Positions 1 to 64,000 of a DNA stretch of 64,000 bases are shown one piece after another (position 1 is the stretch's first letter; the number at the start of each line of letters is the position of its first letter). The notes beneath the pieces are model-generated. The model ran no database searches and was not told the DNA's origin. It saw only the letters and a list, made by a program, of their open reading frames with translations. The stretch comes from Steinernema hermaphroditum (lineage: Eukaryota; Nematoda; Chromadorea; Rhabditida; Steinernematidae). Location: NCBI GenBank assembly GCA_030435675.1, contig CM059623.1, positions 13,300,092 through 13,364,091 of the forward strand, in the 5' to 3' direction. A program made the position numbers and the translations under genes.

Positions 1-949
1 TTGAGAGTGAAAGTATTTCCCCACTTAACCACTCGGCAAAATCACTATTATCTATAATGTCTTACAATGATAGAACGCATTGTGATTGTGACTTAAAAAG
101 CATTCAAACGACACAAAAATGTGTAATTACTCTAGTTTAAGCAAGAAGCCGACAAAGAGAAGGCGAAGCCCTGCTGGATTATGATGAGGAGGTGTTTCTC
201 GACAAACCCAGCAACTTACAAAACTAAAAAGGATGAAAACAAGTTAGTTATGATGGAGTTATGCTCGTTTGCTAGGCGACGTAGAAGTCTTGAAACTGTG
301 AGCAGCAGAACATTCGATCGAGTTTGGAATGCAGAATAGCTCTCGAGAAACTCTAAAAAAGAAATTGGACTATAATCTCGGGATGGTGAATGCGAACTTT
401 TTGGAACGCTTGAACACAACAAGTCGGAAACTGTACAACCCAGACCAGTTAGCGGCCGATGCTACAAGCATTCCAGGTCAGGCCGCAACAATCTAGCAGT
501 GGGTCAAAAACAGCCACAAATACGTGCAAATAGGGGTAGGCGGAGTGCATCAAAGCCGCTCAGGACTCAGAGAAAATGACCAACCCAGAGGCAGTGGACC
601 AACGAACTGCAAAAATACATAAACGTTTGTGTCTGTAAGCATTAAAATGTCTATATCTCTAAGCTTATCCAAAGTCCCATCGCATCACATGCTCAAGGAC
701 GCAACCCAGAAAAGTAACTAAACCAATCAAGACGACTAAAACAGTTCCCTTTCACAATCTTTTCACAATGGTGGGCACCATTGGCGTTTCGGAATTCTTT
801 AATATTTACAGAGCGGGATTCTCGTGGTGCACTTAAAATACGCATCACTTATTCTTCTTCCTATCACGTGGCCCTCTCGTTCCCTTAAAAGAGAAAATCT
901 TCAAAAATCTAAAGCAACTCACATCAAGTTGGAACTGTCTCTGCGACAT
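1..949. other. No gene recognised
   Basis: AT-rich sequence with three heptamers and short random ORFs only. It could be intron of a leftward gene if the exon at about 1.0 kb is real. Confidence 0.4.
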
Positions 950-1400
950 ATCCAAGAAGAAGACGGTACATGTTATCGATCGGTCGGAGGGCAGTCGTTG
1001 GAGGGAGCTCGGATTGAACGACTCCGAATCGCGGACGTTGTAGGTGCCCGAGCCGAAGCGCATCATTGTCATCGTCATGGGTGATGCGGCCGTCCGGCTA
1101 TCGACATAATCCAACGGAAAACAACGAAATTGCGCTCTGCAATTTAAAGAATATTTAATCAGTGAACGAGACAAAGCATCCACGAAAGAGAAAACAACCC
1201 GACGCGCTCCCTTAAAACTCGTCTCGACGAAAGAAAAGAAAATGGCTAATTAGCGCAAAGGGCCACGTGCTAGCCGCCGCTCCACTGCCCCAAAATGGAT
1301 TTTGCCGATGGTCGAGTGCGCAATTCGGGATGCCAATCGGTAGTATTAAGTCGGTTGATTTGTGACGGGTCGTTAGAGTCCGAAGATGGGATCATTTTTA
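950..1400. promoter_or_regulatory. GC-rich island, promoter-like
   Basis: A stretch distinctly richer in G+C and CpG than the A-rich surroundings. It contains a palindromic homeodomain-type core (GCTAATTAGC near 1244) and a CACGTG E-box near 1264. It covers the candidate leftward first exon, so a promoter for that gene is one reading. Regulatory function is inferred only from composition and these short sites. Confidence 0.35.
970..1078 (-). CDS. Candidate first coding exon of a leftward gene
   Basis: Reading leftward, an ATG at 1078 opens a 36-codon frame beginning MTMTMMRFGSGTYNVRDSES and ending at a possible donor (GT at 969-968). About 60 bases upstream on the same strand is a good acceptor-like run ending in TTGCAG, which could be a cis or spliced-leader acceptor. 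It sits in a GC-rich island and codon choice looks coding. The rest of the gene would lie left of the window. The family is not recognised. The same frame stays open past the donor, so the exon end is uncertain. Leftward transcription would put ATTTTTG on the sense strand of this half of the window. Confidence 0.35.
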
Positions 1401-1792
1401 GGAGAAAAACAATTAAAAACTGAGCCATGGATTAGCTCCTTCTTTCAAAAGCATACACATACTTCCAAAACATTTGAATCAGCTGTGCTACCTAACATCA
1501 ACTTGAAGAAAAGATGTCAAAACGTATAAAAAGCAGAGAACACCATAGCATGTTTTGGGGTATTTTCTGACTCTCCGAGGAGACAATAGGCCTATTCCCT
1601 GTTGCAAATCTTCTACATGCTGAGCACTTAGTTCGCCGTAGACTTTCAAAAATTGTATAACTTACTAATCACACCGTGCAGAATGTCTCATCGTACACGT
1701 ACTCACAAAGCATTCACCTCTAAGCAGCTAAAAATGTGGAGTCGTACTATGTATATTGTTCTAAAACTAGAATGCCAATATTAGCCCTAATT

Positions 1793-2353
1793 GCTCAAAA
1801 ACCCAGTGTTTTGAGATTCGTCAAGCTTTCAAACACAATTGACATGAAGCTGCTTCACTTTATGAAGTTGCACAACCTGTTTTGAAACAGCCGGATTACA
1901 GCGCGCCAAAAATTCTATGACATTTACTATTTACGTACATGTATTTGAGCATAAACACGATCTTCCGGAGGTAGTCTGGCGGTAAACGCTTTTGTTGTTA
2001 TCCACTCGCCCCTCAAATGTTAAACCATCCATGGGTTGTGCCTGGATTGCTCAAAAACCCACGTTGTTAAGATTCGTCAAGATTTCAAACGCATTTGCAA
2101 AGAGATTGTTTCATAGTATGAAGTGTCACAAGTACTCCACTTGACTACCACAGTAATGTTAATAGGAAGCAACTACAAAGCCAGCTGAACAGTCAAAAAT
2201 GGATCAACACACATTTACATGTATTTAGCAGACAGGAAATATTTTGCAAGTCATTCATAGCTCTGTTCAGATTGCCGAAATACCCGCTGTTCAGATTCCT
2301 CAAGATTCGAGACACATATGAGATCGAACTGTTTCATTTTATGATGTTTCACA
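1793..2353 (+). repeat. Three diverged tandem copies, about 240 bp unit
   Basis: Copies share a core reading roughly 'CTCAAAAACCCa...GATTCgTCAAGatTTC...' at 1793-1875, 2049-2131 and 2272-2353. The spacer between them also repeats a TTTACaTGTATTT block (about 1929 and 2210). The copies are clearly diverged, so the duplication is old. No coding potential is seen in the unit. Confidence 0.7.
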
Positions 2354-2359
2354 ATCATT

Positions 2360-3559
2360 CACAATTTGAATATCACGGTTATATTGAGAGAAAACAACCG
2401 AGAAATGATCACAAAGAACAAAAGAGAAGAAATGAATATAGCAGAAAGTAAATACTGTACAAATGCACTTCGATTTGTGTCTCCAAAAATCTAGAGGCAA
2501 CAGTTTTTTTTTTGTGATAATGAATTATAGTAGTAACAAAACCGAAAACCCCGGCTAGGGCTACGCACGAAGTTACACTTTACAAAAATGTTTCAATTGA
2601 GATTATTCCGAAGTTTTCGAATACTGCGAGGGCAATAGGAATGAAAGCAATGAGGCTTCCGAAACATTAAAAGTGAAGGATGAGGGAGGCGAAAATGATA
2701 AAATGAACAGTGATACTTAACAGAACTGAAGCAACGGAAGGTCGTTGTCACTTTGTGTATACCTGATTTTCGGGCAAAGCGCATGGCTAGAATGGCGAAC
2801 CTAAATTTCAGACCGGTAGGTCTAAGCCCACGCGTAAACCAAGACTGGATGTTATTTGTGTTATGTAAGAAGAAACAAAAATTCAAATAAAAAATTAACA
2901 AATTCATGAATGGACAGAACATTAGTTCCGAGTCAAGTCCCAGCTTCTTTTGAACTATCCAAAAATAAACAAGCAATCGCTCTCAGTCTCGTCTTGCAAA
3001 TCCCTCATCCTCCGTCCCTTTCAAACCCGCCAAGCATTACAAAATATGAGGTTGAAACATTTCTAATTTTAGTCTTTAAAAGTGAAAGTTTGTTACCGTA
3101 AAGCGGCACCTTTTACTCAAGATAGTCACTGTAGTTCAGCCCACTTTGTAACGCCGGATTCCGCACTCATAAGACATCAGAAATTTGGAGGTATAATATA
3201 TTTTGCTCAACTGTGGACCTCTTCGCTGGGTTCAAAATGTACATGCTGAATATCATTCAAAAATCAGAACAAGGGACAGTGTGCGGGCTGTATGGCAGGC
3301 AAGCGGGAACCTCCCAATCTTTATAATGGCCGGTCAAATACCATTACCAGCATGCTGCTCATTGAAATTTTGATTATTTTGACTCCCGATCGAAATGATT
3401 CACACTTAAAACTTGGAGTACGTGAGATATAAGGGGGATTAAGGCTTAAGGCTGTCATAACAAATTCACTGAATCATCAAACCCTGGCACATCGCAACAC
3501 CCTTGCAACATTGGCAAATCGGCAAAGCGCCCGATAAGCAACGCGAAGATGTCAACTCG
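2360..3559. other. Gene-free AT-rich DNA
   Basis: No exon-like frame with splice sites was found. It holds heptamers at 2484-3258 and one member of the CCCACTTTGT dispersed motif near 3136. The 127-codon leftward frame at 2593-2976 has no homology I recognise and no supporting splice sites. Confidence 0.4.
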
Positions 3560-4200
3560 TATTAAATTCGACACATCTTCTGAGGGTCAAAGACGACGCC
3601 ACTCTCGGCGCCTCCGGGGATTACGCATCCGCGTAATTAGAAGGAAGAAGGCGTGCTGGCAGCGCGGCGTCCGCTCCCCAAAATTTGCATTGAACGCTCA
3701 AATATGAATAATGACGAGGGGGGCAGGACGATTCCGCAGATGTCGCACACATCGCAAAAGGCGCCGTTTTGGCTTGGCGATGAGGATCCATGAAAAGAGG
3801 CGTCGGGATTAAGTGTCGCCGCTCTTCGCGCGGCTAATAGGCTCGAGAGCGCGGTGGAACAAAGGGGCGCCTTGAGATGTGGACGAGGGTGGAGGGCGCG
3901 GTGGGCGCGGAGTACGCGCGCGCCGAAAAGCGGACAAGGGCGGAAACGGCAATCTGTTACAATGTGTGTGCCGATGAGAAAACACTTGTAGAGGAGAAGA
4001 AGAAGCGCGCGGCCGACGGTCCCGTGAGAATTCGAATTTGCACCCGCCGTTTGAAGAGGCCCTCTGATTGGGAGGATAGTTTACAAGTGGGGCGACGGGG
4101 TGCGCGAGAGGAGAGTACACACGCTGGACCAGAAATTGGAGACGTTTTTTGGAGGACGTTGTCGCCGGGATGACAGTTCGGGATCGACGCGGGCACGGAC
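3560..4200. promoter_or_regulatory. GC-rich island with TAATTA core
   Basis: Dense CpG-rich sequence including GCGTAATTAGAAGG near 3630, several GGCGCC/GCGCGC runs and short overlapping ORFs on both strands that look compositional. It has no match to a recognised gene. By composition it is a candidate enhancer or alternative promoter. Confidence 0.3.
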
Positions 4201-7200
4201 AGCCTGTGATTACTGGTGCATGGGGCTACTTGACAGTTTTGATTCCTCGATGAATACAGAAAGGGATCGTACCGAGAGTAAACCCACAAAAGTTTTAAAG
4301 TATCGTTTGGATAGAATGTTTTCCAAAAATATGACGCTGAAGCGTTGTCTACAAAATATGAACTGATGCCAAAAAGATCCAGCTACAGTTTTGCAACACC
4401 TCAGATAAATTAATTCAATAAAAAAAGCCAAAAACAAAATAAACATTGCGTAGAATGAATCTTACTTAAAAAACGAACAAAATCTTCGGCAAATCAAAAC
4501 GACCTCCCCAAAAATTGGGTTTCACCGACAAGTCATATCCATCATTGGGTAGTCAGCACCTCCGTACATACAGAAGCAGTAAAAAAGTTAAAGTACAGAA
4601 AATGGACCCGGGCTAGCGCTGAATCGACACAGATCATAAGCAGTAGTTTCGGTATGTCTTTACCGATGATATTGCGTCAATGTACATAATGTACATCACT
4701 GAAAACGGAAATCTGTTGTTAAAAGGCTGCAAACATTGGTAATCAGTAGCGGGCTATACCTAGGATATGTGACATTATGCAAACATTTGGATTGCAGTTA
4801 CAATGTTACCATTGCAATTTTACCAACACGGCAGCAAAAATTATAATATCCAACTAGTGTTTAGCACTGCTGAACAAATTCAAAAGTAAGTGCCTAGAAA
4901 ACTGCTGTACGGTTTATAACATGCAATGCGTTGCACGCGCCTTTGCCATTGTTTGTGTTGCCTAACGAACAAATGCCTCTCGGTAGGCTATTGTTTGTTT
5001 TTATGAGGACATTAAAACGCTTTAATGCTAACTATCTAAACCTTATAAAGGGGCACATATCCACCGAGCTATCATTTAATTTACCTGTTACTGCAGGCAT
5101 TAGTTTTTCGCTGTAAAATGGTCAAAAATTATCCCACTTCTTCCGTCAAATGCCTAGTTCTCTCCAACACGAGCCTACCTCAAAAGCAATATGTTGCATG
5201 CTCGACCACCCGCAATGACTTTCATTTTCGAACTCTCTAGGTCTCACCACGACCGTTCCTGTCTACGGACTCACTGAATATCATTCTAACTTTGCATCCG
5301 ATATGATCCCCCCTCTCTGATCCCGTCTAGTCTGGCGGGTTTAACTGCTCACGATTGAGGTACCCCACTAGGTTGAGCTTTTTCGCTCCCTCAAACAGCT
5401 GTGACAACACGAATAACGTGTAACGTACAAAAATTACCATATTCTACTGTTTTTAACACAGTATGTAACAACGCGAATTTCTATAAAATTGTGCTTATTT
5501 CAGTGTTGTCTAATGGAACAAAAATGAAAATATATCATACAGTCCCATTGCTCTATGCTGCTATCGTTTACACAATGTTCACAATGAAAAATCGTGCATG
5601 AAAAGCAAAAATGTTGACAACACCTGTCGGAACCTTACGTTGCGTATTCAAAACAATGTACTCGAGGCTGATCATTTCTTTCACACACTTCTTACGTGTC
5701 ATTGATCATCCTATTGAACAAAAATCAACCGAAACAACATATTAAAACCTTATTTGCTTGTTGTATGAGGCTGCTACGGAAAAAGTGTTAGGAACCTCAA
5801 TAAACACACTTTGTAACATATAAAATTTTTGATGTTATCTGATCTCACATTGCTGACATTTCTTTAGGATTACTTCGATCTTAACACGGAACGTTCGTTT
5901 TCATGGTATATGGACAATGGATCCCAGGGGCAATAGAACCCAGTGATATAAATTCTTGCAGCTTTCCCGCATTTTGCTATGCAAGATGGAGCGTAAAAGA
6001 GATGCGTACAGCGCTCGCTTCTAAATTCTCAGCTCGATCCGGAACAAAAATTAACAAAGCAACAAGATAAATGTTCGCTCAACAGTGAATACAACAAATT
6101 GACTACCCGGTGCCAACCAGGTGAACCATACGGAAGCGATATTCGCGCTTGAGAATCCACCAAAACCAAGTGTATTTCCAATCAGGACCACAATGATCAA
6201 ATTTGTACGGTTGTTCAGCAAGCTAGTTAGAAGCTAAAACGAGATAAATTGCAATAGCAACACCCAGCTGATTACAAAAATCCATAAATTTGCGAAGATA
6301 GAAGACTCGTTAATGTCTGGATCTCAGCAGCTACTTGACTGTTCTGCAGTAACAAACCGTTTTATCGATGGACGTGAATTAGATCAAAAGAAGGCTCACT
6401 GTCACATGGCTAGCCGAGTGTTTAAGGAATCGTCTGTGATGAATATTAGGTTTGTCTTGCTTTCAATGCAAAAGTGGTCCAAATGAGATTCTTGCTAAGA
6501 CTATCTTGAGATTTATTGTCCCAGGATCAATGGTCCTACTGGGATCTATTGCTATAAATTATTTCCCTTTGTGTTTTGCACCGTTTATCTTCTGGATTCA
6601 ACGAGATCATGTCGTGTAGGATCTCGTCGTACACGCAAAAAATAGGCAGTGTCACACCTGTCGCCATAGTTGCCAGTCTTCTACTGTCTTACACGCATGG
6701 TAAGCACGGTGTTCGATAGCAGCCCCTCTCCGGCGTCCAGACTGACTACACGCCATTTTTGTGTCTGCGATTATACAGGTGAAGGATGTTATCTTTTCTG
6801 ACGCTCAAAAATCAAATTGTTGTGGCAGTAATAATAAATAAAGGTTAAAAGCCTAATTGCATTTTTCTTACCAGTCCAATTCGAAGACTGGAAGAAAACC
6901 AAAGCGTTCAATAATGTAAAGAAGATAAAATAAAGCAAAACGAACGACCAAAGCGATTTTGTATCGTTAGAACTCTTTACAATCACAAAAGTATGCAACT
7001 GCACCGACAATGCAACTCACGATGGAAGTAGCCAATTAGAAGATTTGAACTCTGCCGTCTGAACTAATCCTGCAAAATGTGAAACTGACAGTGAAATGTG
7101 AAACTTTAGAAGACAGTTTCGACAACAGCCTTCGCCGTGCATGTAGCGTGTATCGCATGTGTATTGGTGTATGTCTCGAACAAAGGACTGGTCGTATACC

Positions 7201-7679
7201 CCGTGTCAATTCCACATCCTTCTTATTAGTCCACTTGACAGTACCGTTTTGTAGTTTTTACAAGTCACAAGACGTTACGTGAATCGTCTGGTATCCATGG
7301 GAAAGGGGCCACAACAGAGAAGTGCGTTCACGAGAAGTGCGTTTTTGAAGTGCGTTCACAAAAATATTCAACCCACCGACAATACTGCCGCTCATGATGA
7401 AAATAGCTCAGAAGAAGACTTGAACGCTGCCGTTTGAACTATTCCCACAAAACATGAAACTAAAACCTAACAAAGTTTAAAAAACATCCTCTCAACCTCT
7501 TTGAATATGACTACCTCCGCGCAATGTACAAAAATACGCTATACTCTTGAAACTAACAAGGATCAACCATCTCCATCAAAGATTAAACGTTCAATTACAC
7601 TTTTTCTATACAATCGAAACGCGGAACTCCCGAGCACAAAATTGCAACGCAATTGAAAGAAGCGCTGAGTGGAACGACT
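4201..7679. other. Gene-free, heptamer-dense desert
   Basis: About 3.5 kb with 14 CAAAAAT and no convincing exon. A short local repeat at 7020-7080 and 7380-7440 (both ending in a conserved GAACTctGCCGTttGAACT-like block) shows another old duplication. Confidence 0.4.
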
Positions 7680-8050
7680 ATAAAAACGAATGAATGGGCC
7701 GCGAATCTCGCAAATCGACGCCTTTCTTTTCGCGAACACGCTCATTAATTCCGCGATAGCGATCTCACCGGGTGCAGGCCTAATGGCCATCGGCGAGAAA
7801 AGAACGCTGAGCCGAAAAGTGCCGGAGGCGAGTAGGCCGCGTACAGCGCCCGCGCGCGTCAATTAATCAGCCAAGCCGCCCGCAACAGTCACTCTTCGGA
7901 TTGAGCGCGGCACCGCACCTGTTCGGGAGTGAGGTCACCGCGGGAGCGGACTGAGGCAGAAACGAGTGTGGGCAGTGTCCCGGCGGGATGATGGACAGCG
8001 GGAAGGAAGTCGGCTACTCGGCTAATGTTGGCGGCGACTGATCGACTAGG
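7680..8050. promoter_or_regulatory. GC-rich island with ATTAAT cores
   Basis: A sharp rise in G+C with CTCATTAATTCCG near 7740 and GTCAATTAATCAG near 7858, plus GGTCACC near 7934. Overlapping ORFs here run on one strand only and lack splice sites, so I treat the block as a candidate cis-regulatory island. Confidence 0.3.
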
Positions 8051-8540
8051 ATTAGTGTTTGTTCGTAGGGCAGGTAACACAAATATGTGCGAAAGCAGAG
8101 AACACTTATTTCGATGGCTGCTTTAGTCGACCATTGCCTGAAATAAAAAAATTCGATTCTTACGTTGTGTTCGCGACGAATTTCACGTATAGAGTAGTGT
8201 AACATGTAAAACAGGGAACATTTCAAAGAATATAATGATTCTCTGAAACTTCGTATAGATACTACATCTACATGCACAAAAATTCGATTTCGTGACTGAC
8301 ATTATCAGGTCCCCATCTTGCAGTATCTACGTCATTAAGCACGAAACGATTTCTAACGATATGACATTCGGCATTTGTGTTTCAATTCCATTGACAGTAG
8401 ACATAAAAGGGCCCAAAAATACGGTTTAAAGAGAACCAGCGATCATGTCGCCAAAAAGGACCCATAATGCGAGCATTCTCAGAAACCAACATTCCCTTTG
8501 ATGCCGCCGAAATCAATCTACTGTCTTCCCGGCTCCATCA

Positions 8541-9036
8541 AGATGAAACGATTTAAAAGCACTCAACATTTTTGCATATGAGTAAATACCGTTGAACACA
8601 GCATAGCACACTACAAGAGGCTACTGATAAGAACTGTGTAAGTACTATATCCAACATCACTTCCGCCCCCGTCCCCAACAAAAATATCAAACAAGTGAAA
8701 ATTGAAAGAAGACGAAATATTCCTGTCACAGAGCATGCAGAAGCACAGCATGTACAATAGGAAAATAAAACAACTTATTATGAATATTCCTAGAAAAGAA
8801 TATACCACGTAATCAAAAATTCGACTAGAGGACTGAAATTACTAGGTCTTCATTTCCTATCTAAGTGAATAAAGATGAAACGATTTCTAACAATTTGAAG
8901 GCGAAACATTTTGCATATTTATGTGTAAAAACGCTTGAATACATTATAGCATACTACAATAAGTTGCTGAATATTCTGATAAGAACACAGTGTAAGAATC
9001 GAACACCAACTCATCCCCCACAAATATACCAAACAA
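8541..9036 (+). repeat. Diverged tandem duplication, about 330 bp apart
   Basis: 8541-8702 (AAACGATTTAAAAGC ... CCCAACAAAAATATCAAAC) reappears at 8873-9036 with substitutions. A partial third copy starts near 8281, sharing an AAAATTCGAtTt...GACTGA...TTA block with 8817. Each full copy carries ACAnTTTTGCATAT. Confidence 0.65.
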
Positions 9037-9879
9037 GAGAAAACCAATCACAAACAAACACATCTCTAGCAATCATGTTCGACATCAGTTTGAGAACATA
9101 TAGTCAGAAATATCATACCAAAATTGCAGGAATGTTGCCAAATCTCGACATCTTATCCAGCCCACTGGCTGTACTTGTCCAGTTATTACATTTTGAAAAC
9201 GGCTGTGAAGCACTCGCGTAGACCGAATGAGAGACCTGTAAAGGTCATATTGGTCAATCTTGGGCAGTAGACCTTCGCTATCTATACAAGTTAGACGCTT
9301 CTTGGCATAATACCAACTTAATATAATTCTCCACTTCGGGACGAAAAGGAAAAAAAAACAAAGAGGGGGTAAGTGATTGCAAACCTTCTTGTTGTCAAAC
9401 TATCAGAGGATCAAGGAGGTCCGGCGCCAAAATGTTTCACGTACGTACTAATTGACATGTCTGAATATTGACTTGGCATACTGTTCTAATGATTCATCAT
9501 TCCGCTGATCCGACTGTTTGTAGCGTCCTGTATCGTAAATCCACTAAAAATTAAAAAACGACAGACGACGCTTGTAACGACATGTGTCTTTAAATTATGG
9601 TTCAAAACAGTTACGGGCTTCAAAAATTCAGTTCTCATTAAAAAACATTGAAGAAATCCTGAGGACTTTGGAGCATACAAAACTACTAATAGACAGACGT
9701 ACACACGTACAGAAATACCTCTGCATTTAAAGCCTACATTTCAAAAACTTCCTAAGCAAAAACTCAAAGCTGATCGAACCGTATCGGTAACACTAATGAC
9801 GAATTTAACTACAATCTTACACTATATAGACACAACCATGATTCAAGAGAAATGAAGATGAAAAACAAGTGCACAGTTT

Positions 9880-10330
9880 ACATAAAACGTTATGACCACT
9901 AAAACCCACCGAGGAACGGAAAACGACAGCGGCCATAAAGCTAATACTCGTTTCCCGTAGCTCGTTGCGCAAAGTCGCTCAAAACAAAACGATTGCAGCG
10001 GTTGTGCGCGAGCGAAAACAACGCTCCGTGAACAAACAAAAACAATGTTCGAACTCCTTATCGCCGCTTTGCACCTCGGCGTCGCCACGCCATATTTACC
10101 TATGCTGTAAAGTGGACATCGAGCCGCCCGCCAGATAGAGATCGGTGAAGGCGCGCGCATTCATCATTAGGTGACCAGCAGGAGTGCAGCAGATGTTAAT
10201 CTGTGGGTCGTAAAAAAGTGGCCGTGGGACGAGAGTTTGCCATTAGTCACGCTTGGAAATCTAGATAGACGCCGAAATTGCGGCAGGAATGGAACGGATT
10301 TGACGACAATGAACAGAAGGTCTACAGAAA
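9880..10330. promoter_or_regulatory. Moderately GC-rich island
   Basis: A block with GCGCGCGCATTCATCATTAG near 10150 and conserved-looking non-repetitive sequence. No gene is recognised. Regulatory status is a guess from composition. Confidence 0.2.
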
Positions 10331-12699
10331 TTTAATTCTACAAGACCATCCTTTCTAGTTACTACGGAAAAAACTTTTGATTTCCTTATTTAACTTGTGC
10401 GAATACATAAATAAAAGCTAAGACACACGCATAAAAGCTTGCGACAGTACGTTAGTTCCATGTTAAAAATAACGATTTTCAAAGGTGAACATAAGCCAGT
10501 AGAAAACAAGGATCTAAGTTGTTAAAGACGTCAACGAAAGAGCCAAAAATATGGATTTCTTACTTATAAAGTTAGTTGAAAGGTCGGCCTGTTCAATCAA
10601 AACAAACCCTTCCATAAAATATCATCCTCCATCTTATATTTTACCGAAATACAACGCATTTCACACCATCTGTGCCTAGAAATTTAACGCAAGGTGACAG
10701 ACCACCAAGGACCCGCAGAAGAAATTGCCAACGATGAAGCTCATGAGACACGCGTTGGAGTTAAAAGAAGAAGGATTGGAATCGTCGAGTTAGAGAGATG
10801 GATGCATCTGTAAAATACGTACATGACGAAGCGCTAGGTAAATAATGACATGTTAGGATTGGAATAATTGTGGTGGAAAAACTGGTTATCCGAAGCAATG
10901 TCATTGGAACCAAAGGAGCAATAGCAAAACAATCGAGCACTAGATATCAAAAATGTATATTGTATCGATAATCTTTTATAAAAATGCTCTCGCTTATGCC
11001 TATCTTAACCGCGCCTTTCTTGAGATATCTCAGCTTTAAAAAATTCACAGCTTTCATGATCTAAGAATCACTCAAGCATACTACAATCCACATAAGACAC
11101 AGTAGATTCCAAAATGGGCAACATATTGCTCGTCTTTCAATTACTGTTCTAGCTAAAAGTTTAAAAAAGGGCAAAAGATACCATCGCGTTGTCACCAAAA
11201 AAACACGGTCAAAAATGTGCTGAAAAGATTCTTATATTATTACAGCTATAGTCCTAACTGGATTGCACAGTAAGTAGCTAACTGGGTCGCTAACTAGCAG
11301 AAACAAAAATTTAGAATGTCAGTGAAATGTTTAATGTAAAAGTATGATCTCGCCGTCCAACAATATATAAAGTTTTATCGGTAGTTCACGCAATCTACAA
11401 ATTCCCTGTTGAGACCCATTATCTGAATGTATTCAAAAATTGTGTTGATGGCAGAAAGAAACATTGTCCAGCTCCTCAAAACATGATTAACAGAATCGTT
11501 AGATCATTCCGCAACCCTCACAAAAATCATTGTCCAGCTCCTCAAAACATGATTAACCACAAGCCTTTCCTTTATAACATTCCAGGAGAACTCATCAGAT
11601 AGCTTCATACTGTCCGTTGAACAACGCAGTATTCAGCTCCGTGTCGACCAAAAAACTCCTATATCCAGGTAGCTAAACTCAATCCGAACTGCAAGTGTAT
11701 GCACTAAGCGCAATGCAATAGATTCAATACACTGTAATAGATTCGTCAGATTACTCCAGCGAGGTGAGAACAAAAATTTACACAGTAGAATAGCAATTTT
11801 CAAAATTCAAATGACATCTTGATCAGATTCCACCTTTTAACTACTGTGTTACTCGGAAGCTATTGAAGCAAGACCCCCAAAAATCGCAAAAGGTAGCATG
11901 TCGAGATCGCAGCAAAAAGGACACAAAAATCTGCTGGAAAGTTCGTTATATCTACGCTTGCCATCGTGCATAGTCCAAGCTTGATCGCACACTAACTAGC
12001 TGGAGCCTGTTGTAAAGAATAATGTAAAGCGGCTGGCTGTCCGCTCCCGATCCGAAAACCCGAAGTAGCAATAAGTAGGGTCTGTTGTTCAACGTAGGGA
12101 GAGGGAGTGGTCAAAAATTGAGATTTGTGAATGTCACTGCAATTTACTGTTATTTTGTAGCTTTGAGATGCCAGCTTCTATGAGAATCCATAAGCAAGAT
12201 CGTTAAGAATAATGAATCTTTTTAAGACCAAAGTTTGAGTTTCTTTTTTAACAATTTTAGATCCGAAGATCCAAGATATGTACTCTAGCGTCACTCCGAT
12301 TTCAGCTGGAAAAAGAAATTGTTCGTCCGCCACCATTGTGAATTCAATAGTATGTGCGACGTACTGTTACGAGAACTGGATTGCGCGATAACCAGCTTCA
12401 TAGTGTCAGTTATGCAACTTGGTCAGGGAAAGACAACAAAAATTGAGATAACTGAATATACTGTTTTGGAATTTACTGTTATTTTATACCGGAGCGCACA
12501 AGATGCCACCTTCCAATAGAAACCACTAGTTATATCTCTTAAAATAACAAATCTTTTTTAATATAACGAAAGTGTTAACATTTCAGTCCCAGTTACGGGC
12601 ACACGTTTACCACATAATTCCAGCACCTTTAGCCATCATCATACTATACAAATCCGTCAACTAAACACTCACTCACTCGTCTCGCGAAATTGCAACAAA
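10331..12699 (+). repeat. Desert built from local duplications
   Basis: A 30-base segment beginning CATTGTCCAGCTCC is exactly repeated at 11462-11491 and 11528-11557, a recent duplication. Older pairs: 11190-11310 resembles 11890-12000, and 12090-12260 resembles 12420-12570 (shared TTTACTGTTATTTT and ATCTTTTTtAA blocks). No exon is supported. Confidence 0.55.
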
Positions 12700-13190
12700 A
12701 ATTATCATCCATTCATAGGCGGATGTTCCGGAGTTTCTCCCAAGCCACGCATCCATCATCCTCTCCCCCGGCGGGATCGGCCGAACACACGCAGCGGACG
12801 CGCGCTGGTCCTCTTCCTCTTGTTCTGGTGGCCGCTGAGAGGGCCGCAAATCGAATCCGATTTAGGCAATTTGCCGTCGCCGCCACCGCAATATGCGTGC
12901 ACTCGCTACTTAGGCGCGCAGCGAAAAAGCGAACGAAATGGTTTTGTTCGGCAGCGGCAGCGCGCGGTGAGTGTAAAGTCAAATGGCGGAAAAAAGGGAA
13001 GAAGATGGAAACCATTAAATTACGTGGCAAAAAGGTCGCGCGCCGACGCCGTAAGACCGCCGAAAGTGGAAACGAGTGCGGCGAAGATACAACTGCAATT
13101 GCACCCATCGTGCTTCAGTTGATTGAACAAATCGAGAAAGGAAGAGAGAGCGAGAAGAACCTTCGTGGTCACTTTACAGAGGCGGAAGTA
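12700..13190. promoter_or_regulatory. GC-rich island with long non-coding-looking ORFs
   Basis: CpG-rich block. Open frames run on both strands (169 codons + at 12690-13199, 131 codons - at 12713-13108), both Arg/Ala-rich as expected from composition. No domain or splice logic is visible, so neither is called as a gene. It may be a promoter or enhancer island. Confidence 0.25.
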
Positions 13191-13789
13191 CGAATATGAC
13201 ACTTTAAATTGTTAAATTGGTAATCGGATGTATTCGAAACACAACTCTCAAATGACCTTTGTTGAGAAAGGGTCATAAAAAGAAAAATGCACGACAATTT
13301 GGAGATGTTGAGGCATCTTGTTGAACCACGTTGCGAAACATGTTAGCGTACAAAAAAGGAAACCAAACGGGAAACTTATCATCCTTGCCGGAATGAAAAA
13401 TACAAATTTTCGTATCAACACTTTCATAATAACTATGTAGAGTGGTTGTTCTTATGAAACTCTTTATCGATAAAGTAAAGAAAGTGGGAGAGCGGGAAGC
13501 AAAAACCTTTCTTGATATATTTATCCGAAAATGACGGCAGGACATGTTTCTCTGGTTACCCCTAAGTGTATTGTTCGGAATAGCCTTGAAATCGCACTGA
13601 TGGCAAAAATTGTACTCAGGATGTTATAATGTCCCGCAAATTCAGAAGGAATCTATGCGTCAACGTACTCACGAGAATCTCCAAAACTGTAGATCCTACG
13701 AGCTGTATATGAGTTTCACAGTTTATCTCTCACGATGTAATACCTCCGATTTTGCCATCGCTCTTTGGCTTCTTGCCGCGTTTGGTGCT

Positions 13790-14175
13790 ATCATCTTCTG
13801 GAATCCAGTTTCTTCGCGAATTCGTCATCCCATGTGGTTCTTGGTTTTCCATGAGGCCTCTTCCCGGGAGGCCGCTATTCTTCCAGGCTGCAGAACTCCC
13901 TTAACCTTGGTAACGCCTCTGAACGTTAGCTACCTTCAAGGCGAAGTTCCATCTCCTTCTGGTTGCGGCTTAATCGATGTCCTTCACCTTGACACTAACG
14001 ATTCGGAACCACTCCTTCGTCTTCTTGTCTGTTTGATGGCTCCAGCCATTCGGCGTTCCTTCTGTCGTTGAGTGGTGAAGAGTTTCTTCCGCGCTGACTT
14101 CGTGATCAACCAAGTTTGGGAACCACAGAGCAAGATGGGGAGGACGCTTCTTAAAGTCCCTGAAGACATCCACTT
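13790..14175 (-). mobile_element. Non-LTR retrotransposon 3' fragment (RTE-like)
   Basis: Leftward frames hold the typical end of an endonuclease/reverse-transcriptase polyprotein. VLPILLCGSQTWLITKSA (near 14150-14090) matches the 'vLPvLlYGceTW' block after the RT domain, followed by TTQRQKERRMAG. Further downstream, across frameshifts, are remnants of the 'RP.GrPrtrW.DeF.kkl' terminal motif (13870-13800). The fragment is broken by stops and frame changes and lacks the catalytic RT part. It is a dead copy. Confidence 0.6.
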
Positions 14176-14389
14176 TGAATTGTTCTTCCGATTTCTTCGA
14201 GTGGTCTCTCGTTAGCCTGGCTTCGTGTCCGAACTAGGCGAAGGCTTCGACTTCTTCGATTTCTTTACCGTACAGTAGAATGGATGCTTCCTGTGCCGCC
14301 AGAATCTTTGTTTTCTCTCTGCTCTGAAATCTGCACCGCCGGCAGAACCGATAGGTCTGACGTCTGAATCGGCTTTCTTTGCCGTGATC

Positions 14390-17210
14390 CATTGCAGCAC
14401 TTTCAGTTAGGTCAGCCTTTTCGCCATTCAGATGCCCGCGCAAACTGATGAGACAGGTATTTTAAATTCTTATGCCGCAGTTGTAAGGAAAAATGAAAGA
14501 GATGGACCAATAGCTGTGTGATATATTCACAGTGTGGTACATGGCGCAGTGCCACGGATTCAGATTAAAACGTGTAAAAAGTTAGATAACACCTCTCGCA
14601 GAAATGAGCAATACGACCTTTTAATCACCTCATCCAGCAGTACTAAATCAAAAATGGTACATTACTAAAGCACTTATGGCTCTCGACTAAAGTTACACGG
14701 CATTCACGAAACGCATCATGAAATGCGACCCCACTCGAAGCATAACAATAATTTCGAAATAGCATGTGTGCATATGCCGATATTTGGGGCCCAACAACAT
14801 CCGCTGTGCCCTGGTTTTACGCAAATAATCTATAGTAGGACTCACGCAAAAAGCCGTAACAACAGCAATTCACCGACGAAGAAAGTACATCAGGAACTTA
14901 GCAAAGTAGGCACAAAGTTTGTTCAACGAAAAGTAATGTAATTTTGCTCGGGATGTGCAAAGATTAGTGATTCTTCTAGTGATCCGTGTACGAGGGTACA
15001 AATATCCGGAATAGAAGAAAGTGTAAGGCGGAATATTATATTTTTTAAACTTGAAACGAAACGTATAAATCCCCAAAGAAAAGATAACGATATAGATCCC
15101 CGGAAACCGTGGGCCGCAAAAATTAGTGATTCTGCTTGTGATCTTTGATTTTTGCCATTGCTGGATACGACTCAACCGAATATCGATAAAACTGAAGATA
15201 GCACGTGCACGATTAAGCAAAAATATAAAAGTCACAAATGCTGTATTGGAGCTTGCAGTAGATTTTTGTATCAATTTGCTATAGATTAACACTTACAGTA
15301 TACTTACAGCATATAAAGAGGAAACAAAATCGTTGCCAGTGCAAAAATCAAGCTATTTTAGCACTTAATAAAGCAATTAGACAGAATAAAACATCGGGTC
15401 GTAATGTCACAGCAGCCCAATATGACTAACAGGAATGCATGAAAAGTTTAAACAAGAATCTGTGAACAGCAAAGCAAAGGATGCTGCCGTTCCCAGCGTG
15501 GATTCTCGCAACAAAAATGAACTCCACGACAACAATGTTATGTAATTCACAAATCAAACTTCCGGAACGTTACTCGCTTCCTATTTTTGTAAGTAATACA
15601 ATGAAATTTACATATACACTACAGCAAACTAAGTCTCCAGCTTAACATCTGGAGTAGCGCAGTTTTTTGCTTCATTTTTTATAGAACTCATAAGCGTTTG
15701 TATAAAGTCCGCGCACCTACAGAACACCAACACCCAGCTCTTTTTGCTCAAGTAAATCGAATAGCTTACAGCACACGGCTTTAATGAAGTATCCTGATCG
15801 ACCAATATGACCAAAAATCGACAATCTTCGCTGGAATACTAGCGATGGATGGTGGAACATCAGTTGACTTGCAATGTTGTAGTCTGAATCGAGTTTGTTC
15901 GCTGTGATCCTTTTACATAGGTCGGCCTTTCGCTGTTGAACCCACGCAAACTGATGAGATAACTGTTCTAAATTCTTATGCGCCAGTTATAAGCACGAAT
16001 AAAAGGAATGCACCAATAACGATGTGGTGCCCAATGAGGTGCACGACATAGTGTCGTAGATTCACAGGGTACAACGGGGAAAAAGTTGGATGTCACTTTT
16101 CATAAAATGAGCGACTTTTTACTCAATACAGGACTCAATGAAAAACGGGATATTATTAAAGCACCTCTGGCTGTAGACCAGCGACTCCACCGACGCTACA
16201 TAACATTGCCGTTTGTCACGTACAAAAATTTGCGATTTTCCTGTGATTCCTATGCAAAGCTACATAAAAATAGCATTTAGAAGAAGACAGGATTTTTGAA
16301 AGTACAAAGCCGATATATTCACTCTCTCTTTCCTTGCTGCTTATGTATCAAATAACAGACACACCCTCAAAATGATTGGTAATTACAGCACTTTTTCTTT
16401 ATCATTCACATACTTCACACCTTTCACAAAAATAAAAGAAAATCATTGGAATAGTGATGCATGCTGGACAATGAGTTGACTTGCAATGTTGAGCTCATGC
16501 AATGCCAAGCTGAATGCACAATGTGGATTGTACATGTATGGGCAATAAAGGTCCGAAAGTGATTTCGAAATATCATTAGTTTCTCTTTCACGTTTTTCTT
16601 TGTATCATCATGAAGCTGCCAAACAGCCAATGCCCACGCCCAAAAATGATTCATTATTAACCGGTGAAAAATTGAACGCTTATTGAAAGAGGACGTTTTC
16701 GTGCCCAAATCCAATAGCACCGATCCGTGCAGATTACTGATTACTGGATATCTGAGAATAAATCTGAGAAGGGAAGCAATAGGATACATCAGTAGAAAGT
16801 GCAAAAATCAAGCTGTTTAACCAGATGTTTAACCTAACAAAACAATTAGACGGAATAAAACAGCTGTTAGACCGAGACGACAGGCAAAAATGGATGCTAC
16901 CGTTCCCATGGATGTCAGTAAATCTGAGATCCTCCCGCAGAAACTTATTCAACGCTTCGCAAAATTTTATTAAAAATCACATTTCTCGCCTTTTTTCAAA
17001 CAACTTCCACTTATATCCTGTTTGTATTACCGTGAAACCAGGTGTCAAGAATGATTGATCACTACAACGCTCCTTCTTTATAATCTACACTCTCGCTTTC
17101 CTTGCTGTTTATACATCAAATAGACACAACCTCAAAATAATTGATAATCACAGTACTTTTTCTTTATTATTCACACATTTCACACCTTTATACGTTTTAC
17201 AAAAATAAAA
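14390..17210 (+). repeat. Large diverged tandem duplication, about 1.3-1.5 kb unit
   Basis: Order-preserved pairs: 14400-14720 resembles 15910-16200 (shared CGCAAACTGATGAGA...AAATTCTTATG block); 15340-15520 resembles 16800-16920 (shared GCAAAAATCAAGCTnTTT and GATGCTnCCGTTCCCA); 16330-16440 resembles 17090-17215 (shared TTTCCTTGCTG...CACAnnTTCACACCTTT). The 77-codon frame at 16825-17058 lies in this repeat. It reads plausibly at its start but has no intact counterpart in the other copy. Confidence 0.6.
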
Positions 17211-17359
17211 GGCTTACATTAACGTATTTGATATAAATATGCTCGTTTTGCTAAGACATCATACAATAAACTCCGGAAAAGTGCATAAAATCAGTGCAAA
17301 TACGCGGTCGACATCAACATATGGCAGTAGACATTAAAACTACTCCTTGCGTCATGACT

Positions 17360-17640
17360 CATTTGGGCATAAGACGCCGAGAGTAAAACCCCATTGCGCC
17401 AATAACCTCTCCTCCCGCGCAACGCTCTTTATTTCCTTAAACAAACACTTTTGGCGGCGGCGTTCGGCGCGAGCGCAACAGTCTGCCAGAGTGTCAAGTG
17501 CATGTATAGTCAAGTGAGCGTGGCCGAGGGATCGTCGACGCGGTGGGCCTCATGACCCCGGCGACATGCGCAACATATGGTCCCGAAAAGGCACGGCGCC
17601 TTGGGAATGGCAGCTGTGTTTTGGAAACAAATGGGCTTTG
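17360..17640. promoter_or_regulatory. GC-rich island
   Basis: CpG-rich stretch (GGCGGCGGCGTTCGGCGCGA near 17452) in AT-rich surroundings. No gene is recognised. Candidate regulatory island. Confidence 0.25.
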
Positions 17641-19700
17641 ACGTGATCTATCGCCCTAAATTCTATACATTACCCTCGTGCGTTTCATGGCGCTGATAAA
17701 TGGATTGAACGCGAAATTTGAAGAAATTGTTTTGGGGAAAGATGGGCCAAGTGGGACCTGATGTTCGAGAAGAAGCTGGATGTTCTTTAGAAACAAATCA
17801 ACAGCTGTACTACATGAACTATATTCCAAAGGAGAAGCTATTTTTGTTGTTGAGTTGTTCAGTAACCCGAATTTGCGGTAGATCACGCCGCATAGTCCTC
17901 CCAAAAATTCGGCGTGTATTAAGCTAGAGAATCCCTTTTATTCACAGTGATCCATCGATATCGCATAAATGAGCTCACTTTACGACTGAAGACAATCGAC
18001 AGGAGTGGATCATCGCCGACTTTTTGTGACAGAAGGCGCGCAACAAAGCATGAAGGTCACGCGAGAGGAAGCGACGTTAATCGAGCCTAATGAGTGTTTG
18101 ATTGGAATTTTAAGTGACTGGAATGGGTCACATTTTTTGCGATGATGACGTCATCGAATTAGAGAAGTTGCTTTTTGGAGTGTTCGCGCTCAATTAGTAA
18201 AAGGAATCGATGCTTTCAGATGCGTTTCTGTCAAATGCATGTGTACAGGAATGCGAGACAAGATCTGTAAATTCGTCAGGAAAGCCATTTAAATTTATTT
18301 CACGTGTAGCGATGTAAAAAACGTGTATTATGCTTTTTCATCATCATACGGCAACCAAAAATTCGACCGAGTATTTGATTTTATTCAACTATCTCATCCA
18401 AACACCTTAATCGTGGTCTCGTTACAGCTGCAGGCGATTCCCGAGTCGAGCTATCACCAAACCCATCAGTGGGCGCAAAGAGGCAAATTGACAGAAAACA
18501 GTCGAGGCGCGGTGGCTGGACACATTCAGGTTGTCTGGCGACGTCGGCTTCGGAGGTACGTAGCATTTCACCAAATCAATAAGATCAGAGTACTCATTGT
18601 GGGACTCGAATAATGTAATCGAATTATGCGTCCCAATACGCTGTTATTGATCGCTTTTGTGGAGTCGAGTCGACTCGAAGTGCAGCTCTGTATCGGAGGC
18701 TAAATTTGGCAAAATAAGCCTCTGAATATCAGAGGCTAAATTAGCTTCGCTTGCGCGCATAGTACTGTACAGAACTAAACTGTTTATTCCGAATCAGAAT
18801 TATTATAATTCGCTGATCCTAGTTCCAACCAATGGTGCAGCTGCACCCTTCTCGGTCTGCTGTCGCGGAACGCCCCAGTGTTCGTTTTTTCGAACACGCG
18901 CCCCGACGTGACCGTCGTGCTTTACAGTATTGTGCTCTGTGTGGTTGCCAACGCAGTGCAGTCGAATGTTTTGACTAACCGATGGAAATGTTTTTGCTCC
19001 TCCCTCTCGGAGAGCCATTTTCATTTACCATCAAACGGCATCACTGCCATCGTCTCTAAAGATGTTCTCAAGTCTTTCGATCAAGTGACTGATTTCCAAA
19101 CAGGTTCAAGTGTCTTGTTTTGCAGAATCTTGTGACTTTTCACCGATCGTAGTCGACGTATCTGAGGGCCGTCTAAGATGAAAAGTAAGTTCAGGGGCAG
19201 GCATTGAATCCTCAAATCTTAAAAATATGATAGAGTATTCAAGAATAGTGAACTTACTGGAAAACTGAATTGGCTGGCAGTGAACTAGCGCAATAATAAA
19301 CTGGTTTTTGGCTTTGTATCTTGTCATTGTGTTTGATAGATCTTAATGGTTATTGGGTGAAGTTCATGTTCTTTGGTATCCGTCTCCTCAGCGTGTACGC
19401 AAAAAAAATTAATACTAAATGAATATCCAATTTTATTGAGCAAAAACATTGTCAAATTATGAACATAAATCAGATCTTAATATTTATGGAACTAAATCAG
19501 ACATTTCTTTAGAACTTCATGAAAAGTGCGGCGGCTACGAGTTCAACTTCTCCTGAATTGCAAATGTTGTTTATGACACGACATCGATCAATTAGCTTTC
19601 CCGTTCTTTTTGTCGGTGAGTGTCAGTTGTGTGAACAGCGCAGTAGTGCATGCAAATTCAAAAGCTTTTAGTGCCGGTTAAAGGCAGAGGAATCCATTTA
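17641..19700. other. No recognised gene; start of transposon-rich block
   Basis: Heptamers thin out here (only 17902 and 18356 on +). Open frames at 18323-18613 and 18878-19135 (+) have no recognisable domain. The latter starts with a hydrophobic stretch, but the opposite strand is open too. Confidence 0.3.
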
Positions 19701-19835
19701 CAACGGACGATGCGATGGCTTTTTTCGGACGTATCTTGGTGGTAAGAGCTCGTCTCCTGTTAAGTGCAAAACATTGTCATTTCAGAACGAGAAAACTGAA
19801 GGGTTTGGGAGCGTCAAGCGTCAAGACCGAAGGCC

Positions 19836-19968
19836 ACTATGTCGCGAGAGCGACTGAAGTCCCGAAACCGAAGATCGCTACGTCACAGGCCGATGGAGAG
19901 ATCGCCGAAGCAACGGATCGAGCGATCGACGCCAAAGACGCATCATCTTCATCTTCTCTGCTCTGTTA
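19836..19968 (+). repeat. Extra copy of a segment of the envelope-like ORF
   Basis: This stretch is nearly identical to 22165-22290 inside the large ORF downstream. Both encode RATEVPKPKIAT and DAKDASSSSS. They differ by a few substitutions and a 6-base indel (GGATCGAGCG here, GGATAAAAGGCGAGCG there). Here it continues an 84-codon frame from 19715 and ends just after the Ser run. High identity implies a recent duplication or two related insertions. Confidence 0.75.
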
Positions 19969-20155
19969 ATCCGGCCGAATGTTCCTGTACATCAGCCGAA
20001 ACAGCAGTTAATTGCGTGTGCAACGAAAATAACATGAATGAAACACTCCAAATACAGCAGCGGCTACCGGCAGTATAACATGGGATCGAGTTTACACAAG
20101 AACCTAGTTTTCAAGTTTCAAGTTTATTTTGTGAAATTAACATTGATACAATGTG

Positions 20156-20440
20156 TCACACCCCATTATTTGCCCACTCTGGACGCAATTCTTCTCGGGC
20201 GCGCTGCTGCCATCTTGTGGTGCCGAGTTTCTTCACAAAGTCATCTCGCCATCTTGTCCGCGGCCTTCCGAGTGGTCTTGTTACTGGTGAACGCCATTCT
20301 TTCAGTTGACACGACCATTTTTCCGGTGATTCATTGGCGAGCTTCCAAGCGTAGTTCCATTTGCGCTTCTTTGCGGCTTCCACGACGTGGTGAACTTCGT
20401 AACAAGAACAAGAACCTAACCGACCACTAATCGCACACAT
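20156..20440 (-). mobile_element. Non-LTR retrotransposon C-terminal fragment
   Basis: The leftward frame contains AAKKRKWNYAWKLANESPEK and then RPLGRPRTRWRDDFVKKLG. This is the highly typical C-terminus of RTE-type nematode elements ('K..W.gH.ar....W......W.P...R..GRPp.RW.Ddi'). Only the last ~80 residues remain, and RT and endonuclease domains are absent. It is a 5'-truncated insertion, oriented opposite to the envelope-like ORF next to it. Confidence 0.7.
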
Positions 20441-20479
20441 CCCAACTCCGAAGTCTGCTCCGTCAACCGCACCGAAGAC

Positions 20480-20660
20480 GGGACTCCACGTCGCCTGTTA
20501 TGCTCCACCACCGCGCATGTTCTGCATACAGCCTCTTTGTCGCTTCGAAGCCCGCGCACATTGATGGGATAACTGTCTTCAATTCGGACGTCGCGCTCTG
20601 CGCCGAAGAAAGAAGATCAGCAGCTACTACGGTGATATACAGTTCTCCTTTGAGCATTAT
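20480..20660. repeat. Dispersed repeat with CCCGCGCAnAcTGATGgGA core
   Basis: Shares a core and following sequence with 14430-14480, 15940-15990 and 54490-54590. The best pair is this copy with 54490-54590 (AGAAgATCAGC...ACnACGGTG). Origin unknown; possibly a non-autonomous element. Confidence 0.5.
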
Positions 20661-20706
20661 GAGATATCTTGCATGACGAATGTCATTGATTCAAGAGTAA
20701 ATGTAA

Positions 20707-22674
20707 TGTAATGATTGCACCGCGACCACCCTCAGAGATCTCTCCGGCTGCTACAGCTGTGACGTCGGCAGCTCGACCAAACTTAAGTGCACATCAGTGA
20801 AGAAAAATGTAACTGGCCAATTAATTTGCTCGTCACACTCCTTCAACATTCCTTGCTCAACAGTCGGCAAAAATTCAGAACTCACCTTCCACTTCGATCA
20901 AGCCAACATCCTCGAAACATGCCTACTCTCCTGCGGCGTCAACAAAACTGAAGTTGTGATCGAAGGAATTCTCAATTTCGCCGACCTCAGAATTAACAGC
21001 CACAAATGGATCACAGCAAAGGATAAATGGATCCCGTCGTTCTTTTGGCCAGACATCGGACACCTCTACACGACCGCTCTGCAATGGTACAAAACGGTCG
21101 CCTTCACCATAATCGGAGCAATCATCATCGGACTCGTAGTTTACGCACTTCTCGTCGCCTGCACCCCCATCTGCCTTCGAGGAAGCGCGTACACTGTCAA
21201 AGCCCTATTCAAACTATCCGGAAAACTTCTGATTGTCTTTCCGCTGTACGTGATTCGGTTCCTCATCACCAGAAGCCTCCACTTGCTTTTCAAACTCTTT
21301 CGCGGGGACCCTCACCACATTCTGTTGGTGACACTCTTATCTGTGGTTTTGATCTCATCCGCTGATCTCCGCCACACGAAGCCCAGCTCAAGCCACAACA
21401 TGAAGGCCCAGAAGATCAAACCACCGACCATCTGGGCGGACCCCCTTCAAGGAGCCAATGGAAAGACGAGCACAACGTGCAGACTTGAGAAGAAATTCAC
21501 ATATAAACCAAGTCCCACAACGGCAGATCAGCAGATGTCGACGAAGACAACCACTACTAAAGAAATCTCTTTCAGTCCGGAACCCGCTACGATGGACAAA
21601 TCCACACGGGACGTTCTCCTACTACTGTCGGACATCGAGACTGTTCTCCGGAAGGCCAAGACTCACACGAGCCGTCTCCGACGTCGACTCACCGAAGCCC
21701 ACCTGCAGCAGCTCATCAACGAGGACAATGGAAGGAAAGAAACCCGGAGCCAAACTAGCCCTCAGCACTCCCCCGTCAAGTCGACTCCTTCATCATCTTC
21801 CTCGTCCTCGTCATCTTCCTCGTCTTCGTCATCGTCCTCGTCCTCCTCTGAATCGTCGGACGCATCAGAGACTGAAGCAGAAGCTCAGAAGAAAGAGGAC
21901 TCCAACAACGAGAGGACCACGGAAGCCCTCCCTCGACTCCGACGGAGGCGAAGATATGACTCCAAGGGACTGTCGATCCACAGCAGCCCTACTCCGCCAA
22001 GAAAGACAGAAGAAGTTCTCACTGGTCAGGAACAAGACCTCTTCCTCCAGGAAGACGAGCTCGACTTCGACTACGACCGGCCTGCCACTCCAGTTCCTGA
22101 CGACACTCCGTACCCACAAGCGAAGGACAACCTAGTCATCACAGCTTTCGAAGGCGGCCGGAGTGTCGCGAGAGCGACTGAAGTCCCGAAACCGAAGATC
22201 GCTACGCCACAGGCCGATGGAGAGATCGCCGAAGCAACGGATAAAAGGCGAGCGATCGACGCCAAAGACGCATCATCTTCATCTTCTCTCAGCAAGAACA
22301 GTCCGAAGTCTCCCGCCGCCGACACGACTACGTTGACGATCGAAGATCGTCTGGAGGAACTCTTCGGCGAGAAGAAGAAGACTCGTCCTTCGACGCGCCC
22401 GTCCCCGATTCGAGCCCCGAGGAAGCGAGGACCTACGACGCCTCCGAGGACCCAGCCAAGGACTCTCCACTCATCAACCGGCTCCAAGGGATCCGCTCGA
22501 CGATCTCCACGGCGTTCATCCCATCGAGGAAGGCCGCTACTCCCAAGCTGGCCGTTGTCGTACCGAGAAGCCCGTTTCCCGTCGTTGAGAGTGAGAAACG
22601 AAGATCGAAGGACGAAACCCTCCAGTTCCAGCAGAAGAAACTATTCCCTATTCGACCCCTATCTAATAAAGTAG
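20707..22674 (+). pseudogene. Envelope-like (phlebovirus G2-type) ORF of a decayed LTR retroelement
   Basis: One uninterrupted frame from just after a stop at 20704-20706 to a TAA at 22674. The N-terminal part is Cys-rich (GCYSCD at about 20735, then IPCS and LLSCG) and resembles the C-terminal part of bunyavirus-type class II fusion glycoproteins that nematode BEL/Gypsy-type elements have captured. Hydrophobic segments follow at roughly 21095-21165, 21215-21260 and 21320-21360. The rest is low-complexity: a Ser run of about 20 codons (21790-21850), acidic and Arg-rich stretches. No ATG starts the domain, the upstream ectodomain is missing, and no gag, protease or polymerase is recognisable nearby. 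I therefore call it a truncated relic even though the frame is open. No function is claimed. Confidence 0.65.
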
Positions 22675-23290
22675 AATTAGTTGTAATCCGCGTGGCGTCC
22701 CTACAGCTGAAGGGATATAGGCGAGCACAAAGACAAGGGAAGAGGATTCTTTATACACTACGTCACCAAGCGAAGGAGGAGCCGAAGCGATCAGGGATAA
22801 TAGGCCAATCGCCGCCGAGCTTTTCGCCTTCTTAGCCGAAGTCGAGAAGAAGACGAACGACTCCAAGTTTGAGATCCGCCGGAACCCGACTCGCCCCGCT
22901 CCCGTGCGAGCTCCGTGAAGGACCAAGGAACGACGCCCTTCTCCGGTCGGGATCACCCAGTCGTCACGACGCTTCGAGGACAGACACCGCCGCTTCACCC
23001 CTACGAACGACCGTCATCGTCCGTCCCCTTCAGGAAGCCGAAGCGATCACCATCGTCGGTCCAGTCGCCATCACGAGAACGTCAAGACGCCGAACAGTAA
23101 TGCGACGCCTCCGTACTTCCGTACTTTAAGCATGCCAAATTTCGGCCGGATCACTTGACACTGCATGGTGAAATTGCCGTGTTCTTTTTGTTTAACAGTA
23201 TTTGACCGCATGTCGGCGGACTAGAGGACTTAACTTAACTCGGCGGAAAGAATGTTCGGAAGAGCATCACCGACACAAATCACAGTTTCT
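22675..23290 (+). mobile_element. Probable 3' remainder of the envelope-bearing element
   Basis: GC-rich sequence continuing the base composition and Arg/Ser/Pro-type frames of the envelope-like ORF (86 codons at 22869-23129). Composition returns to the AT-rich host type near 23240. No LTR pair could be identified by eye. Assignment is by composition and adjacency. Confidence 0.35.
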
Positions 23291-24586
23291 ATCCTTTTAA
23301 CATGCTTTGCTCCTTTTCTATCCAATCGAGAACCAAGTGGCATAATGTGTCATACCTTTTGATTCCATCCGTAGGTCTTGTGTCATCGTAAGCGAGCAGT
23401 GGTAGCGCAGAGGAGCGATATGCAACGCAGCTCAGTCCAAAAATACAGTTATTCCATTTAATTGCATACTTTATGTACTTGAGTTTGATAAAGACATAGA
23501 CCGCTTGCGACACTAAGTATCTCTCCGAAAGACAGACAGCTGTAGGCATTGCACTTTCTGGATGTGAAAGGATAATTTCGCCGAAAATTGAGCTTTCAAA
23601 GGAAACACTACTCTGACAGTAAGCAGCATTGGCTTAATAAAGATGTTTCATCTGAGTTACGATAATTGATTGGTAGACATGGGAAGATCCCACGGTAAGC
23701 AAATGAAAGCTGGATATGGACTGTTTCCAGAAATATTTTTGTCTCGTGGCTTGCGTTTATTCGCCAGTTTAGTTATCATGCATAACTTGATATCGAGTGC
23801 CACCATCGTCGAAACCTGGTTTCCCTACTTCCCAAAGAACAATCATTGTTGTTGACAGATCGAGTTTACAAATTTATGCATATGAATCAACAACTTACAT
23901 CTTGTATTGTATTTTATATAGCACAGGCAACAAAAATCTTTCTTCCCATGCAGCTTCGGTGGTGATCATATGAAATTGCCTGACCACTGGCTGCTTTGCG
24001 CAGTAATTCAATCAGAAAGAATAGGTCCGGCAGCGCTCTACCAGCAATATCCTGAAGGTAAAAGTCGCCCTTCCAGGCTATCGTTTCCCAATTGGTTTCA
24101 CGGGTCAACGTCAAATGACTAGGAAGAGCTTGTCAAAACACTTCGAGGTGCGACTGACATCGGTAAGGACCCCTTGTTGGTAAGGATAGGCTATCATAGT
24201 CAACAAAAGCACTGCTTCGTCAGGGTATACGTTGCGCCAAAAAATCGTTGAGCGAACGAGTACCCTTTGCCGAACTCAACAGGCTAACTCAGAACACATC
24301 AAACACTTCGGAGTATAACGACGAGTCGGGATTCGAAGCTGGTATCTATAACATATAATGTAATTCTATAATAACAAATAAGAACATGTCCAAACTGATT
24401 TGCCCAATTCTTAACCGGAGCTGTTACTCAACATCGAGATCAAAAACTCCGACAAAAGCATTTCGCCACCACAAAAGGCGCGCCTTGTTGTTGTCACGTT
24501 CGTGGCCACTTGAGCGGTGTTTACCCAAACTTTCCCTTAAAGGTAACTCGCGGCGAGCCAGTGGTCATCACTTGTCCACAGTCTTC
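23291..24586. other. No gene recognised
   Basis: Ordinary AT-rich sequence with heptamers at 23438 and 23931 and no exon that I can support. The last 200 bases are upstream of the Gly/Tyr-rich protein gene and presumably hold its promoter. The pyrimidine-rich run before 24540 is only a weak spliced-leader acceptor. Confidence 0.35.
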
Positions 24587-25092
24587 ATGTCGCTCGTGTC
24601 CACTGTGTTCGCGTTCTTCTTCAGCGCTTCTGTTGTTGTCGCGCAGTTCGGCTATGACTACAATCCGTATATGGGCTATGGAGGGTATGGGATGGGTAAG
24701 TTCTGCCTTTGTTTCCTATACATATAACTTCCCATAGGAGCCTATGGAGGCATGTATAATCCGCTTATGTATCCTCAAAACGCGGCTATCGGATACGGTG
24801 GAATGATGAATCCGTACATGGGTGGATATGGAGGATTCATGAACCCGATGGCTAACAACTTCTACAGCAACATGTTCGCCTCGAATTATGGAAATAGTGG
24901 AAACAGCGGCTACAACAAGAACAATGGCCTGTTCAACAGAAGATTGAGTATGTTGGCTGATCTGAATAACGCTTACAGTTGCCATTTTCAGGTTCAAACT
25001 CACTGAATCAAGGCGTTCAATCTGGATCGTCTATAGGCTCCTGCCGGACTCCGCTGTGTTTGGAGAGGGCCAAGGCGAAGGCTAAGAACTAA
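24587..25092 (+). CDS. Secreted Gly/Tyr/Met/Asn-rich small protein
   Basis: Three exons by splice sites: 24587-24695, 24738-24947 and 24992-25092, with introns of 42 and 44 bases (GTAAG...CATAG; GTATGT...TTTTCAG). All phases agree, giving 139 residues. Residues 1-19 are a strong signal peptide (VFAFFFSASVVVA). The mature part has repeats of the type YNPYMGYGGYG, YGGMMNPYMGGYGG and FMNPM, then an Asn/Ser/Gly stretch, then a short tail with two Cys (SCRTPLC) and a Lys/Ala-rich end. Such Gly/Tyr repeats occur in nematode secreted structural and antimicrobial-like peptides; the exact family is not identified. The start is the first ATG giving a signal peptide. A polyadenylation signal lies 69 bases after the stop. 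Intact and compact, it is the most convincing gene of this region. Confidence 0.8.
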
Positions 25093-25160
25093 CACTGATT
25101 TCACACAGTGTTCCTCAAGATGTATTTGTTGTTCTTTATAACTAACTTATTTATGATTTT

Positions 25161-25166
25161 AATAAA
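25161..25166 (+). terminator. AATAAA polyadenylation signal
   Basis: Canonical AATAAA 69 bases after the stop of the Gly/Tyr-rich protein gene. The convergent neighbour's stop codon is only 17 bases further, so the two 3' ends nearly touch or overlap. Confidence 0.75.
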
Positions 25167-25182
25167 ATCTGAGGAGTGTGCC

Positions 25183-25649
25183 TCACATCCGAGATAATAT
25201 TGAGATAAACAGTACAATGACTATAAACGATATCACCACCAGCATAATCGTCCACTGAACCAACTCGTGTCTTTGTCGTATTCCTTCAGCTTTTTCGTAT
25301 TCATCATATGATATCGTCGTTCCAAGCTTATCCGTAAATGCAGTCCGACTAATTATGGTCTCGATGGATATTTGTACACGGTCAACATATTTGAATTTTC
25401 GAAGTTCCACAACAGCTTTCATGACGTCATAATTTGTAGGGTAGTCGAGTTTTTCGATCCCCGCACAGATAGATTCACACACAGCTGGGTGGTCTTTCCA
25501 GTATTGAATGGAGCGAATCTTTTGAATGACAGGCTCAGTAGACAGCAAACCTAAAACGGACCAGATCAATACGATAGTACGATAATTAGATTTTTTTAGC
25601 GAATACGGCTTTGGTCATGTGCTCTGAACACAGCACTATTCGGGGCCAT
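25183..25649 (-). CDS. Tail-anchored small protein, paralogue 1
   Basis: Two exons: 25649-25607 and 25550-25183, with a 56-base intron (GTATTC...TTTTAG); 136 residues. The ATG has context AACATGG and lies 4 bases after TATATTTCAG, an ideal spliced-leader acceptor, which decides this start. The protein has a cytosolic-looking soluble part with a WKDHP motif, LRKFKYVDRV and TTISYDEYEKAEGIRQRHEL. It ends in one hydrophobic helix (IMLVVISFIVIVLFISIL) two residues from the C-terminus: a tail-anchor layout. It is clearly related to the gene at 26859-27352 (shared W.DHP, LR.F, S..EY...E..R and the terminal helix). I know no named family. It converges on the Gly/Tyr-rich gene. Confidence 0.65.
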
Positions 25650-26858
25650 GTTCCTGAAATATAACTTTGCTTCACTTTCGAAATGTATGTCAATCATCAA
25701 TCCATATGCCAAAAGTTTAATAACATACCGACAGCCAATCCTACACAGAGATGCATAATGAATCGGTGTTAATTCACAGATTTGAGGCATATGACTATCT
25801 GGACTATGAAGACCGTAGCTTGTTTTAAATCAATTTTGCATGCTGCATAATTTCAAACAGAGTGGCCCTATCTTCATGCAACAGACTGTATCTTGGTTTC
25901 GATCATTTCTAGTCAGACGATTGAAAGAGCAACGATTTAATAGATGGGCTATTGTTCACTAATAGAGCCTAAAAAGTCTAACTGAAATGTACCTTTTCAA
26001 GCAGATCTGAACGACCAAATGCCTTTCTATCCACAATCCACTTTTGAGTTTGGTGTGACGAAATTATTCAACTATGCTGATGATTTAAACGATTATTTAT
26101 TTTGATGAAACCACTTTGAAATGCGACTCCGGAATATGAAGATTAGACAAGACATGTTCTACGTCAAAAATATAAACATGTTTTAAACGCAGGGTTGTTG
26201 AACGTTTTGTATATTTGATCCAACGCGTGTTGTCTTGCGTTTAGAATTTACAGCACAATGCTTATGTCCAGTGGCGTCCGATACAGAGCCGCAAAGGGTT
26301 GTATTTTTGTGTTGCGAATCTGTGAATGGTCTCATCTTTGAAGTGACCGCCAAAGTACTACTGAACATAGCGCTATTCATATTGGCAAAGAAGACAATGA
26401 GAATTTTGCCCAAATGTCCTTATCATTTATATGTCAAACAAGAAAAAGATTAATTTCCAAAACACTGCCTATGATTGCCTTTAGTGCGGACTGCACAAAA
26501 ATCCAATGTCGATGATATTTGCGTTTTTGCGATAAATTATGAAGCCAGCTAAGGAGCCATCCAGGAGCACACGAATCACAGTTCTTCAAAAGAGAAATTT
26601 TGTTATAAAGGTTGACCATTTGGAAAGTTGTAGCTTCAATAAACGAGTTATGGGGTAATCTACCCAAAAGAATTGAGATATTGAGATCATTCGAAAATAG
26701 GGGAGCAACATACCAGCGGGCATTATACGTGCAGGGGGAAGCGGAGAATGGCGACCGGATATAGGTCAGATTATTGTCTTCGACTGCGGTGAGATCTCGT
26801 CACATAACCACTTCCCACAAATACTACGATAACTGCCAATAACGTCTACTTTACGTGG
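25650..26858. other. Intergenic; heptamer orientation starts to mix
   Basis: Contains CAAAAAT at 26165 and 26496 and ATTTTTG at 26303, the first mixed zone. Short frames at 26183-26453 on both strands are unconvincing. An alternative upstream exon for paralogue 1 (ATG at 25764) was considered, but its phase does not fit. Confidence 0.35.
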
Positions 26859-27352
26859 TTACTGATTACGAGCGTACACAACAATAAACAAAGCCAGCAA
26901 GATTACAATGACGAATAGTACAATCATATGATTCATCTCCTTATGGATTCGGTTCATTTCGCAATCGGAATATTCCTCGAACGACAGATGCATTCCGTCT
27001 TTGTTCGTGTAGATGCCATTCTTTTTCAGGTGCTCAATGGTTTCCTTCACTCGGGGGATATCTACGAATGGCCGTAGGCTTTGGACGAAATCCAGGCGTT
27101 CCCTATTACTGAAAAATTTGTACTCTTCTAGTTCGCGACAAACGGCATCGACAATGATCGGATGATCGCTCCACATCTGGAGAGTCTTGAATATACGAAA
27201 GGCAAAAATTTGACGATCATGAGTGCTGAGTGAGGTGAAAGAGGGAGATTCTGAAAACGAACAATTACGACCGATAATGACTTAATCAACCCACCGATTT
27301 CTGTCATTGTGTGCAAGAGACAGTCGAAAGCGAGATGTTTCAGACGGATCAT
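26859..27352 (-). CDS. Tail-anchored small protein, paralogue 2
   Basis: Main exon 27250-26859 follows a good acceptor (GTTCGTTTTCAG). The upstream exon 27352-27295 ends at a GTGGGT donor; intron 44 bases; the model gives 149 residues. The conserved part runs from TLQMWSDHP through LRPFVDIPRV, GMHLSFEEYSDCEMNRIHKE to a C-terminal helix (IVLFVIVILLALFIVVYA). It aligns along its whole length with paralogue 1 about 1.2 kb away on the same strand, so the pair arose by tandem duplication. The first exon and start are less certain than the rest, because the N-terminus does not resemble paralogue 1 and an internal CACTCAG acceptor is also possible. Confidence 0.6.
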
Positions 27353-29023
27353 ATTTACGGTCAAGGGTAGTCGTGGTGGTATTTAGGTCATAAAGAGGAG
27401 GGTGACGTAAGGTGGCGCACATGCCCGACGCGAATAGTTGCTTGTTATGATAGGATGTGAATCGGAAATTGCTGGATATGTTTGGCTTTCGGCTTTCCGA
27501 ACGACCCACTAAGGACTGAGGAGAGTAAATTTTTGTTTCAACAAGTCTTCGTCACGTGAATGCTGATATAAGTTCACCTGGTAGGTGCGAATCAATAAAT
27601 TACGATCGTCGATCTGTGCGAGGAAATTGTGTCTTAGTGTTACCTGGAAGTTGAGTTGTTACACTGAAAATGGCACATGATTTCAGTGAATCCTTTATGA
27701 TATAATCACTCATATTTCACTCATCATTTTTCGAATGGCTAGTCAAAGTTCACTGTGATTCCTGGACGTCATCTCCCTCCTCAAATATTATGGAAGGTTT
27801 AGAGTCAAAGAATGTTTCGGTCCAATTTTCGACCTACTTGTTTTATTTTAAACGGTTTACACTGATATGGTTCTGAATGGAAAGGAACGAGCGTGGATCA
27901 CATAGAGCGGAGAAAGGACAGCATGTCCTGCGAAGAGGATCGTCTTGGCTTGAAATAGTGGGCTGTTGCAGGGATGAACTTCGGTCATTTTTTCCACATT
28001 CAGCTTCTATTTGCTTAAAGTAGACATGAGATTGTGTAGTTCTTATATGGACATGGTAGCTGTGTGTAATAGCTACGTGGACTTTGGTTCCAAGATTTTT
28101 TTCAAGTTTCAATCTGCAAAGGACCGTTGAACGGCCAAGATGTACCAACATGAGATTTTTGGCCGCTGTAGTGATACTGGGGTCGGTACTTAAGAGTACA
28201 TCGACCAGTTCTTTACTTAGGGCATGTACGAATGAACAATGACAGAATTATTCACGCTATATACAGGGTTAGGAAGCTGTCTAGAATCTAGAAAAGTCTA
28301 CCAAAGGGCATGGTTGGGTCTGCCGCCAACACTTCCAGCATGATGGCGCGGCTGCACAAGCGCCAAAAGAACTTTGGAATAGCAGAAGGCTAGTGAACCG
28401 ACAATTTGGGGCAACTCTGCTTTGGCGGATCCTGCTCAACCCGTGTGACTTCGTGGATTGGTGGATCCCGAAGGGCGAATTCTGTTTTGAAAGATATTGC
28501 TTGGCGAATACCTTGTGATGTAATATCGTAGCTTCGTTTGAAGCTATTGCTTTGCCGCTTGCGCCAGGTTAGTAGCTGGGAGACACTTTTTGGCAGGGTT
28601 ATTAAATAGTCGCAGGTCGATAGGCTTAAATGAAAGCTGAAAGAGCTGAAATGGGTCTTCTAGAGTCTGTAACAATTCCCCGTTGTAAATCTACAGTTTC
28701 GAAGTTTCGCGGGAAATCTATAGTACTGGTTAAGTAGTTCCAGTAAAAACCGCGTGCTACGGTCGGTTCTGACTCCGGTGATAAAAGAATCACACGGTAA
28801 TCAATTTTTGCTTCCGGTTCTTATATGATGCGGATACCTTTTCCATCACGTGCCCAGCATTCAATAGATAACCAAAGTTTATTTATTCAATTAATCTCAA
28901 GTCTCTCGCGAACGCGACGGTTCCCAGCAGCCTGGAAGAAGTCCGCATCACTGCTGTATATCACTGTAGCTCAATGATCCTCAAGACATTTTGTTTTTAT
29001 TCGAAAGACCCAAAACTGAATCG
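27353..29023. other. Intergenic region after the heptamer switch
   Basis: ATTTTTG appears at 27529, 28155 and 28804. It holds one member of the HSYH repeat pair (next entry) and two AATAAA-type signals on the minus strand (near 28878-28887 and 28996-29001) suited to the ShKT gene. No other exon is supported. Confidence 0.35.
27983..28086 (-). pseudogene. Coding-like fragment shared with 60.4 kb
   Basis: The leftward frame contains AITHSYHVHIRTTQSHVYFK followed by EAECGKN. The + strand frame at 60363-60465 contains AISHSYHAHIVTSRAHFYFK and EAKCRKN. Amino-acid similarity is higher than expected by chance and the bases match at roughly three in four. The flanks do not obviously match. It could be a paralogous exon or a fragment of an old repeat. 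The family is unknown. Confidence 0.45.
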
Positions 29024-29284
29024 CTATTCCGTTTTGATCAAGTGACACATATTACAGGTCTTTGGACAGTGGGCAAGCATAAGCGACGCATTATCGGGTT
29101 CGTTGCAGCTTTCCTTGATAGATTCACAGTAGTCACCTAGAGAACACGTCTCATCAAATCAGTCTTGCATAACAACTTTACCTAGGTCATTGCACGGAGG
29201 ATCGGCTGACAGACTGAATCCTCGGCTTTGCACTACAGCGGTGTTGGCGACGATGAGAGCAATGAAGAGATACGCGACGATCAT
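29024..29284 (-). CDS. Secreted single ShKT-domain protein
   Basis: Two exons: 29284-29182 and 29136-29024; intron 45 bases (GTAAAG...TCTCTAG); 71 residues. Residues 1-20 form a signal peptide (IVAYLFIALIVANTAVVQS). The second exon completes a six-cysteine ShKT module with the expected spacing and the family's M...C..TC..C ending (HCPKTCNMC). ShKT domains occur in many nematode extracellular proteins, usually beside enzymes; a single-domain secreted form like this is common too, and the name does not imply toxicity. The first Cys is in exon 1, so the intron splits the domain. Polyadenylation-type signals follow at 28996-29001 and near 28880. It lies head-to-tail behind the three-finger protein gene, 211 bases away, so both could share regulation or an operon. 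Confidence 0.75.
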
Positions 29285-29494
29285 GGTGCTTTGCTGCCAG
29301 AGAAGTACTGTGTTCTGGATAGGAGTCCCTTTTAAACCCATTGCAATCCGTGTCGACATGGATGTGGCGCTGTCGACGCGGCAGCTAATCAAACGACTCT
29401 TTGCTGGCATTCAACTTTTTTTGTGTCACTGTGAATAGAAAACGAAACGATTTCGTGCAAACAAGCGGCATCCGGCGGTTGGTACACGAGACGT

Positions 29495-30587
29495 TTATTG
29501 GGAGGCAAACATTGCGATCACAGAGATCAACGTGATCATTGGTAGAATGTGGCTGGCGGCGGATTTATTGCAGTAGTCTGTGGAACAGCAGCAGAATAAG
29601 GAGCTGTTACCAAGCATAGTGTCAACGACAGTGCATTTGTTGAAATATTGCTGAAAGTGGATGTTAGATATTTTTGCAATTGTAAGTTCAAAGATGAAGA
29701 TTTGCTAGCCTCTTCACCTTTCTTTCGGTAATGTACGTACACTTCCCTTTAGGGTAGTTCGGTCCAGATGTTGGTATCTCCAAGTTACTCTGTGAATTTC
29801 TCAAAAATAAGAATGATCTATCCGTCTATCTGTATTAGCCAACATTTCTACGTATGAAACATTGAAAACGAGCGTGCGTGGAAGTGAGTATACTAACAAA
29901 AAGGCACACATTTTATTGATGGCATCCGCCGTTAGCATCAACAACTTGAGACCACTTTACTTTCGACATTTATTCGAAAACTGTAAGTAAGCGCAACGCC
30001 TAGAATGCCCAGAACTGGAGGTGGGGCGGTTTTGATCTCAACTATCTGTGTGGCATTGCAAACGCGCTTCGTTCGTAGTCGGTCGGGGTCGGAGCGGCTC
30101 TTCTCCAGGTCCTTATTTTGTGCAGGTGTTTGTCCCCAGTGAATAGAAACGCATACACTAGCCAGCGGGTTAGTTCTCTTTTTATATGGAAAAAGGGGAG
30201 ATCCATTTTAAAGTTTGTGTTGTTGGTTAGTGAAATCCAGCAGGAAGAAGTAAAGTATGTTCTCTTACCTTATCGTCACATTTAGCGCCGTCTGCAAGAA
30301 ATGCAGAGACCTTCGGCTTTTCACACCGGGCAATCCACTCGTCTCCCACTAAATTGCCTTTCATTTAATAATATCAGAGAACTTTATCTCTTACGTTCGA
30401 TTCTCATGCAGGACTTTGTCCCTTCGTAACAGTCGACTTTCGTTAGGTTCTGATTGACGAAGGTGAAGCCTTCAACCTCCATTCGCTTCTGGGTAGCATT
30501 GGAAGCATAGCCGCCTTCGTAACATGAAAGGCCTAGAGCGTTGTGTAGACCAATAGACAATAACACGACCACAAAGAAGAACAACAT
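29495..30587 (-). CDS. Three-finger (LU-type) GPI-anchored surface protein
   Basis: Three exons: 30587-30395, 30357-30269 and 29650-29495; introns 37 and 618 bases, phases consistent; 145 residues. The ATG at 30587 gives a clean signal peptide (MLFFFVVVLLSIGLHNALG) followed at once by LSCYEGG. Cysteines then fall at VDCYEG, SCMR, ARCEK, AKCDD, NKC and finally CCCSTDYCN, the C-terminal signature of Ly6/uPAR/activin-receptor-type three-finger domains. A hydrophobic tail (LPMITLISVIAMFASQ) after a small-residue stretch suggests GPI attachment. Asn-x-Ser/Thr sites are present. The long second intron holds an ATTTTTG outside coding sequence and could hide an extra exon. The ligand is unknown. Confidence 0.7.
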
Positions 30588-30872
30588 CGTACAGAATACC
30601 AGTGCATTGTCGTCTTTTCGCTTTTGAATCAAACGATTTACGGTTGTTTACTTTCTGATTCGCAGCGGGTATTTGGATCGGCCGGTGATATTATACGACT
30701 GTTTATGTTTTTGTTTTTGTGTTTGCGATACTATTCCTATGCATTTGTCATATTACAAATAAAAAGGACATGACGTTGACCACGGCCATCACTCGTGCCC
30801 CAGTGGCGAGACTCTGCAAAACAGTGTAACTACGGGAGCCCGGAACTTGGGGTTCTTGTAGCGGTGGCAGTA
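30588..30872. other. Upstream region of the three-finger gene
   Basis: Presumed promoter of the leftward gene. An in-frame extension upstream exists only with non-ATG codons. Nothing else recognised. Confidence 0.3.
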
Positions 30873-30965
30873 AACTCCGTGGCAGTTGTGACTGTTCCGG
30901 CTTCCAGAGGGTATTGAGGTACCCGGAAGCCGTAGTGCCGCCACCGCCGACAACACAGATGTCGA
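30873..30965 (+). repeat. Hairpin-bearing dispersed element, copy A
   Basis: Starts CCGTGGCAGTTGTGACTGTT and contains an 8-base perfect stem CGGCTTCC...GGAAGCCG. Matches 57225-57317 over about 93 bases with few differences. It ends 47 bases before the left end of the Harbinger element. Confidence 0.7.
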
Positions 30966-31367
30966 CGCATCCAGTAGCGTCAGAAGTCGCTCTGAACGTT
31001 GCGATAAGGTAGCGTTCAAACTCACGCCGACGAGCGACGGCGACGGGCGACGGGCTGTTCAAACTCATCGCTCGTCGCCCGTCGCCGGTCGGCGGGCCGA
31101 TCGCCGACGACGTCGGCCGCCGACGGGCGACGGGCCGCCATTGTAATCGAAAATTCGATTTTGATCGAAATCGCCGGCGACGGGCTCGGCGACGGGGGTC
31201 TGCGGGTGGCATTTTTGGGCTATGTATGGTATATCTATGATATGTACATGTGTTTACCGTACCTCTGAAGGGAAAAAATGCATATACTGGTGGGATTTCT
31301 TTTATTTCGCGCATGTGTTCTGTGTTTTTTTCGCTGAACTTCAATTTCTCCACTGTACGTTTTCAGA

Positions 31368-32138
31368 ATGACCTCGCAAACGCGACGCCTTCCCCCCGGT
31401 TCCTTTGAAGCCTTTAACGGGCAACTCATTGATCATGTCAAGGAGCACCCCGTCATCTACGATTTCGCCGCTGAAGGCTACAAGAACACAAAGGAGAAGA
31501 AGCGTGCCTGGGAAAAAGTGACGCAGCAGTGGAATGAGGACTTGCCGGAAAGTGTGGATGTAGACTTCGTGCAGAACCGTTGGAAGAATCTGCGTACCAC
31601 CTACGGAAAGAAAAAGAAGCATCCGCCTTCCGGTAGCGGTGCTAATGGCCCTGAATGGCCTTTTTTGGAATCTATGAGATTCTTGGATCATTTCGATCCC
31701 CAGAGGCATCAGTAAGTCAAGAGCTTGTAATTGTGAATCATCATTGCGTTTAGGCTTTCGAGCCAAAGCCAAGATGCGCTTTCCGATCACATGGACGACG
31801 AAGGCGAGATTCCTGGTGTTGCGTCTACTCCGCTGGTCACCCCGAAGCGTAGAAAGAAGAGAGCCGCTGAAGACGACGTGATTATGGAAATGCTCCGTCA
31901 GAACGATGCGCAGATCGGACTTCTCGCCGGGATGAACAGCCGAAATCACCATTTTGGACAGTTTGTGGCCAAAGCTTTGGACGAGATGACAGTCGCTCAA
32001 CAGAAGAAGACTAGGATCGACATTATGCGCCTTGTTGAGTCCGCCTCTACCGATCGCGTTGAGCCTGAAGAAGATGAAGACGAAGTGTCCTCTTCTGGTG
32101 ATCCATTTTTCAGTTCGTATAACTCTCATCGTTTTTAG
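31368..32138 (+). CDS. MADF/Myb-SANT-like DNA-binding protein of the Harbinger element
   Basis: Exons 31368-31711 and 31754-32138; intron 42 bases (GTAAGT...GTTTAG); 242 residues. The ATG follows GTTTTCAGA, a good acceptor. Residues ~15-105 form a MADF-type domain (FNGQLIDHVKEHPVIYDF, then KKRAWEKVTQQW, RWKNLRTTYGKKKK). A basic patch (PKRRKKR) and a helical, acidic tail follow. Such proteins pair with Harbinger nucleases, binding the ends and carrying the nuclease to the nucleus. A second ending is possible: a donor at 32098 (in codon phase) joined to the acceptor at 32256 would replace the tail with a Ser-rich sequence ending near 32432 with KPRKR. Which is used cannot be decided here. Confidence 0.7.
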
Positions 32139-32259
32139 CTTGTTATAAATTGAATACAGATTGTTATCTTCACTTATCGTCTACTGTATATGGTTTTATC
32201 CACTCCCGATACTTTATAACTCCCACTGCTGCGAACTCACTAATCTTTCTTTCCAGGCG

Positions 32260-33558
32260 ATGCTCAAGCTAGCGGGACTTCTTCTTCTGAAGCGAAGAGC
32301 GATCCTCTCTGCGATGTTAGCTCGTCGCAGACGTCATCTTTCCGTGAACAGAAGAGGACCAACCAATGTAATCTGCAGATGACGAAACCGAGAAAGCGAA
32401 TTTGCTGTCTTGTATCCGCAGCTACGAACTGATGACAAGAGGTTTATGAAGTATTTGAGAATGAAGCCAGCGACGTTCGACAGACTCCTCTTTCTAGTTG
32501 AGCAACAACTCGAACAGAAGAGATCGCAGTGCAACAACATAACTGCAGAAGAAATGCTGGTAATCACGCTGCGCTTCCTGGCAACAGGTGCTAGCTTTCA
32601 CAGTCTTCATTTCACCTTCCGGTTAGGAGTGTAAGCAACCATTCAAAAGAACTTTCTTCACTGTTGACCTTTCAGATCCACCGTCAGTATGGTTGTTCGC
32701 ACAATGTGCACTGCGATAATCAATGCTCTTGCTGATAATGTCCACTTGCCCGAGTCGGAAAACGAATGGCTGGAAGTTAGCCAATTGTTCGAAGACCGTT
32801 GGAGCTTCCCGAACGTCCTAGGTTGGAACCCATTTGTTTACAGCTTTCACTCTATTGTTGTAGGGGCGATTGACGGGAAACACGTTAGAATTAAACGCCC
32901 AGAAAACAGTGGAAGTTTGTACTTCAACCATAAGGGCTGGTTCTCAACAGTGCTTCTCGCGATATCAGATGCAAGATACAAGTTTCTTTACTATTCCATT
33001 GGGAGTTATGGACACCACAACGATAGCCAAGTTTTCCGCGACAGTACTTTCGGCCGCCAGCTGGAACAAGAAACTCTACGCTTCCCTCCGAATAGAAATC
33101 TACCGATGACAGACTGTTGCCTGCCGTATTACTTCCTGGCTGATGGCGGATTCGCGTTGAAGGACAGAATAATGAAGCCGTACCCCGGAATGCAAGAAAC
33201 TGACAACGCGACTTTCAACTTGCGCTTATCCCACGCTAGACGAGTCATCGAATCGGCGTTTGGGATTCTTTGTGCCCGTTTTCGGATTCTGTTGAAAGAT
33301 ATTGAAACAGACGTCTCTCTGGCCGACGACATCGTTCGAGCAACCATCCACCTCCACAATTATCTGAGCGACGAACTGCCATTTGATCCCGCACGAATAA
33401 CAGTGGATGCAACGCAAACTCTGGAAGATGCACCCGTGCGCCCAGCCAATGGCAACAGACCGACAAGAAGCGCCCAAAGGATTCGAAAACAGTTGACCGA
33501 ATATTTCGTAGGCGTCGGAGCTGTGGACTGGCAGGAAAAACACGTGAACCGTTATTAG
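32260..33558 (+). pseudogene. Harbinger-type DDE nuclease, with one in-frame stop
   Basis: Frame from ATG 32260 through 32630, then a 45-base intron (GTAAGC...CTTTCAG) and exon 32676-33558. An in-frame TGA at 32380-32382 interrupts it before the conserved block SEFAVLYPQLRTDDKRF...YLRMKPATFDRLL. Without another upstream exon the full protein is not made, although an ATG at 32446 would give most of it. Catalytic elements look intact: GAIDGKH (first Asp), GHHNDSQVF (second Asp) and RRVIESAFGIL (Glu), plus FLADGGFAL and FNLRLSHARR. Length and order fit the HARBI1 family. It is either newly inactivated or correctly expressed through an exon I cannot place. Confidence 0.65.
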
Positions 33559-33660
33559 TGATATGTTGTTATGTTTTCCATTGTTCATTTCATTAAAAAT
33601 TGCCATGTTTCCGGGTCTATCGTCTTCAGATTGACGCGGTTTGTCCGTCGCTGGTACCCG

Positions 33661-33927
33661 TTCAAACTCATCGCTCGTCGGTCGTCGGCCGTCGCCCGCC
33701 GACGAGCGACGAGCGATGAGTTTGAACACCCATGCAGGGCGATGAGTTTAAACACTCCTTTCGTGTTCAAACTCATCGCTCGTCGGCCGTCGCCCGTCGC
33801 TCGTCGGCGATGAGTTTGAACACCCGTGCAGGGCGACGAGTTTGAACACGAAGGGTGTGTTCAAACTCGTCGTCGTCGCCCGTCGCTCGTCGGCCGTCGC
33901 CGTCGCTCGTCGGCGTGAGTTTGAACG
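33661..33927. repeat. Three nested CG-rich palindromes at the right Harbinger end
   Basis: Each unit opens TTCAAACTC and closes GAGTTTGAA: 33661-33726, 33767-33820 and 33870-33926. Units are spaced about 104 bases. Spacers repeat a short CACCCnTGCAGGGCGAnGAG block. Each unit can fold into a long stem. The left end has a single comparable internal copy near 31063. Confidence 0.75.
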
Positions 33928-34517
33928 AGGCCTAAGGGTTGTTCAAGTTTTAATTTTTGAGCTGTTTTTGAGCTTTAACTTTTTGGGAAAACTCGTTCCT
34001 AATACGTACGGTATACTTCGTGATCCGACATGGTCCGGCGGTTCGTTAATAACCGCTCAGCAAAGGCTTTCCTCATCGACCGAATAGAATATCCACAGTT
34101 CAGCGTCGATGTTTTGTGCATGACGGAGAGGATTCGTCCACCATTCAACTCCATAGAAGCTCCATCAAGTTATTGAAACAAGCGGTGTGGAGTATTTGCT
34201 AATTTTTGGAAATGTTACGAATTGCTATATCTCGCGCTTCTCTCTGTTGACTTACAAAGAAATGCATACATTACTGAACGTTACCTCCAAAAGGTACGCA
34301 GCTTGTATCCTGATCATTGAGACACTATACATCAGAGAATCAAGCGTTTTCTTGATCTATCATGCACATATTTTTGTCGTCCTTTATACACTATCTAATA
34401 ACAAATTCGTACAACAGACATTTCAGTCCATTTTTCTCACGATGCATCTTATGAATCAGCCGTTCCGCCGCTTCCGTTCCCCACCAAAAGCTCACATTTA
34501 CGTTTTTATTCTGTTTC
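33928..34517. other. Intergenic, upstream of the 34.5 kb gene
   Basis: T-rich, with heptamers at 33953, 34202 and 34370. No exon supported. Presumed promoter and leader of the next gene. Confidence 0.35.
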
Positions 34518-35230
34518 ATGTCTTCGGCGAGCCTCCACGTTCCGTTTGACGAATGTCCTCAGCTGAAGAAGCTCCTCAACCAATATGATTCTCTTCAAAA
34601 CACCGAACTCCACCCGAGGCCTATTGTTTACAACTTCGACGAGATCGATCTGGACACGTCGATTTACAATTATTTGCCCAGAAATGTGATGCATCCTGTG
34701 TTCTCTTCGGTAATGACCATCAGCTACAGTACTGCAAATTGTTCAATCGGTCCAGTGGGGATATTTGTCCTCTACCTAGGCAAACAAGATGAGTCATCTG
34801 GAAAGCTAACACAGGTTTTTGGACCTTTTCCAATTACAGCTGATAAGGAGATCAAAACAGTAAGTTTCTGCAGTGTTTTTCTGAGAGATGTAAGAAGTTC
34901 AGTTCGAAATAATGGACGACTACGAGAGTAACGAAGTTCTGTGCGGAAAATGTAATTGTTTGGTTATCAGAAAACACTGTGGGACCAGCTGGAAGCCGAC
35001 AAACATAACTTCATGTTATAAAAGGTGCGTATTTTTGCTAACTAGCAATGACTACCTCTTTTAGGGATCAAATACGTCAGCCTGAAACCTCCTTCGCCTT
35101 CCCAGAAGACAACTCAATTGGGTGGATTTGTGCGAGTGGATTCTATGTTTTGAATATGAATGGTGAATTTCTGGAAATGTGCAATTCTGATGGATTGAAG
35201 ATAGAAGAGTTAATAAATCGAGTGTTTTGA
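34518..35230 (+). CDS. Unknown 209-residue protein with a Cys cluster
   Basis: Three exons: 34518-34859, 34903-35024 and 35065-35230; introns 43 bases (GTAAGT...GTTCAG) and 40 bases (GTGCGT...TTTTAG). All three phases fit and one frame results, ending TGA at 35230. No signal peptide or membrane helix. The N-terminal half has PQLKKLLNQYD and a beta-like stretch (FSSVMTISYSTANCSIGPVG); the middle has a compact Cys group (LCGKCNCLVIRKHC) that could bind zinc; the end is GWICASGFYVLNMNGEFLEM and a short helix. I do not recognise the family. The intact frame and good splice sites argue for a real gene. The second intron carries the heptamer in sense orientation (ATTTTTG at 35031). Start chosen as the first ATG; an upstream exon cannot be excluded. 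Confidence 0.65.
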
Positions 35231-35399
35231 GAAGATGCAGTCTGTTGCATAAAGATATGGCCACCCTGATATTTTTTTGAGGTTGGTGTGTATGGGGTGC
35301 ACAGGGTCATAGCAAAAATGGATTTAGCATTCTAGAACCAGGTCAATAGAATAATGTATAGATTATCCATTTCAATTGGTTTGCATTGTTCGTATTCTT

Positions 35400-37700
35400 C
35401 ATTTCGCGAAAAGATTCATTGATGGTATACAGCTACCTATCGGGCAATTAAAGGTAATTTTTGATCTTCCTTCATTCGTAATCAGTGAGACGGTGTATTC
35501 CATTAGGTTGTTCAGTTGAAAGCGGGGCACTTTCGCATGTTTCAAGCCCTCGAACCGAACCCAAAGATTCGAACGTGATTTCAACCGGCTTAGTTCGACG
35601 ATCATCCCTGTATTCATGTGATCTTAAAGCTCTTCATTGAATTGAGTAAAACATTATTCTCATCTCAGTCTTGATTGCCTTCTAATTAGCTATTCCTTCA
35701 CTGTGTCAAGGGTGAATGACCCTATTGAGTTGATCTTGATTAACGCTCACTTTCTAATAGGTGTTGATATTTTTGCCTCGGGAGTTTTGCCAGTTGATGA
35801 AGAACTTCCATTAGTTTGTTTCAAGAGGTCTATTGCAGCAGCGATATGTGGTTTGAATTATCCACACGTTAAATATGACTTTAATGAGCTCCGAATTCTC
35901 TTTTTATCCGATATGTGCAGAACTCTTCGCTCTTTTATAGTACTACATAATGCACTTGAGCGTGCTATACGTTAAGTGTTACTGAATGGAACATGTTAAT
36001 GGTATTTTTGGATTGTTGTGGTCTACAATCACACAGAGAGTACACGACCAGTCTTTATCGGGAACGCAAAATATGAACCAGATGGGGAATCATTGAATAT
36101 CTTACATTTGGGCTCCGGGAACTGTCTAGACACTCCAAAGGGCAAGTCTGATCTGCCTTCCAAACAGTCTACACGGAAGCTGTTGAGGGCAGAAGGGAAA
36201 GAGCGAAACTGCAGACACATCAAAACCGGATCTGCTACAGTTATAGCCCTTTTGAAACGACCTGATGGAACATAAGATAATTCGTGGGCAACTCTACTAA
36301 CAACCCTACCAGGCATGTTATTGTGTTCATCACTTCCGAAATTGTTAGATTTGTTTTCGAAATCTTGCCATGTGGCAGGTGGTTGAACCAAAAATTCGGC
36401 CTTGATTGCGACCGGCTTTAATCGACGATTATCCTTAGATTGAGCTGATCTTAAAGCTCTTCATTGGATTGAGTAATACCTTATTTTACCGAAGTCTTGA
36501 TTGCCTTATAATCAGCTCTTCCTGGACTGTATCGGAACTCAATAGCCTAATTGACTGCTACATATGGTTCCTTTTCTGATACGAGTTCAACTTTTTGTCG
36601 AAAATCGACGGTGTGTACCCAGCAGTATATTTTTTTGGAGCAATCCACAATGCTTGCTGTCTAGAGCAAAAGTTATAGAGTATGTTTTTACAGAATGTAA
36701 ATACGAAAAAAAAACGGTTTGGCAGTCATTATCTTATCAGGCTTTCATAATGGAAGCTTCGGATTCGGCTAACTGTAATTTTTGTTCCGCGAATAGTGAT
36801 TTTTTGTTATCGCGTGCTCCGTATTCGACGTAACTGTTGGGTTCTTCAATTGAAAATGGATCATATTTGCACGTTTCAGACCCTCTAACTAAATCCAAAA
36901 ATTTGAACTTGATCGTGGCCACTCACAGCGTTATAAGAAGTTAACACTAACTTTTGACGACACATGCTTTGAATTCACTGCGTAGGACAGGGTTGCTCAG
37001 TTGAAAACGCGTCACCGACGATTTCTAATTCACGCGCAGATTTCACTCATAGTACTAGCCATCATCATCGATAATATTAGCCCACTTTGTGGGCAACAAC
37101 CGCATGTTTGATTTGTAGAATATGCGGCGTATCGAGTCAAATAGATTACTCATGTTATGCTAGATGAGCACCACGATAGGTGCGTTTAACATGTAAAAGT
37201 CAGCGATGCACGTAGTTCATGGCAGTCAATATTAGATTAAGATCAAGGACCGTCAAAAGAAAATAGTTCGCCAAATATAGAATGGGCTAACCTCAACAGT
37301 ACATCAATCTATTTTGATCAGGCAGAAAATGTTGTGAACATAGGGAATGTTTATCACAGGAACGATTTTCAATGTAACACCACAGTACAACTCGGAGGAA
37401 TTTAAAAATTTCAAAACATTCTGGAGTAGTATATCTGCGAGCTAGCGAAGTGAGCACTGTGTTCATTTTTGCGCATGCGCGTTACGTGTGATACCGAATG
37501 GAATATATGAGCAGTATTTTTGGCTGTAAGGAATAGTAAGCAGAAGACTGAGGGCAGAAACTTCAGTAGCATCACAGTTGCTGTAGTTTTTCACTTCCGT
37601 GTTGAACTTGCTAGATTTGTTTTCCAAATCTCTCCATGCGACAGCTGGTTTGAATCGAGTTCTAGGTAGGTATGAATCAAGTATGTATTTTCGCATTGAC
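35400..37700 (+). repeat. Region of diverged direct repeats
   Basis: 35575-35700 resembles 36405-36530 (shared ACCGGCTT...TCGACGAT...GATCTTAAAGCTCTTCATTG). 35510-35580 resembles 36840-36915. 36345-36390 resembles 37605-37650 (shared AGATTTGTTTTC.AAATCT). Units are old and partly lost. Confidence 0.6.
35761..35975 (+). CDS. Possible terminal exon, unknown family
   Basis: Follows an acceptor-like CACTTTCTAATAG. It encodes a protein-like sequence (GVLPVDEELPLVCFKRSIAA ... NYPHVKYDFNELRILF ... RTLRSFIVLHNALERAIR) and stops at 35975. A weak, apparently degraded counterpart with related residue pattern (VIEYVFTEC) lies at 36580-36770, in line with the direct repeats around. No convincing upstream exon was found, so this may be a remnant of a duplicated gene. 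Confidence 0.3.
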
Positions 37701-37999
37701 TATAATAATCCTTTGTCACGAACCTCCACTACGATCGTAATTTCATAGCATAGTTTGTCTGAGCCACTACAATTACTGATGCTGTTTTCTTCGTGCTCTT
37801 CTAGGAATTGCAATTCGCTCATTGACGCCTCTCTGAAAATATATGGTAATTATATTATTGCTCCATGGTCTGACCACAGGGACCAAGGTTCAATGGATCA
37901 CTTTCCTTCGAAAGCAGTCATTTGGAACTTCTCCATCGCCCGCCTAAAAGCCTTCTTATAAAATTTTCATCATCCTCGGCGTGCCGGAACAATAAAATC

Positions 38000-38490
38000 C
38001 AAAAGTCAACCGCCTTCCGCCTGCTCACGCCTAATTAATATTCATTCGGCGCTTAGCCTCTCTCCGTCGGCGGTTCCATGACGGCGTCTCCTCGTCCGGG
38101 GTCTTCCCTGGGGCCGTTTTTATCTCCTCTCCGCCAAGCCGTCTCCTCGGACCAGGGTTTAGGCTTGGCGCCTGCCAGCGGCGACGACGCCACTGTCTCC
38201 TCTTCCCGATATCTCCCGCCGCTTCCCAGCTGGAGGGCTCGCGGAGAGGAAAGTGGCGACGCTGGTGGTGGCTACGAAGGCAGGAGAAGAGGAGGAGGGG
38301 AGGATCAATACTTGAGGCGCGACGGGACAGCCGCGACAGCCGCGCGAGCGTCCAGGCGCTGCTGGACACGGCGCCGTCGTGTTTTTTGGCGTTTTGTTCG
38401 CGTTTTGTGTTTTGTTGTATCTATCTGTGTAGTTATGTCCCGCGACCCCGCGACGAGCCCTTTTAGGGAAATTGGTTGTCGATGTTGACG
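38000..38490. promoter_or_regulatory. GC-rich island with TAATTAAT core
   Basis: Sharp CpG-rich block. CCTAATTAATATTCATTCGG near 38029 precedes an ATG-led 136-codon + frame (38078-38488) rich in Arg, Gly and Ser. An opposite-strand frame of 112 codons overlaps. No domain is seen. It could be a promoter with a first exon; coding status undecided. Confidence 0.3.
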
Positions 38491-39078
38491 GGCAAACTTT
38501 CGCTGTTTTAGTGATGCATTTTCGTGAATTATTGTTCTAGCGGACGCCCTCCAAAATGAGTCACAATTTGTGTCGTGTTCGGCGACGACGAATTAAAATA
38601 TTTTGGGAACTGCCCGCTGAGTGGCGCGTCCCAACCAACGCTTCTTTGCGCTGTATTGTGTCTTTTTGCAATGTCCATTAGCGTTGTTTTTGTAATGCGG
38701 ATGTGATTGTGACATGCCCTAGGGCTGTGACATTTCAAAAGGCCTTTAGATGTTGTTGACAACGATAGAGGAGGTAAGCATGAAATAAACACAATGCAAA
38801 ACAAAGTCGGATCTCCCTACTTTTCCAACGAAATTACTAATATAAGACAAAGAATAGTATGTGAATATTATTTTTGAGGAACTGGTGGTGCGGCGTCAAT
38901 CGCACTGATGCTAATCGAACGATGTAGAAGATCTGGACTTGATTTTATGCAGGACTGCCGAAAAGCCATGTATACGGAAGTCTAACAGAAGTTTAATGAA
39001 TCACTTAGAAATTCAGGTCTCTTTTTTGTTTTCCGGACGGTCTTACCTTAGGATGATCTCAGACATAGCATTCCACAT

Positions 39079-39144
39079 GTCTATCTTAATGTCCTCTTTT
39101 TAGGTTACCCTGTCTATCTAAATGTCCTCTTTCTAGGTTACCCT
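39079..39144 (+). repeat. 33-base tandem duplication
   Basis: Two adjacent 33-base units starting GTCTATCTnAATGTCCTCTT differ at only two positions, so the duplication is recent. Confidence 0.85.
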
Positions 39145-40368
39145 ACAAAAACAGGATTGTATAGAAAGTAATAAGGCTTTTGTCCGCCGGTGTGCATTTG
39201 ATCTTCAAACTCTTCAGATTGTGTTGCATCTTGAACAATTTCGAAAACAGCAACGGACTATACGGCTAATTTTTGGGCGCTTATAATGTCTTTTAAGCTC
39301 GTTTCCTGGGTAGCTCGCTCAAGGCATCGTTAAATCTATACTTGCGAGAGTCAGACTTTAGTATTCGTGTTGCTCGGCGAATAATTAACTATAAGATATC
39401 GAAGTCCAGTTGGCACTCGTCACGTTTTTAACGAAAAATACCCAACTTGATGCGCATTCGATCTGGAAAGTATTGAGTTCGTATCATAACTTGATGAATT
39501 TCGAGAAGAACCATTTCGTGGTGCGAACTCCGAGAATTTTAGATCCCATTTTTTAATGGTTTTTTAGCCCTTTTCCTGGGGAACAGTTATTTGTATCTAG
39601 CTTTCCATACAACTGCTTTCTTGCCGAGATGTCAATGGTTCAGTCGTTTTTTTGGCGAAAGCGCGAAAAAACAGGAACAGGTGCCAGTGCTCTTGCCACG
39701 TTTTCCCTGATTCGCACGCATATACTGCATCTTTGCCGTGTATATTGCGTTTTTCGTCGTTTTTTGGGTGACTTTGACTTTGCAACCTTGCTAGTCTTGC
39801 ACCTGTTCCTATTTATATATGAAGCAATCAAAACTAAGCAATCAAAACTAAAACTAAGGCAGCGCCGATATCGATTCAGTTTTGGCCAGATCACTTTGAT
39901 AACCAATGACCATGAAATGGTACATTTCCGTAACTACCGTTTGGGTTTTAGGGTTATGTTTTTTGTTTTTTGGATTTTTGGATTTTTTTCCCGCAATTTC
40001 ATGATAGGTCTATGTATTGCTGAAGATTATTGAAGTTCTCTGGCATATAAGAAGGTCATCATACATTGTCACAAATCTCACGGGAAAATGATACACACTT
40101 AATAAATCTTCTGCCGATGAAAGTTTTGACGAAAAAGAATGAAAAACACCAGCTAAATACACCTTCTTGGAGACCAGGGACCTAGAAAGCGCTGCCTAGT
40201 AGCTTACAAGAAGATTTTTATTCACAAAAGTGAGATGTGAATAATGGAGCAGTCGAATTAATTTTTGCGGCACTAAATAGACTCGTAAAAAGCGCATTTG
40301 GCGATAAGTTAGCGTATATTTAAAGTGTACAAGGCAGACCACCAATAAAGGCACATCATATCATCATA

Positions 40369-40491
40369 TCAGCCGTCTTCTTCAGGATGAAGCTCTCGAT
40401 ATATGGGGTCACCTACCGGCCTGATCTTTTGAAGAATGCCCATGGCGACCATTATAAGTAGAATACTGAATTCTTGATTCAAGTCGGTCAT
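40369..40491 (-). CDS. Possible 40-residue membrane micropeptide
   Basis: Leftward frame from ATG 40491 (context GGAAGATGACC) to TGA at 40369. It starts MTDLNQEF, has one hydrophobic helix (SILLIMVAMGIL) and a polar tail (GDPIYRELHPEEDG). This layout is typical of small single-pass proteins of mitochondrial or ER membranes. A minus-strand AATAAA occurs near 40217. No homologue recognised; short length makes chance possible. Confidence 0.3.
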   Translation of the reverse strand: MTDLNQEFSILLIMVAMGILQKIRPVGDPIYRELHPEEDG

Positions 40492-43379
40492 CTTCCTTCT
40501 TTCCGTTTCGTTCAGTGCGAAGATTATTAACACAGGTCTTCATTATTTTTGGTCGATGCTGGGGATAAGGGGATGAGCACTGGGTAAATTTCGCGAGTAT
40601 CGCACGACTATTGATATTGATAACCACTGATATATAATTGTTCTTGCTTCGGTTTTCGATGAATGTACACATTAGAAGAGACGGCACACTGAACACGGCA
40701 ATTTGCAGAAAGAGAACTTCGTAAAAGCGTTCAGTGAGTTTCTAGTTGCCTTTTTCAGTACAAACTCGTTTAACTATTAGCTCAGAGAACGATAAGATAT
40801 CGACCCGGCTGGCTGTCCTCACGCGTACGTGTTTTGTACTGCGCCCACTTTTGTGACTGACAAGAAAGCTCGTTCTACAGTTTTGCTTTTAATACAAACC
40901 ACCGTGAAATCGTTGGTTCCTTCCGTAGTAGCTGTTCATTTCACCCCGTTTAAATGCAGTGTAGGTTTACATCGATAGTGTGGTTAGGGTTCAGAGATGT
41001 GGCCCAAGAAACGTGCGCTTTAGAGGCCAAACGTGTTAGCGCGTGGAATGGTCGGTTTATTTTGGAGCGTCAGCTGATACATTATTGATGAAAGCGGTTA
41101 GTGAGGCGAGGGTGTTCGGCCTTTTGAGGCATCAAGAATGTGCTCTTTGTTAAAGAAAATTGAAGCTAAAATCTCAGATCGTCATAGAACTGGATGATGA
41201 TATTGATTGATGGTGTTACTTAGCGAATGGTCTGTTTAAGAACTGAAATTTTTTTGGAAATTTTGGAAAATCGCTGGCACTGATCAACTGATCACACTTC
41301 ACTGTTTCTTGATGTCGGCCTCACTTCTGCACATGCTACACGGATGAGGAAGTGACCTTTTTCGAGTACATCGTTTATTTTTAGACATCGATCTTCAAAA
41401 TAAAAAGTATGGACTTATTAGTGGGATGAAGAACGTCACTCTTTTTCACATGAAAAGGGTATTTTTGCGCTATAGCCGTGTCGAATAGGAGGATGTTTGT
41501 GAGCACACTTGTGATTCATTATTAATTGTGGGATGGAAACAACCGTAAAGTAAGCTCAGAAGGGTTTTACTTAGCTAATTTTAGCGACTAGTATCTGCAT
41601 TTCTTTTTTCAAGCTTATTTGTACATGCACTAGAGGGAATATCTTTTGCGCGCATTCAAACGTAGAGTACTTGTCTAATTTTCTCAGTTTTTTTGTGCGG
41701 TAATAAACGGTGGTGTTTCGTATTTTCCCGGACATTTTTTTCGAACTCATGCTTTAATTTCTGTTAGTAATTGACAGGTTTATATGGCCAAGAATGCGCA
41801 AGGTCGCCGCATGTAAACCCCGGATTTTCTACAAGTGCGGCATCCGACTCCTGCCCACAAAGTGGGCTGTGGTTGTGGAAGCTAGTGGTGAATAGTGTGA
41901 TTGATTTGTGCTAGTTTATGATAGGAAACTAAAGTCAAAAATACGACATTAATTATGTAACAACCTAATAAGATTTTTGGCGCAAGCACAGTCTCATTGG
42001 ATAGTTGTAATGGTCCGAAATACATGCAGAAACACTAGAATTTTTGACTGCAATAATAGAGTGTATTTGATTTGTACAACCAAAAAAGGTCGTGGATTTT
42101 GTTCTTGTACTCCGAATCAGCAGTAAATTTCGGTTCATGAACTGCACTTACGATTCTTCATGAATTTTCTTGTGCTCTACTTATTTCAATTTCACGGAGC
42201 CATATGTGGCTATGGAAGTGTGCATCGTTTTGAAAGATGTTGCACAGATCGTAGATTTAAAGTTCCGACCGCAATGTTGCACAGATCAATACGTTTTGTC
42301 AAGAATTTTTGAAAATGGTTTTCGACCACTACTCTCTTTGACTTTGACTCTCACCAGTATCCCCTCTGATGCTTAATTCAAACTTTTCTGAGCAACTTGA
42401 ATTATTTTTGAGCATGTGCATCGGCTAAATTATTTTTCGGCATGTGAATCTGCATCTCAGTATTCAGTAGTTTTCGAATCGAATCTAATCGTGCGGATAG
42501 CCATCGATGTCTCCATTGTTTCTCATGCATTTTTGAATGGAGATACATGAAGAGAAGGAGAACAGCGGACCTTTGTTTTGATGATATATGTTGGTTTGTT
42601 TTGATGATGTATATGGTGATGAACCTAACAACGGACTTGTTATGTTGTTTATGATATTTCCGGCATTTCCGTTACAGTCACATTATCTAAGATTAACGTT
42701 GGAATTTGCATCGATGGAAAGCCAATCGAATCGGAAAAAAGCAACACATAAGGGACGAACTACAGCAGAAATGTCGAATATTCGATAGGAAAATTACTCA
42801 ATTCTTGCTTGTTCGGCCATAAAATTCAGTTTGAGTCTGCTCGAATCGGTGCCGGATCATCAATAATACATCAACTAACGTGATTTCATGTTCTTTTCTT
42901 TAATTTTTATTCTACAACCAGTCCGTTTATCACGCTTATTTTGCTGAAATTTTCTTTTCAGCCCCTTGGAGTGCATCTGTTTTCGACAGTATTTCACTTA
43001 GTCCGATGTAGCTTCGTGTGCCCGATTGTCATACTATTACCAAACATAAATACATCTGAACCACTAATAAACGGCGCTTAGTACGTATGCTCAGTTATGT
43101 AATTTACCTTCCTTTATGTGTACTGTACCACACCGATCGTCCTCCTCAGTCAGCATTCTAAGGAATATTGTGACCATGCGTCAATGGTCAGCTGTTTACT
43201 TCATCTTGACATATCGGTTTGAATAAATTTAAGGCAAACATTTTTGTAACTTTGTACAATCAACTTTCTATGTGCGTCAAATTCTGGTGGACACAATTTT
43301 GATTAGAAAAGACAAGCGTTTTCTATTCACTATGGTAAATTTTACCTCTTTCTGTACAGTCCCTACCACTCCGATCGTT

Positions 43380-43660
43380 CCGATCGGCTTCTCCCCGTCA
43401 TCGCTTTCGTTTTTCGAACGATCGATGTTTTCATTCTGTGCGTGAACACGCGCGGCCCTCAGGCGTCAAACATTCCCACACTTTTGTCGTGAGGCGCTTT
43501 CCGCCTCACACGCTGTCATTTCCCGCTCGTTGGCGCCTCCTCGACCGCCGACCGGTCGTTCATTTGTCCATTTTGACGACACCGTCGACGCGAGGACGAC
43601 GATGCAAAGCAGCGATAGCGAAAGCGACATCGAGCTTGCCCTTCGGCTGAGGTCAGTTTT
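43380..43660. promoter_or_regulatory. GC-rich island, promoter-like
   Basis: CpG-rich block just before and over a candidate first exon. It contains repeated CCGATCG/CGATCG words. Read as a promoter on position and composition only. Confidence 0.35.
43602..43651 (+). CDS. Candidate first coding exon of a rightward gene
   Basis: ATG at 43602 opens MQSSDSESDIELALRL and is cut by a donor AG|GTCAGT at 43651-43652. The short acidic Ser/Asp/Glu start in a GC island looks like the N-terminus of a nuclear protein. The next acceptor (TAATTTTAG ending near 43705) continues the frame for a while but without recognisable domain. Orientation agrees with rightward transcription inferred from heptamer polarity. 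The rest of the gene is not identified. Confidence 0.35.
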
Positions 43661-44135
43661 TGTGTCCTTCCGCGATTGTGCCTCTTCCTCTCTCGCCTAA
43701 TTTTAGGGTCCTGCTCGACGGGCTTTTTACGATCCGTCTAGACGTTTGCAGTTATATCGTGATGAGTGGCTTTGGTTTTATTCGTTCATTGTCTTTCGAA
43801 ATAATAGTTGTGCGAACTTAAATGGGGAAATATCTAATTACGGTGCACACTAATTGTCCACCGCTGTTCATAGAACACCGTTTTCCTATGATTTTTGGAG
43901 ACACACCCTTGAATTACATTGTAAACAGGTGCTGAATCGGGTCTGCACATATTTGTCATGCGCAACTTTCCATCGTTCTGTGGTCTATATAACTGTAAAC
44001 AACCGGTTTACTTGCATTTTACCATCCCTTTTCCGGTTTCCAATTCTAGCTCTTGAATCGATGCATTTTCCCATGCAATGAAACTATTATTGGACAAAAG
44101 TGAATACCATAGCGCCTAGTCTTCTTCTTTTTTTT

Positions 44136-44172
44136 TGTCACAGAGTAGAATGTCTTGTCACAGAGTAGAATG
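44136..44172 (+). repeat. 19-base tandem duplication
   Basis: TTGTCACAGAGTAGAATG occurs twice in a row, a recent small duplication. Confidence 0.8.
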
Positions 44173-45179
44173 CAGCGTTCCGATTGGTATACACGGGTTT
44201 GGAAGCGGTGGAGAAGATGATTCCGATCGATGCGTACCACATCGAAAGGACAGATTCCACTATCGGTTTAACATCCAGCAGCACTGGCCCCCTGGTCACG
44301 GAGCGAAGAAGGCTCTGTGGTGAATGGTGCGAGGCCCACTTCTGCTGTAAAGACATCAGTCACTAAAGTCACTCAAACGTACTTTTACGAAGGCGTGGAA
44401 TAAAAGGACTCTAGTATTGATAGCGCGCATCTTGAAGAATTTCCATAAACGCCTTGATGCCCACATAACCGCTGCTGATGGACACTTTGAATATTGAATT
44501 GAACGTACCTTGTCACTTTTTTTTTCGAATGATCTAGACAGAATTTTTTAATCAGTTCTTTAGTGTTCACGCTTGTTGCTTACGGTCTTTAGGTACTTTA
44601 GCGTCCGTGATCTTTCTGAGTAGATAAGAGCTCTACTGTCCGCTCGATAGACCTTTTCCTTTGGGTGTATAGTCAATGTAATCCCATTTGGCGTCCCAGT
44701 CCAACCCACCATAGCCAGTCCTTTCAGATTCTGTCCATAACGATCTGGGTAATTTTTGCGCTAGCGAAATTCGGAGTTGTCTGAACGCATAAGTGCGGAA
44801 ATGATGCATTTCGATATTTCGGGCGTCACAGTTACAAAGATCTGTTACCACATGACATTTGTTTCTGATTTTTGAACGCGGCTGGCTCTGACGTCTTTGC
44901 TGGCATGCATTCTTGTTCCACACAATGTAAAGTCATGTATAATTGTGGATTTCGCAAAGCACCCGCAGCTTGGTGCTTCTAGAAAAATTGGACGCACTCA
45001 TATTTCGTATTTGTAGATTTTTGCGCATGTTCCTTTTGTATGTTAACTCTCTCATTGTCTCTGGTAGGGAATAGGCGTTGAAGAAGTCGATATTTGAAAC
45101 ACATGCTAAGATTTGTCCTAAGTATTATAGTTAGGAATTTTTGGATCAGCTCTACATCGGTTTTGTTGTTGGGTTGAAC

Positions 45180-46390
45180 AGATTTAGAGGAATTTGGCCA
45201 AATTGCAGCATTTTTGTACATAAGTATGTTATCTGCCGCCGGCAGTTTTAATATGGACCGATATGAAATTTGGGCATTTATAAACAGTTCTTTGAAATAA
45301 TCACAAAAAGGTACTATATGTTTGCTACAGTGTTGTCAACCTGTTCATGTTTCTCCATCAGGCGTCGTCGAGCTGGTCTGCTTTTTCTGAAAGTAGTTAT
45401 GCCGGGTAAGATCCGTATTTTTGCTGCCTTTTTATTTTTATAATGGGAAAGGAATACACAATTGATCGATTTTTGATCCAGTCATTTTGTTTTTTGTGTA
45501 GGTTTGAATATAAGGAATAGGCAGGGTGTTGATCTTTGCAGCGCGCGCTAAATGTTGTGACGGAATACTGTATATTCATCACTTAATTATTCCAATTCCA
45601 ACTAAACTACTCTGGTGTTGGAATATACACTGGCTTCCAGATCGGATTTTTGGCCGGGCTGGAAAAATCTAGAACTATCTGGCCTACTTGTAGCAGTTTT
45701 GCTACCGAGTTATCTCGACAATTTTTATATGGACCAGTATGTATACATAGCCGCTTCGAAACAGTTCTTTGAAATAACGATAGCACGTCTCAAGAAAAGA
45801 CGCTACATTTTTGCTACAGTGATGACCTCTTCATGTCTCTCGGTCAGGCGTCATCGAGTTATTCTACGTCTGTTGAGAGTTAAACGAAGTTGAACGAAAA
45901 CACGAAATACAAGCGCTCGAGTGAGAGCGGAAACGAGAACAAGAACAACCGAGGACTTCTCCAACGGCGGGGGCGTCAGCTGACGGCTCGCAGGGATACG
46001 GTAAAGGGCTTCCGGGTGGGACTTACACGACACGTTTTCTAAAAACAATTATGGCCGGTAAGATTATGATTTTACTTCTTTGTTATCATCCGCAATGAAC
46101 AGGGAATGCGCAATTTCTCGATTTTTGGTCATATGTAAAAAGTGATGACTTTCGATGCCGTTTCACTACTGAGACTCGATCGGTTTGTTGTCTCTCAGAC
46201 TATTCAAACATCCGTTTCTTAATTTTTTAATTTAACGAATTACTAATTGGCGACTTGTTAGCTTCTACGTCATGACCTTAAGTATCCACGCATCACGATG
46301 CACCATTTCTGATATCACCTGACATTTCGTTTTGGTTTTTGGACCTGACGTGGATGGGTCCGCCGTTTTGCTGACGTGGACTCTTCTTTA
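45180..46390 (+). repeat. Diverged tandem duplication, about 500 bp unit
   Basis: 45190-45490 resembles 45650-46135 in order: ATATGGACCnGTATG, ACAGTTCTTTGAAATAA, TTTGCTACAGTG, TCAGGCGTCnTCGAG, GCCGGTAAGAT and CGATTTTTG. A 100-base stretch inside the second copy is extra. 44820-44900 likewise resembles 46270-46375. Confidence 0.6.
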
Positions 46391-46399
46391 CAGGCAACA

Positions 46400-49300
46400 C
46401 AAGCCTGTATGTTTAACTTTGTAAGATGTCAGTGCTGGCTTCCATTAGACATCATAGCTTTTCGCATCAATGGTGCCATGTTAGTCTCCAGGTATACGTG
46501 CTATGCAATATTTTTGCATCTCATGTCATGTGGGTATTCAAACCAGCTGATGTCAAGAGTTTCTTATGCGTTATCTCTTATGCAACCATTTTAAGCCAGG
46601 GGAGATATCATTGCTTTTTTAGATTGTATTTTAGACAATCTCAGCTTTTGGGAGCTCTCATATCATGGTCAGTAGTTGCTCCTCAGCGTTTTATATAGCC
46701 GATAAAATTTACCATTATTCAATGTCGACTAATTTACAGACAGGTGGTTCGAGTACCTGTGTTGAACAGCTGGAGCAGTACCCATTTGGGTTCGTCTGGA
46801 GAGGCTGACCTTATAATAAGAACTTAATAATATCAATATTTTTGTCCTGTTCTTTAACGTGTGTTAGCGTACGTTTCACGCTAGCCTAAAAATCACGTAT
46901 ATATAAGCGGAGAACCGTCCAATTCGTTACCTTGTGCGTGTATTTTTTTCGTGAGCAGGGGAGCGGTCGTCGATCGCACACTAACCGATTACAAATGAGA
47001 CACGTTCCCAATGAGCCACACAGACACTTCCAATAAGCCGGTTCACAGCCACTATCTCTTTGATACCGATAGGCCTGGTTTTACGTCAAGTTCAGCCATC
47101 TTCGTGAGTAGCAGTCTAAACAAGAATTGCACGATTTACACGAGTAGTGTGTTGCTGGGTACAGTAACGCAACCAGGTTATTAACCAGAAGCCATGAATT
47201 GCGGGGCCTAAAATTCACATGACATATCATCCATATACGATTTTTGTAGTTAGATCTAGTTAGTCATCTGGTTGCGTTACTGTTTGTTCTTAACTTTACT
47301 TGGAATGATCCTTTTGCGTGGATTTTATGAACATCTGCTCATACTTAGTACTACAGAATAGGGAAGAATCTAGGAAAGATATTAGTATATGGAACGGATG
47401 AAGCAAATTTTTGCAAAACGATCATCATTCATTTGCACTTGCAATACGCATCAACGAAGCATCCAAAATCCTTGGCAGTTCGACTTTCACTTATGCAAAT
47501 ACTCAAATTTGTGCACAGCGTGTTTTTGGGGAGACCACATTTCAGTGAAAGTCGCGCCACCATGGTCTACCGCCTACTACCACAAAGTCATTAGTCCTGC
47601 GAATGTGTGAATCACGAAGTGCAGAGCTACAAAATCTTGTCGACGTGGGAGTTTTTCTGGAGTTGCATAACAACGTAAAGGTAGATTGGGCAGTAAACAC
47701 CTTTTGGTAGTGTTCTCTTTAGCTGTGCACTTCTCAGAATTGGGTATTTCATATTTTTGGCGGTCGATGTAACTGATGGGTCTTTCATTTGTGTCCCCAG
47801 CGATCGGTCTGGTCGTCCACTCGCTCTCTTTGACGCTGAGTTGAGTGAGTAAAGCAGCTGTACTTCTCCGACCACCAAACTGTTCAGAATACCTCCTTAG
47901 ACATTTGATTATATCACAACTTGGCCTGTATATACGCGGTTCTTGAAAATCATGAATCTTTACCTCCACCCTATGGGTCTTATTATTCAGTATGTCGTAT
48001 TTTTGGGAGTAAACGAGATTGAGATCCTCTACACGTGTATTATATAGGATCCTTGTCTGCCAAAAATGAGTAGCTGGTGTTCTTCGACAAACAGTCTCTT
48101 CAGAATGCTCCCATTTTTTTAGACATTTTATAATATAACAAGTTAGCCTATTTTTGCGATTCGTTATAAGTTGTGACTCGGGAGTTTTCTTCAACCCTAC
48201 TGTTCTTATTATTCAGTTTTTCAGATAATTCTTTAACCGGAGCCATCGTCATGACACCCTGCTTCTTAAGACTTGAGCCGAATCTACGTCATCAGCACTT
48301 TGGATCACTTTCCGTGCCTATCTCGTGTGGTTATGTTTTCGCTGTTATTCTATTTTTTGCTAACGGCGTGGGCTTACCGGAAAACTCATTTGCGAAAGTC
48401 TAGAACAAAAGTCGTTTTTTCCGCGCGCCACTGCTATTTTCGGGAGAGGAGAGTGGTGGCAGAGACGTCTTTTCACATCACCCCTGATGGCATCATTCAT
48501 ATTATTGGAAAACAGTAATCCCAGCGTGTCATTAAATGTAAATTATTCATATTTGGTAGGGGATGAGTTGTGGATTTTCTGCAGATTTTCTCCTTTTGCT
48601 TCTTTCGCTTTTTTCTCTGTTGTAAGATGATTTGCCGTGACATGTATGCACAGGATTGAGGATTTCTGTTGATGAAAAACTACTTTTCTGTACTTATTTT
48701 CGGTCAAGGAGGAATACAAAACAAACATTATGACTCTTTCTAGCACCTGATTTGAACATAAAACCTTTTGCGCTGTATTCAGTCTCATTCATGTTAAGAT
48801 GCTCACTGGCTGAGCTCTTCCAAAAGTGGATTACTTTGCTTTTACATGTTCCTCTTGCATTGAGATAAGCAGGGTCGCTCATTTTTGACGCTGTGTGTTT
48901 GGTGTATAATAAAACTGCATTTTCTCTTTGTTAAGTCGGGAACGGGTTACTCTGGCGGCGGTTGTTTGCTTACATAGAACATAGAGATTTAACTCAAGGC
49001 ACTCACTGTTGGCATCAATATCTTCAGCCCACTTTGTACGCAGCATCTGTTCCCAGAACACGAGGGGTTTCGAGGCCAACAATGGTTTTCTCTGATGTCG
49101 TCATTTATGGAAGAGCGCAGATGACAGTAAGATAGAGCTAAGAGAGTGCTATATCTACAGGCAAACAGTGATCTCTCAGCTCAAAACAGAGAGCCATTCG
49201 AGGGGTCAACTCTGAAGCAGATATCGTAATTTTTGAAAATCTAAGACGAGAGATGCGATGATAGAACACATTCATGGCGTCAGCCGTTATCAGCTTACCA

Positions 49301-50100
49301 CCCCATAAGGTGCGGAAGAAATATTTTAATGACTTTGTGAGTTCATTGCTCGTCAGTGCACACATATTAAACATTTAGCAGCTCTTAACACAGTCTGCCT
49401 GTTCTGTTCACAGAGTTCATCCAGAGAACAATGGGAACAGCGTGTCTAGTATTGCTGTCAAAGGATCTGTCAAAGTGCATTTCCGAAATTTCCTAATTTC
49501 AGGAAGTGTGAATTTCAAAAAAGGTGAATTTTAACGTTAGAAGTTGTGTCATATGGGCGTTACCTATATTAGCCCTGAACATGGGATTTGCACCTCCACT
49601 GAACAACCTCCGGACCCTGGGCCTACACTATTGTGCCTGCAGTCCAGAAGAGATGTTTTAAAGATGATTCTGTTTCTGTATTTCATCGGACAAATTTCAC
49701 CAAAAGAGGACTAAGTATTTTTGGTATTTCAAGAATTCAATAGAATTAGAATATTAGCTAGAAATGCATGAAACGGTTTTCTTTTAGGAACTCTAGCAAA
49801 ACATATTAATAAAAGCATCAAGTATTGCCGATAACGTCTTTTTTCATTGCGGAAGTGAGTTTCTTTCTATCCGTGCACATGCCTGGGAAATTGCTCATTT
49901 CTCTGCTTGAGCTCAATGTCCGATGCCCGAATGTTCAGCGGGATCTATGGTACTCTAGCAAAGTGTTACTTCCGTTTATGTTTTCTTGTTCGTCGTCGGT
50001 TTCAATTAGTTAACTTAGTTGGACTAATCGTGAATTCCCAGCCAGTCACAAGTCATCATGTATTTTTGTATACGTTTTTGATGAGTTTCCACTCTTGAAT
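46400..50100. other. T-rich desert with one dispersed-element copy
   Basis: No exon supported. The 205-codon leftward frame at 47577-48194 overlaps the dispersed element (47786-47830) and has no domain, so it is not called. Confidence 0.4.
47786..47830 (+). repeat. Dispersed element fragment
   Basis: About 45 bases beginning TTTCATTTGTGTCCCCAGCG match 54149-54193 with two or three differences. The hairpin part of the element is absent here. Confidence 0.65.
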
Positions 50101-50141
50101 CGACAGTTTACACCGTGCAAAGTCTCTCCTAAGACGATATA

Positions 50142-51442
50142 CAGGGTGTTCAGAAAGTTCTGTGAAATGAAAAGAACGATTTTTTTAATAGAAAACACAA
50201 TAATTTCGGAAAACAAACAAGACTACCTTATTCATCACGCAAAATTGAACATAATCAAAATGAGTATCACTCGAAATGGCCGCCTCCGGCGTTGATGCAG
50301 GCCTGAACACGCTTCTTGAAATTTCCCACGATGCACACAAGGGTTTCCACACTAATTTCTTCCCAGGCTTGCTTCAGCGCTCTCTTCAGGGAGTCTATGG
50401 TGGTGTGTCGTCTTCGGCAGGCCTTGTCCTCCAGAATGGACCAAATTGCGTAGTCCATCGGATTCAGATCCGGTGAGTTGGAGGGCCAAATATCTTTGCC
50501 CCACATCTGCGGGATTTGGTCCTTGCAGAAGGCCAGTGTGGAATTCGATCCGTGGGCGGGCGCCCAGTCCTGCTGAAACACCCAATCATGGTTTGGAAAG
50601 TGTTTTTGGGCCCAGGGAATCAGATGCTTCGCCAGGATCTGTTCTTGATACACAGTAGAGTTAATTTTCACGCCTTTATCGACAAAAACCAGCGGAGTTT
50701 TGCCTTTTACGCAGATTCCGCCCCACACCATCACAGAATTGGGGAAATGACTTCTTTCCACGCGCTTCGTACGTGGAGAGCCCTTCGGCAGCAATTGGCG
50801 GTGATTCTGGCTGTTGTGGATCGCTTCGATTGTAAAAATCTTTTCATCTGAAAAGATAACATTCGAAAATCCAGACCCCCGTGCCTCGGCCTTCAGCTTT
50901 TTGCATTTTTCCAGCCTTTCCTTCTTTTTATGGTCCGTCAGAAGCTGGCCACGTCTAATTTTGTAGCTCTTGAGCTGTAGATCATCTGTAATAAGCTTAT
51001 ACATGGATCCAATGCTGATTCCATGGTCCCTCGCCAGCTTTCTGATCGAACGCTCAGGATTCCGCTTAATTTTTTGTCGGACCAGTTTTCGGACCTTTGA
51101 AGTTCTGGCGGTCTTCCGTCTTCCGCTTCGGGGACGGTCCTTGATCCCACCAGTGTCCTCAAATCGATCTAACACCCGCTTGACCATCATTGGGTGCAGT
51201 TTGAGGTCCTTGCAGATGTCAGGGTTTGACTTCCCAGCACAGTGGAGCTCGACGATGGTGGAACGCAATTTTTCCGAGACCATTTTGTTTCTGAATAACA
51301 GTGAATACCAGTATGAATAACAGTGAACATAGGGTAAATAGAGTTGATAAACGCGAATAAAACATTGAAAATTTGCGCGGACGCCAAAAAACTTGCGAAA
51401 ATAGACCACTCAGAAATTTCACAGAACTTTCTGAACACCCTG
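50142..51442 (-). mobile_element. Complete mariner-type transposon (DD37D, maT-like)
   Basis: 27-base inverted repeats CAGGGTGTTCAGAAAGTTCT... at 50142-50168 and its exact complement at 51416-51442. Each is flanked by TA (50140-50141 and 51443-51444), the standard target duplication. Length is 1301 bp with one transposase gene on the minus strand. Perfect repeats, an intact frame and absence of the host heptamer indicate a young insertion. Confidence 0.9.
50267..51283 (-). CDS. Mariner transposase, apparently intact
   Basis: 338 residues from ATG 51283 to TGA 50267; no intron. The N-terminal ~110 residues are two helix-turn-helix domains (KLRSTIVELHCAGKSNPDI; RSIRKLARDHGIS) that bind the inverted repeats, with a GRRK linker. 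The catalytic domain has Asp in FSDEKIF, Asp in QQDWAPAH and Asp in SPDLNPMDYAIW. I count 37 residues between the second and third, so this is the DD37D (maT/mori) type rather than DD34D mariner or DD34E Tc1. It cuts and pastes the element at TA sites. No frameshift or stop is seen, so it could be active, though point mutations cannot be judged without relatives. Confidence 0.88.
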   Translation of the reverse strand: MVSEKLRSTIVELHCAGKSNPDICKDLKLHPMMVKRVLDRFEDTGGIKDRPRSGRRKTARTSKVRKLVRQKIKRNPERSIRKLARDHGISIGSMYKLITDDLQLKSYKIRRGQLLTDHKKKERLEKCKKLKAEARGSGFSNVIFSDEKIFTIEAIHNSQNHRQLLPKGSPRTKRVERSHFPNSVMVWGGICVKGKTPLVFVDKGVKINSTVYQEQILAKHLIPWAQKHFPNHDWVFQQDWAPAHGSNSTLAFCKDQIPQMWGKDIWPSNSPDLNPMDYAIWSILEDKACRRRHTTIDSLKRALKQAWEEISVETLVCIVGNFKKRVQACINAGGGHFE

Positions 51443-51444
51443 TA

Positions 51445-54148
51445 TATCACAGATTAGTTGTTGGTTATCTTCTTTCTTCGGCACTGGGCACGATATCCAA
51501 ATGAAAAGTGGCGATCCCATTAGTTTGCGCGGCCATCGGAAAGAATAAGAGGCTGGGTGCTCTTCGATTCGGCTAGTGGCGAGGGTGGAGTCGGGTGAGG
51601 GAAACTGGACTCTTGGTCAAACGTTGCGACTATGACTCCTTTGTATTCTAAGCCTTCTTGGAGCCGGGGGCGATCATTACCCCACCAACGATAGCCATAA
51701 TGAATGCCAAATTATCTATAAGCGGCTAGTGTATGATCGAGACAATACTTTTCCTGGGCAAATGGTAGTCGTGTGTGAAGCAATAATGTAAGATGGAGCT
51801 ATTCGCCATGTTACGCGCTCACCACGGCTGCAAACTCAATCGACACAATCTTTCCACTTTGTGAACATCTTTTGCGTTTTCTGATAAATTATCTTCCTGG
51901 AGTTAGGCGCGTTTACTTAGCAATTTTTATTGTTCATTTGTACGCGGTGTCTTAAACGTTTCCTTGCATGACGTGGGCTGGTGCCCTTTCGAAAATTTAT
52001 TAAATTATTGAATTACTAAATTGTATTTGATGTAACGAGTGAGCAGCAAGAAAATTACATGGTTGTTGATCTCAAATTGGATCAATTGGATCCTGTGAAC
52101 TTGATTGCAGCCACCTGTTCAATGACGCCATGTAATCTTGTGATTTATTAACCTCAATGCAATCCTCGCAAGGTACAAGTCGCATGTTTAGGGCAAATAT
52201 AAGTAATGTTTCTAAATTTTAAAAGGGGTTATATAATTTTTGCACTTAGAAAGATCTACGTTGCAGTCACTGTGGAATAATCTCTTCCGATTAGAAAAGA
52301 GTTCTCTGAACTACGTGTTCTGGCTCCAAATGCTGCATGTCTCGCTCTGGAGCACAATTTGCATTGGGAATGTTAGGTCATAATGCTCACATGTACTGTG
52401 ATAGGAGAGTTCTTGATCCAACCATACTGGTTCTTTGGACAGTTTTTTGATTTTGTTGTGCTGTATTTGATAGAAGTTCAATTTTTGGGGGTAGTCTTAG
52501 TATAAACTCAGAAACTAAACTCAATTTTTGTGATCATATTTTTAAAGTTGGAGATAGGTTCCTTTAGTATGTTAGTATGTCGGATGTATATGTTAAGGCA
52601 ATGCTATTTTCCACTCTTGGCCGACCACACGTTTAGCAGCCATGCGTACCAGATGAGGGTTCCGTGTCGGACGGAATGCTTTTCGCCAATGTTTAATGAA
52701 GCGACTAGCAACGCCTTTAAGAAATGCTCAAGTAAAGAAGGGTTCTTGATGTTTGGCTCATGGTTCCCGTTTAATCACAGTACCCCTTTGCTTTTGGTAG
52801 CAGAACCTTTCTGCCGCATTCGCAACGTTCTTTCTAGATTGTGTTTACGTCAAGCGTACAGTTGTACCTTCTGATGCAAAACAGCTAGTCCTGTGCTGCT
52901 TTAAAATGTCGTTCTTGACGTATTAGAAACTACGATAACATCCTGACCCCACTCACGAAGCACTTTTGCATTAATGGTTCGAAAATATTGTTTATCTTCT
53001 ATGTAAGCACCGGAATACGAACGATTTGTTTATGCTGCTGATTACAACCTTGTTCGTTTAGCTGGCGCCAATTTCTGTACTACATGGTCTGCTCTTGGTA
53101 AACATACAAATTCAAATAGCTTTGATCTCATGTATTTTTTTTGTGCACACTTTGCAATCTGCATAATGTTTTTACAGGTCTTGCCGGACTTATGTGGTGA
53201 TATAATTGTGAGTTAGCTGATTACAGAATAGCTAAACATAGAAAATCCTTTGATCATTGTGGCGATCCACGTGCGGAAGCGATCATCTGCGCTTAACCCT
53301 TTTCGTCATGAGCTGAGTCACCACATATCTTCCGAAGAGCTTTGCTTAAAAGGGATTGAACTCAACTCCTTACGATGCATTTGTGGAATTTTTGCCATTA
53401 CAGAGCGACATATGGATCCAGTAATGCCACATCGTACCTTGGAACAGGCTTGTATTTCCGTACTCTTCCATATTGTTCATTGGCTCCGGAGCCGAATCTA
53501 GGCCGTTCACTAAAGGATCGATTTTTTATCCTTGGCACAATTCTGATGCTTCTTGTGTTTCATCTGGTAATCGTATACATAAAAGTTACTCACCAACATA
53601 CGGAACACATTCTGTCGATATTCGTCGTTTTTCTGCTCAGAAGATAGCAAGTTTTCATTCATCCTTATCGACTTCCTGCCCTGGTGCCAAAAATAGTTCA
53701 TGTGAGTATAGGGTGTTTACACCTATGGGAGTCGAATCCCCTTGCCGACATTTCAATTGATTGACACTTCCGCGCATAATATGTTGTTGTCGGCGTGCTG
53801 AGGTAATACATGGTCGCTTCTATGTTCGCAGAAAATATTCTGGAGGGGGCTTTTAGATATGAACGCTAATGGATCCCCTCAAGTGGAAAGAGTGCACGAT
53901 CTATAAAGAGATACTTCGCTGCATTCCATAGCAACTCAAAAACAACACTTTTCTGTCATCACTGAGCTGCTAAATTCACTGCTTGAGTTTGCAATGATCG
54001 TTCATAAATGCATTTTTGTACATTTCTGTATACATCGGTGTTTTGCATCCAATCATCCAATCGCCGAGTGAGTTCGTTATTCTTTTGACGGTGTCCATTG
54101 GATATGGGCGAGTATCTGGTATACCACTTCTGCTGTATACCACGGTCT
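51445..54148. other. T-rich desert
   Basis: No exon supported. Four ATTTTTG between 52236 and 53388, plus 54012, and one CAAAAAT at 53688. Confidence 0.4.
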
Positions 54149-54345
54149 TTCATTTGTGCCCCCAGCGATCGGTCGGGTCGTCCACTCGCTCTCGCTCTCT
54201 CTGAGGCTGTCTGAGCCGAATGAGTTAAGTGAGCGGTCGTTCTCGGCCGTCGTTGTTGGCGCAATGATCGCCCCGGCTCCCAGAAGGCCTGGAACACCAG
54301 GGAGCCGTAGTTCCACCGTCTCGCCAAAAAGCCCGTCACGACCGC
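54149..54345 (+). repeat. Dispersed element, longest copy
   Basis: Joins the block also seen at 47786-47830 with a hairpin block (CGGCTCCC...GGGAGCCG) matching those at 30.9 and 57.2 kb. Stem position 6 is C-G here and T-A in the other two copies, so pairing is kept. The downstream CGTAGTnCCACC is shared. Confidence 0.6.
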
Positions 54346-54479
54346 CCGACTCTACCCGCGCCGCCAGAGAAGCCGAAGAAGCGTTGCAACTCAGAAGTCC
54401 GCGCCGCCAGCCGAACCGAAGATGACTCTCCGCTCCGTTGGCTCTGCTCCACCGCTATTCCACTTCCGGAATCAGCTCT

Positions 54480-54610
54480 TCACGACTTCGATACCCGCGC
54501 AAACTAATGGGAGCGCTGCATTCTATTCGGATTCGTTTGCTCCACCGAAATCAGAAGAAAATCAGCGACCACGGTGTGACTATGTTCTTCTTTGTGTATA
54601 TATATGAGAC
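54480..54610 (+). repeat. Copy of the CCCGCGCAnACTnATGGGA repeat
   Basis: Related to 20530-20640 and, more weakly, 14430 and 15940. It sits directly after the hairpin element copy and a CG-rich stretch. Confidence 0.5.
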
Positions 54611-55780
54611 GTCCTGCACGGCGTAAGCCGTTGATTCGGGAAGATAAATCGTGTAAATCGCTGTATACCACTGACGAGCATGACCTATTTTAGCGATCAT
54701 AAATTGCCTGATTTGCCTAGATTTTTTTCGATATGCTGATGTTTTTCGATATTTTTCCATGTCCATATGCTGAGTGTTGTAATGCGCACATTTAGTCTCT
54801 CTGTCGCCTCCTATCTGATCTCTTATTTTGTGCCGTGTTATTTGTATGCGTGTATATTTTTGAGTACCATCATTTTTGCAGTTCGCATAGTGTGGCCTTC
54901 AAGATTCTTCTTTGTTTGTATACAGTTATATTAACCAAGTGTTAAGTCTTCCTTAGTTCTGCTTCCTGCGTCAGACAGCAGGCAGTAAAGAACTTGACAC
55001 AAAGAGCAATTTAATAATCGAATCCTCGATTTAGTGATTTTTGAACACACTATGCATAGGGAAGTTTCGCTCTTCTAGAGCAGTTTGATTTAATTAATGT
55101 GGAAACCCAGAATATTGAGTCTGCAGAAGTCTGTTTTGTGATCTATAATTCTGCGCTTCTTAACATTCAGTTTGGCTTCAGCTTCTTCATCTAACGTTAA
55201 ACGTAGGCGCGTGAGATAACTATACTGTAAATCACGATTGCATGTTGGAATAGACCAAAAGGTTTAAACAAGAATTTTTCATGAAAACAACATTCACAGG
55301 TCTTCATGCTGTATCGTGTTTAGAGAACACTTCAAAAGCTATATTTTTTAGTCCAACATTCAGATGCCTTAACCGATTTGTGTTCAAAGTATCATGGTTG
55401 ACCCGCTATATTTGCTTATTCGGTTTATGAAAATTTTTGACGACGTTTCGAATGACTATCTTTGCAAAAACACAAAACTTGGTGGCATAGGCCTTAATGC
55501 GGGGGTCCAATTATACTTCGGCTCAAATCTAAGTCGATTATATTACTTTCTAACATTTCTGCCTTTCTAGTATCACTGATAGACGGAATTTAAAAAATCT
55601 AGTAGCTTTCTTGCTTGGTCATCCTTCTACTAGCGTGCTCGAATTCACTTTTACCATAGTCGTCATCTTTAAGTTTAGTACGAACACACTTTCCAAGTTT
55701 TTTAAGGCAAATTTACATCAGTCACACATAGGCCAAGTAGCGACTACCTCTATCAACCTCTGATCGGTTTGTTTTCCAAA

Positions 55781-55820
55781 AGGCTATTGTGTACCCCGTA
55801 AGGCTATTGTGTACCCTATC
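55781..55820 (+). repeat. 20-base tandem duplication
   Basis: AGGCTATTGTGTACCC starts both 20-base units; the copies differ only at the last few bases. Confidence 0.85.
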
Positions 55821-56022
55821 CTTATCACTTCCTTTGTTCTTTCCATTTCCCCATTTCACGACTATCAATGGGAAAGGGCAATGGAATCGTTTCGCTTTGA
55901 TACTGCGGCTGTTCGCATCGTCGTCTGTTTGCTGAGCGATTAAAGCGATTAGAGGTACTTTGTGAGCGTGTGGGCGTCCATCAGCCAATCCTCATTTGCA
56001 TTAGTCGTTCCTCGCCCGCAAC

Positions 56023-56556
56023 ATGAGTGCTGTCACAAGAACCGTTGTTTCGTATGAATTTGCATTTTTGTTGACAACAAATGTGTTTGTTAGCTCGGTC
56101 GGAGATTGGTCTTTGAAGAAAAGTGTGACAGTCTATGACAGGTTGGATTCCGGTATCATTTTTGTTCCAAAAGGTAATGGTGTCTGTTCTACTTGAAGGA
56201 AAGATCACGAAACACTTATGCTAGTTGCACTATTTTGGACATTAAGTTGTTATTTTTCTCAGAGTTTCGGGTTTTCCCTTTAGAGTTCAGCCGAAGCCGA
56301 GCATGTATTTTGTGGTCTGAGCTACTTATTGATAAACGTACGGCGTAGTAACGTGGCAAACGGAACTGACTACTATCGGACATGGATTCGCTTGGCAGAA
56401 AATTGCCGACTTCAAGGTATCGACCTGCTTGATGACTTAGAAGAATCTTTCACCCAATACCATTTGTATTTCATCCAACGTTTTCGGGTCGGTTGTATGG
56501 TTGGTTGTTTAGGTTTAGGCATTTACGTTTTAGGATTTTTGGTCGCCTGGTTGTAA
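56023..56556 (+). CDS. Tentative small membrane protein
   Basis: A phase-consistent model is 56023-56173, 56263-56337 and 56399-56556 (introns 89 and 61 bases; first acceptor TTTTTCTCAG), 127 residues. It starts MSAVTRTVVSYEF and ends in a hydrophobic helix (MVGCLGLGIYVLGFLVAW). The last 90 codons also read through the second intron without a stop, so the exon structure is unsure, and a second in-frame acceptor 21 bases on is possible. Three ATTTTTG heptamers fall within coding parts, which is unusual and lowers confidence. No family recognised. Confidence 0.3.
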
Positions 56557-57224
56557 TCTCTGAATTCAGTGATGAGTTTCAGTCATAGGGGATTCTGAAT
56601 GGTGTAGATTTTATGGTAAGAGCCGACAGACCTTTCCTGAAGGAGATTTAAGAGGTGTCTTTTTGTGTCTTTCTTATAATTGGGCCTGAAAGTTTATCTT
56701 GCTTCACAATTTTTGCCGAACGAAGATATCTATAGTTCTTTTCCACAAATTTTAGCTTTCTCCGAGTCGGCATTTGGAAACTAGGCAACGGTTGCTTTTA
56801 TTTGCATCTGCAACGTAGCCATATATTTTTCTATTTATATATGTTGTTGGCCAACGGATATAGCCGGAATGGTGGGATCCAACTTTACTAACAATGGCAT
56901 GCAGAAAAGTCCTCTCATGTCTAGACTAACTCAATGACGTTTTGCGTCTGTAACCATGCATAAAAACTGTCTTGCTGGACAGTTGCCCATTCGTTGGAGA
57001 AGATGTTCACTGCTGTTCACTACCATTTTTGAATAATCTTATGGTAAAATCCTCTAAGTCAGCTGCTGGGCTTTCCCGATGTTGAGAATTGGGAAAGCTA
57101 TGGAGACAATCTGCAATTGTAGGAAGATTAGTGGTTCTTATTTCTAGTTATTTGTGGACGTTATTCGTGTCGCGGTGGCGAGCGGTCGGTCCCTCTCTGA
57201 GTGTCTGGTTGGTCAAATGGCAAA

Positions 57225-57317
57225 CCCCCGTGGCAGTTGTGACTGTTCCGGCTTCCAGATGGAATTGGGACACCCGGAAGCCGTAGTCCCACCACCGCTG
57301 ACAACAAGATGTCCGAC
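57225..57317 (+). repeat. Hairpin-bearing dispersed element, copy B
   Basis: Closely matches 30873-30965, including the perfect stem CGGCTTCC...GGAAGCCG and the following ACAAC...AGATGTC. Upstream GGCGAGCGGTCGGTCC...CTCTGAGTGTCTGG loosely matches the 54.15 kb copy. Confidence 0.7.
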
Positions 57318-58189
57318 GACAAGAAGCATACACGTAGCCTACTATTTGCACACCTAATGATCATTAGCTGAGCTCATTTGCCGATGAGTTCCTAACAATA
57401 TCGTACTCGAACCACTCATTAACGTTGTATGTCCTAGGAACAGTTCGAGGAGATCGGTGCGAAGAAACCACAGACGACGAGATGTAAAGTCCGAGTCAAA
57501 ATTCTTGTATGCTAAGCAACTAAGCAGTAAACTCTTTAAATTTCGCCTATATAAGTCCTAGATTTATGTGAATCAGTTTTTCTCTGTATTAGCTAGATTT
57601 TTGTGAGGGTCTTCCGGTTGGGACCCGCACTATATAGTATCTACGTCGATAGTGCCTGGTATTACAGCAGTGACGATTTATATTTATTTTACCACACATG
57701 TCGTGAACGGTCGTCTTAGCCTTCTTGAAGCTGAGTTTCATTATTTTGAATGACTCTTAGGCCAGGCAACTCGACTTTTGATACAGATTTCCTTTCCACC
57801 AAGGCCTATCCTCTCAGGAGAGTCTTGATGTTTCAAATCAACTGTATTTTTGTACCAACATGTCAACACAGATCAATGGTAACCTTTCGTACACTTTTTT
57901 TTGGTATATAATTATAAGGTTGTTTATTTAGGCGCCAAATTCTGGGACAACTATAGTTATGCTGCTATATCTGGATTCGTTGGGACAACTAAGATTTTTG
58001 TTCGAACACATTTTTGTATAAACTGTTTTGAACCGGGATGAATGTATTTGTGCATTTGAGAGGATCTTTCTGTTTTCGACGACTGCAGAATCATAAACCA
58101 TAACAGGTCATAAACTATAGTCCAGGGAGCGCTTATTTGTAAACATCCTCTCGATTTCACCTCATTCTCACTGATCTCCAATTGGCCTC

Positions 58190-58540
58190 GATGTGTAAAT
58201 TCGCGTCCGCTTCCTGCACATCCGCTCGGATTATACGGGAACGCAACCGGTCAGCGCCACCAAAACACATAGATTAGCGTTGAGTCACCGTCAGCAGCGC
58301 CATCACCCTTTTCTAAGGGTCGTCGAGTGTTCTGCACTTTCTTTCATCCCTTTGTGCGCGCGACCCTCTCTGTACACAAACCGAAATGCAAGTTGGCGCG
58401 CCACACGTGTGCGTCTTTCGAAAATCAACCGTTCCCACGTGCCGTCTCTGTAGGATTTCGTAATTTTTGTCCCTCTGTAGCAGTTCGGTTTCGTCATCCA
58501 GCGGAGATGTTTGTTGTTGAGCATCCAGGTGGGTGGGCGT
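58190..58540. promoter_or_regulatory. GC-rich island
   Basis: CpG-rich block with GGCGCGCCACACGTGTGCG near 58396 (E-box core) and CCCACGTGCCG near 58435. Open frames on both strands look compositional. Candidate regulatory island. Confidence 0.3.
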
Positions 58541-58605
58541 TTCTTTTGAATTAGTGGACAGTCATGGTTAGGCAAACAGTTTGGTGTCTTTTAAGAAGCA
58601 AGAAA

Positions 58606-59890
58606 TGCTATAAATCTTGTGGTCGATGTGCGCTATTTTCTTGAGACTTCGTGCAGGCTGAAAACAGATCGAATTTTTGGCTTCCAGAGCCCTCATTTCC
58701 ATATGCAACTATAGTTTATGCATAGAATACAGCTTCGCAATAAGTTTGGACTAGATCAATTTCGACAAAAATCTCGATTTTCTGATATTGGACGAAATTT
58801 GTCTTAAACTGATCGTTATCATCTTTCCGTAATTCTTATAATTCACGGACTTCAGAGATTTTCAGTATATTTTCCTTGTTTGCTTTGTAGGCTTTATTTG
58901 ATTGCCAATACATGCAATCTTAGATCGGTTACAAAGTTTGCCAAAGACTCCTTTGGGTTCCATTCTCTGGGAAGTTAGCCACACCATAGAAAAACTTTCT
59001 TCATTTAAGCATTTTTGAAAGGAAAGGTTTTACAATGTTTTAAGTATTTTCCTGTTAAAAAGCTCATTTGCACGTTGGATCCTCAGGCTCATGAATTGCA
59101 GTTCTCAAGAAGCCCATTCGATTTAATTCAGTGTTTGGCTACATCACTGAACCATCAGGTTGTAGAATGAAAGAGTAACAAGTTATAAAATAAGACTTAA
59201 ACGCTGTACGCAAAACAAAACCATGAAATACTATAAATCTTTTGGACTACGCACGCTATTTCTTGAGATTTCCTGCCGAGATTGAAAATAGATCGAATTT
59301 TTGTAAGTTAGCGATATTTTTATTGTGTTCCTTGCTTTCTATAAAAAGCGATAAGGTTTAACAACATCAATCTATTTGAAAATCTCGAAACATCATCATT
59401 CCCATTAGCTGCAGTACTCAAGAAGAAAATTGCAGGATTTTAAGTCAATTTTTAGGCTCAGTAGTCGATTTGTCATGTTTCAGAATAAAAGAATAGTCAT
59501 AGTCAGTCAAGAATAGTCAGGTTGTTTCGTAATTTTTGGCTTCAATTTGTGTTGATAGTTTCACGATTTCTGTAAATCTTGCAATTCGTGAACTTCAAAG
59601 ATTTTCAATGTATGTTCCTTAATTTTTTTGCGTGCTTTCTTGATTATATGGATTTCGCTTGATCTTAGATTGCTTACTAATTGCAATTACCAATTTTACC
59701 AGATGCTCCATTGTGTTGCATGGTCTACGCGGAACGTTAACTACACGATAGAATCTTTCTTCGTTTAAGGATTTTTGTAATTACTGAGAATGTAACGAAA
59801 GCATGCTTCTGTAAGAAACGTTCATTTGTGTAGCATCTTTAGCCTAATAGATTGCAGTTCCAGGAATGATAAGTCAGGTATGATAAGTCA
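58606..59890 (+). repeat. Diverged tandem duplication, about 630-740 bp unit
   Basis: 58606-59162 resembles 59228-59890 in order: GCTATAAATCTTnTGG, GATCGAATTTTTG, CTTATAATTCnnGnACTTCA, TTAGATnGnTTAC, TAGAAnnnCTTTCTTCnTTTAA and GATTTTTG-type heptamers. Several ATTTTTG sit at matching places (58673/59297; 59011/59771), so some heptamers were copied with the unit. Confidence 0.65.
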
Positions 59891-60362
59891 GGAATGTTAA
59901 GTCAATGTTTGAGTGGTATCACAACGCATTCTATTGGGTTGATGCATTGAAAATGAGCCCCTTGGTAAACATCCTTTATTTTTACAATATTTACTCCTGG
60001 GGTATAATTGATTGGTGCGTTGTTGAGTACATTTAGCTCTCACTCTACATCATCATTGGCGGCTTGTCCGTTACATTCCTCTTGATGTTGCGGGTCTATT
60101 TTGTTTTTATGATCATTTTTTGGCACCTCGAGATGGCGAAATACGAAGTGATGTATGGACTTCCTATGGTAGCATTTGTGTGATGGACGGTGACTGCCTT
60201 CTACCACGTACATCCTTGGTTCTTGCCTATTGAATGCACCTACAGCTGCGGTCGTCGTATATCACAGCATGGGCTAACTCAAAAAGATGGCCGTTTCGGA
60301 TCACCATGTTCCATCAACTCCAATGTTTCCAAATGGTTAAGTACTATAACAGGGAACGGGGA

Positions 60363-60465
60363 CATGCAGCAGATAGCCATCTCTCACAGCTATCATGCCC
60401 ACATAGTGACTTCACGAGCTCATTTCTACTTTAAGGAAAAAGAGGCCAAATGTAGAAAAAATGGC
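60363..60465 (+). pseudogene. Coding-like fragment shared with 28.0 kb
   Basis: Encodes AISHSYHAHIVTSRAHFYFK and EAKCRKN, matching the minus-strand frame at 27983-28086. The open frame runs 60190-60549, starts without ATG and ends TGA. It may be an exon of an unrecognised gene or a repeat fragment. Confidence 0.4.
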
Positions 60466-61984
60466 CCTTGTATTCTTAAAAAATACGACTCTCCGAGGCC
60501 GTGTATTTTCAAGTTGACCCCCACAAAGGCTCTCCACTTTGAGCTGTGAGACTCATGTTCGTTGTTCGTATAGAGCTCTGTTAGCTCTATCTTACTGTCA
60601 TCTGTACGCGTCAGTAAATGAAGATATCAGAGAAAGCCACTGAGAATAAGGTGAAGAGGTCGAAAATTTGACCAAAACCATTTTTCGATTTTAAACCTCG
60701 GGTACTCTACGAACGAGGAATCCGAATGCGGGCCATAAAGTGGGCTGAAGTTGCTGATGCTAGCGGCAAATACCTTGATTAGATTGTGTGCCTTTTTGGT
60801 AATAAATATCTACTTTCAAAAAGGCTCATTTATTATGCATCAACCCAATACATTTCGTTTCCACCTCCTACTTTTCGTATAATTGCGTTGTAATAGTAAT
60901 GATGCTCGTCTTGAAACTAAAATCGTAAATGAAAAGAAGTCGGTGGGTTCTGATAAAATCGCCGTTATCAAAGGCCTATAATCTGTTTGGGTCTAGTTGG
61001 GGAGTGATGGCCTTCTTGGTAAGTAAGTGCTTCGCTCAACGTCTTCTGGGAGTCTCACTCACTCATTTTCTTTTCTCGAAACGTGTTTGATTTCCTGATA
61101 TTGCAAAGCAGACAGCAGTGATTCGTGATTTTGTTTACCGCGGCTCGTTCAACTCTTATCGAATAAGCTTGCTCTTAATGTTCACATAGACTGTTATGGT
61201 GGGATTTTGGAAAGCTAACGGTTGCGTATTGCGTTGTGTGAACGTGTGTAAATCAGCGGTCCAACAAATTCACATCTGTTACATAACGTATAATGTGCAT
61301 ATTCCGTATAAGGTCCGTTTTATTTTTGATCTAAGCTCGTATAGCGAGGAATTAATGAGGTCTGTGCAACTAAACGTTTTACTTAGATAGGGTATTCTTG
61401 TTTATCTATACCGCGCGACTTCCCGCGATTCTATCTTTCCTAAAACGCGGTTTTTAGTGATATGGTCCATGTTTCACAAAAATGGTTCTTCACAGAGAAA
61501 GAGAGCATCTTTCTGCACTATGTGACATTTATATATCCAGTAATATCTTTTGTATCTTTTTCTTTTTATCTTTTTTTGCGCATAAATTGACTGGGACTGG
61601 GAAGAGAAACTCGTATCATTTTTGGACTGGATTCGCGAATTATTGCATTGCTATGTATAGCGAAAGTAAGCCCTGTGTATTTTAAATTTAGCATGATAAA
61701 CCTTCCCAACTTGTTGTGCAGCTCCAGACCACGTCACTTCCCAGTCGTAGTTGACCTTTCGATTTCCGATCTGGTCGAATGCACACACTTCCCTGAATTC
61801 AGCGTTGTTTGCGATAACGACTTACTCGCCTTTGTGACTCATCGCCGCCGTTGTCTCCCCTTCACTACCAGATTTTCGTTTTTGACTTTTATGATTTCGC
61901 GCGCGCGAGTGTATGACTAAGCGCGAAGAGTGTGTTGTTTGCTCAACGAGCTCATTTTAAGATCAGAATTGAACCAAAGCCTAA

Positions 61985-62106
61985 ATGGGCGACCATGTCT
62001 TCCGTGCAAGCACGTCGACGACTACGGTAACAGAGACGGAACGGTTTCAGCTGGCACGCCAGGACGCCAGGACGTCGGGGAGCAGCCGGAAGAGTCCACT
62101 CGGCAG
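61985..62106 (+). CDS. Candidate first coding exon of a rightward gene
   Basis: ATG at 61985 opens MGDHVFRASTSTTTVTETER and runs 40 codons to a donor CAG|GTCAGT at 62106-62107. Codon use and sharp GC rise look coding. Same donor form as the candidate exon at 43.6 kb. Domain not recognised; downstream exons would lie beyond the window. Confidence 0.4.
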
Positions 62107-62899
62107 GTCAGTGCAAATGCATGTGGTCAAGCAGTTAGTGGTGGTGGTCTTTGTTGATATCTTTGCAATATTTCTGTCCCAAATAAGTACCGAGTACCAA
62201 GTCGGTTTTTTTATTTTTGTCACCGACCACATAAATTTGTTGGGCAGTTAACTAATTCAGTAATTCTGTCATGTACATTTTTGTGCAGGTTAGTTAATCC
62301 AGTCCAGTCTAGCATTAGAATAAAAGAACCAATGTTTTAAGTTGGAATATTTGTGGAAATATTTCTTTCTCTTCTTCAATGAGTGCTGCGCACGGATTTT
62401 TGCAAGAGTGTTGTACATTGGCTTCGCTTGGTACCTGTTCTTAATATCAATCTGATTTTCATTGCTTGCAGCTCAGTATGTATAGGTCATCATAATAGAT
62501 ATCTGTCCTGTATGTTTTGCTTGTGTTTGGTATAGTGAACATTAAACTAAAATATCACTTTTACGTTCGTTGGATGCTTATTCACTTACTCATTTCACTT
62601 ATTATTCTTTGACAGGAGCTTCGTAAACCACCGGAGAAATAAAAAGTAAAAATATCAATGTTCGGTTATATATGGCAGTCCGAACCCAGACGTTTGTCAT
62701 CGGAGGACTTATCGAGCTCTGCTCGATACGCTTTAGGAATCTAGCCAAACACTCACTATTACATAAAAACGTTACGTTATTCGTTTTGTAGCTGCTCTAA
62801 TTTCTGACCAATGACTTTGCAACTGTACAGCTCCTCGTACCGATTACACGTCACTTTCTTCTATCAAATTCGCACCCTTATCTCCGGTCCCTTTTCCAA

Positions 62900-63460
62900 T
62901 TTTTTGATGTCATTTCTCACCTTCCGTCCACCGTCCAAACTCTTACTATTGACACAGTCATCGAGATAACTCCGCTGGCGTTGACTCACTCATTGACTCA
63001 TCCACACCGGCTACACACGAAAGACACACGATGTCGTCGCCGTCCGCTTGCACAATGCGACGAAATATTGCGAACTGCTTTTTCGACACACGGCGGAAGA
63101 CACGTGCGCCCACAGCAAAACACATTTCCGCACACGCACTGATCTAGGATCGGTCGACCGTCCTTGAGAAGCGATTTTGAAATCATTTCGACACGTTCCC
63201 AAAAGGTCAGCGGTGCACTCCGATGGACTTATCTCTAGCGGCGACGAAGACCAAAAGACTGTAGCGTCATGTAATTGGCCGACAGGTGAGAGGTGACGTG
63301 ATTTATTTGCAAAGCGTGTACTCGACCGAAGTGACGTAGTTTTTTTGGCGAGGATACAATGCCGCCGAGTGGACCGGAGTGAGTGATGACGTGTGCCATT
63401 GGGGAGAGTTATGTGGCAACCTGTTTGAGGTGACGAAATGACGGATGAGGTAAAAGTTAA
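62900..63460. promoter_or_regulatory. CpG-enriched island
   Basis: CGACACACGG and CGTGCGCCC-type sequence with a 173-codon leftward frame (63011-63532). That frame is Ser/Arg/Thr-rich without domain or splice sites, so I do not call it a gene. Candidate regulatory region. Confidence 0.25.
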
Positions 63461-64000
63461 GCGAATGTGCTTGACGGAAATAGACACAAAAATAACACGC
63501 GTGACGAGGTTGACATCAGCGTTTTGACTCACCTAACTGTAAAGGTTATGGCTAAGCGTCTAGTCGCCGAAAACATATGTAAAACATTCGCCATTGAGTG
63601 ACACTTTCGATGATGCGATCAAGATAAAATCAGACGGAACGGTGTAAACAGATGTGTTCTTTGCTTTGTGGAACTATCGACCCTTTGTTTCGTTCTTTCC
63701 TAGATCCATATCAAGGCCACATGTGCTTGTCTCAAGTGCGTCATCAATAAATAGAGTTCTCTGTTCTGTTAAAAGTGCTGACGAGGATTACATTTTTGAA
63801 GTTCGGCTTTCTATGATTTGCCCTACGCTCTCCAGAGGTGAACGAATTCTCATTCAATTCTCATGAGCATGAAGAGGCACAGTATCACATGGTATTCGGC
63901 CGCGTTGTCTTGGCCTCGGTGCAGAGCCCGACATCAAAGTTAAAGAGGATTATCTCCTTGATAACGACAGGAACCCAGAAGACCTCACCACTGGTTAAAA

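What the first reader, a model, noticed from the sequence alone, without database searches (positions are those of the whole stretch)
114..63798. Polar heptamer CAAAAAT with a strand switch at 26.2-27.5 kb
Seen directly: 62 CAAAAAT to 10 ATTTTTG left of 27.2 kb, and 79 ATTTTTG to 10 CAAAAAT right of it. Near relatives on the same strand (CAAAAAC, CAAAAAG) number only about ten or fewer each in the left half, so this is not just A-richness. Read C to T, all majority copies point toward about 27 kb. This is a sharply organised, sequence-specific polarity in a eukaryotic desert. I know no described nematode element like it: the periodic An/Tn clusters of Caenorhabditis are not oriented, and pairing-centre motifs are longer and clustered.
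Basis: seen in the sequence. Interest (0 to 1): 0.92.

Follow-up and report, generated by a model that had tools for sequence, protein, structure and literature searches.

The report
Exact heptamer marking gene direction
In the roundworm Steinernema hermaphroditum an exact seven-letter DNA word, ATTTTTG, is packed into the early introns and upstream stretches of two long genes that point away from each other, on the strand that reads with each gene, and it likely works as a signal in the growing RNA, by a mechanism that is still untested.

Summary
CAAAAAT:ATTTTTG is 61:10 left of 27.2 kb and 11:79 right, the most strand-polar heptamer in the window. The exact word is 11.6 times background in oriented domain DNA; single-letter variants reach at most 2.6. 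The window is Steinernema hermaphroditum (clade IV nematode). Two arms, about -24 to 18 kb and 34 to 75 kb, carry the polarity. It recurs genome-wide: at 276-284 bp, 329 same-orientation pairs against 58 convergent and 51 divergent; blocks covering about 12% of the genome hold 57 of 75 pairs at 204-205 bp.

It is not a plain desert. The switch lies between two divergent conserved genes, ptp-1 (PTPN3/4, leftward) and tir-1 (SARM1, rightward). ATTTTTG is on the sense strand of their introns (67:6, 22:8) and of 17 and 28 kb upstream. A T-over-A skew runs through both arms.

Best reading: a transcription-coupled AUUUUUG signal in nascent RNA; its reader is unknown. Against it: the genes' 3' introns lack it, two compact genes in another block lie antisense, and only two of five Argonaute genes near motif pairs fit. 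Ruby-type piRNA promoters, PATCs and Sm sites each fail a tested feature.

The parts
1..18400 (-). Left motif arm (continues to about -24 kb outside the window): ATTTTTG on minus, sense to ptp-1; introns plus 5' flank
   Evidence: Motif map; counts: ptp-1 introns 67 sense to 6 antisense (30.4 kb, mostly left of the window), upstream 1072-18400 53:8; skew
923..1072 (-). First FERM-coding exon found for the ptp-1 (PTPN3/4) orthologue; further FERM exons lie outside at about -0.8 to -1.3, -3.2 to -3.9 and -10.6 kb
   Evidence: tblastn of nine FERM-bearing relatives: 6, 9, 9 and 8 of 9 hit these exons; PDZ and phosphatase domains of QR680_014559
18400..33950 (.). Motif-poor gap between the arms, with transposon-like frames and short open frames that may be genes
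   Evidence: 7:7 copies in 15.6 kb; Pfam hits
33950..64000 (+). Right motif arm (continues to about 75 kb): ATTTTTG on plus, sense to tir-1; 5' flank plus introns
   Evidence: 70:8 in 33950-61985 and 22:8 in tir-1 introns
34518..35227 (+). Compact three-exon gene QR680_014565, sense to the arm
61985..62110 (+). First annotated coding exon of the tir-1/SARM1 orthologue QR680_014566; coding exons run to 83,690

Best explanation
The polarity switch is the gap between two divergent genes, ptp-1 leftward and tir-1 rightward, and the heptamer is ATTTTTG on the sense strand of their early introns and upstream flanks, where it likely acts in the nascent transcript as an AUUUUUG signal. Shown: the exact word, its orientation, the genes, the intron counts, the skew, and its recurrence in other blocks. 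Inferred: the 17 and 28 kb upstream flanks are probably transcribed as 5' untranslated introns, because they carry the same word and the same T-over-A skew as the known introns. Inferred and untested: a U-rich-binding protein, or the elongating polymerase, reads AUUUUUG about every 370 nt. My commitment is that it would keep these long units transcribed and intact, for example by suppressing premature 3' cleavage or cryptic splicing. A need tied to the chromatin of these chromosome blocks, as proposed for PATC introns in C. elegans, is a possible second role of the same signal.
For: Exact word and single orientation. Sense strand in both genes: ptp-1 introns 67:6 in 30.4 kb, tir-1 introns 22:8 in 18.3 kb, upstream flanks 53:8 and 70:8, gap 7:7. 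Gene identities from full-length proteins and exon mapping. T over A on the ATTTTTG strand, G/C skew near zero, at every distance from the motif, and on the left it runs past the last dense motif to about the end of ptp-1. The two arms are not copies of each other: four short matches only. Transposon and repeat spans in the arms carry none: 0 copies in 3.8 kb of six spans. Other blocks: a nuclear-receptor zinc-finger exon in L030 and two coding-like frames in L029 (no Pfam name) are on the ATTTTTG strand, as is QR680_014565. Same-orientation pairs dominate genome-wide.
Against: The 3' introns of both genes lack it: 1:2 in a 3.9 kb ptp-1 intron and 4:3 over 5.8 kb of tir-1 introns, and the left arm ends inside an intron, so intron length alone does not set it. 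ptp-1 exon spans (approximate limits) hold 4 sense copies. In L033 an astacin gene and an apparent second gene (by eye) lie antisense to it, and I found no host gene. Of five Argonaute genes within about 35 kb of a listed motif pair, two fit and three do not (by hand). Splice and poly(A) words show no clear bias beyond composition, and RNA folding no effect. No expression data were available.
Confidence: 0.5

Rival explanations
1. CAAAAAT is a directional core promoter for thousands of piRNA-like small RNAs, a clade IV counterpart of the C. elegans Ruby motif, firing antisense to the host genes.
For: Megabase-scale clusters in a few chromosome regions; a T-rich, G-poor stretch at +8 to +30; same-strand copies rarely lie within 40 bp, 11 seen against about 37 expected. 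S. ratti, another clade IV worm, has 21-22U RNAs in clusters of 1 and 2.7 Mb (PMC9203780, passages).
Against: The Ruby core CTGTTTCA is not enriched, 4 and 6 against 5.0. No strong fixed-distance start signal: the best YRNT peak is 47 against 26.1, z 4.3. A skew uniform over the domain is not expected from very short transcripts. P. pacificus intronic piRNA loci lie about equally sense and antisense (PMC6436959, passages). Clade IV is listed without PRG-1/PIWI (PMC4323106, passages); our own Piwi_N search was empty but its control was silent. The S. ratti RNAs had no upstream motif (PMC9203780).
Confidence: 0.15
2. The word is a DNA-level polarity mark, read by a replication, recombination or loop-extruding machine, as KOPS or Chi are in bacteria.
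For: Short exact word, co-oriented over tens of kilobases together with a composition skew; arms of similar length, about 43 and 41 kb, on either side of the gap (limits); compact genes of both directions inside polar stretches.
Against: In this window the arms and skew follow two genes. The skew is confined to the domain here, and most flanking bins are near zero although some are not. No replication or contact data were held; S. hermaphroditum Hi-C showed no X-specific TADs (PMC12629237, passages), which says little on autosomal arms.
Confidence: 0.15
3. It is a chromatin element in introns, a Steinernema counterpart of PATCs that protects genes in repressive regions from silencing, with orientation as a by-product.
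For: Intronic and upstream place and restriction to a few blocks.
Against: No 10-bp phasing; strict single orientation is not needed for a DNA-shape element (inference).
Confidence: 0.1
4. The polarity is a neutral by-product of strand-biased mutation in transcribed DNA.
For: The T/A skew and the word share domains and sign.
Against: Only the exact seven letters rise strongly, 425 against 36.6; one-letter neighbours and the A4 and A6 forms do not. Skew does not track motif density, r = -0.04. A skewed stretch at 96-108 kb has no motif polarity.
Confidence: 0.05
5. AUUUUUG is an Sm-ring site of U2 type, so the transcripts carry Sm cores.
For: AUUUUUG is the U2-type Sm site (PMC12359035, passages); a U1 gene of this worm carries AAATTTTTGCG.
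Against: Sm-ring assembly needs a 3' stem-loop (PMC12359035), and none is seen beside the copies. The ring-bound bases in U4 are AAUUUUU (PMC4756616, abstract start in a listing), but only 157 of 417 copies have the preceding A.
Confidence: 0.03

Closest known systems
Periodic An/Tn clusters (PATCs) of C. elegans
   Same: Non-coding sequence in introns; worm; proposed need in repressive chromatin (PMC7725773, abstract and passages).
   Different: No 10-bp phasing here; one exact word in one orientation.
Ruby-motif (type I) piRNA loci of nematodes
   Same: Thousands of short directional motifs in megabase clusters, or in introns in P. pacificus (PMC6436959, passages).
   Different: Different word, no set start distance seen, strand follows the two genes here, and clade IV is reported without PIWI (PMC4323106, passages).
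U2-type Sm sites
   Same: Identical seven letters in RNA, AUUUUUG (PMC12359035, passages).
   Different: No flanking stem-loop, no preference for the purine that follows in snRNAs (recalled).
Polar bacterial oligomers such as KOPS and Chi (recalled)
   Same: Short exact word, co-oriented over long distances together with a composition skew.
   Different: Eukaryote; domains of about 40 kb per arm that follow divergent genes here; no G/C skew.

Membership tests
PATC | An/Tn runs phased at about 10 bp (recalled) | tested here: not met
   No phase at 9-12 bp among 502 same-strand pairs up to 400 bp
PATC | intronic location | tested here: met
   67:6 and 22:8 in introns, with upstream flanks as well
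PATC | protects against germline silencing | not testable with these tools
   needs transgenes
Ruby-motif piRNA loci | GTTTC / CTGTTTCA core | tested here: not met
   CTGTTTCA 4 and 6 against 5.0 expected
Ruby-motif piRNA loci | start signal at a set distance | tested here: inconclusive
   weak YRNT and T peaks only, no dominant distance
Ruby-motif piRNA loci | megabase clusters (C. elegans type) | tested here: met
   57 of 75 pairs in about 12% of the genome, block limits drawn from the same lists
Ruby-motif piRNA loci | PIWI protein present | tested here: inconclusive
   Piwi_N empty with a silent control; 91 Piwi-domain matches not assigned to clades
Sm site | AUUUUUG | tested here: met
   same letters (PMC12359035)
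Sm site | adjacent 3' stem-loop | tested here: not met
   no excess stability at the flanks
Polar DNA oligomers (KOPS, Chi) | orientation set by replication or translocation direction | not testable with these tools
   no replication or contact maps held

The most novel reading that the evidence does not exclude
A eukaryotic genome writes direction into whole transcription domains with one exact seven-letter word: thousands of copies of AUUUUUG form a dedicated polarity code that tells a machine which way it is travelling through long genes in a few chromosome blocks.
Probability: 0.3. Interest if true: 0.95.

Novelty: new variant of a known kind. Interest (0 to 1): 0.72.

Why it matters
Long introns and repressive chromatin pose problems that worms are known to meet with non-coding sequence, PATCs being the known case. 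An exact, oriented, seven-letter word repeated about every 370 bases would be a second and much simpler solution, and one that can be tested directly. It may also let one read transcription direction and hidden long gene models from raw sequence: following the word here led to FERM exons of ptp-1 that are missing from the annotated protein I saw.

Tried and rejected
Rejected on evidence: A-richness or slippage; transposon cargo (0 copies in 3.8 kb of six transposon or repeat spans in the arms); inverted duplication of one arm; An/Tn phasing; a longer consensus (only G at -3, T at +7 and a T-rich, G-poor stretch at +8 to +30, all weak); Rfam families in the window (none at gathering score); RNA accessibility (150 sites); a poly(A)-site unit (AATAAA 15 against 8 in the 40 bases upstream). 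I first favoured a piRNA-like promoter array and then Sm sites; both lost ground once the genes were identified. Literature: CAAAAAT with 'nematode' 0 papers; ATTTTTG with 'motif' 6 papers, 5 listed, none on nematode introns by title and abstract start; two searches listed 4 papers and 12 of 47 with no such element by listing. Not answered: the comparison of exon strand with motif strand through fn3 and PDZ families, because the genome search was busy on every attempt.

Full report
The observation. In the 64 kb window CAAAAAT and ATTTTTG are split 61:10 left of 27.2 kb and 11:79 right of it (Fisher P = 4e-22). The next heptamers in rank overlap it. In 264 kb of context the pattern forms a bounded domain. 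Density rises at about -24 kb, is high to 18 kb, sits at background with balanced strands from 18.4 to 33.95 kb, is high on the opposite strand to about 75 kb, then falls to background.

Exactness. I oriented 104 kb around the window and six 10 kb pieces from other blocks so that CAAAAAT lay on top. The six pieces were chosen because motif pairs lay there, so they are not a random sample. CAAAAAT occurs 425 times, against 36.6 expected from the flanks and 39 on the other strand. The 21 one-letter variants lie between about 0.8 and 2.6 times expectation, against 11.6. The flanks carry only a weak signal: G at -3, T at +7, and a T-rich, G-poor stretch from +8 to +30 on the CAAAAAT strand. Same-strand copies avoid each other below 40 bp, 11 seen against about 37 expected. 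There is no 10-bp phasing.

Genome-wide. The assembly holds 20,128 and 20,165 copies on the two strands, against 8,816 and 8,722 of the reversed word. At a spacing of 276-284 bp there are 171 + 158 same-orientation pairs, 58 convergent and 51 divergent. I chose that spacing because it is rich in the known domain, and some same-orientation pairs are tandem repeats. Of 75 pairs at spacing 204-205, 57 lie in C1 13.2-17.2, C2 1.0-1.7, C3 0.85-3.02 and 12.0-13.3, and C4 12.0-14.4 Mb, about 12% of the genome. I drew the block limits themselves. One search listed only the first 100 of 329 places. On C1 the listed places run in alternating strands over tens to hundreds of kilobases.

What lies there. 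Reading open frames at the arm ends and searching proteins showed two conserved genes. To the right is QR680_014566, the tir-1/SARM1 orthologue, with coding exons from 61,985 to 83,690 on plus. To the left is QR680_014559, the ptp-1 (PTPN3/4) orthologue, on minus. The annotated protein of 737 residues shows no FERM domain, but nine FERM-bearing relatives place FERM exons at 1,072-923, about -0.8 to -1.3, -3.2 to -3.9 and -10.6 kb (6, 9, 9 and 8 of 9 relatives). A longer isoform may be annotated; it could have been too long for the search.

Counts by gene part (exon limits are approximate). ptp-1 introns: 67 sense to 6 antisense in 30.4 kb. Upstream of its first exon found: 53:8 in 17.3 kb. tir-1 introns: 22:8 in 18.3 kb. 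Upstream of its first annotated coding exon: 70:8 in 28.0 kb. Gap: 7:7 in 15.6 kb. The 3'-most introns do not carry it (1:2 and 4:3). Exon spans hold 4 sense copies (ptp-1) and none (tir-1).

Skew. With the motif masked, the ATTTTTG strand has more T than A (skew 0.07) and no G/C skew. The skew is present at every distance from the motif and does not depend on motif density. On the left it runs beyond the last dense motif, to about the end of ptp-1. That suggests transcription rather than the motif as its cause (inference). A skewed stretch at 96-108 kb has no motif polarity.

Evidence against the sense rule. In L033 an astacin gene (Pfam E 2e-10) and an apparent gene before it (by eye) lie on the CAAAAAT strand. 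Of five Argonaute genes within about 35 kb of a listed motif pair, two fit and three do not (one search read by hand). These compact genes may be nested in longer ones, but I found no host gene for them. A wider test with two protein families could not be run.

Mechanism. The most likely reading is a transcript-level signal, AUUUUUG, in long primary transcripts. A role in keeping long units from ending or splicing early is my commitment, at low confidence. Small-RNA promoters, a DNA polarity mark, a PATC-like chromatin element, mutation bias and Sm rings are weighed as rivals.

Known relatives. PATCs share the intronic place but not phasing or exactness (PMC7725773, abstract and passages; phasing recalled and tested). 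Ruby-motif piRNA loci share clustering but not the motif, and P. pacificus intronic loci show no strand preference (PMC6436959, passages). Sm sites share the letters but not the required structure (PMC12359035, passages; PMC4756616, abstract start in a listing).

Noticed in passing
window 923-1072 (-) and about -0.8 to -10.8 kb outside: FERM exons of ptp-1 that are absent from the annotated 737-residue protein QR680_014559.
   Followed up: partly
window 20707-22674 (+): Long open frame with a marginal phlebovirus-glycoprotein-like domain (Pfam E 2e-5, just under cut-off), probably from an endogenous element; described only.
   Followed up: no
window 31338-33558 (+): MADF-domain frame and DDE_Tnp_4 transposase frame, resembling a PIF/Harbinger transposon.
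   Followed up: no
window 50267-51409 (-): Open frame with paired-type HTH and DDE_3 domains, resembling a Tc1/mariner transposase; no motif copies inside.
   Followed up: no
G000 C1, C2, C3, C4 and C5, several sites: A short tandem repeat with CAAAAATCGTCATTTTA units, 17 bp apart, often in facing arrays some hundred bases apart; a separate satellite that also contains the heptamer.
   Followed up: no
C3, window coordinates 95854-104304: Tandem duplication of 4.2 kb, 99.98% identical: very recent or an assembly effect.
   Followed up: no
L029 5436-5600 (+): A U1 snRNA gene inside a motif block, on the ATTTTTG strand, with Sm site AAATTTTTGCG.
   Followed up: partly
G000 C1:12994868-12995794 (-) and C1:13006620-13007546 (+): Two Piwi-domain matches with identical scores in opposite orientation 12 kb apart, just left of the C1 block: a likely inverted duplication of an Argonaute gene.
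   Followed up: no
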